DNA from: an uncultured Verrucomicrobia subdivision 3 bacterium
GTDB taxonomy: Bacteria; Verrucomicrobiota; Verrucomicrobiia; Limisphaerales; UBA11358
Direction of reading: 5' to 3'
Length of the DNA stretch: 42,042 nt
NCBI GenBank assembly: GCA_903889895.1
Contig: CAISYZ010000005.1
Coordinates: forward strand, 1-42,042
Within the stretch, counting starts at the first letter, position 1; each line of letters starts with the position of its first letter. The translations under genes were made by a program, and so were the position numbers. The notes under the pieces are model-generated. The model saw nothing but the letters and a program-made list of their open reading frames with translations. It was not told the DNA's origin and searched no databases. Positions 1 to 42,042 of the stretch are shown in pieces.

Positions 1-3000
1 CGTCAGCACGCCCAGCGAAACACCGTTGACAATCAGCGTGTTCGTCGCCGTCGGATCCGCATTCGTCACCGTCACCGTCGGCGTCTGCCCATAGCTGTTC
101 GTCGCATAGTAGAGATACCCGTTCGTCGTGAAGCCCGGCGCGAAACCTGCATTGGGACTCAACACCAGACCCGCCAGATACGCGTTCGTGCTCATAACAT
201 AGGTAACATTTAGCGCGATGACCGTGGGACTGCCGACGTTGGTGACCAGGTTCGCCACCAGATTGAACGGAAGGCTGAGCGACAGGCTGCCGCTGCCGCC
301 AAGGCTGCCGGCCACGCTGATGAGCGGATACTGGTTGCCGCTGGCCAGGCCTTTCGTGCCGAGGATGGCAATGGTGCCGGCACCGTTGACCGTCAAGGAA
401 CCGGAACAGGTGACCAGCGGGGTCGTCAGATTGGAAACCTGCTCGAAGCCCAGCGTCGTCGCGCCGCTGCTGCCGGCTGTCAGGCTGGCAATGGCCGCCG
501 TGCTCGCACCGCCGGCGTTGGTGACGGTCAGGCTGGCACCGTCATTGACCGTGAAGCCGCCGCCACCCGCATGCAGCGTGGAGATGACCAGCGTGCCGTT
601 GCTGACAACGGTGTTGCCGGAATAGGTGTTCGCGCCGATGATCGCCAGCGTGCCGACGCCGGCTTTGGCCAGCGAATAATGGTTGCCGTTGTCGCTAATC
701 ACGCCGGGCACGGTCAAGATATTGGAATTGCAGGCTATCGCCAGGCTGCTCCCCAGAACCACCGGGTCGATGGCGTTAAAGGTCAGGGGGGCCGTCCCGC
801 CATAGGTAAAGTTGCCATTCCAGTAGTTGGTGAATGCAAAGATAGAACCTATTGGTGTGGAGTTGGTGTTGTCAATCGTGCCACCGTTGATGGTGAGACG
901 ACTCCTTGCTCCCGGAGTATCGGAGCCGCCGTTGTTGAGGTAAAGGGTGCCGCCGTTCAGCACGGTGTTGGTGGCAGGAACCATACAAGATATACCATTC
1001 AGGTAAACCGCGCCAGGGCCGTCCAGAACCAGGGTGCCGTAGTTTCCATTAGCATATAGATCCTGCGCTACCACCACATTGCCACCATTGGTAATGGTCA
1101 GGGTGGCACTGCTGTTTATATCGAATATGGTGTTAATGGTAATTGTGTGGCCATTGGCAACCGACCACAATTGGTTGCTCTGCGCATTGATTCGATAGCC
1201 CGAGAGATTGAGATCCACCGTGGCGGACGACATGTCAATGCCCACTCCGCCGACTCCGTTTAAGTTCAGAGAGTAGTTGCCGGCGGAGGAATTGGTGAAC
1301 GCAACCGGGCCACTGGCGGCGGTGACGTTGGATATGCAGATGCCGCCCCAGGTGACACTCGCCAGCAGCGCATTGGTCAAATTGGCCGGCGTGTAGGCGC
1401 CGTTCCAAGTGGCCAGGTCTGAAACACCAGGCGCGATGCCGGAAACCCAACTGCCACCCTGATCATACGAAACGGCGTTGTCCGCTTTGACATTATCCAG
1501 AAACACCACCAGGCTGTTCATGCAGGGGGCGTAGGTGGAATCGCCCATATACTGGGCCGTGATGGTGTGGCTGCCCGGTAGCAGCGTGCTGTTGGTGTAA
1601 TAGGCTGTGCCGCTGCCGTTCACCGTGCTGGTGTAAACCGCCGTCCCGTCCACCGAAAATACAAAGTTGCCGTTCGCCCCGCTGGCCGCCCCGAACGGCG
1701 CGGTGTTCGTGTCCACCGTCGTGGCGAAGATGAGCTGGCTGCCATAATTCAGCGTGCCCGAAAACAATGTCACCGTGTTCGTCGTGGCCAACGCGGGAGG
1801 TGCGACGGTCAGGATGAGATTGTTGCCGCTCACCTTGACGGTGCCGGCATTGCCCGCGGCCAGCGAGCCGCTGTTCGTCACAAAGGTGAAGCTGCCGCTC
1901 GTTGCCGGGGTGACGTAATTCGTGGCCAGCACATAGGTGCCGACGGGCAAATTAGCCGGCATGGACACACCCACCGTCACGTTGGTCATAAACACCGAGT
2001 TGGTGAACGTCATGTAGGTGCTGTTGCTGAAACTATCGCTCGCTTCGGGCGTGATGGTGAACGCCGCGAGCGAGCCGCTTTGATATTTCACCGCGCCGCC
2101 AATCGTGCCCTTCCCGCCCAGGGTGGCACCCGCTTTCACTGTCCACACGTTCGTGGCCGCCGAAGCATTGCCATTGATCAGCAGCGTGCCGCCGCTGACG
2201 GCGGTTGCGCCGGTGTTCGTGCAGGTGCCGGAGAGCGTCTGGGTGCCCGAGTTGGTTTTGGTCAGCGCAAGGGATAAGCCAGCGCTGCTGTTGTAAATGG
2301 AGCCACTGAAGCTGTAATTGCCCGAACCGCCCAAAATGAGTGTGCTACCTGGACTGGTGCTGCCGCTAACCTGCACCGTCCCGCTGCCGGTGCCGTCCTG
2401 CAGGCCGGCGATGGTGCCGGTGGCGCTGTGGTTGACGTTAAGCGTGGTTCCCGCGTTAATAATCACCAGATTGCTGACGGTCCCGAAAATGTTGTTTTGC
2501 CCGGTAAGCACTTGTCCCAGAGTCAAAGATCCCTGACTGACCACCACGTTGCCCGAGAAATTGGGGCTCGTGTTCAACAGGCTTATAGGACCTGATCCTG
2601 ATGCAGCGCAGATGATCTGGTTGGTCCCGGTGATGAGACTGGCCACGGTTATGGTTCCGCTGCCCGAGTTGGTCAGATAGAGGTCCGTGCTCAACGTGAT
2701 GGCGCCGTAGAAGGTCGGCCCGTTGGCATTGGCGTTGTAAATGAAGTTTGTGCCCGTGCCCTGCACCGTGATGGGATTAGTCACAACCATTGAAGTCCCA
2801 GGCTTCAACGTGGCATTGGCGTTGGGGCCGGCATTCAGATAGACGGGGGCGTTGTTGTTGTTGCCGCCTAAAGCATACGTAGCGGTGTTGGCCACGGTGC
2901 CATTGTTGATGTAGAGGCCGCCGGTAAAGCTGTTGGAGCCAGCAAGCGTCAGCGTGCCCGCGCCGGTGTTGGTAATCGCGAAAGCCAACCCGCGGTCCGT

Positions 3001-3480
3001 GATGTTGCTATTGATCACGATGCTGCCGCCACTCGCCACGCCGACCGTCAGGTTGGTGGCTAGCGTGATGGCGGAGTTGAGGACAAGGGCATTTCCGACG
3101 GCATTGGTGAGCAACGGAAGGGTGCCGCCGCTGGTGTTGGTAAAGAGCAGGGAGTTCCCTCTGGCGGCGTAATTGGTCACATTGTAGCTTGCCACGAGCG
3201 ACATCTGATTCAGCCAGAACGCGCCGGCCAGATCGTTGGTGCTGTTGTCGGTGGCGGCGGGATTAAAAAGAATGTTGGTGCCCGCACCGCCGCCGACGGG
3301 CGGAATGCCCGGCGTGGCCGACCAACTGCCGGCGGCGCTCCAGTAGCCGGTGAGCCCATTGGTGTAGGTGGTCTGCGCCTGCGCAGATGTGGCGATGGCG
3401 AGAGCTGCCAGCAGCAGGGCGGCGGAGCGGACAGGGAGGGCGATGACGGCCAAACACTGTTTGACGAGTTGATTTTTCAT
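1..3480 (-). CDS. Giant PATR-repeat surface protein (C-terminus beyond left edge)
   Basis: The minus-strand frame is open without a stop from ATG 3480 to base 1, so at least 1160 residues are present and the C-terminus is missing. It begins with a basic, then hydrophobic, signal peptide ending near AQA. Next come Asn/Thr/Gly-rich beta-strand repeats of the autotransporter-associated (PATR) type with recurring G-x-G-T-L-x-L-x-G-x-N-x-Y/F-x-G units (about 3300-1860), then an Ig-like Big_3-type domain (about 1800-1510). A second PATR set (about 1470-250) starts with a segment nearly identical to the N-terminus of the 7546-13791 protein. The last visible part (about 210-1) resembles a cadherin-like beta-sandwich repeat. 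Expected role: secreted or cell-surface fibrous protein, possibly adhesive or polysaccharide-binding. It is transcribed divergently from the histidine kinase. No catalytic domain is visible in the part present. Confidence 0.85.
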   Translation of the reverse strand, partial: MKNQLVKQCLAVIALPVRSAALLLAALAIATSAQAQTTYTNGLTGYWSAAGSWSATPGIPPVGGGAGTNILFNPAATDNSTNDLAGAFWLNQMSLVASYNVTNYAARGNSLLFTNTSGGTLPLLTNAVGNALVLNSAITLATNLTVGVASGGSIVINSNITDRGLAFAITNTGAGTLTLAGSNSFTGGLYINNGTVANTATYALGGNNNNAPVYLNAGPNANATLKPGTSMVVTNPITVQGTGTNFIYNANANGPTFYGAITLSTDLYLTNSGSGTITVASLITGTNQIICAASGSGPISLLNTSPNFSGNVVVSQGSLTLGQVLTGQNNIFGTVSNLVIINAGTTLNVNHSATGTIAGLQDGTGSGTVQVSGSTSPGSTLILGGSGNYSFSGSIYNSSAGLSLALTKTNSGTQTLSGTCTNTGATAVSGGTLLINGNASAATNVWTVKAGATLGGKGTIGGAVKYQSGSLAAFTITPEASDSFSNSTYMTFTNSVFMTNVTVGVSMPANLPVGTYVLATNYVTPATSGSFTFVTNSGSLAAGNAGTVKVSGNNLILTVAPPALATTNTVTLFSGTLNYGSQLIFATTVDTNTAPFGAASGANGNFVFSVDGTAVYTSTVNGSGTAYYTNSTLLPGSHTITAQYMGDSTYAPCMNSLVVFLDNVKADNAVSYDQGGSWVSGIAPGVSDLATWNGAYTPANLTNALLASVTWGGICISNVTAASGPVAFTNSSAGNYSLNLNGVGGVGIDMSSATVDLNLSGYRINAQSNQLWSVANGHTITINTIFDINSSATLTITNGGNVVVAQDLYANGNYGTLVLDGPGAVYLNGISCMVPATNTVLNGGTLYLNNGGSDTPGARSRLTINGGTIDNTNSTPIGSIFAFTNYWNGNFTYGGTAPLTFNAIDPVVLGSSLAIACNSNILTVPGVISDNGNHYSLAKAGVGTLAIIGANTYSGNTVVSNGTLVISTLHAGGGGFTVNDGASLTVTNAGGASTAAIASLTAGSSGATTLGFEQVSNLTTPLVTCSGSLTVNGAGTIAILGTKGLASGNQYPLISVAGSLGGSGSLSLSLPFNLVANLVTNVGSPTVIALNVTYVMSTNAYLAGLVLSPNAGFAPGFTTNGYLYYATNSYGQTPTVTVTNADPTATNTLIVNGVSLGVLT
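1201..1480. repeat. PATR module copy A, near-identical to 13411-13690
   Basis: This stretch inside the left-edge surface gene matches 13411-13690 almost base for base, including an exact 38-nt identity (1361-1398 equals 13562-13599). Both encode the entry module of a PATR array. The similarity is far higher than for the rest of the two genes, which points to recent duplication or gene conversion. Confidence 0.8.
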
Positions 3481-3549
3481 AATCAAAATCAATTCAAGAT
3501 TTATTGGGTGGGTTCGCAAACAATCTAATTCAAAGCCGGCTTCCGGTCT

Positions 3550-3567
3550 ATTAGGCAAATGCCTAAT
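3550..3567. promoter_or_regulatory. Palindromic candidate operator, site 1
   Basis: ATTAGGCAAATGCCTAAT is a perfect inverted repeat with 8-bp arms and a 2-bp spacer, placed between two divergent genes (surface protein from 3480, histidine kinase from about 3638). The 16-mer CCATTAGGCATTTGCC, read on the minus strand, recurs at 13946-13961 in the other divergent control region. Its size and symmetry fit a dimeric HTH regulator of the NarL/LuxR class, such as the one encoded at 6822-7505. That link is inference. Confidence 0.5.
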
Positions 3568-3637
3568 GGCCGCCATCCGCCGCCCGGTTCAAGCTGTGGC
3601 ATTGTCCGCAGCAAAAATTTCAGCTACCGTTGCCCTG

Positions 3638-6600
3638 ATGACCCGCGTTGACGAGTTGTTGTCCCGGCCCCGCCGCACCCGCTTGGCGCTGGCGCGGCTG
3701 GCGTGCGGCCTGCTTGTGCTGGCCGCGCCGGAGATTTCCACCATGCGGGCCGAGGAGTTTCATGTGCAGAACTGGCGGCGGGAAGACGGCCTGCCAGACG
3801 GACAGATTACGGCCTTGGAACAGACGGCGGACGGCTATTTGTGGATTGGCACTGCCAATGGGCTGGCGCGGTTTGACGGCCTCCGGTTCAAGGTTTTCAA
3901 GGCGGGCGAAACTTCCGGTTTCACTGATTCACGAATTTCCAGCCTGACCACGGATCATGAGGGCATGCTCTGGGTGGGACTGCTCGATGGCAACATTGTC
4001 CGGCGCGGGGAAGACGGGTTTATGGCAATGCAGCCGGCCGTGCCGTTGAAACCTCGCCCCGATCAAAATCACATTCCCGACACCTGGTTGTGGGATCGTC
4101 GCATGGCGATGATTGAAGAGGCCGAAGGCACGCCGCGAAACGACGTGCAACGATTTGCGGATCGCCGGGCCCAACTGACCACGGATGGCGAAGGTTCGGT
4201 TTGGTGGCACGTTTCCGGTATGAGCCTGATGCGCTTCAAGGCCGGGCAATGGAACGTGTTCACCGCCAGCAACGGCGTGCCGGCGGACACGCTTCGCCAA
4301 GTGGCCTGCGACCACGAGGGTCGTGTCTGGTTTGAATCCGATGGCAAACTACAGCCATATAATTCCACAAGTCAAAATTCGCCCGCTGCGACCGTGACCT
4401 TGCACGGCCAATGGGTGGTGCTGACCCCGGCCAGCCCGGGCGGGTTATGGGTGGCGGAACCGCGCAGTTCGTGGTTGCAAGAGGGTGGACGGGTGTTGCG
4501 GCTGGCCGCCGGCCAATGGCACGATGAATTATCTTTGAAACCGCCGTCACCGCGTCCGGCCAGCAGTGTGATCACCTGCCTGCTGGAAGACCACACCGGA
4601 CGGCTTTGGTGCGGCACCGCCTCGGGCGGTATATTTTTTTCCAATGAAAAAGGCGAGTGGCAGCGGCTGCGTCCCCAAAATTCTTTCTCGCAGGGTTACA
4701 TTTCCTGCCTGTTTGAAGATCGCCAGGGCAACCTCTGGGTTGGCACGGTGGGGGACGGGCTTTACCGGGTCACCGCGCAACCGGCCAAGATGCTCACCCT
4801 GCCGCCGCCTTATGAGAACGCTGAAATCAACACGACGTGCGTGACCCGGGACGGGGCCATTTGGATGGGCACCGGCGGCAGCGGCGCCATCCGGTTTGAT
4901 GGCACGAATTTTTCGTCGTTCGGCCCGGCCGAGGGACTCGCCAACCAACATGTCTGCGCCCTGTTCGAGGATTCCCGCACCAATCTTTGGGCGGGCACTT
5001 CCGGCGGATTGTTCCGCTGGGAAGCGGGACGCTTTGTCGGCATGGCCGGGCCGCCGGAATTGTCGGTTTGGGTGAAAGCACTTTTTGAAGACCACCGAGG
5101 CCGGTTATGGATTGGCACACTCGGCGGGTTGATCTGTTATGACCAAGGCCGGTTTGAAGTTTTTCACCTGCGCCGGGATAAAGGCTATTGCGACATCCGC
5201 TGCCTCGCGGAAGATACGGCGGGCGATCTTTGGGTGGGCACCATCGGCCAAGGTTTGTTCCGTCTTCCCGCCGGCCAGGGGAACCAGCTTCAGCCGGTGG
5301 CGACCTTCCCCGCCATGGACGTCCGCGCCTTGTATTACAGTGCGAAGGGCACGCTCTGGATTGGCGGCTGGGGCGGCGGACTTTTCTGGATGAAAAACGG
5401 ACTTTTCTTCAATGTCACCACGGAGGATGGTTTGCCGAGCGACCGGATTCAATCCATCCTGTCCGATGCCACCGGCCGACTGTGGTTGAGCACCGACAAC
5501 GGCCTGATTGGCCTCACGCCGTCAGAAGTCCAAAACTACCGGCGGGGAATAAGTCCGCCGCTCCTGTGCCGGCACATTTCAATGGCGGAGGGACTGGCCA
5601 ATGGGGGCTGCTCCGGTTCTGGCCAGCCGGTTGCCGCACGCACCGCCAACGGCCGGCTTTTGTTTCCCAATTACGAGGGCGTCGCGGTGCTTGACCCGCA
5701 AAGAATCGCCAGCCGGCAGTTGCCCCTGAAAGCCATGGTTGAGGCGGTGTTTGCCGATGGCAAGGAACTCGCACCTGCCGCCGGCGGCAAGTGGCAGGTT
5801 TCTTCTGGTGTGCGCCGGTTTGAATTTGATTACACGGCACCGAACCTCGCACCCCAGCCCAATCTGCACTTCCGGCACAAGCTGGAGGGGATGGATAAAT
5901 ACTGGGTGGACGCAGGCGAGCAACGCGCCGCTTACTACAGCCAGTTGCCGCCCGGCAATTATCAGTTTCAGGTCATGGTGGGCGGCGCCGACAATAAATG
6001 GTATTCCGCCGACCGGGTGATCCACCTCAACATCATACCGCGCTTCTGGGAACGCCGCTGGCTCCAAGTGCTCGCCAGCGCCTTGCTGGTGGCGGTTTTA
6101 GGCGGCAGCTTCGGCTGGAGCCAGCGGCGCAAATACCGGCTGCGGGTGGAACGCCTGCAAATGCAGAATGTCATGGAGGATGAACGCCGCCGCATCGCGC
6201 GGGATTTGCATGACGAATTCGGCTCCCGCCTGAGCGGAATTGCCCTGCAAGGCGAGGCGGCCACCCAGGCCGGCCAGATTTCACCCACCGCCTATTCAGA
6301 CATCGTGGCCATGACCCGCCGCGTTCGCGGGTTGATTGGCACTCTGGATGAAGTGGTCTGGGCAACCAATCCGGCCAACGATTCCCTCGCGAATGTCGTC
6401 GCCTATTTGAGCGACTACACCGAAGACTTCCTGTCACCTACCGCCATCCATTGCCGGCTGGAAGTTCCCGCAACCTCGGAACTGCCCGCCATCACCCTGA
6501 CTGCCCAGACTCGACATAACCTGCTGTTGGCGACCAAGGAAGCACTCAACAACAGCATCCGCCACGCCGGGGCGCAAACCACCTGGCTGAAGATTCAAAT

Positions 6601-6805
6601 CAAATCCGGCTGGCTGGTCGTGGAAATTGCAGATGACGGCAAGGGATTTGATCCGACGGAGACACGCGCCGGTGGCAACGGCCTCTTGAATTTCACCAAT
6701 CGGATGGAACTCATCCACGGAACGGCTGAAATCCAAAGTCAAACCGGCCAGGGAACCACCATCAGACTTAAGATTCCACTTAGGGACACAGCCATCACCA
6801 AATAA
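3638..6805 (+). CDS. Hybrid-type sensor histidine kinase, periplasmic Reg_prop beta-propeller plus Y_Y_Y
   Basis: Membrane sensor kinase that probably detects an extracytoplasmic carbohydrate. I start it at ATG 3638 because this gives a compact signal (R-P-R-R-T-R then a hydrophobic stretch). The longer frame from 3566 would begin inside the palindrome and carry 24 extra residues. Residues about 40-690 hold some 13 recognisable L-W-x-G-T-x-x-G-L blades, consistent with two seven-bladed propellers. A Y_Y_Y domain follows at about 728-790, a membrane helix at about 807-827, and a HisKA_3 dimerisation domain with the phospho-acceptor His858 in R-D-L-H-D-E-F. The HATPase_c domain at about 954-1050 has an N-box (EALNNS), a G1 box (DDGKGFD) and a G2 box (GGNGLLNF). 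No receiver domain is fused on; the partner regulator follows 16 bases downstream. Confidence 0.93.
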   Translation: MTRVDELLSRPRRTRLALARLACGLLVLAAPEISTMRAEEFHVQNWRREDGLPDGQITALEQTADGYLWIGTANGLARFDGLRFKVFKAGETSGFTDSRISSLTTDHEGMLWVGLLDGNIVRRGEDGFMAMQPAVPLKPRPDQNHIPDTWLWDRRMAMIEEAEGTPRNDVQRFADRRAQLTTDGEGSVWWHVSGMSLMRFKAGQWNVFTASNGVPADTLRQVACDHEGRVWFESDGKLQPYNSTSQNSPAATVTLHGQWVVLTPASPGGLWVAEPRSSWLQEGGRVLRLAAGQWHDELSLKPPSPRPASSVITCLLEDHTGRLWCGTASGGIFFSNEKGEWQRLRPQNSFSQGYISCLFEDRQGNLWVGTVGDGLYRVTAQPAKMLTLPPPYENAEINTTCVTRDGAIWMGTGGSGAIRFDGTNFSSFGPAEGLANQHVCALFEDSRTNLWAGTSGGLFRWEAGRFVGMAGPPELSVWVKALFEDHRGRLWIGTLGGLICYDQGRFEVFHLRRDKGYCDIRCLAEDTAGDLWVGTIGQGLFRLPAGQGNQLQPVATFPAMDVRALYYSAKGTLWIGGWGGGLFWMKNGLFFNVTTEDGLPSDRIQSILSDATGRLWLSTDNGLIGLTPSEVQNYRRGISPPLLCRHISMAEGLANGGCSGSGQPVAARTANGRLLFPNYEGVAVLDPQRIASRQLPLKAMVEAVFADGKELAPAAGGKWQVSSGVRRFEFDYTAPNLAPQPNLHFRHKLEGMDKYWVDAGEQRAAYYSQLPPGNYQFQVMVGGADNKWYSADRVIHLNIIPRFWERRWLQVLASALLVAVLGGSFGWSQRRKYRLRVERLQMQNVMEDERRRIARDLHDEFGSRLSGIALQGEAATQAGQISPTAYSDIVAMTRRVRGLIGTLDEVVWATNPANDSLANVVAYLSDYTEDFLSPTAIHCRLEVPATSELPAITLTAQTRHNLLLATKEALNNSIRHAGAQTTWLKIQIKSGWLVVEIADDGKGFDPTETRAGGNGLLNFTNRMELIHGTAEIQSQTGQGTTIRLKIPLRDTAITK

Positions 6806-6821
6806 AAAAACTAACAGCCTT

Positions 6822-7505
6822 ATGAAAATAAAAGTTGGCATCGTTGAAGACGACCGCGCCGCCCGGGAAAACTGGGTCAAGATCTTGAGCGCCCATCCCA
6901 AATTAACCTGTGTGGCCTCCTGCGCGACCGGGGAGGAGGCGCTGAAGCTTTTGCCCGGCTGCCGGCCGGACGTGATCCTGATGGACATCAATCTTCCCGG
7001 CATGATGGGCATCAAATGCACCGCCCTGCTCAAGGATTCCCTGCCGCAAACGCAGATACTGATGGTGACCGCCTTTTCAAACAATGATTACGTCTTTGAC
7101 TCGCTGCAGGCCGGCGCCAGCGGCTATCTCTTGAAAAGCAAATCGTCGGAGGAAGTCATCCGCTCCATCATCGAGGTCATGGAAGGCGGCGCGCCCATGA
7201 CCGGCCAGATTGCCCGGAGAGTGATCGAGGTGTTTCGCAAACCCTCGCCACCGGGTGTGGTGGCGGAGGCGCAACTCACACCCCGCGAAAATGAAATCCT
7301 CCAATGGATTGCCCAGGGCTTGTCAAACAAGGAAATCGCGGCTCAAATCAAAACCACCACTTACACGGTGGGCAAGCATATTGAGCACATCTACGAAAAA
7401 CTACACGTTCACTGCCGGACTGAGGCGGCGGCAAAATATTTCAGCGGCACTGAGAAAGCTGTTTTGCCCCGAGATAGACAGCCCAAGCTGCCAGCGCTCC
7501 GTTAA
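6822..7505 (+). CDS. NarL/FixJ-type response regulator (REC + LuxR HTH)
   Basis: Cytoplasmic transcription regulator, 227 residues, the usual size for this family. The receiver domain (about 1-125) shows the acidic pocket E9-D10-D11, phospho-acceptor D55 in L-M-D-I-N-L-P-G, T83 and K105. The LuxR-type HTH (about 163-219) carries the classic L-T-P-R-E-N-E-I-L start and the G-L-S-N-K-E-I-A recognition-helix region. It lies 16 bases after the kinase and is surely its partner and co-transcribed with it. It is convergent with the giant gene ending at 7546. No strong Shine-Dalgarno sequence precedes ATG 6822, as for most genes here. The probable targets are the divergent control regions carrying the shared palindrome (inference). 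Confidence 0.95.
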   Translation: MKIKVGIVEDDRAARENWVKILSAHPKLTCVASCATGEEALKLLPGCRPDVILMDINLPGMMGIKCTALLKDSLPQTQILMVTAFSNNDYVFDSLQAGASGYLLKSKSSEEVIRSIIEVMEGGAPMTGQIARRVIEVFRKPSPPGVVAEAQLTPRENEILQWIAQGLSNKEIAAQIKTTTYTVGKHIEHIYEKLHVHCRTEAAAKYFSGTEKAVLPRDRQPKLPALR

Positions 7506-7545
7506 TCCGGGTCATGTCTTGGTTCCGGTTTGAAATGTTTCCACC

Positions 7546-10500
7546 TCAGGGCTGGGTCAGCCGGTAAAAGGCCGTGGGGTTGGTCGGACTAAGGTTGACC
7601 GTGTAAGGCGGCGTGGCTCCGGTCACGTTGAACCAATTGGTTGTCAGGCCCGTGCCGAGATTGTTGGTTTGCATCTGGAGCTGCCAGAGCTGGTTGGCCG
7701 GCCAGTCCAGGACCAACTGCCCCCCGCTGACCGAGTAGGTGATGATGCTGTTGGCAGCCGACGCCAGGTTCGTGGCCAAAAGGCCGATGTCGGATGGGGC
7801 CAAAGCCTGATTATAAATTCGCACGTCGTCAACGGCACCGTTCAAAAACTGGCTGGGCGCAGCGCCGGGCAGGGCGCCAATTCCTAGGGCACCGGTTCCG
7901 CTGGCAGCTTGGGCCAGCCCGGTGGTCATCAGCAGTCCGTCCACAAACAGTTTTCTGGAACCGGCCGCCCCGTTCTGCACGGCGGTCAGCAGATGCCACT
8001 GGCCGGCGTCCGCCGTGGTGTAACTGACAATATCTGTGGTGCCAAAAAACGCCCACTGATTGGCGGCGGTGATCCCCAAACCATACCACGCGCCGGCGGT
8101 GGGATCGGTTTGCACGATGGTGCACCGCGCATTCGGCAGATGCTTCAGCTTCACCCACGCCGAGAGCGTGAAGCTTTGTGTGCTGGTGAATTGAAAATCA
8201 GGAACATTGGTGATGCTCACGTATTGGTTGACGCCATTGAACGACAGGGCGGCAACACCCTCAATGCCGGTGACATAAGCCGGGCCGTTGATGGGGGTGC
8301 CATTGGCCGTGCCGGCCACGTCCAGTGGATTGTTTTCAAACCGCCATTCATGCGTCGGGGCCGGCATGGGGATGACCCACGGCGTGCCGCTGGTCTTGAT
8401 GCGGGTGCTCAGCCAGGTGTTCGGCGAACCGGCGGCTGTCACGGAAAACGTGTTGTTCGATCCATTGTTCGCCATCAGCACCCCGCCACTGGCCGCCAGA
8501 CTGGTCATGAAATGCCAGTTCTGATCATAGACCTGTGCCGTCGCCCCGCCGGAATACGTCAAGTAGCTGTTATAGGGTATCGTTCCGGAAATAGACACAC
8601 TGTTGCTGTTCAGCGTCAGGATTGGATTGGCGAGGCCGGTCAACTGATCCTCCTGCATCGCACTGATGCCGCTGATTTGCACCGTCGTCGTGGTATGCGC
8701 CGGCATCATCCCCACATACACCTGAAATGATACGATACCGCCATACCCGGCGCCCCCCCCAACGGTTGAGTAGTCACTCCAGAAACCGTAAGGGTTTTGC
8801 AGGTAATACATCACCTGACCGTTCGGAATCTCGATGGTCTTCGGGCCGGAAAAATTAATTGGCACCACATAGTCAGAGTTATCGCTGGAGCCGTCCGACG
8901 AGGCGCTGATCCTGAATACCAGGTCCGCCCCGCTATTGTCGCCCACCACCGTCAAGGCAACGCCTCGATTCGTGCTCATATTGAACGACGAGGCGCCATA
9001 AAGCGATGAATAGAGCCAGTAGGACTGGTTGCCGCCGGGCGTGAAAACCGCCTGGCTGCCGGTGTTGTTGGTCACCGAGAGATTAATCACCCCGCCGGCA
9101 AAGGCCAGGGGCTGAACTTCGTTGGCCGGGTGGACGATCTGGCTGGCGCTCACCGGCATCAGCGAAACATTGTTCGCATTGGTGGCGTTCATGCCCGGCA
9201 GCACCAGCAGCTCAATCTGCGGGGTCTGCGCGGCATAGGCATTCGTCAGGCCGCTGATGGCCACCCCGACTTGAGTGAACTGCCGGGGGGAAAACTGACC
9301 AAATTCCTGCATGTTGAAAAAGGGCGAATCCGCCGCCGGCCGGGCCATGACCCACATGGGAGTGACCTGCCATTGGTTGCTGCGCACGGTCGGCGCATAG
9401 AAGCCATAGTTGACCGTGGACAGGGCGGTTTGCTGGCTGGCCGACAGCCAGGGGCTTAGGGTCATCCAGATATTCATATTGGTCAACATCTGATCCCAAA
9501 GCCCAAAGTTGTTGATCATATCGAACGTCGAGCCGATATGCCCGCCCATCACCAGAAACCTGGTCCCTTGGGCCGCGCATTTTCCAAACGAGTAGTTCAT
9601 TTCATCCGCGTTGGGCGCGATTAAGTCCGGCAAGTTGGTCCGGATATAATAAGCCGTTCCACCGGTGGGCGGAGTCGTTTTTTGGATCCGCCGGAAAACG
9701 TCTTCAAAATGACCCTCGCTAACATTCCCCCCGTAGCTCGAAGTCGTCGGGTGATTCACCGACTGCTGCACATGCGTCGCAAACTTCCCATAACCCCAGT
9801 AGCCCAAATCAAAATTGATATAGTCCCCATCGTATTGCGCATCCACCAGATTGAACATATTCAACACATTCGTCGCAAACCGGGCGGCCAGGCTGTCGAG
9901 CAGATCCGAGCGGGAGTCCACCATTGGGAAACTGCCCTCGGCTGTGTCCAGAAAATCCACGCGGCTGCCGGCCTTGTGGCTGGTTCCCCACTGCTGGCCA
10001 TACTGGCCAATATAATTGCGGTTGACCCCGGAAACGCTCCAGTTCGTCGAACTGACCGCCGCCTGGGCATACATGATATCGTTGCTGATGCTGACCAGAC
10101 CTTGGGGCCAAAAATAGTAGGGAGGATAAAATATGGGCGTTGAGGAACTGCCCCAAGGCACCGGATTGACCAGCATTTGACAACCCGCATCGGGCAGGAC
10201 ATTGAAGCTGGTCGAGCTGCCGTCAATGTCGTTGAGCAGGGTGCCGGTGGCCCAGCGCGAGACCTGGGGTGATAATCCGTTCGGACTCGAAGCGCCATAG
10301 AGGGGATCATTCAGCGACAGGAAACCGGACATGGCGTGGAAATCCAGCCGGATACCCCGCTGCGCGCAATACTGCATATATGCCTGCATGCCCGGCGCCC
10401 CGCCCGCGAACCAGTTGGTGTCAATGGAATCCAGACAGGGAGATTCACCCCAGCAATTCCAGAGCAGCAATCTGTCAAAACCGTCGGAATACAGCAGGTT

Positions 10501-13500
10501 TGCTATCTGATAGAACTCATTCGTGGTTGAGGTGTTGGGGGTGCCCTCGGGAATAAATGCCAACTCCTTACAAGAAGACAGCTCCCGCTCGTATCGGTCC
10601 AGCCACGCCCAGATATCATTTTGCGTCCAGCTCGTCAGGTTGGCCTGGTTTGGTCGCGCCATGCACGGCTCGCCGCTCCACATATCCAGCAAAATCTGAT
10701 CATGCTGGTTATCGCTCGTAAAGAGGTAGAAACCCACGGCCCCCATCGGCTCGGAATTGGTAACGGTAAACGTGGCCTGACCGGTCCCCGTCACGCAGGG
10801 GGTGGGGCGTTGACTATACTGGACATTCTGCCAGTGGATGTTCAGCCAATTATAGTTATTATACCAAGCGGCAAAATATGGAAATTCCGTCATGTAATCC
10901 AGTTTCAAGGTTTGCATGGAATATCCGGCGGGCAGGGTGATATTAAGCCCTAAGACCACCTCATGTCCCGGCCAGTTGGTGTCAATGCCCCCCGTCTGCT
11001 GATTGTTGGACACATGCGCCAGCGCGATCTTGAAGTAGTCGGCCGCATTGGTGATGGTGAACGTGGCGGTGTAAAGCCAATTGTCCGACCACAGGAGCAG
11101 CTGGTTGCTGTTCAATTGAGCCATGTGGGTCAACGCATTGGTCGTGTTATCTATTTGATGATAGATATAAAAGCCCGGGGAACTGGAAAGCATCTGCGTG
11201 CCGGTGGGAACGCAAATCACGCTCGTGACGGCGGCATTCGTCTTGATGGTGATGGACATCTGCGAATTCGCGAAGGTCACACTCGTGGTCTGGGGCGGAA
11301 GAACAAGCTGGTTCAAGGTGTTCGTGCTGCCAGCGTAATTGGCGTCGCCCGAATAGCAGGCGGTGATGAGATTGGTGCCGGACGGCAGATTCGTGGTGGT
11401 CAAACTGAACGTCGTGCCGGCAATCAGATTATTCGTGCACAGCGGGACGCCGTTCGTCAGGAAGGTGACACTGCCGGTGGCATTGCTTGCCAGCAGACCG
11501 CTGTTTTGCACCGAGGCGATGAAGGTGACGGGCTGTTGCCAGGCACTCGTCTGGGCGGAGGACGCCAGCAACAGGGAGGAAGTTGTTTGGGTAATCAGCA
11601 CCGAGCCGGTCAAGCCGGTGACCGTGTAGTTGCCGGCCTGCGCGCCGCCCAAAGTCAGCGTGTTCGGCGAAATAATGGGTTCCATGCCCGTATTGGCGCC
11701 GGCCAGCCCGGCGCTGCCGGCAACCAGGAACACGCTGTCGCCGGCGAGAACGTTCGTGATGGTGAGGATGCCATAGACGGCGTTGGCGGTGCCGTCGTAA
11801 GCCCGGATGCCCGTCAGTCCCACCGGCAGCGGATTCACGATCTGCGTCAGGGTGTTCGCGCTCGGCTTGTAAGTGGCATCGCCACTGTATTGGGCGGTGA
11901 TGAGATGGGATCCCGCCGTGAGGTAGCCGGGGATCGTATAAGTGGCCGAACCGCCCGACACGGTGTTGGTCGCCACCGGCACGCCGTCTACGCTAAACAC
12001 AAAATTGCTGGTGCAGTTGCCGGCCGCAATGCCATTCGTTTTCACCGTCGCGGTATATGTAAGGCCGCCGCTGTTACCGTAAATGGGATTGCCCGAAGTC
12101 AAGGCCAGGGTGGTGGTGGTGAAGAACGAGGAGCCGGTGATCAACAGATACAACTCGCTGTTGCTGATGGCGAGCGAGTCCGTTCCGTTCGCGCCATCGC
12201 CATTGAACGTGAGGGGGCCGCCGGGGAGCGTGGCAACCGAACCGCTCGCGCCTTTGGCAATCAACTTGTAAGGAGACCCGGCCGCCGTCAGCGGCGTTCC
12301 GCCATTGGCGACGGTGATGGTCACCGGCGTGCTGGCACCCAGGGTCAGCGTGCCCGCACCTGACAGCGTCAGGGGAACTGCGCCGCCCGCACCTGCCGGC
12401 GTGAACGCGGTGAACTGAAGCGGGCTGGTGCCAGCCAGGGCAAGACCCTTGCCCGCAGCCGTGGCCAGCGTCGCGCTGCTGGTGCTGCCGCCGGCCTGAA
12501 GGGTTTGCCCGGCTCCCAGCGTGGCCGCCGTGCTCAATCCCGACACGCTCAATGTGGCGCCGCTGGCAATGGCAATAATCGGGCTGCTGGCAATGGAACC
12601 GCCGCCGCTCAAGGCCAGCGTCCCACCGTTGACAACGGTGCTGCCGGTGTAGGTGTTCGTGCCCGACAAAGTCGTCGTGCCGTTGTTGATGACGCCGGCG
12701 GCGCCTTGAATGGCGCAGGCGGCGGATTCGGTGAACGTGGCTCCGTTGCTGACAACGACCGTGGAGTTGTTGAGCGAGCCATTGACGGTTGAGAGACTGC
12801 TGTAGGTGGCCAGGGCCAGCGTGCCGGCGCTGATGACCGTATTGCCGCCATAGGTGTTGTTCCCGGAGAGCTGGAGCGTGCCGGGTCCGGCTTTGGTCAG
12901 CGAATAACCCTGTCCGTTGTCGCCAATCCCGGAGGCCACGGTGAGGGTTTTGGCATTGCAGGTCACCGTCACGTTGGTGCCCAGAAAGTAAGCGGAGCTG
13001 TATTTCAGGACCAGAGACGACGACCCGCCAAACGCAAAGCTGCCATTCCAATTCCCGGTGGCGGGATAACCCGCGAAGGTGGTCGTGCCGTTGGTGCTGT
13101 CAAGCGTGCCGCCATTGATGGTGAAAACACCCCCGCCATTCATCCATTGGGACGTGTTTAGATAAAGCGTGCCGCTGTTCAGCACCACGGCGGTTGAACC
13201 GATGCCGGAATTATCATACACCGCGCCGGCACCGTTCAGAATCAACCAGCCGCTTCCAACAGAAGAAGACCCTGCGATCACCACATTGCCACCATTGGTA
13301 GTGGTTATCGCGAGGCCGCCCAAATTCACGGAGCCATAGGCGGTCAACGTGCGGCCATTGGTGACCGACCACAATTGGTTGCCCGCCACAGTGACGGCAT
13401 TGGAGATGACGATATCCACCGTGGCGGACGACATGTCAATGCCCACTCCGCCCACTCCGTTCAAGGTCAGAGTGGAATGGGTATTGGTGAACACAACCGG

Positions 13501-13791
13501 GCCAGCCGTGCCACTGGCGGCGGTGACGTTGGAGATGCAGATGCCGCCCCAGGTGACATTTGCCAGCAGCGCATTGGTCAAATTGGCCGGCGTGTAGGCA
13601 CCGTTCCAAGTGGCCAGGTCTGAACCACCAGGCGCGATGCCGGAAACCCAACTGGCATTTTGATCCAGCGAGGTGGCATTGTCCGCCTTGGTCTGGTCCG
13701 CACGGGCGGTTTGCGTTGCCCAGCCGATGGCGACCATCACGATGGCCAGAAGCAAAAACAGACGGCGGTCACGTTGGGATCTACATTTCAT
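7546..13791 (-). CDS. Giant PATR/Ig-like surface protein fused to unassigned enzyme-like region and LamG domain
   Basis: Start ATG 13791 (2081 residues) is preferred over the upstream in-frame ATG at 13956, because it gives a basic-then-hydrophobic signal peptide ending in ARA and leaves the palindrome outside the gene. Order by position: PATR repeats (about 13700-12100), Ig-like Big_3 domain (about 12100-11830), a YDG/MBG-like beta domain (about 11825-11600), a second Ig-like domain (about 11590-11290), a large enzyme-like region (about 11000-8370), a LamG/concanavalin-like domain (about 8365-7760) and a C-terminal module ending F-Y-R-L-T-Q-P. The enzyme-like region is homologous to the protein at 38673-41609. 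Shared motifs include H-x-x-S-G with L-x-D-P-L-Y (about 10353-10297), Y-D-G (about 9835), W-G-Y-x-K-F-A-T, S-P-R-Q-F, G-D-N-S-G-A, D-Y-V-V-P and E-I-P-N-G. It is probably a surface-displayed carbohydrate-active protein. The reaction is unknown. Confidence 0.85.
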   Translation of the reverse strand: MKCRSQRDRRLFLLLAIVMVAIGWATQTARADQTKADNATSLDQNASWVSGIAPGGSDLATWNGAYTPANLTNALLANVTWGGICISNVTAASGTAGPVVFTNTHSTLTLNGVGGVGIDMSSATVDIVISNAVTVAGNQLWSVTNGRTLTAYGSVNLGGLAITTTNGGNVVIAGSSSVGSGWLILNGAGAVYDNSGIGSTAVVLNSGTLYLNTSQWMNGGGVFTINGGTLDSTNGTTTFAGYPATGNWNGSFAFGGSSSLVLKYSSAYFLGTNVTVTCNAKTLTVASGIGDNGQGYSLTKAGPGTLQLSGNNTYGGNTVISAGTLALATYSSLSTVNGSLNNSTVVVSNGATFTESAACAIQGAAGVINNGTTTLSGTNTYTGSTVVNGGTLALSGGGSIASSPIIAIASGATLSVSGLSTAATLGAGQTLQAGGSTSSATLATAAGKGLALAGTSPLQFTAFTPAGAGGAVPLTLSGAGTLTLGASTPVTITVANGGTPLTAAGSPYKLIAKGASGSVATLPGGPLTFNGDGANGTDSLAISNSELYLLITGSSFFTTTTLALTSGNPIYGNSGGLTYTATVKTNGIAAGNCTSNFVFSVDGVPVATNTVSGGSATYTIPGYLTAGSHLITAQYSGDATYKPSANTLTQIVNPLPVGLTGIRAYDGTANAVYGILTITNVLAGDSVFLVAGSAGLAGANTGMEPIISPNTLTLGGAQAGNYTVTGLTGSVLITQTTSSLLLASSAQTSAWQQPVTFIASVQNSGLLASNATGSVTFLTNGVPLCTNNLIAGTTFSLTTTNLPSGTNLITACYSGDANYAGSTNTLNQLVLPPQTTSVTFANSQMSITIKTNAAVTSVICVPTGTQMLSSSPGFYIYHQIDNTTNALTHMAQLNSNQLLLWSDNWLYTATFTITNAADYFKIALAHVSNNQQTGGIDTNWPGHEVVLGLNITLPAGYSMQTLKLDYMTEFPYFAAWYNNYNWLNIHWQNVQYSQRPTPCVTGTGQATFTVTNSEPMGAVGFYLFTSDNQHDQILLDMWSGEPCMARPNQANLTSWTQNDIWAWLDRYERELSSCKELAFIPEGTPNTSTTNEFYQIANLLYSDGFDRLLLWNCWGESPCLDSIDTNWFAGGAPGMQAYMQYCAQRGIRLDFHAMSGFLSLNDPLYGASSPNGLSPQVSRWATGTLLNDIDGSSTSFNVLPDAGCQMLVNPVPWGSSSTPIFYPPYYFWPQGLVSISNDIMYAQAAVSSTNWSVSGVNRNYIGQYGQQWGTSHKAGSRVDFLDTAEGSFPMVDSRSDLLDSLAARFATNVLNMFNLVDAQYDGDYINFDLGYWGYGKFATHVQQSVNHPTTSSYGGNVSEGHFEDVFRRIQKTTPPTGGTAYYIRTNLPDLIAPNADEMNYSFGKCAAQGTRFLVMGGHIGSTFDMINNFGLWDQMLTNMNIWMTLSPWLSASQQTALSTVNYGFYAPTVRSNQWQVTPMWVMARPAADSPFFNMQEFGQFSPRQFTQVGVAISGLTNAYAAQTPQIELLVLPGMNATNANNVSLMPVSASQIVHPANEVQPLAFAGGVINLSVTNNTGSQAVFTPGGNQSYWLYSSLYGASSFNMSTNRGVALTVVGDNSGADLVFRISASSDGSSDNSDYVVPINFSGPKTIEIPNGQVMYYLQNPYGFWSDYSTVGGGAGYGGIVSFQVYVGMMPAHTTTTVQISGISAMQEDQLTGLANPILTLNSNSVSISGTIPYNSYLTYSGGATAQVYDQNWHFMTSLAASGGVLMANNGSNNTFSVTAAGSPNTWLSTRIKTSGTPWVIPMPAPTHEWRFENNPLDVAGTANGTPINGPAYVTGIEGVAALSFNGVNQYVSITNVPDFQFTSTQSFTLSAWVKLKHLPNARCTIVQTDPTAGAWYGLGITAANQWAFFGTTDIVSYTTADAGQWHLLTAVQNGAAGSRKLFVDGLLMTTGLAQAASGTGALGIGALPGAAPSQFLNGAVDDVRIYNQALAPSDIGLLATNLASAANSIITYSVSGGQLVLDWPANQLWQLQMQTNNLGTGLTTNWFNVTGATPPYTVNLSPTNPTAFYRLTQP
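13411..13690. repeat. PATR module copy B, near-identical to 1201-1480
   Basis: This is the N-terminal PATR module of the 7546-13791 gene and the partner of copy A at 1201-1480 in the left-edge gene. The longest exact match I verified by eye is 38 nt (13562-13599). Copy B contains a small in-frame insertion (about 13503-13508) and differences clustered near 13480-13500. Confidence 0.8.
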
Positions 13792-13945
13792 AGAGGATTT
13801 GATGGGTGTAGGTTGAAAAATCAAGCCCTGGCGGCAGGCAGTTTGGTTCATTGGAATTATTTCTCCATGACCCGCATTGCTGTGGACATTTCGTCTGGGA
13901 AGCCGGTAAACATGGTCACAAATTAACCCAGGCCGTGGCACAGTT

Positions 13946-13967
13946 CCATTAGGCATTTGCCGTATGG
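13946..13967. promoter_or_regulatory. Imperfect palindrome, candidate operator site 2
   Basis: CCATTAGGCATTTGCCGTATGG lies in the 209-bp divergent control region between the giant surface gene (start 13791) and the alpha-galactosidase gene (start 14001). Its first 16 bases are identical to site 1 at 3550-3569 read on the minus strand; the right arm is degenerate. It sits 34-55 bases upstream of the GTG at 14001. The rest of 13792-14000 shows no gene. Confidence 0.5.
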
Positions 13968-14000
13968 CGGGCGGCTGAAGTTGGATTTAAACTTGCCTTC

Positions 14001-15893
14001 GTGAAGCTCAAAATTTTTAGATTTATCGTCGGCTTGTTGTTTGGCTGCGTTTTAAGCGGAGCGGCTGCGGAAAACTCCCGGTGGATTCAGGATTTGCAGA
14101 ATGCTCCCGCCAGCGCGGTTTTGGCCGATGGAACCAGAGCTGATTCAAAGGTGTTGCCGGTGAAGCGTGCTTGGAACGGTTCGGTCTGCACGGCCACCGT
14201 AGTCAACACCGGCAAGACGCCGGTGCGGTTGGCGCGGGTGGACTTGTTTGATTTTCAGCACGGTCTGCCAGGTAGCACGCCCTTTTATGGCGAAGCCTTT
14301 CAGATGCTCGCGCAGAACGGCGGCACGCTGGCGGCACCCGAGGACTGGGGCAATTACCCCGACCGCAAACATTATCGCCTCGAAGAACCGGATGGCTTGC
14401 GCACCGCGCACGGCATGATGTTGCTGCGCCCGGCAGGGGCGGATCAAATTCTGCTTGGCTTCGGCTCCTGCCGCCGGTTTGACGGGCGGATTTCGTTTGA
14501 CGCGAAACGGCTGCTGGTTTCGCTCGATTGCGAAGGGCTGGAGCTGGCTCCGGGCGAAAGCTGGCCGTTGGAAGAGTTTTTTTGCGAAGCCGGCCCGGTG
14601 CGGGAAACCTTGTTGGATCACCTCGCTCAACGCATCGAAAAAAATCATCCGCGCCGGACCGGATTCAAGTCGCCGCCGCTGGGGTGGTGCTCCTGGTATT
14701 GTTTCGGGCCGAAACTCACGGTGCCGGACATCCGCCGCAATCTCGACTGGATCGCCGCCAACCTGCCGCAGTTGCGCTACATCCAGATTGACGACGGCTA
14801 CCAGCCATGGATGGGCGACTGGCTGGAGACCGGCAAATCTTTTGGCGGCGACATCAAGGGGGTATTGCGCGAAATCCGCGAACGCGGTTTCGAGCCGGCC
14901 ATCTGGCTGGCGCCGTTTGTGGCCAGCCCGGAATCCAAACTGTTCCGCGACCACCCGGATTGGTTCGTGAAAGATGCGACCGGCCAGCCCTTGCGCTCGG
15001 ACAAGGTGGGCTTCGGCGGCTGGCGGCTCGGCCCGTGGTATGCGCTGGACGGCACCCATCCCGAGGCGCAAAAATTTCTGGAACAGACCTTCCGCACCAT
15101 GCGGCAGGAATGGGGCTGCACCTATTTCAAGCTTGATGCCCTTTACTGGGGGGCGCTGAACCACGGTCGTTTTCATGATCCCAACGCAACCCGGATTGAA
15201 GCCTACCGGCGCGGGATGGAAGCGGCCTTGCGCGGGGCGGGCGATGCGTTTATTCTGGGCTGCAATCATCCCATCTGGCCCTCGCTCGGACTCCTCGATG
15301 GGGCGCGCAGCGGGAATGACATTTCGCGGGTCTGGCAGAGCATCCGAAACGACGGGCGGCAAAATTTATTGCGGGGCTGGGAGAACGGCCGGTTCTGGTG
15401 GAACGATCCCGATTGCGCCGTGTTCTCGCCCGGCATGGTGATGGACATCAGCGGCAATACGACCAGCACTACGGGATTGCCGCTCAACGAGGTGTTGTTT
15501 CATGCGACGACGGTTCATGCTTCCGGGGGCATGATGTTGAGCGGTGACGATTTGCCGGCGCTCGCGCCCGAGCGCGTGACCCTGTTGCGGAAGCTGATTC
15601 CACCGACGGGGCGGGCGGCGAGTTTTGCCGATGAGACGCTGACCGTCGGGCGCACGCCCAACGCGAATGGGGAGTATCTGTATCTGTTCAATTGGGGCGA
15701 TGCGCCGGCGGAGCGGGTGGTGTCGTTGACGCGCAAGATGAGCCTGAAAAACTATTGGACCGGTGAATCACTCGGCGAGCATCAAAGCGAATACCGTGTG
15801 CCGGCGCTGGCGCCGCACACCGCCCTGTTGCTCGAGGCCACCGACAGCGGGAAAGTAAAATCAGATGCACTGACCGCCTCCCGCAGCGAATAA
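14001..15893 (+). CDS. Secreted alpha-galactosidase-like enzyme (GH36/clan GH-D)
   Basis: It probably removes terminal alpha-linked galactose or a related sugar by a retaining mechanism. Start GTG 14001 gives a signal peptide (K-L-K then a hydrophobic core ending A-A-A). The N-terminal beta-sandwich (about 30-225) precedes a TIM barrel that opens with G-W-C-S-W-Y-C-F. The barrel has Q-I-D-D-G-Y-Q at about 255-261, the nucleophile signature F-K-L-D with D379, and the acid/base region D-G-A-R-S-G-N-D with D440. A short C-terminal beta domain follows. Its 630 residues fit a compact GH36 member. It is the first gene of the long plus-strand run and lies just after candidate operator site 2. Other clan GH-D activities, such as alpha-N-acetylgalactosaminidase, cannot be excluded. 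Confidence 0.87.
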   Translation: MKLKIFRFIVGLLFGCVLSGAAAENSRWIQDLQNAPASAVLADGTRADSKVLPVKRAWNGSVCTATVVNTGKTPVRLARVDLFDFQHGLPGSTPFYGEAFQMLAQNGGTLAAPEDWGNYPDRKHYRLEEPDGLRTAHGMMLLRPAGADQILLGFGSCRRFDGRISFDAKRLLVSLDCEGLELAPGESWPLEEFFCEAGPVRETLLDHLAQRIEKNHPRRTGFKSPPLGWCSWYCFGPKLTVPDIRRNLDWIAANLPQLRYIQIDDGYQPWMGDWLETGKSFGGDIKGVLREIRERGFEPAIWLAPFVASPESKLFRDHPDWFVKDATGQPLRSDKVGFGGWRLGPWYALDGTHPEAQKFLEQTFRTMRQEWGCTYFKLDALYWGALNHGRFHDPNATRIEAYRRGMEAALRGAGDAFILGCNHPIWPSLGLLDGARSGNDISRVWQSIRNDGRQNLLRGWENGRFWWNDPDCAVFSPGMVMDISGNTTSTTGLPLNEVLFHATTVHASGGMMLSGDDLPALAPERVTLLRKLIPPTGRAASFADETLTVGRTPNANGEYLYLFNWGDAPAERVVSLTRKMSLKNYWTGESLGEHQSEYRVPALAPHTALLLEATDSGKVKSDALTASRSE

Positions 15894-15938
15894 AATGAAT
15901 GAACCAACTAGAAATGATTCTAACATTCAAGGTTATCT

Positions 15939-16769
15939 ATGAAAGAGAACTCTGACCTCAAGCGCAAACAGAGCGCCTTCACCTTGATCGAACTGCTGGT
16001 CGTCATCGCCATCATCGCCATTCTGGCGGCACTATTGTTGCCGGCGCTGGCGAAAGCCAAAGCCAGAGCCCAGCGAACCGGCTGCTTTAACAACCAGCGT
16101 CAGCTTGGTCTGGCCTTCAACCTGTTTGCCTGTGAGCGCAATGACATGTTGCCTTGGGCCTCGGGTGTGGATCCTGATATTGACGCCCCCAATTTGACCT
16201 ATTTCACTTCTGACATTTGGCAGTATGTGATGGCAAAACCTTTTAATTTAGCTTCGAATTTCAGGCCTGGGCATACGTTTATGCCGGTCATGTTGTGTCC
16301 CGCGCACAGGTCTTTATTCCAAGGCGATCCGATAATAAACAGCTACAATGGCTGGGGTCTCTGTTCCTACGGCGGGCCTATGGTTGGAAACGCATTTGGA
16401 TCACAAAACGTTGATTTTAGTGCCAATTCCAGTCAGCCGGTATTGATCGGGTATGTTGGGAGCACGGGCCCATTTGTTCGGCGCAAAAGCACCCAGATTC
16501 CAGATCCTTGTGATGTCGCGCCTTTAACTGAACTGGCCGCCAACTCGAACAACCAGTTGCTTTTTGGCCCGTTAAATTCTGTGACCGCTCAAGTGGATCC
16601 CACCGGCAATGGCGTGCAAACCGGCACTACCATAAATTATACGCTGAAAGTCCATGGCGGCGTTGTGAATTACACCTTTGTGGATGGTCATGTGGAGTCC
16701 CTCATGTGGAATTCCGCCCGCGTCCTTGGCACTGCTGGAGGCATCTGGACCATCCGGCCAGGTGATTAG
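15939..16769 (+). CDS. Type II secretion-like pseudopilin (H-X9-DG type)
   Basis: 276 residues. The N-terminus carries the class III prepilin signal: a short basic leader, then [20 protein letters not shown], with cleavage expected before the Phe and the usual Glu at +5. A globular domain follows, and near the C-terminus H-G-G, seven residues and then D-G match the H-X9-DG pattern typical of the large Verrucomicrobia/Planctomycetes pseudopilin family. These proteins are thought to sit in the inner membrane as part of secretion or pilus-like assemblies. It is wedged 45 bases after the alpha-galactosidase and about 50 bases before the fucosidase, suggesting co-transcription. A role in exporting the locus enzymes is speculation. 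Confidence 0.92.
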
Positions 16770-16818
16770 CTAATGCCGCTCGGAAAGATCGTCATTGTAT
16801 AATCCGATAATCACCGAA

Positions 16819-18648
16819 ATGGATATGATGCAGCCCTGCAACTCTTGGAAGCTTTTGGCTTTTGCCCTGGCTTTGTTTTCCTGCCTAATTACCGCGCCCG
16901 CGGAAAAAATCAAGCCGGCCCTGGACGGCACCTCCGCCGACATGTGGGGCGGCGGTGGCGTGAAAACGAATCTGATTCGCGGCGCGTGGCTTAAAAATTC
17001 CCGCTTTGCCATGTTCATCCACTGGGGGCTTTTCTCCGAATTGGGCGGCGAGTGGAACGGCAAGACCTACTACGGCATCGCCGAATGGCTGATGAACCGC
17101 GCCAAAATTCCCGTGGCCGAGTATGAAAAAACGGCGGCGCGGTTCAACCCGACCAACTTCAACGCGAGCGAATGGGTGCAGTTGGCGCAGGATGCCGGCA
17201 TGACCCACATGATGATCACCGCCAAGCATCACGAGGGTTTTGCGATGTTCAAATCGGCGGTGACGCCTTACAACATCGTGGACGCGACGCCGTTCAAACG
17301 CGACCCGCTGAAGGAACTGGCCGAAGCCTGCCGCGCCAAGGGAGAACGGCTGGGCTTCTATTATTCGCAGACGGTGGACTGGCACGAACGTGACGCGGTG
17401 GGCAACGACTGGGATTTTCCGGCGGATGGTCGCGACTTCGAGCATTACCTAAAGACCAAGGCAGTCCCCCAGATTGACGAACTCTTGCGCGGCTACGGTT
17501 CGGTGGCCGGCATTTGGTTTGACACGCCGGGGCCGATCACGCCGGAGGAATCCAAAATGCTCGTGGATCGCGTTCACGAACTTCAGCCGCAGTGCCTCGT
17601 GAACAGCCGCATTGGCAACGGCCTCGGCGATTACGACACGCTGGGCGATCAGGAAATTCCGCCGTTGCCGCGCCCGGGTCTTTGGGAAACGCCGGACACG
17701 CACAACGACACCTGGGCCTATGCCAGGAGTGACCATAATTGGAAAAGTCCGACCGAAATCGCCGAACGCTTGGTCAGCGTGGTTAGTCGTGGCGGCACTT
17801 ACATGCTCAACGTCGGCCCAGACGGCAGCGGCCGCATTCCGGAACAGTCTGCGCGCATCCTCCGCGAAGTGGGCCGCTGGGTTCACGCCCATGAGGACGC
17901 CATTGAAGGCACCGACCCGACACCGTTTGGCTCGCTCGCGTGGGGCGAATGCACCATGCGCGGCAACACTTTGTTCTTTCACATTTTTAATTGGCCTGCC
18001 GACGGGCGTCTGGTTGTGCCAGGCCTCAAGACGAAAGTGAAAAGCGCGCGATTGGAAAACGGCGGGAAACTGCCGATCAAGACGGAGGCGGATATGGTTG
18101 AAATCTCACTGCCGCCGCAACGGCCCGAAGTCCTCATCCCGGTGGTGACGGTGCAACTGGCGGGACCGGCGAAAGCGAGCCGTGAACATTTTGTGCTCAA
18201 CGGCTGCCGCAACGAACTGAAGACCGGCGAGGCGGAATTGACGGGCTGCGAGCGGGCCAAGGTGGATTGGATGGAAAAATTCGGCGACTGGAAACATGCC
18301 GTATGTTTGTTGGGCTGGCAGGGTGCAAACAGTTCGGCGGCATGGGAGTTTCGCCTGGTTGAGCCAGGATCGTTCTATCTCGAGGTGGAATACACCTGTC
18401 CCGCCAAGGACGACTATTCCGAGTGGCGTGTGCGCTGTGGCGATACGAGCCTGACCTTCCCGCTGATTGACACCGGGGAGCGGGAAAAGCGCGAAGCCTT
18501 CGGCGGCGCGTTGCCGCGTTTCCGCACCTACCGCGCGGGCATCATTGACTTTCCGAAAACCGGCGCGCAGCGGCTCGTGTTCAATCCGACCGGCTCGGAC
18601 GGCAAAAACATTCGCATTTCGGCGTTAAGTCTGACGCCGATCCAATAG
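16819..18648 (+). CDS. Secreted alpha-L-fucosidase (GH29)
   Basis: It hydrolyses terminal alpha-L-fucose from glycans by a retaining mechanism. I use ATG 16819; the frame extends to a TTG at 16795, and ATG 16825 is equally possible. An N-terminal hydrophobic signal ends near A-P-A. The GH29 barrel shows F-A-M-F-I-H-W-G-L-F-S, the E-Y-E-K-x-A-x-x-F-N-P-x-x-F motif, A-K-H-H-E-G-F-A-M, F-Y-Y-S and the nucleophile in I-W-F-D (D235 from 16819). G-G-T-Y-M-L-N-V-G-P-D-G-x-G lies near the barrel end. Here the nucleophile is followed by T-P rather than the usual G-G. After about residue 370 come a beta-sandwich and a C-terminal beta domain of about 130 residues, perhaps a carbohydrate-binding module. 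The next gene starts 20 bases downstream. Confidence 0.93.
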   Translation: MDMMQPCNSWKLLAFALALFSCLITAPAEKIKPALDGTSADMWGGGGVKTNLIRGAWLKNSRFAMFIHWGLFSELGGEWNGKTYYGIAEWLMNRAKIPVAEYEKTAARFNPTNFNASEWVQLAQDAGMTHMMITAKHHEGFAMFKSAVTPYNIVDATPFKRDPLKELAEACRAKGERLGFYYSQTVDWHERDAVGNDWDFPADGRDFEHYLKTKAVPQIDELLRGYGSVAGIWFDTPGPITPEESKMLVDRVHELQPQCLVNSRIGNGLGDYDTLGDQEIPPLPRPGLWETPDTHNDTWAYARSDHNWKSPTEIAERLVSVVSRGGTYMLNVGPDGSGRIPEQSARILREVGRWVHAHEDAIEGTDPTPFGSLAWGECTMRGNTLFFHIFNWPADGRLVVPGLKTKVKSARLENGGKLPIKTEADMVEISLPPQRPEVLIPVVTVQLAGPAKASREHFVLNGCRNELKTGEAELTGCERAKVDWMEKFGDWKHAVCLLGWQGANSSAAWEFRLVEPGSFYLEVEYTCPAKDDYSEWRVRCGDTSLTFPLIDTGEREKREAFGGALPRFRTYRAGIIDFPKTGAQRLVFNPTGSDGKNIRISALSLTPIQ

Positions 18649-18668
18649 CCACACAAATCTACTAACAA

Positions 18669-20654
18669 ATGATTAAACAAATGATTAAACAAGACAGCCG
18701 CGCGATCTTGAATCGAAGAATCATCCTCGCGCTGGTGCCCCTGTTTTTGCTGACGGGGTGGGCGCAGGTTCACGCCGAAGACTCCCTGCCGCCTTTGAAT
18801 GGGCGACCCGCCCCGACCAATCTGGCGGAGATGTGGCAGGGTTTTGATCCGTTACGCGATCCGCTGGACACGGAAATTGTCCGGGAGTGGAAGGAGGGTG
18901 ATGCCACCTACCGTTATGTTGTTTTCACCGTCGGAATATTCAAGGGGCAGAAATCCCGGGTGGCGGCCTTTTACGGCTTTCCCAAGAGCGACCACCAGCT
19001 TCCGGGACTGATGCACCTGCACGGTGGCGGCCAGCGGGCAATGATCAAAACGGTGAGGGATGCGGTAAAATACGGCTATGCGTGTTTGTCAGTCAACTGG
19101 GGCGGACGCGAAATGGAAGACGCCAAACCCGGGGATAAAAACACCGACTATAATGCCATCAATCTTGGATTTACCTCCTTCGAATACGACAAGAATAAAA
19201 CCCTGGACCCGGTCGGATCACCTCGGAATAACGGATGGTTTATGGCCACCTTGGTCGCCCGTCGGGGTCTGACCTTTCTTCAGCAGCAGCCGGAGGTGGA
19301 TCCCACGCGTATTGGCGTTTATGGGCATTCGATGGGAGGAAAAATCACGGTGGATCTCGCGGGCATTGACCGGCGCGTGACGGCGGCGGTTCCCTCCTGT
19401 GGCAGCAGCATCAGCATCACGATGGGCGGCAAAATCTGGAACATTCCCAACTCCTTCTGGAAACATAAAAATCCAGGGAATATTGAGGCGAAAACCATTG
19501 ATACGCAGGCGTATTTGCCGACCCTGACCTGTCCGATTATGGATCTGACCCCAAGCAATGATCACCACGGCCCCATGGATTTGGTGACCGAGGACTGGGA
19601 AAAAATCGGGAGCAAAGTGGTTTATCATTCCACCGCGCCCCACATGGGCCATGCACATCTGCCGGAAAACCTGGTTTGTCAATGGCTCTGGTTTGAACAG
19701 TGGCTCAAACATGATTTTACCATGCCCAAGAACCCCGAAATCTCCTTGGATTTCCTGCCGGGCGACGGCATTCCCCGCGTGACTGTGAAGCCGGATGCCA
19801 CCCGCAAAATCAAGGCGGTGGACATTTATTACTCGACGGAAACGCACTGCATCACGCGGTTCTGGCGGGATGGCATGGCCAAAGCCAACGGCGACACCTA
19901 TCAGGCCAACTGTCCCATTCTTACCGTGACTAATCCGTTCTATGCCTTTGCCAATGTCACCTACGAATTGGAAGAGCCGTTCAAGACGAAGTATGGCATT
20001 GACCGTTATATCATCACTTCGAAAGAGCTGATCATTCTGCCGGATGAGCTGGCCAAGTCTGGGGCCAAGGCGACCGACCAACCGTCAAAGGTGGTGGATG
20101 ATTTTTCGCGCGGCTGGCACGATTGGTGGGGCCGGTTGGACTCCACTGGCGGTCATGCGGAGACCTATAAAATCAAGGATCCCAAATGGAAGGGATCCGA
20201 CGGGGAAAGCCTTTGTCTGGACGTAAAGACCGCCAAAGATGCAAAGCTGGAGTTGTATTTTTCTTACAATAAGTGGTCTTGTTTTGATGGCAACGCCAAA
20301 CCGGGAAAATATCAAGTGACCAAGGAACTCAAAGGCAGCCCGGATTGGCAGACGATCACGGTCAGCATCAACGATTTGCAGCCGCAATCCCAAGATGTTC
20401 CGGCCCGGCTGACGAACAACTGGCAAATGATCAGCGATGTGGGTTTGACCGGAAAACTGGACGGAATTCGGAAAATCTATTGGGCGAAAACCACCGTCAA
20501 GACTTCATCGCCCAATCCCCCGGCGAAAGCAAGCGAGCCGACGGCAACCACGACTAAAGACAAGAAGGACGATTTGCCGGAATTATCCGGCCAGAGTGAA
20601 GAATTTAAGGAAGCCGTCCGCCAATCGCTCGAAGACGAAAAGAATCAAAAATAA
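18669..20654 (+). CDS. Secreted alpha/beta-hydrolase esterase with extra C-terminal domain (paralogue of 31938-33944)
   Basis: 661 residues, probably an acetyl-xylan-esterase/dienelactone-hydrolase-like enzyme removing acyl groups from a polysaccharide. A signal peptide ends near V-H-A-E. The alpha/beta-hydrolase fold (about 60-350) has an oxyanion region L-H-G-G-G, the nucleophile elbow G-H-S-M-G-G with S221, a likely acid D298 in P-S-N-D-H-H-G, and a His cluster H325/H328/H330 in A-P-H-M-G-H-A-H. The region after about 460 contains D-D-x-S-R-G-W-x-D-W, D-P-K-W-x-G and E-L-K-G-x-P-x-W-Q-T, all conserved in the paralogue, and looks like a beta-rich module I cannot name. The 5' end carries a 12-bp tandem duplication, so ATG 18669 or 18681 could be the start. 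Confidence 0.85.
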   Translation: MIKQMIKQDSRAILNRRIILALVPLFLLTGWAQVHAEDSLPPLNGRPAPTNLAEMWQGFDPLRDPLDTEIVREWKEGDATYRYVVFTVGIFKGQKSRVAAFYGFPKSDHQLPGLMHLHGGGQRAMIKTVRDAVKYGYACLSVNWGGREMEDAKPGDKNTDYNAINLGFTSFEYDKNKTLDPVGSPRNNGWFMATLVARRGLTFLQQQPEVDPTRIGVYGHSMGGKITVDLAGIDRRVTAAVPSCGSSISITMGGKIWNIPNSFWKHKNPGNIEAKTIDTQAYLPTLTCPIMDLTPSNDHHGPMDLVTEDWEKIGSKVVYHSTAPHMGHAHLPENLVCQWLWFEQWLKHDFTMPKNPEISLDFLPGDGIPRVTVKPDATRKIKAVDIYYSTETHCITRFWRDGMAKANGDTYQANCPILTVTNPFYAFANVTYELEEPFKTKYGIDRYIITSKELIILPDELAKSGAKATDQPSKVVDDFSRGWHDWWGRLDSTGGHAETYKIKDPKWKGSDGESLCLDVKTAKDAKLELYFSYNKWSCFDGNAKPGKYQVTKELKGSPDWQTITVSINDLQPQSQDVPARLTNNWQMISDVGLTGKLDGIRKIYWAKTTVKTSSPNPPAKASEPTATTTKDKKDDLPELSGQSEEFKEAVRQSLEDEKNQK

Positions 20655-20939
20655 CATTTTATAAAAAACTGTCCCAGAAGGGCGTGAATATTGAGCGAAT
20701 TGGAGGGACTTTCAAATGAACCGGAATCCCGTCTGCGAAATGGGTTTAAGAATCTGGCGACATATTCGGTAATATGAAAACAAACTGTTTCAAAGGATCA
20801 AGTGAGATCCTCCAAGCGGGTCTGTGGTGGTATGCCCACGAATCGGCCGATCCCACCAGCGGGACCATAGCAGTCGGGGAGGTGGCGCAAGCCGAGCCAT
20901 TGCCATGAAAACAAACCTGACCCAATTCAAAATACTTTT
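20655..20939. other. Intergenic region with several short inverted repeats, no supported gene
   Basis: 285 bases between two esterase genes. It holds a perfect hairpin at 20761-20776 (CATATT-CGGT-AATATG), GGATC/GATCC arms at 20795-20810, GTGG/CCAC arms at 20824-20839 and the palindrome ATCGGCCGAT at 20842-20851. ATGAAAACAAAC occurs twice (20774 and 20905). A 43-codon frame begins at ATG 20774, but nothing identifies it as a protein. It could be a structured leader for the next gene or a decayed mobile sequence. Confidence 0.4.
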
Positions 20940-21824
20940 ATGAATAATCTATTTATTGTTATAGCATTGCTTTATGCGGCCTTGACTAGCACCTCGGTTG
21001 CCGAATCCAATAGCACCACGACTGGTTGTGCGGGCCTCAAAACCGGCGATAAGATTGCATTTTTAGGTGACTCGATTACCGCCCAAGGTTTTGACAACGC
21101 TGGTGGCTATGTCTGGCTGGTCATCAGTGGTTTGGAGAGCCTGGGGTTAAAGGTCACCCCTATCCCAGCCGGAGTCAGCGGCCACACCTCCAAAGATATG
21201 CTCGTGCGACTGAGCAAGGATGTGATCGCAAAAAAGCCGGACTGGGTCACTATTAGTTGCGGCGTGAACGATGTCTGGCATGGAGCCATGGGGGTGGAAC
21301 TGGCGGCCTATAAAGCCAACCTGAAGGCCATGGTGAATCAATGTCAGGCCGCCGGGATCAGGGTGATGCTGCTAACGGCGACCATGATCGGCGAAGATCA
21401 GTCGAATGCCAACAACCAGAAACTGGTCGCCTATAACGAAGCGGTCCGGATTCTGGCGCAGGAGAAAAAATGCCTGTTGGCTGACCTCAACGCCCGGATG
21501 CAGGTGGCGGTAAAGTCGCCCGAAAGGTCGGACTTGGTGGATCAGGGAAAAAAGCTAACCGTGGACGGCGTCCACATGAATTATTTTGGCAATGAAATGA
21601 TGGCTGAAGGGGTGTTGATCGCCTTCGGATTCACAGACGACCAACTAAAGATTGCAAGGAATAAATGGGCTGATTTGGCCAATACGATGAATTTGGGAAC
21701 AATGGCGGTTTCCTACCGCGAATACAAGGCCCTCGAAGCGGCCGCGGCCAAGCGCAAACAGTCGGTCAAGGGCATGGTGGATGCCGCAGTTGCCAAAACA
21801 CTGGCAGATTTGAGCAAAGATTAG
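20940..21824 (+). CDS. Secreted SGNH/GDSL-type esterase
   Basis: 294 residues, probably a carbohydrate O-acetylesterase. A short signal peptide is followed by block I F-L-G-D-S-I-T with nucleophile S45, block III G-V-N-D at about 103-106, and block V D-G-V-H-M-N with D209 and H212, giving a complete SGNH catalytic set. The spacing and length fit the rhamnogalacturonan-acetylesterase/lysophospholipase-L1-like group. A charged C-terminal helix rich in Ala and Lys (about 255-294) follows the domain. It is preceded by the structured intergenic region and followed by the transposase remnant. The substrate is inferred from the neighbouring rhamnosidases. Confidence 0.9.
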   Translation: MNNLFIVIALLYAALTSTSVAESNSTTTGCAGLKTGDKIAFLGDSITAQGFDNAGGYVWLVISGLESLGLKVTPIPAGVSGHTSKDMLVRLSKDVIAKKPDWVTISCGVNDVWHGAMGVELAAYKANLKAMVNQCQAAGIRVMLLTATMIGEDQSNANNQKLVAYNEAVRILAQEKKCLLADLNARMQVAVKSPERSDLVDQGKKLTVDGVHMNYFGNEMMAEGVLIAFGFTDDQLKIARNKWADLANTMNLGTMAVSYREYKALEAAAAKRKQSVKGMVDAAVAKTLADLSKD

Positions 21825-21871
21825 CGTAATAGTCATGCGCAATTTTTTATCCATAGTAATCCATAGGAAAC

Positions 21872-21890
21872 CCTCCGGCTATGCCGGAGG
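21872..21890. repeat. REP-like hairpin at IS200-type remnant
   Basis: CCTCCGGCTATGCCGGAGG is a perfect 8-bp stem with a TAT loop, lying about 80 bases upstream of the transposase remnant. Such subterminal hairpins are recognition structures of IS200/IS605 and REP-associated transposases. A short direct repeat, ATCCATAG, stands just before it (21849-21856 and 21859-21866). Confidence 0.6.
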
Positions 21891-21972
21891 ACGCCCGAAG
21901 TTTGAAAACTCCGGAAGTCATTTGTGAGGCTGGCTTTCGTGAACCGGTCAAAGTTTACGAAAGGAGCCGCCC

Positions 21973-22283
21973 CTGCAAACGCATGAAAGTCTGAAGCACA
22001 CGACGCGGGCAGGCAATTATCATATGGTGTTCATCCCGAAGTGCCGGCGGAAGGTGCTGTATCAGGGCATCCGGCAGGAGTTGAGGACGGTGTTCCGCAA
22101 TTTGGCGGAGCAGTGGGAATGCAAAGTGGAAGAAGGGCATTTGATGCCTGATTATGTGCACAGGCTGTTGAGCGCGCCGCCGAAGTATTCGGTGCCCAAC
22201 GTGATGGGGTTTATTAGAGGGAAAAGCGCGATTTACATTGCGCGAGTGTATGTTGGGCGGCGACGGAATTTTGTCGGCCAGCA
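21973..22283 (+). pseudogene. IS200-like (Y1, HUH) transposase remnant
   Basis: The frame from about 21973 reads like an IS200 transposase: T-H-E-S-L-K-H-T, then M-V-F-I-P-K-C-R-R-K-V-L-Y, E-G-H-L-M-P-D, P-P-K-Y-S, G-F-I-R-G-K-S-A-I and R-R-N-F-V-G-Q-H. There is no proper start codon: an in-frame TGA lies at 21940 and the first ATG is at 22024. The HUH motif, normally P-D-H-V-H, reads P-D-Y-V-H. Similarity stops at about 22283, so the C-terminal segment with the catalytic Tyr is gone and the open frame to 22359 continues into unrelated sequence. It is therefore a dead fragment. Confidence 0.85.
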
Positions 22284-22340
22284 TTTATGTTTAGTGTTTA
22301 GCAAAATGAAAAAAACGACCGTGAAATTAAACGATTCAAG

Positions 22341-24224
22341 ATGGAAGCCAATAAAATAACCCGTCGCAACTTCATCCGCGCGACCTCGACAGTCGCGTTC
22401 GGCGTGGTCGCAGCACCTCTGGCGCATGACGCCGGCCTTTTTGGCGGCAAACGGTTGGTTCATGCGGGCAATTCCTGGTATAAAACTGTTTTGACTGTTG
22501 TTGCCGTGGCAATGACTCTCGTGGCGGGCGGAATCGGTTTATCCGCTACAGAAGATTTTCCTTCGTCCGCTTCGAATAACGGCGGGCGGGCGTCAATGAC
22601 TGATTTTGACGTTCCGGTGACGCGGGTTCTTTGGCAAAGCGACGCCGGTGTGACCGAGGGGCAGGCCTTGGTGGCTGCCAAAGCGAGCCAAGCCATTCCC
22701 CCGGAATCACGGCCGCCTTGCGAACTGAAGCCCGGAGCCGGCATTCTCCTCGACTTCGGTGTCGAAGTGCAGGGCTATGTCAGGATCATTACCTCGGAGT
22801 TGTCCAAACTGGCGAATCCGAGCCGTGTGCGGGTGCGGCTTGGCGAATCGGCCATGGAGGCAATGGCCGAATTGAAATACAAGAACGCGGGCAATGATCA
22901 CGCGATCCGGGACAAGGTGATCGAGCTTTCTTCGACTGGCACGAATACCTTTGGGGCGAGCGGCTTCCGGTTCGTGCGCATAGACAATGTGAACTCGGAT
23001 TCGTCTGTGCGGTTGAGCAATGTGCGCGCGGTTCTGGGGATGCAAGACATCAAGGCGCTTGGCTCTTTTTGCTGCAATGACGAGAGGTTGAACCGTATCT
23101 GGGAGGTCGGGGCGTATACCGTTCATTTGTGCATGCAAGACTGCCTGATGGATGGCATCAAACGCGATCGCGCTCCCTGGCTGGGCGACATGGTGCCGGA
23201 GGTTTGCACCATCAATACGGTGTTCGGGTTCAACGATGTGGTAACCCACTCGATTGATGGCATGCGAAGCGGCACCGCGATGACCAACTGGATGAATGGG
23301 ATACCCAGCTACTCGATGTATTGGGTGCTGATTCAGGAGGAAATGTGGATGCACCACGGCAACCATGCTTATCTCGAGGAACAGCACGCTTATCTTTCCG
23401 AGTTGTTGAAAAAGTTTTCCAGACTTGTTGATGCTGATGGGCAAGAAAAAATTAATGGGTGGGCTTTTCTGGACTGGCCTACTTCAGCAAATACACAGGC
23501 CGTGGCGGCCGGGATGCATGCGTTGCTCCTGCTGACGCTCGAGAGCGGCTCCCGAATGATGAGTGCGCTGAACGATGGTGAGACCGCGAAAATCTGCGAC
23601 GCAACCGTTGCCCGGATGCGGCAGATCGTGCCGGAGGCGAATGGCTCGAAGTCGGCCGCGGCGCTGCTCTCCCTGGCTGGACTAGGAGACGCAAAGAAAA
23701 TTTCCGATGATATTCTGAAACCCGGCGGGGCGAAAGGCCTCTCCACATTCTACGGATTCTACGTCCTACAGGCGCTTGCCAAGTCCGGCGACACCGACAC
23801 CGCGCTCGATTTCATCCGCACTTACTGGGGGGCCATGCTGGATTATGGCGCCACGACATTCTGGGAGGATTTCAATCTGGAATGGACAAATAACGCAGGT
23901 CGGATTGATGAGTTGACGCCACCGGGGAAAAAGGATTTGCACGGTGATTTTGGCGCCTATTGCTATGTTGGCTACCGGCGCAGCCTATGCCATGGCTGGT
24001 CGAGCGGGCCGACACCATGGCTGAGCCGGACGGTTCTCGGCATCCAGCCGCTAGAACCAGGTTTCAAGCGTGTCCGTGTCGCGCCACAACTCGGAAATCT
24101 GAAGTGGGCAGAGGGTTCGTATCCGACGCCGTTAGGGCTGATCAAGGTTCGGCACGAACGCCAGCCTGACGGCACCATCAAATCTCAAATAACGGCTCCG
24201 CCTGGGGTGAGCATTGAGAAATAA
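22341..24224 (+). CDS. Alpha-L-rhamnosidase (GH78) with a double, chimeric export leader
   Basis: 627 residues; an inverting enzyme that removes alpha-L-rhamnose. The catalytic (alpha/alpha)6 part shows D-G-I-K-R-D-R-A-P-W-L-G-D from D271, F-W-E-D-F-N with E509, and C-H-G-W-S-S-G-P followed by the G-I-Q-P-L-x-P-G-F motif that opens the C-terminal beta-sandwich. It is shorter than typical GH78 proteins because the N-terminal accessory domains are reduced. The N-terminus is odd: residues 8-30 are a Tat-type signal (R-R-N-F-I-R plus a hydrophobic stretch), and a second, Sec-like hydrophobic segment follows at about 47-70. The leader lies directly after the broken transposase, which suggests that a rearrangement joined a foreign leader to this gene. 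Whether it is exported normally is uncertain. Confidence 0.87.
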   Translation: MEANKITRRNFIRATSTVAFGVVAAPLAHDAGLFGGKRLVHAGNSWYKTVLTVVAVAMTLVAGGIGLSATEDFPSSASNNGGRASMTDFDVPVTRVLWQSDAGVTEGQALVAAKASQAIPPESRPPCELKPGAGILLDFGVEVQGYVRIITSELSKLANPSRVRVRLGESAMEAMAELKYKNAGNDHAIRDKVIELSSTGTNTFGASGFRFVRIDNVNSDSSVRLSNVRAVLGMQDIKALGSFCCNDERLNRIWEVGAYTVHLCMQDCLMDGIKRDRAPWLGDMVPEVCTINTVFGFNDVVTHSIDGMRSGTAMTNWMNGIPSYSMYWVLIQEEMWMHHGNHAYLEEQHAYLSELLKKFSRLVDADGQEKINGWAFLDWPTSANTQAVAAGMHALLLLTLESGSRMMSALNDGETAKICDATVARMRQIVPEANGSKSAAALLSLAGLGDAKKISDDILKPGGAKGLSTFYGFYVLQALAKSGDTDTALDFIRTYWGAMLDYGATTFWEDFNLEWTNNAGRIDELTPPGKKDLHGDFGAYCYVGYRRSLCHGWSSGPTPWLSRTVLGIQPLEPGFKRVRVAPQLGNLKWAEGSYPTPLGLIKVRHERQPDGTIKSQITAPPGVSIEK

Positions 24225-24480
24225 TAATGGTATGAAAGCGAAAGGTTTATGGAAATTCGTGGCTGTAAAAGCGGAGGTTTATTTCTAAAAGGAAAATGAG
24301 CACCGTGAATCCAATAGCTTTGGGGCGGGTAGGAGTTGGCAATTCCGCTTTGATCTGGACCGCGCCTTGCTCCATTGCGCGCTGCCGGGTTCGTCGTATG
24401 GGTTTGGCTGGGGCGGTGGCTGTTGGCAGGCATGACCCCCCACCGCACTTTTTAGCCGCCGTTTATACAAATCTAGTTTT
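24225..24480. other. Intergenic region, no supported gene
   Basis: 256 bases. A 62-codon plus-strand frame from 24296 and another frame ending at the TGA near 24434 are open, but neither resembles a known protein. The composition shifts from AT-rich to a G/T-rich middle and back. It might be a residue of a lost gene or transposon, or a leader for the SGNH gene at 24481. Confidence 0.35.
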
Positions 24481-26055
24481 ATGAAAATAAATCCGCTCGT
24501 GCCAAACAAATTTTTCATCCCGCTATGGGATAGCCATGAATTTATAAGTATGCAAAACCTCATCATAGCAGCGTTCATCCGGCTTAGGCGAAAATCGTTA
24601 ACTTTTGTATCAGCCTCGCTTTTCCCCCTTATTTTGTCGCCCACATTCATGAATGCCGCCGGCAATGAAAAAGCCTTGCCGACAGCAGTAATTATCGGTG
24701 ATTCCGTTTGCATTAGTGGCTACGCCAAGTATGTAAAGGAAATGCTCAAGGACAAGGTGGACGTAAAGGTCGGCGCCGCCACGACCAGCAAATGGACCTT
24801 GGACGGCATTGACTCAGGACTGAATCATATGCTGGGCAAAGGGAAGGCCGATGTGATCCATTTCAATTGCGGCATCTGGGACATCAGCCTGAAGTCCTAC
24901 GACGAAGACAAGGGGGATTTCCATGTGGATCTCAAAGGCAAACGGGCGACGCCTCCCGCGCAGTATGAGAAGAATCTCAGGGAATTGGTGCGCATCTTGA
25001 AGGGCCGCACCGACAAATTGATCTGGGCCACAACCACTCCCTTTTCCGATGATAACGGCAGACATCAGGGGGATGATTTCCTCTACAACAAGATTGCGGA
25101 AGTGGTGATGAAGGAAAATGGCGTGATGATTGACGACCTCAACTCCTATATGCTGCCGCAACTGGATAAATACCAACGAAAGGGCGACGTGCATTTTAGC
25201 CAGGACGGCTATCAGTTTCTGGCCAAGAAAGTGTCTGACAGCCTCCTCAAAGCCCTGAACGGCGAACTCAAGCCGGAGGCATTCCCTATTAACCCCGACA
25301 AACCTTATACGATTGAGGAACGGGAAGAACTAACCGTCCAGCCACCTCGTGGTCAAAAGGCCGTGGTCACCCCGGATCCAGACCGGCGGGGCATGTATGC
25401 CAGCCATGAGATGCAGGGCAAAAGCCTCCTGATCCACACCACCACCGACTGGTGCTGGAAGCTGACGGCCTATGATCACTATGTAATAAGAGTGCAGGTG
25501 TCGTGGCCCGGCGGCGAATTTCCGGCCGATGATCGGATGGCTATCGTCAAGAACCCCGGCGAGCCCACCGACTTGATTGTTGAGGAAACTGACACGGAAC
25601 TCAAGGTGAGGACGTGGGCCGTCGATGGAATACCCCTGAAATTCCTCAAGCAAAACATGACGATCCAATGGCTGTGGGAAAAGGGAATCCTCAAGGAAAG
25701 TGACGGCCTCGTGCGAGATAAAGATGTGGCGTCGCTGACCTATTCCTATAATCCAACGGAACAGTTTTTCTCGCTGCCCAATGGCGGCGAACTAACCGGC
25801 CAATCGTCCAAGCGCAATTATGCGGCGAACGATCCCGCCAGCTATCCCGCATTTTATTCCAACCGAAACTATGGAATGTTGATGAATGAAGTAAAGCCGG
25901 TCTGGATAGAGTTGGGCGGCAAGAGAGTAAAACTCACCTATCCCCAAAGCGACCTGATTGATCTGTTCGTAATCATTGGAAAGGACAAGGACGAAATCGC
26001 CAAACGCTACGTATCCTTGTTGGCTGGGAGCGGCAAATCAAATTTAAGGATGTAA
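24481..26055 (+). CDS. SGNH hydrolase with GH31-N-terminal-like C-terminal half
   Basis: 524 residues from ATG 24481; ATG 24550 is an alternative that places the basic/hydrophobic signal nearer the N-terminus. The SGNH domain (about 68-265) shows I-G-D-S-V-C with nucleophile S75, N-C-G-I-W-D in place of the usual G-x-N-D block, and G-D-V-H-F-S with D236 and H238. The C-terminal half (about 275-524) is beta-rich. Its last part (S-L-P-N-G-G-E, then S-K-R-N-Y-A-A-N-D, Y-P-A-F-Y-S-N-R-N-Y-G, and finally D-L-F-V-I-I-G-K-D-K-D-E-I-A-K-R-Y) resembles the N-terminal mutarotase-like domain of GH31 enzymes, but the catalytic barrel is absent. The resemblance is by eye. It probably acts as a secreted acetylesterase with an attached sugar-binding fold. 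Confidence 0.8.
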   Translation: MKINPLVPNKFFIPLWDSHEFISMQNLIIAAFIRLRRKSLTFVSASLFPLILSPTFMNAAGNEKALPTAVIIGDSVCISGYAKYVKEMLKDKVDVKVGAATTSKWTLDGIDSGLNHMLGKGKADVIHFNCGIWDISLKSYDEDKGDFHVDLKGKRATPPAQYEKNLRELVRILKGRTDKLIWATTTPFSDDNGRHQGDDFLYNKIAEVVMKENGVMIDDLNSYMLPQLDKYQRKGDVHFSQDGYQFLAKKVSDSLLKALNGELKPEAFPINPDKPYTIEEREELTVQPPRGQKAVVTPDPDRRGMYASHEMQGKSLLIHTTTDWCWKLTAYDHYVIRVQVSWPGGEFPADDRMAIVKNPGEPTDLIVEETDTELKVRTWAVDGIPLKFLKQNMTIQWLWEKGILKESDGLVRDKDVASLTYSYNPTEQFFSLPNGGELTGQSSKRNYAANDPASYPAFYSNRNYGMLMNEVKPVWIELGGKRVKLTYPQSDLIDLFVIIGKDKDEIAKRYVSLLAGSGKSNLRM

Positions 26056-26080
26056 CCCTATAAAAACGACTCAAATAAAC

Positions 26081-28969
26081 ATGCAATCAGATGGAAAATC
26101 CCGATTCAAAGGCTTTCTTCGTGTCTGGGTGTTATTGGTTGCTCTGGGGTGGCTCATGCCGCTACGGGCCAGTGATTCAATCGAGCAATCGTTTCGCCAG
26201 CCGCCCGACGAGGCCAAAAACTGGGTTTTCTGGATGTGGCTGCGCACGCCCACGACTCCTGCCGCAATGACGCGCGATCTGGAGGAAATGAAAGCGAAGG
26301 GAATCGTCGGGTTTATTCTTTATGACTGCGGAGCGGGCGGCGGCGGCAGCGATAGTAAAATGGTTGCGGTGGACAAGGCATTCAAAGCGGTTCCAACCGA
26401 TGAATACAAAGGAGGCCAATTCTCCCCATCATTGCCGCTGCTTTGGCCGTGGAGTGAGGAGTGGCGAAAGGAGATTCGTTACATTGCCGCAGAAGCCAAG
26501 CGCTTGGGTCTTAAATTCTGCCTGAGTGTCGGACTGGGAGGGTGTTCCGCCCCTGGTCTCGATCCGCAGTATTCGGATCAGGAGTTAAAATGGACCTCGC
26601 AAGAGGTGACCGGTCCCATGAAGTTCGAGGGATTGCTCCCCCTGCCAGACAAGAGTAAAGCATCGAACAAGGATGGCACACCCATGTTTTGGGATGTCCG
26701 GGTGCTTGCCGTGCCGATCGAGCCCAAGAACCCCATTCGTATCGGGGAGATTCAGGATGTTTCCTCGAAGATGGACAGCTCCGGCAAGTTAAACTGGGAG
26801 GTTCCGGCTGGAAAGTGGCGGATTATTCGTTTCATCCAGCGGCCAATCAATTACATTGAGCCGTGGGGTGCTCACTGTGGCACTTTCTGCGATACGCTCA
26901 GCGCCGCAGGCATCGAAAGCGATTGGGCGCTGACCATGGCGCCACTGTTTAAGGAAATGTCTCCCGAGGAACGGGCCGGGCTGATCGCGGTTGAGGATGA
27001 CAGTTATGAAGGTGGACATGGAAACTGGACAGCAACTTTCCCTCAGGAATTCCAGAAGCGACGCGGCTATGACCTGATGAAATATCTTCCGGTTCTGGCC
27101 GGGGTGACGATAGGCGATCCGCTGACAACGAGCAGGATCAAGCGGGACTACCAGCAGACCATCACGGATTTGGTCATGGATAACTACTATGGTCGTCTGC
27201 AATCACTTTGCCACCAGAATGATCTTGCACTCTACAGTGAAGCGAATTGGCCCAGTTATTTGAAGAATGGTTACCAATGGTCGGTGAGGAAAGTTGACCT
27301 GGACATGGCCGAATTCTGGATGCCTTCCGGGCATCGCCCATCTGCCGCCGCACGCTTTCTGACCCGCGAAGCCGCGACAGCCAATCATCTCTACGGCAAG
27401 AAGATCACCATGTCTGAAGCCTTCACTTCCTGTGGACCCTTGTGGGAGGAGACCCCGTTTTCTCTGAAAGCATGCGTTGATCAGGCTTACTGTGATGGCA
27501 TGAATCGCGTCTGTATTCATAACTACAGTCATTCGCCATTACTGGATGCGAAGCCGGGTTATGTCTATTACGCCGGCACGCACATCAATCGGAATATCAC
27601 CTGGTGGGATGAAGCGCCGACCTTCTTCAAATATATGGAGCGCTGTCAGGCGTTGCTCCAGGCCGGGAATTTCGTGGCCGATGCCCTTTGGCTTGCCGGG
27701 GATGGGTTGACTGGAGCATGGCAGACGAAAGTCGTTACACCGGAATTGGGCGAGGGATATGACTACGACCGCGCCAGCAACGACAACCTGATCGAACTGG
27801 CTGGCGCCAAAAACGGATGCATCGTCACTCCGAGCGGAATGAAGTATCGAGTGTTGATCATGCCAGCCCATCAGGGAATGACCCTGGCGGTGTTGCAAAA
27901 AATCGCAAGTCTTGCCGAAGCCGGGGCGACAATCGTCGGCCCTCGGCCCTCAGCCATTGCAGGGTTGCCGCTCCACGCCGATGATGAAAAGCAGTTCAAC
28001 CAATTGCTGGCAAAGCTCTGGGGCAATTCTTCCCAGGCGGCTTCCGATATCAAGGTCGGATTGGGCCGGGTGATCTCCGGGAAAACGCCCGAGCAGGTGT
28101 TGCGGGAAAAGGGCGTCGGCCCCGACTTCGAATATGCGGGGCTTAGCTCCCATGGCGAAGTTGCTTGGATTCACCGCCAGTCGGCTGATGCCGATTGGTA
28201 TTATGTGACTAGTCGCTGGTTCTACCCGGAAAAACTGACCTGCAAATTCAGGATCGCCGGCAAGCAGCCTGAATTGTGGGATCCGGTCACGGGCGAAATG
28301 CGTGACGCCACTGCTTTTCAGCAGAAAAACGGCCAAACTGTCGTTCCGTTGGAGTTCGATCCCTGCGGTTCAGTCTTCGTCGTCTTTCGCAAGCCTATCG
28401 ACCCCAAGGCGGCGGGCAAGACAGCCAGTAATTACCCTGCCATGAAACTCCTGGCCAAGCTTGACGGATCATGGACTGTCGTTTTCGACGCCAAGTGGGG
28501 CGGTCCCGCCGAACCCGTCACCTTTGAATCCCTCGTCGATTGGAGCACCCGTCCGGAAAACGAGATCAAGTATTTTTCCGGCACCGCTGTTTACACCAAA
28601 AAGTTTGACATGCCCGCCGCCATTCCGGCGGGTCAGCGACTGCTGCTCGATCTTGGAGAGGTGCGCGAAATTGCTTCGGTAAAATTGAACGGGAAGGATC
28701 TGGGCGTCATTTGGATGCATCCGGCCCGCGTGGACATCACCTCAGCAGTCAGGCCGACCGGCAATGAGTTGGAGATAAAGATCGTCAATCTCTGGCCCAA
28801 CCGGCTGATCGGTGATGCCTTCCTGCCTCCGGAAAAACAACTCACGAAAACCAACATGCATCGCTTCACCAAGAACTCGCATCTCCTGCCTTCCGGATTG
28901 CTCGGACCGGTGCAGATCCTTGCGGCTCAAGCTCCGGGAATTGAAACCCAGAAACCACCGAGGGAATGA
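26081..28969 (+). CDS. Secreted alpha-L-rhamnosidase-like enzyme (GH106)
   Basis: 962 residues, matching the usual size and architecture of GH106 enzymes that release rhamnose from pectic side chains or rhamnogalacturonan. A signal peptide ends near L-R-A-S. The N-terminal region has P-P-x-x-A-K-x-W-V-F-W-M-W and a D-L-E-E-M-K-A-K-G-I-V-G-F motif. The barrel contains A-V-E-D-D-S-Y-E, the S-E-A-N-W-P segment, and M-S-E-A-F-T-S-x-G-P-x-W with A-Y-C-D-G-M-N-R-V, all typical of the family. The C-terminal part (about 810-930) is a GH2-type galactose-binding-like sandwich (F-S-G-T-A-V-Y, then L-N-G-K-D-L-G-V-I-W). The TGA overlaps the ATG of the GH35 gene by four bases, so the two are translationally coupled. 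Confidence 0.92.
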   Translation: MQSDGKSRFKGFLRVWVLLVALGWLMPLRASDSIEQSFRQPPDEAKNWVFWMWLRTPTTPAAMTRDLEEMKAKGIVGFILYDCGAGGGGSDSKMVAVDKAFKAVPTDEYKGGQFSPSLPLLWPWSEEWRKEIRYIAAEAKRLGLKFCLSVGLGGCSAPGLDPQYSDQELKWTSQEVTGPMKFEGLLPLPDKSKASNKDGTPMFWDVRVLAVPIEPKNPIRIGEIQDVSSKMDSSGKLNWEVPAGKWRIIRFIQRPINYIEPWGAHCGTFCDTLSAAGIESDWALTMAPLFKEMSPEERAGLIAVEDDSYEGGHGNWTATFPQEFQKRRGYDLMKYLPVLAGVTIGDPLTTSRIKRDYQQTITDLVMDNYYGRLQSLCHQNDLALYSEANWPSYLKNGYQWSVRKVDLDMAEFWMPSGHRPSAAARFLTREAATANHLYGKKITMSEAFTSCGPLWEETPFSLKACVDQAYCDGMNRVCIHNYSHSPLLDAKPGYVYYAGTHINRNITWWDEAPTFFKYMERCQALLQAGNFVADALWLAGDGLTGAWQTKVVTPELGEGYDYDRASNDNLIELAGAKNGCIVTPSGMKYRVLIMPAHQGMTLAVLQKIASLAEAGATIVGPRPSAIAGLPLHADDEKQFNQLLAKLWGNSSQAASDIKVGLGRVISGKTPEQVLREKGVGPDFEYAGLSSHGEVAWIHRQSADADWYYVTSRWFYPEKLTCKFRIAGKQPELWDPVTGEMRDATAFQQKNGQTVVPLEFDPCGSVFVVFRKPIDPKAAGKTASNYPAMKLLAKLDGSWTVVFDAKWGGPAEPVTFESLVDWSTRPENEIKYFSGTAVYTKKFDMPAAIPAGQRLLLDLGEVREIASVKLNGKDLGVIWMHPARVDITSAVRPTGNELEIKIVNLWPNRLIGDAFLPPEKQLTKTNMHRFTKNSHLLPSGLLGPVQILAAQAPGIETQKPPRE

Positions 28970-31902
28970 AACCAAACAAGATAAAACACCTCCACCGACT
29001 GTTCCTGCTGTGCCTCTTCCTCCCGCTCTCGCTGTTGGCGAACAGCCAAATCTTTCCGGCTACGGGCGCCGCCCGCGACCTGATCACTTGGGAAAACGGC
29101 TACTTTTATATCAAGGGTCAGCCCACTTTCATCACTTCAGGCGAGATGCATTATGCCAGGATTCCCCGGGAACTGTGGCGGGATAGAATTTGGCGATCGA
29201 AGCAAATGGGTTTTAACTGCATGCAGATGTATGTTTTTTGGAATGCTAGCGAGCCCAAGGAGGGACAGTGGGATTTCACCGATAACCTGGATTTAGATGC
29301 GTGGTTAAGCCTGGTTCAGGAAATGGGGATGTATGCGGTGGTCAGGGTGGGGCCGTATTCCTGTGCGGAATGGGAAAATGGCGGGTTTCCGGCCTGGATG
29401 TCAATCAAGCCGGGTATGATCTTAAGAAATGGCGACGGCCCTTTTTTGAGCTATGCCGACAAGCACCTGTCGGAAGTGGAGCGGATTGTGGCGAGGCACC
29501 AGATCAACAAGGGTGGAAATGTTTTGATGGTTCAATTGGAGAACGAGCACCCGAACGGGTGGGGCACCGAAGGCAATTCGTATTTAAAACATCTATATGA
29601 TCAGGCCCGGGCCAATGGCTTGGAAATTCCGCTGTTTTTTTCCGGATTGCATCACGGCGGAGAACCATCCGGTGAAACTCCTTACCCGGTGGGTTCGTCT
29701 CCGTGGTTCACTACCGAGTTTTGGACCGGTTGGATCGGGAAGTATGGAGATATGTCCCCAGAAATGCTGGCAGAAAAAGTTCGTGGCACATGGAAGATAA
29801 TCGCATTTGGAGGAGGCGGCTACGATTATTACGTGGTCCATGGCGGATCGAATTTTGGATATTCCGGAGATTCAGACATGGCATCCTATGATTATTCGGC
29901 ACCGATTGGCGAGGCTGGGCAGTTTCACAACTTATATTTTCCGGCACGAAGGGCGGCCAACTTTGCCCGGACAATGAATGATTTGCTGACTTCCAGCCAC
30001 AACGACCCCAGTTTGGCCAAAAGCGATGTGCAGGGGTTGCGGGTCATTGCTCGCACCAGCCCGACGGAAGGCAGCATTGTATTCATTGATAGTTTTCAAA
30101 AAACGACTCGGAAAGGAAACCTGCCGGAGATTGCTCCCAAAGCCTCTGCCTATCAGTTGCCGGCCGGTGAGAAAGGCGGGATGATTGCCATGCATCTTAA
30201 ACTTTTGGATGGCTCCGGGTTGCCGCACAGAGGCGCTTTGCTGGTTTCATCTTTTGAGCCACGCACCGTGCTCCTCAATATCCCGTGGACCAGCAACGCC
30301 AGCTTTGAGTCAATCTGCGCAAACGTCTTATTTCATAAGTTGATAGGAAGTAAAGCTTATTGGGTCTGCTACGGTGATCCAGGCACCACCGGCGAGGTGA
30401 CTTTGAGGCGCAAGACTCCATCCAATGCCCCAGCCCAATTTGACTTTACCTATCCAACCAATGCCACGGTTCAGGAGATCAGCCTTGATTCCGGAGACAA
30501 TCATCAGGCGGCTTTGCTGGTGATGAATTCGAATTTGGCGGGACACACTTGGTGTGGTAAAGATAAATTGGTTGTGGGGGCTGCCTTTGTCCGGGAGGAT
30601 GGAAGTGTGGAACTTCCTGATTTAGGCGGCTCGGCGACGATCTATAGTGCCACCGGCAAGTTGGAAGTGAAGCGGGAGGCCATTACACCCCCTGATCTGC
30701 CGAGCTTGGCCGATTGGAGCTGGAGAGACGCCGCACAGGAATGCAATCCAAACAATTTTAACTATGCCGGATGGTTAAGTTCCCCGCAACCACAGCCAAT
30801 GGAAACATACGACAGTTTTCAAAACCGAATCGGCTGGTATCGCACGACTATTCATCGGGACGTTGCCGGGCCGCTCCCGCTCCATTTCGCCAACGCCTCC
30901 GGCGATTTGGCCGTTTTCTTTAACGGTCGGCCGGCTGAATTGCCAAATCTTCCCGCCAAATCCGGGGATAACACGCTGGCTATATTGGTCAAGGGTTCTC
31001 CACGAAACAAACTCTTTAGCTACACCGGACCGAGCGGCACGCGAACAGCCCGCGGGGTTTGGGGCGGCGTTTCATTTGACACAGCTCCAACCATTCCGGC
31101 CATTTCATGGAAGTGGGTGAAAGCCGCCCCGGGCACTGTCAAGTTGACGGCGGATGAGGTGACGAAGTCGGATTATGATGATTCCCTCTGGACGCCGGTC
31201 AATTTGCAAGAAAACAAAACTAAACTGGAGATCGAAAAAGAGCAAACAGACTGGTTTAGCGGAACATTCACGGTAGCTGCGGGAAAAACGAAAGCCTATC
31301 TACGGCTACCGCCGGTTCATTCGGCCAATGGTGCCATTTATCTCAACGGAAAGCTGATCGGGGGTTTGTCGGACGGCAGTTGGAGTGGGGTGGACGTCAG
31401 TTCCATTCTGGTCGAAGGGGTGAATCATCTCGCCATGATGGTGAAGAGCGGGCTAGTGGATGGCACAATAAATCTGGGGGTGGAACTCTGGAATGAGGCG
31501 CCACCGAGCACCTGGCATTTCCGAGGCGGGCTGCAGGATTTGGATGAGACAGCGATTGTGGGCCGGGTCACTGATTGGAACGAGTTTATGGGAAAACCCT
31601 GGAACACTGGCAGCTCTGCGGCGGGGCTGCCGGTTTTCTGGAAATCCACTTTCAACTATCATGCCAAACCAGGAATTTGGGAAACCATCGGACTCGAAAC
31701 GAAAGGACTCAAATCCGGGTATGTCTGGTTGAATGATCACAACCTGGGGGAGTGCCCGCAAATTTACCCAATGTATATGCCGGAATGCTGGTTAAAAGAA
31801 GGAGCCAATAATCTCGTTATCTTTGACCTGAAAGGAGCGGCTCCTAGTCAGGTGAAACTAATGAGCTATGAAGGGCGTCAAATTGTAAATGCGTGTCCCT
31901 GA
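28966..31902 (+). CDS. Secreted beta-galactosidase (GH35)
   Basis: It removes terminal beta-galactose by a retaining mechanism. ATG 28966 overlaps the previous stop (ATGA) and is followed by a clear signal peptide. The GH35 barrel (about 38-350) begins with F-I-T-S-G-E-M-H-Y-A-R-I-P. It has Y-V-F-W-N near 90, G-P-Y-S-C-A-E-W-E-N-G-G-F-P, the acid/base Glu194 in L-E-N-E-H, and the nucleophile Glu251 in T-E-F-W-T-G-W. The 978-residue length leaves about 600 residues of beta domains, including jelly-roll modules near the C-terminus with L-N-G-K-L-I-G and V-W-L-N-D-H-N-L-G. Together with the coupled GH106 enzyme it suggests alternate removal of galactose and rhamnose from one substrate. Confidence 0.94.
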   Translation: MKPNKIKHLHRLFLLCLFLPLSLLANSQIFPATGAARDLITWENGYFYIKGQPTFITSGEMHYARIPRELWRDRIWRSKQMGFNCMQMYVFWNASEPKEGQWDFTDNLDLDAWLSLVQEMGMYAVVRVGPYSCAEWENGGFPAWMSIKPGMILRNGDGPFLSYADKHLSEVERIVARHQINKGGNVLMVQLENEHPNGWGTEGNSYLKHLYDQARANGLEIPLFFSGLHHGGEPSGETPYPVGSSPWFTTEFWTGWIGKYGDMSPEMLAEKVRGTWKIIAFGGGGYDYYVVHGGSNFGYSGDSDMASYDYSAPIGEAGQFHNLYFPARRAANFARTMNDLLTSSHNDPSLAKSDVQGLRVIARTSPTEGSIVFIDSFQKTTRKGNLPEIAPKASAYQLPAGEKGGMIAMHLKLLDGSGLPHRGALLVSSFEPRTVLLNIPWTSNASFESICANVLFHKLIGSKAYWVCYGDPGTTGEVTLRRKTPSNAPAQFDFTYPTNATVQEISLDSGDNHQAALLVMNSNLAGHTWCGKDKLVVGAAFVREDGSVELPDLGGSATIYSATGKLEVKREAITPPDLPSLADWSWRDAAQECNPNNFNYAGWLSSPQPQPMETYDSFQNRIGWYRTTIHRDVAGPLPLHFANASGDLAVFFNGRPAELPNLPAKSGDNTLAILVKGSPRNKLFSYTGPSGTRTARGVWGGVSFDTAPTIPAISWKWVKAAPGTVKLTADEVTKSDYDDSLWTPVNLQENKTKLEIEKEQTDWFSGTFTVAAGKTKAYLRLPPVHSANGAIYLNGKLIGGLSDGSWSGVDVSSILVEGVNHLAMMVKSGLVDGTINLGVELWNEAPPSTWHFRGGLQDLDETAIVGRVTDWNEFMGKPWNTGSSAAGLPVFWKSTFNYHAKPGIWETIGLETKGLKSGYVWLNDHNLGECPQIYPMYMPECWLKEGANNLVIFDLKGAAPSQVKLMSYEGRQIVNACP

Positions 31903-31937
31903 TAAATTTCAGCTAACATGAATAAAATAACACCGCT

Positions 31938-33944
31938 ATGAAACAAAGTGTCATTCTAGCCTGCCTCCCCCTGCTTTTGTTGCTGGAGTTTTCACGGGTT
32001 CACGCCGAAGACTCCTTGCCCCCGCTGCAAGATGGCAAAGCCCCCACGAATTTAGACGAGCTCTGGGGAACTTACGATCCGCGCAAGGAACCGCTGGCGA
32101 TTGAGGTTCGGAAGGAGTGGGAAGAGGACGGCGTAGTTTGCCGCGTGATTCGCTATCAGGTGGGCATATTTAAGGGGGCGCCGGTGAAAATGGCGGGCTT
32201 CTACGCCTTCCCCAAAGGAGGAACTAAACTGCCCGCCATCTTGGAAATGCACGGCGGCGGACAGTCGGCCGGCTTGGATGGCGTGGTAGCCGCCGCCAAA
32301 AACGGCTTTGCGGAAATCTCCATCAACTGGGGCGGCAACAAACTGAACTTCGGGCGCTCCAAGATGACCTATGACGGCCCGCAGACCGACTGGGGCAAGC
32401 TGGACGCCACCCATCCGCCCCAGCGCAACAAGGCCAATCATTTTGCTGGCTCGCTGTCCCCCGATGAATACACCCTTGACGCCACCGAGTCGCCGCGCAA
32501 CAGCAACTGGTTTCTGGTGCTGCTTTCTGCCCGCCGGGCCATCACGTTTCTTGAAGAACAGCCGGAAGTAGATCCAAACCGGATCGGGATCACGGGACAT
32601 TCTATGGGCGGCAAGCTGACCACGGATCTGGCGGGGATTGACAAGCGGGTGAAAGCGGCGGTGGCGTCATGCGGCGGGGCTGGAGTAATTCCCGACAGTC
32701 TGGCCGAAGATTTGCCGGGCTGCGACACGTCCAAACCCTCGGCCATGGAACTGAACTGCGTGGCAGACAATGCTTATATTCCCCGGATTACCTGCCCGAT
32801 TCTCTGGCTGTCGCCCGCCAACGATTTTCATGGGGTCATCAACAACATGGCCTGGAACTGGCGCACCCTTCCCGATTCCCAAGTGGCTTTCAGCATCGCG
32901 CCCCATCTGAATCATCGCCACACCCCACCCCATGCGATTACCAGCCTGCTTTGGTTTGAACAGCATTTGAAAGGGGCTTGCACCCTGCCGGGAACCCCGA
33001 AACTACAGTTGAAGCTTTCAACCCAAGACGGCGTGCCCGCCGTGACCGTCACGCCCGACCAGCCCGCCGCCGTCAAGTCGGTGGAAATCTATTATTCCAT
33101 CGGCCTGAACGACAAGGTCCGTTTTTGGCGCGAGGCCAGGGAAATTAAAAATGGCAATGTCTGGAAGGCCACCTGCCCGATCATGAGTCTGGAGGATCCG
33201 GTTTTTGTGTATGCGAATGTGAGTTATGACACGCCGGAAAAATACAAAAAACCGGCGGGCGGCGAGGGTTCCGACTGGTTCACCTTGAGTTCCCGGGTGC
33301 TGACCGCGACTTCCGCTCAGTTGAAAACAGCGGGCGTGAAGGCAACCGACCACCCGGATCGTATGATTGATGACGGCAGCCGTGGCTGGGCGGACTGGTT
33401 CCAATTGAATTGGGATCACCCTCCGCTCTGGTCGGTCACCACCCGGAAGTTGACCGATCCGAAATGGCGCGGGCCGGATGGCGCCAAGCTGGTGTTTGAA
33501 ACCCGGTGCGAATCTGATAACACGCTGGTGATCAAATTTAACTGCAATGGTTGGGGCGTTTACCAGGCGGGAAAACCTATTGTGGATTATGTGGCCGTGA
33601 AGGAATTAAAAGGGTATCCGAACTGGCAAACCGTTTCCGTTGCGGCGGAAGATACGGTGGCACTGGATCCGAAAATTACCGGGCCGATTCCTAACTGGCA
33701 AACGGTCACCGAGTTCAGTCTTAGCCCCAGCGGCGAAACCGTCAAAAACGGAGTGAAAGTAAAAGTGGGCGGCAAGGCCTGGAACGGGCCGCGCGCAATC
33801 CGGAATTTACACTGGGTTGGCGGGGTGTATGTGACCCGGCGGCCGACCGATTCCAAGTTATCCGACGAGGAGTATCAGAAGCAATTCAACGATGCCATCA
33901 ACCAATCGTTGGCGCAGGAGAAACTGGATCAGAAGCTGAAATAA
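31938..33944 (+). CDS. Secreted alpha/beta-hydrolase esterase (paralogue of 18669-20654)
   Basis: 668 residues. A signal peptide is followed by a mature start almost identical to the paralogue (H-A-E-D-S-L-P-P-L). The hydrolase fold has M-H-G-G-G-Q, nucleophile S222 in G-H-S-M-G-G-K, acid D296 in P-A-N-D-F-H-G, and His residues H323/H326/H328 in A-P-H-L-N-H-R-H. The C-terminal module is shared with the paralogue: D-D-G-S-R-G-W-A-D-W, D-P-K-W-R-G-P-D-G and E-L-K-G-Y-P-N-W-Q-T. It likely deacylates the polysaccharide attacked by the neighbouring glycosidases. It starts 35 bases after the GH35 gene. The two copies flank the rhamnosidase/galactosidase genes and probably differ in acyl or sugar preference (inference). 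Confidence 0.86.
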   Translation: MKQSVILACLPLLLLLEFSRVHAEDSLPPLQDGKAPTNLDELWGTYDPRKEPLAIEVRKEWEEDGVVCRVIRYQVGIFKGAPVKMAGFYAFPKGGTKLPAILEMHGGGQSAGLDGVVAAAKNGFAEISINWGGNKLNFGRSKMTYDGPQTDWGKLDATHPPQRNKANHFAGSLSPDEYTLDATESPRNSNWFLVLLSARRAITFLEEQPEVDPNRIGITGHSMGGKLTTDLAGIDKRVKAAVASCGGAGVIPDSLAEDLPGCDTSKPSAMELNCVADNAYIPRITCPILWLSPANDFHGVINNMAWNWRTLPDSQVAFSIAPHLNHRHTPPHAITSLLWFEQHLKGACTLPGTPKLQLKLSTQDGVPAVTVTPDQPAAVKSVEIYYSIGLNDKVRFWREAREIKNGNVWKATCPIMSLEDPVFVYANVSYDTPEKYKKPAGGEGSDWFTLSSRVLTATSAQLKTAGVKATDHPDRMIDDGSRGWADWFQLNWDHPPLWSVTTRKLTDPKWRGPDGAKLVFETRCESDNTLVIKFNCNGWGVYQAGKPIVDYVAVKELKGYPNWQTVSVAAEDTVALDPKITGPIPNWQTVTEFSLSPSGETVKNGVKVKVGGKAWNGPRAIRNLHWVGGVYVTRRPTDSKLSDEEYQKQFNDAINQSLAQEKLDQKLK

Positions 33945-33962
33945 ATCCCGCTTATTACTATT

Positions 33963-36143
33963 ATGAAAATCAACTCCACCTGCCTGATTTTTTTAAAATC
34001 TCTTTTGACCAGCCTTCCATTGCCAATCAGGTTCCGCAGTCTGCTGCTGGCCGGATTCGGGGTTTGGCTTAATTTGGCTTCACCGATGGTCGCCGGGGAT
34101 TTTCTCATTCACGACGGCGACCGGGTGGTTTTTCTTGGCGACAGCATCACCGAGCAGCGGCTCTACACGACCTTCATCGAGGCTTATGTCCTGACGCGTC
34201 ATCCGCAATGGCAACTCACCTTCCGCAATACCGGTTGGGCTGGCGACACCGCCTTTTTCCGGTCACGCTGCCACACCGACGGAGGCAAGCTGATGGGGGC
34301 CAATGAGGCGACTCAGCAACCGATGATTGATGACTTTATTAAGCGCGGCTTGGGCCGTGATGTGCTGCCGCTTAAACCGACGGTCGTAACCATCGATTTG
34401 GGAATGAACGATATTTTCATTAAGCCGACGGAAAAGGTCTATCCAACGTATCTTCGCTGCGTGACCAAAATGGTGAAGGTGCTTCAGGAGAACAGGGCAC
34501 GCACCATCTTATTGACGCCACAGCCTATCGAGCCCAAACGACCGGATCCCGATCATGACGAAAACAACCAGGCGTTGCGCAAATTTTCAGACGGCCTGCA
34601 GGAGGTTGCCGCTAAAACCGGCGTCGCCTATGTGGATCAGTTTGATCCTTATATGAAGATTCTGCTGCGTGAGCGGGTCGGGAATCCAAATGCGTTCATA
34701 GGCGGCGGGGGGGATGTCCACCCCGGAGCCGTTGGGCATACCCTCATGGCCTGGGCGATTCTAAAGGGGCTTGGCGCGACGCCGTTGGTTTCGCGGGCAC
34801 AGATTGACGCCAAGGCCAAAACGCTGGTCACAGCCGAGGCCTGCAAAATTGAAAATCTCAAGGCATCCGGGGGCGTGATTGCTTTTGACCGCTTGGACGA
34901 TGCCTTGCCCATGCCCATCCATCCGAACGCCGGGCCGGCCCTGAAACTGGCTCCGATTCTTGAGGATTTAAACCGGTATGAACTGCAGGTCACGGGACTG
35001 TCGCCGGGGAATTATCAATTAACCATAGACGGTAAAGCCGTGGCAGAATTGACAGCGGAAGAATGGGGGAAGGGTTGGAATCTGGCCACCGACGCCGGGT
35101 CTATCACGCAACAAGGTCAGGAATTGTTGAAAGAGGTCGGCAAGAAGAACGATCTGTTCTTCAAGCGCTGGCGGAATGTTCAACTCCGTTCAGCTCCAGG
35201 TCAGGCCCCCGCACTGGAAACTGACCCCCAGCGCTTGAACGAATTGATTGCGTTGGATCAACAGATTGCCGAATCCGAAGCGAAAATTAACAAGCTGCGG
35301 CAACCGCAGATTCACCATTTTGAATTAAGCACAATCCAGATGCCCGTAATCATGTCGGTATGGCCTGCCGGAAAAATGCCCGGGAAAGGACCCAAAGAAG
35401 GTTCCGTGGAACATGCCCTGCCATCCCGGGGTGATAACGTGACGCGCCTGACCGATATCACCGAACCCACCATTGCCGTATTTCAGGCACCCGTCTCCAA
35501 GGCGGCCACCCCGGCCGTGATTATCTGTCCGGGTGGAGCCTACCAGATTCTGGGGTATGACAAGGAGGGCACAGAGATTGCGACATGGCTCAATTCCATT
35601 GGGATTACCGGAATCGTGCTCAAATACCGCGTGCCCAATAATCAGGAGGGTGCTTTTCAAGACATCCAACGGGCCATCTGTCTCGTCAGGCATAACGCCG
35701 CCAATTGGAATATCTCTCCGAATCACATTGGGGTCATGGGCTTCTCGGCTGGCGGCCATCTCTGCGCCCGATTGAGCAACAATTTCGGAAAATCCACCTA
35801 TGATAAAATGGATGGTGCCGACGATGAAAATATCCGCCCAGATTTCACCATCCTGGTTTATCCCGCCTATCTCAGATTAGCCCCCGGAAAACTCGCCAGT
35901 CAAACGACCCCCAGCACCCATACCCCGCCGACCTTCATGGTTCATACTGAAGACGACAAAATGTTTGTTGACGGAAGCAAGCTTTACCACGCCGCACTGG
36001 ATGAGGCAAAAGTGCCCAACGAGTTTTTCCTCTGCTCCGAGGGCGGCCACGGCTATGGCTTGCGCTCCGAAAAGGAAGTCAATGTGTGGCCAAAAAAGTG
36101 CCAGGCGTGGCTGATTAAGGAGGGAATACTTTCTTTAAGGTGA
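33963..36143 (+). CDS. Bifunctional SGNH hydrolase - alpha/beta-hydrolase esterase fusion
   Basis: 726 residues with an N-terminal signal. The SGNH domain (about 50-285) has F-L-G-D-S-I-T with S61, G-M-N-D at about 156-159, and G-G-D-V-H-P with D251 and H253. A small beta domain (about 310-380; P-I-L-E-D-L-N-R-Y-E-L, then G-N-Y-Q-L-T-I-D-G) and a helical linker follow. The C-terminal esterase (about 460-726) carries I-I-C-P-G-G-A-Y, nucleophile S595 in G-F-S-A-G-G-H, H-T-E-D-D near the acid and G-G-H-G-Y-G for the His. The esterase half is duplicated as the next gene. Two deacetylase-type active sites on one polypeptide suggest attack on neighbouring ester groups. Confidence 0.9.
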   Translation: MKINSTCLIFLKSLLTSLPLPIRFRSLLLAGFGVWLNLASPMVAGDFLIHDGDRVVFLGDSITEQRLYTTFIEAYVLTRHPQWQLTFRNTGWAGDTAFFRSRCHTDGGKLMGANEATQQPMIDDFIKRGLGRDVLPLKPTVVTIDLGMNDIFIKPTEKVYPTYLRCVTKMVKVLQENRARTILLTPQPIEPKRPDPDHDENNQALRKFSDGLQEVAAKTGVAYVDQFDPYMKILLRERVGNPNAFIGGGGDVHPGAVGHTLMAWAILKGLGATPLVSRAQIDAKAKTLVTAEACKIENLKASGGVIAFDRLDDALPMPIHPNAGPALKLAPILEDLNRYELQVTGLSPGNYQLTIDGKAVAELTAEEWGKGWNLATDAGSITQQGQELLKEVGKKNDLFFKRWRNVQLRSAPGQAPALETDPQRLNELIALDQQIAESEAKINKLRQPQIHHFELSTIQMPVIMSVWPAGKMPGKGPKEGSVEHALPSRGDNVTRLTDITEPTIAVFQAPVSKAATPAVIICPGGAYQILGYDKEGTEIATWLNSIGITGIVLKYRVPNNQEGAFQDIQRAICLVRHNAANWNISPNHIGVMGFSAGGHLCARLSNNFGKSTYDKMDGADDENIRPDFTILVYPAYLRLAPGKLASQTTPSTHTPPTFMVHTEDDKMFVDGSKLYHAALDEAKVPNEFFLCSEGGHGYGLRSEKEVNVWPKKCQAWLIKEGILSLR

Positions 36144-36230
36144 ACTGGCTTCAATCAATTTTAGCCCACATTTCCCAGATTAACTTCACACGACCGTGTT
36201 ATTTACTGACAAATGAGATTAATGACATCC

Positions 36231-37103
36231 ATGAAAACAAACCAACTCATTGCCATCACCGCCGCGATCCTGTCAGTTTATCCCATTGCCTCCGCACTGG
36301 CGCAGGAAACAACTCCCCCACCAGCCACCGTAACCATGCCCTTATGGCCCACGGGGAAAATGCCGGGCCACGGCGCAAAAGAACCAGAAAAAATGCTGCC
36401 AGCCAGAGGAGATGGGGCAACCCGGATTACAAATGTCTCCGAACCGGCAATCAGTCTTTACAAAACATCAAAAACACAAAACGCAACCAGCGCGGTGATC
36501 CTCTGTCCCGGAGGTGGCTATAGCATCTTGGCCATGGCTCCTGATCTGCCAGCCTGGCTCAATTCCATTGGCCTTACCGTCGTTGTTCTGAAATACCGGG
36601 TGCCCAATAATAACGAAGGGGCTTATCAGGATCTTCAACGCGCCATGCGTCTGGTCAGGCATAACGCCGCCAATTGGAATATCGCTTCAAACCACATTGG
36701 AGTCATGGGCATCTCGGCCGGCGGCCATCTCTGTGCCCGTCTGAGCGCCAACGGGGACAAGGCAACCTATCCAAAACTGGATAATATTGATGAAGAAGCG
36801 CTTCGTCCGGACTTTGCCATCCTGATCGTCCCCGCCTATCTATCACAAATTCCTGGCCACCTCTCAAAGAATGTTCAAGTCAACCAGAATACGCCTCCGA
36901 CGTTCATTCTGCATCCGGAAGACGACAAGCCCTTTATTCCGGGAACCAAATTATACCAAGCCGCATTGGAGGCGGCCAAAGTGGAGAACGAGTTTTTTAA
37001 CCCCGCCACTGGCGGCCATAGTTGTCCTTTGAAATCCAATGCGGAAATAGGTCAATGGCCAAAAAAGTGCCAGTCGTGGCTGATTAAGGAGGGAATACTT
37101 TGA
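36231..37103 (+). CDS. Secreted esterase (alpha/beta hydrolase), tandem copy of the preceding C-terminal domain
   Basis: Start ATG 36231 (M-K-T-N-Q) gives a standard signal peptide ending A-L-A-Q-E; in-frame ATGs at 36213 and 36222 only add residues. The 290-residue protein has C-P-G-G-G-Y, L-K-Y-R-V-P-N-N, R-H-N-A-A-N-W-N-I, nucleophile S162 in G-I-S-A-G-G-H, P-E-D-D-K for the acid and G-G-H-S-C for the His. DNA identity to the end of the previous gene is strong: 30 bases at 35685-35714 equal 36654-36683, and the 3' ends (W-P-K-K-C-Q-x-W-L-I-K-E-G-I-L) match. It probably arose by tandem duplication with loss or gain of the SGNH part. It is a likely acetyl/xylan-type carbohydrate esterase. 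Confidence 0.9.
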   Translation: MKTNQLIAITAAILSVYPIASALAQETTPPPATVTMPLWPTGKMPGHGAKEPEKMLPARGDGATRITNVSEPAISLYKTSKTQNATSAVILCPGGGYSILAMAPDLPAWLNSIGLTVVVLKYRVPNNNEGAYQDLQRAMRLVRHNAANWNIASNHIGVMGISAGGHLCARLSANGDKATYPKLDNIDEEALRPDFAILIVPAYLSQIPGHLSKNVQVNQNTPPTFILHPEDDKPFIPGTKLYQAALEAAKVENEFFNPATGGHSCPLKSNAEIGQWPKKCQSWLIKEGIL

Positions 37104-37299
37104 ATGTTAGTCCCGAGGGCGATCTAATCGCACAAAAATCACCTGTTGAATCCGGCCGGCTTGGCCGGAAACGAGGTTTGCGTTTCGCCGTCAAGGCTGA
37201 CGCCGTTTGAGAAAAAAACGATCAAATTTTCCCATAATATATTCAAGTATTACACTATATTTAGTATCGCAACATCATTCATCATCAACCATTAAATTC
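37104..37299. promoter_or_regulatory. Hairpin-bearing spacer and AT-rich candidate promoter region
   Basis: The spacer contains a hairpin TCCGGCC-GGCTT-GGCCGGA (37151-37169) and a second inverted repeat around 37189-37203 (CGTCA/TGACG arms). Neither is followed by a T-run, so they are not classical terminators. An AT-rich stretch (about 37210-37295) follows in an otherwise GC-rich region and could hold a promoter for the gene starting at 37300. No exact -35/-10 pair is convincing. Confidence 0.35.
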
Positions 37300-38643
37300 A
37301 TGAAACAATTCCACCACGGCTGCTATTTTCACACAGTCTTCATCGCCCTTGCTTTCTTTCAAGTGTTTTCCTTCGCCGTTTGGGCGGCCGATTACGAGTC
37401 GAAACCGGACGATCCGTATTTCCTGAAATTCAATCCGCGCAAGGCGCCGGCACCAGGGACGTTGCTGCTCAAGGAGGGCGATCGGCTGGCCATCATCGGT
37501 GACTCGATCACCGAACAGAAAATGTATTCGCGCATCATCGAAACCTACCTGACGGTCTGCGTGCCGGAACTGAAAATCACCGCTCGTCAATTCGGCTGGG
37601 GCGGCGAAACGGCGGAGGGTTTTCTGCGGCGCATGACGAACGACTGTCTGCGCTTCAATCCCACCATCGCGACATTGTGTTACGGCATGAACGACCACCG
37701 TTACCGTCCGTTTGACGTGGAGAACGCCGATTGGTATGTGGCGCGCTACTCCGCCGTGATGTCGAATTTGCTCGCGGCGAACTGCCGCGTGGTGCTCGGC
37801 TCGCCTGGCTGCGTCGGCAAGGTGCCTCCGTGGACGCATTCCAGCCCCTACACGCGCGATGAATTGAACATCAACCTGTGCGCCTTGCGCGATCTGGACA
37901 TCGGGCTTGCCGACTCCGGCGGAGCGCGCTTTGCCGACGTGTTTTGGCCGATGTTGAAAGCCGGCCGTGAGGGACAAAAAAAATACGGCACAAATTACAT
38001 GCTTTCCGGCCAGGACGGCGTGCATCCGGGCTGGGCTGGACATTTGGTCATGGCTTATTCCTTTTTGCTGGCGATGGGATTGGACGGCGACATCGGCACG
38101 TTGACCGTTGACCTCGGCACACAAACTGCCACCGCCACTTCCGGGCACACGGTCGAAAGTTTTACCAACAACCAGTTGACCGTCGTCAGCACAAAATACC
38201 CCTTCTGCGTCGGCGGCGAAACAAACAGCGACTACTCCCTCCGCTCCGGCGCGACGCTGGTGCCGTTCTTCGAAGAGCTGAGCCGTTTCAAGCTGATCGT
38301 CCGCCAAGCGCCCGCCGCGCAGTATCAAGTTGTTTGGGGCAACACCACGAACGTTTACACATCCGCGCAACTCGCGTCCGGCGTGAATCTCGCCGCCGAT
38401 TTCGTGGACAATCCATTTTGTGAACCGTTCCAAAAAGTGGATGAGGCGGTCAAGGCCAAGCAGGTTTACGAAACTTATCAGATCAAGCAGGTTTTCCACA
38501 GCAAGGAGGCGCAAACGAACATGGTCGCGGCCGTGGAAAAAACCGAAGGCGAGCGCTCGCCGCTCGCCGCCGCCATCGCCGCCGCGATGGTGCCCGTGCG
38601 GCATACCATCAGCATCTTGCCGCTGGCGGAAAGTAACCGATGA
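37300..38643 (+). CDS. Secreted SGNH/GDSL-type esterase with C-terminal accessory domain
   Basis: I use ATG 37300, which begins a signal peptide ending in W-A-A-D; the frame is open back to a TTG at 37207. 447 residues. Block I is I-I-G-D-S-I-T-E-Q with S69, block III is C-Y-G-M-N-D-H, and block V is G-Q-D-G-V-H-P-G with D239 and H242. The domain after about 270 contains L-V-P-F-F-E-E-L-S-R-F-K-L, Y-Q-V-V-W and G-V-N-L-A. This parallels the small domain after the SGNH part of the 33963-36143 protein, so the two share an SGNH-plus-accessory architecture. Its stop overlaps the first possible ATG of the next gene (ATGA at 38640). Confidence 0.88.
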   Translation: MKQFHHGCYFHTVFIALAFFQVFSFAVWAADYESKPDDPYFLKFNPRKAPAPGTLLLKEGDRLAIIGDSITEQKMYSRIIETYLTVCVPELKITARQFGWGGETAEGFLRRMTNDCLRFNPTIATLCYGMNDHRYRPFDVENADWYVARYSAVMSNLLAANCRVVLGSPGCVGKVPPWTHSSPYTRDELNINLCALRDLDIGLADSGGARFADVFWPMLKAGREGQKKYGTNYMLSGQDGVHPGWAGHLVMAYSFLLAMGLDGDIGTLTVDLGTQTATATSGHTVESFTNNQLTVVSTKYPFCVGGETNSDYSLRSGATLVPFFEELSRFKLIVRQAPAAQYQVVWGNTTNVYTSAQLASGVNLAADFVDNPFCEPFQKVDEAVKAKQVYETYQIKQVFHSKEAQTNMVAAVEKTEGERSPLAAAIAAAMVPVRHTISILPLAESNR

Positions 38644-38672
38644 GACGTAGGCGGATATTTTATTATCCATCC

Positions 38673-41609
38673 ATGAAGAAGAAAATTTTTCTCGGCATCC
38701 TCGGTTTTATTTTGCTGCCGCTGTGCGGAGCTCAGGCCATCGAACTGTCGGCCGGCACGTTCACCCTAACCTTTGATAACGACGGTCGGCCAACCGCCGG
38801 TCATCGCAAAACTGATGGCGTGGATTTTTTGCACGCGGGCAATGGCGGTCAGGGCTTCTATCTGAAATCGCCCGATGCCGAGCCCGTCCGCCTAAATAAA
38901 TTGACGCTGCAGCCGGATGGCCGGCTCTCGGCTAAAAGCGATGATGGCACAAAGGAAGTTCTTTTCCGCGTGACGAACGGCCAGCGGCATCTCGCGTTGC
39001 GGATTGAACGAGTCCTGGGCGTGCCGCCGGAGAGTCTGGAGGAATTGCATTTTGACATGAACTCCGATCCGCATCTGCGGGTGCTGGATTTGGATTACAT
39101 GACAGAGGCGGACAACGGAAAACAAGGCGTCCGGGTGGTGTGGCCGGCCTTCTGGCATCGTTTACCACAGGATCCACTCGGCGGATTTGCCATCTACGAG
39201 AAGACTGACGATGAAGATGAGGACGCCACGCTGCTACGACTTTGGGTTGAGGAAAAGTTACCACATCCGAAAGTGGCCGGGGTCTGGACGGTGGAACGCG
39301 CCCATCAATGGATTGAGGACTGGCAGCACCGGTTTGCCGATCGCGGCCAGCTCATTTTGGCAGGCAAGAGCATCGCCGAGCTGCATGAGGGCGTGGCGTT
39401 CGCACACCGCGCCGGACTCCGGCAGATTTATTTATTCACGGACACTTGGCGAACCGACCCGTTCTGGCCGTCCACCGATTTGAACTGGGCGGTCAACCGT
39501 GCCGTATTTCCGCGCGGCGAAACAGATTTGCGCGAGTTCTCTGATTTCGTGCGAAGCCAGGGAATGTATCTTGCCTTGCATTATGTCAGCGGCGGGATTG
39601 GTCTGCGTGACCCGCTTTACGTTGGCCAGAAACCGGATCGTCGTTTTGCCTCATGGGGCGGCGGGCGGCTGGCGCGCAGGGTTGGAGCGGCAGACACGAC
39701 TCTCATTTTCCAGCCCGGATCAGGTGTGGTTCCACCCGCAGAACATCGCCCTGCCTACCCCCATTTCTTTGAATGGAACCTACTGCGCGTCGGCGATGAA
39801 CTGGTGCGCACCGGATCCATTGAACCGGGCACTGACGGCACCTGGACTCTGAAAAATTGCCAGCGCGGTCAAGGCTCGACGAAAGCGATCGCCCACCCGC
39901 AGGGAGAAGATGTCGCCGGCCTGCTGGTTGCCTATGGACAAAACCTGGTTCCCGACAACGACTCGTCCCTGTTGGATGAAGTGGCACAGAACTATGCCGG
40001 CCTGTTGAATCGCTGTCTGGTCGAACACGCGGAATTTGATGGCGCTGAAATTCATGCTCAGGACGGCAGATGGGGCTATCGCAAGTTTGCGACCCGCGTC
40101 TATGAAGCGTTGGATCACCCGACCACCGCACACGACAGCGGCGGCAGCCGGCCGTCGGCCTGGTTTGAATACAGGCTAAATTCTTCGCAGCGGCTCATGC
40201 GCGGAAGTTGCGCCTACACACACGGAAACTACAGCGTGCCGGTCACGCTCGCCACACCGTCGCGGCCAGCGACCACGTTGCTGGATGCGCACTTCATGCT
40301 CAGCCAGGGCAACTATGGCGGCGCGCTGGGAATCTCCAAACCGGAGCCGATGTTTGGCGTGACGCCCCAGACGCTCAAGGCGCATGGCTTGACCGATCAA
40401 TTTCTGGAAGCGCTCAACAATTGGAGGGAAATCGACACCTTGCTGAACGAACCACAGCGCAAAAACATAAACGACACTTTTGCCCAGCCCACGGGCGATG
40501 CAGCGAAGTTTAACCGCCATCTCCGTTCGCCGGTGGTCTGGGTGGCGAAAAAAACCGAAGGCGGCAATTACGAAATTGTTCCGACGCGTGTCCTCCTGCG
40601 CAACACTGGCGACATCCTCTGGCAAAATGGCCAGGAGCACGGCGCGATTTCACCGCGACAATTCATCAAGCCGGGAGAAACGCTGGCGTTGCAAAATCCT
40701 GAAGCCGCGCAACCCCTTCAGTTCATCCTCCATGTCTTGCCCGGATTCATGCCCCAGGCTCAAGCAGAACGGGCGAAAGCGGGAAGCGCTTCAGATGCAA
40801 GAACTGCGACCGAGTTTTTTGTTGCGGGCAATGACGCGACTGCACCCGCTTCGGGGAACGCCACGGCAAAGAACGTATTGCTTCAACCCGCCAACGCGCA
40901 AGCCATCCACGCCGGCGGTGACACCAGCATCCGCCTTGACGGTGACACGCTCGTGCTGACGGCCTTCAACCCAGATAACCTCCTGCGGCGGGAGACTGAA
41001 AAACTCCCTTCATGGAATGTAACCGTGGATATGACACACCGTCGCGGGTTGGGCATGTGGGTGACCGGCGACAATAGCGGCGCATTGCTGCTGGTGAAAC
41101 TGGGGCATCGCGATTATGTAGTGCCGGTTGATTTTACCGGTCGTCGCTACGTGGAAATTCCCAATGGGGAGGTTTCCTGGGCCAGCAGCGTTTGGGGCTG
41201 GCGCATGGAAACTAAAAGCGCCAACTATTCAAAAGTCCGCACCGTCGAGATTGGTTTCGGCCAGCTTCCGGCAGGCGGTAAAGCCAATGTGAAAGTTGAG
41301 CAACTCTCGGCGCTGGGCGAAATTCCTGTAACGCTGAATAACCCCGTCGTCAAAATCGGCACCGGCCAACTTCGCGTGCTGGGTGAAATTGCCAGCGGCC
41401 AGTTCCTGCAATACACCGGCGGCAACACAGCAACGCTCTACGACGAAAACTGGCACCAACTCGGCGGGTTCCCGGTTGAAAAAAACAATTATATCATGCC
41501 CACTGGCCACGCCACGGTCACCGTGACGAGCGAACAAGCCGCGCCTACGCCATGGCTGGATGTGCAATTTATTACCTCTGGCACGCCCATGACCCTCACC
41601 AAAAAATAA
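38673..41609 (+). CDS. Secreted enzyme-like protein of unassigned family, paralogue of the 7546-13791 fusion
   Basis: I start at ATG 38673 because it opens a clean signal peptide (M-K-K-K then a hydrophobic core ending A-Q-A). ATG 38640, overlapping the previous stop, would add 11 residues. 978 residues. The N-terminal beta domain (about 25-200) is followed by a probable TIM-barrel-like region. That region has Q-I-Y-L-F-T-D-T-W, L-H-Y-V-S-G-G-I-G-L-R-D-P-L-Y (about 39576-39620), F-D-G-A-E-I-H (about 40033-40053) and W-G-Y-R-K-F-A-T. The C-terminal beta modules carry G-D-N-S-G-A, D-Y-V-V-P-V, E-I-P-N-G-E and T-S-G-T-P. These motifs align in order with the fusion protein. The acidic F-D-G-A-E motif and barrel-like layout suggest a glycoside hydrolase. 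No known family was recognised. Confidence 0.75.
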   Translation: MKKKIFLGILGFILLPLCGAQAIELSAGTFTLTFDNDGRPTAGHRKTDGVDFLHAGNGGQGFYLKSPDAEPVRLNKLTLQPDGRLSAKSDDGTKEVLFRVTNGQRHLALRIERVLGVPPESLEELHFDMNSDPHLRVLDLDYMTEADNGKQGVRVVWPAFWHRLPQDPLGGFAIYEKTDDEDEDATLLRLWVEEKLPHPKVAGVWTVERAHQWIEDWQHRFADRGQLILAGKSIAELHEGVAFAHRAGLRQIYLFTDTWRTDPFWPSTDLNWAVNRAVFPRGETDLREFSDFVRSQGMYLALHYVSGGIGLRDPLYVGQKPDRRFASWGGGRLARRVGAADTTLIFQPGSGVVPPAEHRPAYPHFFEWNLLRVGDELVRTGSIEPGTDGTWTLKNCQRGQGSTKAIAHPQGEDVAGLLVAYGQNLVPDNDSSLLDEVAQNYAGLLNRCLVEHAEFDGAEIHAQDGRWGYRKFATRVYEALDHPTTAHDSGGSRPSAWFEYRLNSSQRLMRGSCAYTHGNYSVPVTLATPSRPATTLLDAHFMLSQGNYGGALGISKPEPMFGVTPQTLKAHGLTDQFLEALNNWREIDTLLNEPQRKNINDTFAQPTGDAAKFNRHLRSPVVWVAKKTEGGNYEIVPTRVLLRNTGDILWQNGQEHGAISPRQFIKPGETLALQNPEAAQPLQFILHVLPGFMPQAQAERAKAGSASDARTATEFFVAGNDATAPASGNATAKNVLLQPANAQAIHAGGDTSIRLDGDTLVLTAFNPDNLLRRETEKLPSWNVTVDMTHRRGLGMWVTGDNSGALLLVKLGHRDYVVPVDFTGRRYVEIPNGEVSWASSVWGWRMETKSANYSKVRTVEIGFGQLPAGGKANVKVEQLSALGEIPVTLNNPVVKIGTGQLRVLGEIASGQFLQYTGGNTATLYDENWHQLGGFPVEKNNYIMPTGHATVTVTSEQAAPTPWLDVQFITSGTPMTLTKK

Positions 41610-41750
41610 ATCGCCAAAACCGTTCTGGGGGGGTAAGCGAGGATGTTCCACCGCTTCTGTCCAAACCCATTGGTGAAACCGCCGAACGAGTGCGGATTCC
41701 ACCCTCCAACGTATCCGGCTGAGGAAATACGCTGCAAAACACATGCCGCT
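41610..41750. other. Non-coding stretch between the last locus gene and IstB remnant
   Basis: This has no supported gene. A minus-strand frame here is open but matches nothing I recognise. It adjoins the broken end of the IstB-like fragment and may be part of the same decayed insertion. Confidence 0.4.
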
Positions 41751-42042
41751 TCAGACGCATAGCGAAGTTGTTCGTGCCGGTGACCTTGATCCCAAAAACA
41801 AAACGTCATTGGTCTGGCGGATGAGGTTGCCCGCAGCCAGGTCAAAGATTTCATTTTTATGGATGGAGGGATTGAAGCTCCAGCTGAAGTCCTCCAGAGG
41901 TTTAAGGCTGTGAAAGTCAGGGGCCTTGGTGCGGCGGCCCAGCAGGCGTTCCTGGCGCACGTTCAGTTCGTCTTGCAGGATGAGTTTGAGGAACTCGCCA
42001 TGACTGAGCCGATTGGCGGCTTCTTGCAGTCGCACTTCCAGC
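41751..42042 (-). pseudogene. IstB-like (IS21 family) helper ATPase remnant, continues past right edge
   Basis: Read on the minus strand from the window edge, the frame matches the N-terminal region of IstB proteins: L-S-H-G-E-F-L, L-Q-D-E-L, a basic R-x-x-R-L-L-G-R-R-T-K segment, L-E-D-F-S-W-S-F-N-P-S-I, F-D-L-A-A-G-N-L-I and D-V-L-F-L-G. Just where the Walker A motif (G-x-x-G-x-G-K-T) should begin, the sequence reads G-S-R-S-P-A and then meets a stop at 41751. The ATP-binding part is therefore lost. The 5' end lies outside the window, so the element's true extent is unknown. It marks the likely boundary of the locus. Confidence 0.75.

What the first reader, a model, noticed from the sequence alone, without database searches (positions are those of the whole stretch)
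7546..41609. Unassigned enzyme-like family present twice: free (38673-41609) and fused to a PATR surface array (7546-13791)
The two proteins share ordered motifs over about 800 residues: L-D-Y-M-T-E, a barrel-like L-F/L-W strand followed by D-x-N-W, H-x-x-S-G with L-x-D-P-L-Y, F/Y-D-G, W-G-Y-x-K-F-A-T-x-V, H-P-T-T, S-P-R-Q-F, G-D-N-S-G-A, D-Y-V-V-P, E-I-P-N-G, T-S-G-T-P. One is a plain secreted protein inside a glycosidase/esterase cluster. The other carries PATR repeats and Ig-like domains in front and LamG behind. I know no named family with this set, so it may be a new glycoside hydrolase or lyase family with a surface-tethered form.
Basis: partly seen in the sequence, partly recalled or inferred. 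Interest (0 to 1): 0.72.

Follow-up and report, generated by a model that had tools for sequence, protein, structure and literature searches.

The report
Unassigned paired sugar-cutting enzyme family
Two related secreted proteins in a bacterial sugar-digestion gene cluster appear to be a so far unclassified family of enzymes built like known alpha-galactosidases and O-glycan-cutting enzymes, one of them joined to a long repeat-built outer part; this is a candidate new enzyme family, not yet shown to be active.

Summary
The free protein (ORF 38640-41609, signal-peptide-like start 38673) and residues ~900-1870 of the 2136-aa PATR protein (7546-13956, minus) are homologous (BLASTP 1e-61, 24% over 998 columns). 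Neither has a passing catalytic match in Pfam or NCBIfam, nor a relative among PDB sequences. Predicted structures (pLDDT 90.5, 84.6) share one plan: mutarotase-like beta-sandwich, (beta/alpha)8 barrel with a small beta insert, C-terminal sheet, CBM11/30-like sandwich. Foldseek's best matches are GH36 alpha-galactosidases (free) and GH101 enzymes (fused), so this looks like an unassigned branch of that superfamily. A distant unannotated group links it to GH36 by profile (93%); direct profile comparison is not significant. Asp467 is kept in 100 of 100 aligned rows; Glu510 in 92 of 92 family rows but 0 of 8 of the distant group. Best reading: a retaining glycosidase (Asp467 nucleophile, Glu510 acid/base) acting with GH29, a GH36-like enzyme and esterases on a fucose/galactose-containing acetylated glycan. 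A second cluster on another contig of the same MAG repeats the pair, and two divergent copies share a contig in five further genomes. Activity, substrate and surface tethering are not shown.

The parts
38673..41609 (+). Free family member, secreted; ORF opens at ATG 38640 (overlaps the stop of the GDSL gene), signal-peptide-like start at ATG 38673
   Evidence: no NCBIfam match and one sub-threshold Pfam match only
38739..39200 (+). N-terminal beta-sandwich of the free protein (residues 34-187)
   Evidence: DSSP of the model, pLDDT 90.5; GH36 matches start at residues 28-69
39267..40514 (+). (beta/alpha)8 barrel region of the free protein (about residues 210-625)
39579..39581 (+). His314 right after barrel strand 3 (310-313)
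   Evidence: kept in 99 of 100 rows; lies where GH101 has its conserved His in the hhalign local alignments (motif from PMC11861894)
39651..39932 (+). Small beta subdomain inserted between barrel strands 3 and 4 (residues 338-431), weakly like PF23666 Rcc01698_C
   Evidence: 21.9 bits, cut-off 27, residues 380-425; PF23666 precomputed for 14 of the 120 homologues listed
40038..40040 (+). Asp467, proposed catalytic nucleophile, end of barrel strand 4
   Evidence: 100 of 100 rows; strand 463-467 in the free model
40167..40169 (+). Glu510, proposed acid/base, after barrel strand 5 (496-499)
   Evidence: 92 of 92 rows of free, fused and intermediate groups, 0 of 8 in the distant group
40872..41324 (+). 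C-terminal beta-sandwich of the free protein (residues 745-895), CBM11/30-like by homology with the fused protein
7546..13956 (-). PATR-fused family member, 2136 aa ORF (signal-peptide-like start at 13791)
12577..12909 (-). PATR repeat region, approximate (2 matched stretches, best 353-382)
11617..11805 (-). YDG domain (residues 718-780)
   Evidence: E 8.4e-07
11314..11565 (-). Big_3_5 Ig-like domain (best of 2 stretches, residues 798-881)
8347..11259 (-). Family catalytic region of the fused protein (residues 900-1870)
9829..9831 (-). Asp1376 (Asp496 of the modelled piece), equivalent of free Asp467
9703..9705 (-). Glu1418 (Glu538 of the modelled piece), equivalent of free Glu510
7786..8235 (-). 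Laminin_G_3 (ConA-like) domain (residues 1908-2057)
   Evidence: E 4.9e-22
3566..7505 (+). Two-component regulator: Reg_prop/Y_Y_Y/HisKA_3 kinase and LuxR-type response regulator
14001..15893 (+). GH36-like protein (Melibiase match, 37.6 bits, cut-off 27)
16795..18648 (+). GH29 alpha-L-fucosidase
   Evidence: E 4.2e-74
18669..37103 (+). Esterase-like genes (AXE1/DLH, GDSL, BD-FAE), GH78-type and GH106 rhamnosidases, GH35 beta-galactosidase; lies between GH29 and the GDSL gene and is absent from that place in the second cluster
37207..38643 (+). GDSL esterase directly upstream of the free protein; 91% identical copy in the second cluster

Best explanation
Both proteins are members of one unclassified glycoside hydrolase family with the fold of the alpha-galactosidase superfamily (GH27/31/36/97; I count the structurally similar GH101 and GH129 with it, which is my grouping). 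Shown: homology, shared predicted fold, conserved residues, gene neighbourhood. Inferred: a retaining double-displacement mechanism in which Asp467 (fused Asp496) at the end of barrel strand 4 is the nucleophile and Glu510 (fused Glu538) the acid/base, with His314 and Asp324 shaping the -1 subsite; the beta insert after strand 3 and the CBM11/30-like module bind the chain. The free enzyme is secreted; the fused enzyme probably works held by a PATR/Ig/LamG stalk at or outside the cell surface. Together with GH29, the GH36-like enzyme and the esterase they would strip a fucose- and galactose-containing acetylated glycan. Most likely bond type: an alpha-D-galactoside or an isosteric sugar (alpha-GalNAc, anhydrogalactose, beta-L-arabinopyranose), the specificities known in the nearest folds.
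Against: Direct profile comparison is not significant: free versus GH101, GH36, GH129, GH31 12.5, 8.2, 0.9, 0.2%; fused 9.3, 0.8, 0.3, 0.6%; intermediate group alone 1.1, 0.2, 0.4, 2.6%; the merged barrel gives only 11.6% to GH36 and 0.7% to GH129, and the distant group 11.3% to GH101 and 2.8% to GH129. By contrast GH101-GH129 score 99.4%. The comparison sets were taken from Verrucomicrobiota genomes by Pfam and are small (GH101: 6 rows, 4 of them hits under 70 bits). Profile alignments reach only strands 1-3, so the nucleophile is placed by strand count and conservation, not by superposition; in the fused model DSSP assigns no strand before Asp496. VIA Z for the free model is tied between GH36 and GH13-type enzymes (13.8 versus 13.5-13.8); query-normalised TM-scores are at most 0.30. 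Glu510 is absent in all 8 distant members. No activity data; substrate is a guess from neighbours.
Confidence: 0.7

Rival explanations
1. A GH101-like endo-acting O-glycanase: the family releases oligosaccharides from fucosylated glycoproteins or microbial O-glycans, the fused form held outside the cell.
For: The fused model's eight best Foldseek matches are all endo-alpha-N-acetylgalactosaminidases of the GH101 type; one homologue carries BNR/sialidase-type Pfam accessions in front (P0070; names of the accessions recalled); GH29 is a repeated neighbour; a DDE triad is described for GH101 (PMC11861894, passages) and three acidic barrel residues are conserved here.
Against: The free model's best matches are GH36; no GH101 profile match in the genome (G000 0 matches at E up to 0.001); rhamnosidases, GH35 and several esterase-like genes point to a polysaccharide; the triad spacing differs (143 and 43 here, 106 and 26 in POGase AS).
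Confidence: 0.15
2. A transglycosidase or phosphorylase of the same fold.
For: The GH36 and GH31 groups hold transglycosidases (established knowledge; GH31 transglucosylases are in the hit list).
Against: Secreted proteins in a degradative cluster with esterase-like genes and glycosidases; phosphate-site features were not looked for.
Confidence: 0.07
3. The fused protein is a non-catalytic adhesin that kept the fold, and only the free protein is an enzyme.
For: Free-family polar residues are mostly changed in the fused group: E465, H472, D499, R512, R542, E569; strand 4 is not formed in the fused model.
Against: Asp496 and Glu538 are kept in 11 of 11 fused rows.
Confidence: 0.12

Closest known systems
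GH36 (and the alpha-galactosidase superfamily GH27/GH31/GH36/GH97; Naumoff 2005, PMC1249566, title and start of abstract seen in a search listing)
   Same: N-terminal beta-sandwich plus (beta/alpha)8 barrel; best Foldseek matches of the free model; profile link through the distant group
   Different: No Melibiase match for either protein up to E 1; extra beta insert after strand 3, CBM11/30-like and final beta domains
[quoted passage not shown] pneumoniae GH101)
   Same: Best Foldseek matches of the fused model; conserved His right after strand 3
   Different: No PF12905 match in this genome; acidic residues spaced differently
GH129 (ZgGH129 3,6-anhydro-D-galactosidase, NagBb alpha-N-acetylgalactosaminidase)
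   Same: Structural matches over sandwich and barrel
   Different: No PF11308 match in this genome; profile comparison 0.9%
CBM11 / CBM30

Membership tests
alpha-galactosidase superfamily | N-terminal beta-sandwich plus (beta/alpha)8 barrel of this type | tested here: met
   Both predicted models with Foldseek and VIA matches spanning both domains; the barrel alone does not separate GH36 from GH13, and sandwich-only matches include glucoamylase-type enzymes
alpha-galactosidase superfamily | Profile-level sequence relation | tested here: inconclusive
   Direct 0.2-13%; through the distant group 93.2% to GH36; local to strands 1-3
GH36 | Match to PF02065 Melibiase | tested here: not met
   Not listed for either protein up to E 1
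GH36 | Asp nucleophile at strand 4 and Asp acid/base at strand 6 (recalled) | tested here: inconclusive
   Asp467 at strand 4 fits; Asp549 after strand 6 is Asp in 63 of 70 free rows but Glu in 11 of 11 fused rows
GH101 | Match to PF12905 | tested here: not met
   No match for either protein up to E 1; none in G000
GH101 | Motifs VDWQD, EGHD, V/I-H-V/I-N, RFLxN and DDE triad (PMC11861894, passages) | tested here: inconclusive
   Only the His of the third motif has a counterpart in the local alignment; the alignment does not reach the last two catalytic residues
GH129 | Match to PF11308 | tested here: not met
Glycoside hydrolase (any) | Demonstrated hydrolysis of a glycoside | not testable with these tools
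   Needs enzyme assay
Type V autotransporter (for the PATR form) | PATR repeats | tested here: met
   PF12951 E 7.2e-13, TIGR02601 E 3.6e-13
Type V autotransporter (for the PATR form) | C-terminal outer-membrane beta-barrel | tested here: not met
   No such Pfam match up to E 1; the C-terminus is LamG plus about 80 residues

The most novel reading that the evidence does not exclude
A new glycoside hydrolase family of the PVC bacteria and allies that works as a pair: two divergent paralogues kept in one locus, one free and one carried on an added front module (PATR/Ig stalk here, discoidin-type or unassigned extensions elsewhere), which cut different bonds of the same fucosylated O-glycan-like or exopolysaccharide chain.
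Probability: 0.2. Interest if true: 0.7.

Novelty: new variant of a known kind. Interest (0 to 1): 0.5.

Why it matters
The family has 196 free-type database relatives at E up to 0.001 (of the 120 listed none has a functional name) and 11 fused-type ones, confident models and one clear catalytic candidate. It occurs in MAGs of Verrucomicrobia, Planctomycetota, Lentisphaerae and Hydrogenedentota (record titles). Verrucomicrobiota are described as consumers of fucose- and rhamnose-rich algal sugars (PMC8857213, passages). If active it would be a new CAZyme family and would make part of that unassigned degradation testable. The recurring pair suggests a division of labour between a free and a carried enzyme.

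Tried and rejected
Pfam PF23666 (Rcc01698_C) is the only Pfam match of the free protein; it is below cut-off (21.9 against 27 bits) and covers only the beta insert, so it does not name the enzyme. PDB sequence searches: free 0 hits up to E 10; fused 2 weak hits to the PATR part, best E 0.023; profile A1 only de novo TIM barrels (best E 0.0018) and an antibody chain, taken as chance. The third homologue search with the mixed alignment gave 199 proteins, and 4 of the 120 listed were new. Polysaccharide lyase: none in the rows shown; families not listed by VIA are not excluded. Literature: 'autotransporter-associated beta strand' + Verrucomicrobi + glycoside hydrolase gave 0 papers; a search for new GH families with Verrucomicrobi/GH36/GH129 listed 15 of 74 papers, none by title about this family; the library is open-access PMC only, so absence proves little, and CAZy itself could not be searched. 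Neighbour scans covered part only: of the 101 flanking ORFs chosen at 24 loci, 56 were tallied together and 17 scanned one by one (with 2 more ORFs from outside that list: L007:1-5181 and L008:11984-13552); 28 were not scanned. The ORFs are mechanical and some are surely spurious.

Full report
What was checked. The two ORFs are real and open. They align end to end over the catalytic part: BLASTP E 1e-61, 244 of 998 identical; hhalign of the two subfamily alignments gives 100% over 897 columns; 500 shuffles of the fused domain reach at most 30.4 bits against 221. All 12 motif strings are in the same order in both; D-x-N-W is aligned by BLASTP but not in alignment A5.

No named family. Against Pfam (E up to 1) the free protein has one sub-threshold hit to a small domain, and the long protein only PATR, YDG, Big_3_5, Laminin_G_3 and a chance hit. 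NCBIfam gives nothing for the free protein and the PATR repeat for the long one. Sequence searches of the PDB give no convincing relative of the catalytic part.

Size and spread. The free protein has 196 relatives with E up to 0.001 among 7999 scored candidates, the fused domain 11 among 7985. The 24 loci with record titles are mostly MAGs of Verrucomicrobia, Akkermansiaceae, Opitutae, Planctomycetota, Lentisphaerae and Hydrogenedentota. With the mixed profile A5, 34 of 387 genomes of the phylum, the own one included, match at E up to 1e-10 (at most two candidates per genome were scored), 13 of these 34 at E below 1e-100; 25 of 146 closer relatives, the own one included, match at E up to 0.001. 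Many of the weaker matches look like a distant group; eight of its proteins were read (L134-L141) and six of them scanned, with no Pfam or NCBIfam match over cut-off.

Profile links. Comparison sets were built from Verrucomicrobiota loci (GH129 20 rows, GH36 25, GH31 20, GH101 6). Alone, the free alignment scores 12.5% against GH101, 8.2% GH36, 0.9% GH129, 0.2% GH31; the fused 9.3, 0.8, 0.3 and 0.6%. For calibration, GH101-GH129 score 99.4%, GH101-GH36 57.6%, GH36-GH31 54.8%, GH129-GH31 3.2%, GH129-GH36 0.2%, GH101-GH31 0.1%, so known relatives of this fold can also miss each other. The merged free+fused barrel scores 63.9% to GH101, 11.6% to GH36, 0.7% to GH129, 0.4% to GH31. The distant group scores 100% to the free family, 99.4% to the fused, 93.2% to GH36, 11.3% to GH101, 5.5% to GH31, 2.8% to GH129. 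A four-group barrel profile scores 80.0% to GH36, 77.2% to GH101, 2.7% to GH31, 0.1% to GH129; the intermediate group alone scores at most 2.6% to any. The better alignments cover strands 1 to 3. They support one superfamily and no membership in any of its named families.

Catalytic residues. In 100 aligned rows (70 free, 11 fused, 11 intermediate, 8 distant; some intermediate rows are near-identical) Asp467 is kept in 100, His314 in 99, Asp324 in 98; Glu510 in 92 of the 92 non-distant rows and in none of the 8 distant. Asp467 ends the fourth barrel strand (residues 463-467 in the free model), the place of the nucleophile in GH36 and GH101 (recalled). Nucleophile and acid/base are 32 residues apart in the EngBF-derived design dEngBF4 (Asp156, Glu188; PMC10949244, passages); here the distance is 43. 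The assignment is an inference.

Gene context. The window cluster holds a kinase/regulator pair, the fused protein, a GH36-like protein, GH29, esterase-like genes, GH78-type and GH106 rhamnosidases, GH35, and the free protein. Contig C227 of the same assembly carries a compact second version: kinase 81%, regulator 83%, fused 53%, GH36-like 91%, GH29 89%, GDSL 91%, free 85%. The rhamnosidases and GH35 gave no match on that contig (tblastn E up to 1e-5), so they are not part of the core as far as the contig reaches. The MAG is 75.7% complete with 4.9% contamination, so this may be two organisms rather than a duplication. In one search, five more genomes carry two divergent family members on one contig, 7 to 21 kb apart: G461 and G356 (near-identical to each other), G392 and G372 (same genus), and G317. 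One partner has an added N-terminal part in G461/G356 (1466-1474 against 1008 aa; a discoidin domain was found in the G461 protein, the G356 one was not scanned) and in G392/G372 (1058-1080 against 800-819 aa), not in G317 (916 against 804 aa). In the tree of 51 sequences the PATR-fused proteins form one clade (support 1.00), and the other pairs lie in another clade (support 0.84, weak inside), so the pairs seem to have arisen more than once. Neighbours of these other pairs include sulfatases, GH116 and LamG proteins (10 ORFs); among 56 neighbours of other loci AXE1 (4), DLH (4), Alpha_L_fucos (3) and GDSL (3) are the commonest matching families apart from kinase and F5/8C domains (3 each). 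Next to the free gene in locus L007 a PATR protein carries a GH29 domain: PATR stalks are joined to different enzymes in such clusters.

Mechanism and substrate. The most likely picture is a pair of retaining glycosidases, one free and one held by a PATR/Ig/LamG stalk, cutting an alpha-galactoside-like bond in a fucose-containing, acetylated glycan. The enzyme class is likely (0.7), the bond type a guess (about 0.3). Verrucomicrobiota are described as consumers of fucose- and rhamnose-containing algal sugars, with GH36 near rhamnosidases (PMC8857213, passages), which fits. Tethering is unproven: no outer-membrane barrel was found.

Verdict. New GH families in such MAGs are not rare (own judgement); the recurring pair and the single Asp kept in every row make this one worth testing.

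Noticed in passing
G000:C227 (L130, L131): A compact second version of the window cluster with 81-91% identical core genes but a fused protein only 53% identical; paralogous locus or second strain in the bin.
   Followed up: partly
L007:12426-18737: A 2104-aa PATR protein with an Alpha_L_fucos (GH29) and a CE2_N domain beside a free family member: PATR stalks joined to other enzymes.
   Followed up: no
P0070: A 1307-aa homologue with BNR/sialidase-type Pfam accessions (PF13859, PF02012, PF13088; names recalled) in front of the family domain.
   Followed up: no
39651-39932: The beta insert after barrel strand 3 weakly resembles PF23666 (Rcc01698-like, C-terminal; a gene-transfer-agent tail protein by recall), which is precomputed for 14 of the 120 homologues listed.
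   Followed up: partly
1-3576: Another PATR/Ig-like protein, cut by the window end, divergently placed next to the kinase gene.
   Followed up: no
L134-L141: A distant, unannotated GH36-like group, with the Asp467 equivalent but without Glu510 in the 8 proteins read; another candidate family.
   Followed up: partly
L155, L156, L157: Genes beside the paired members match the N-terminal sandwich weakly (17-26 bits) and two of them carry LamG; possibly further relatives.
   Followed up: no
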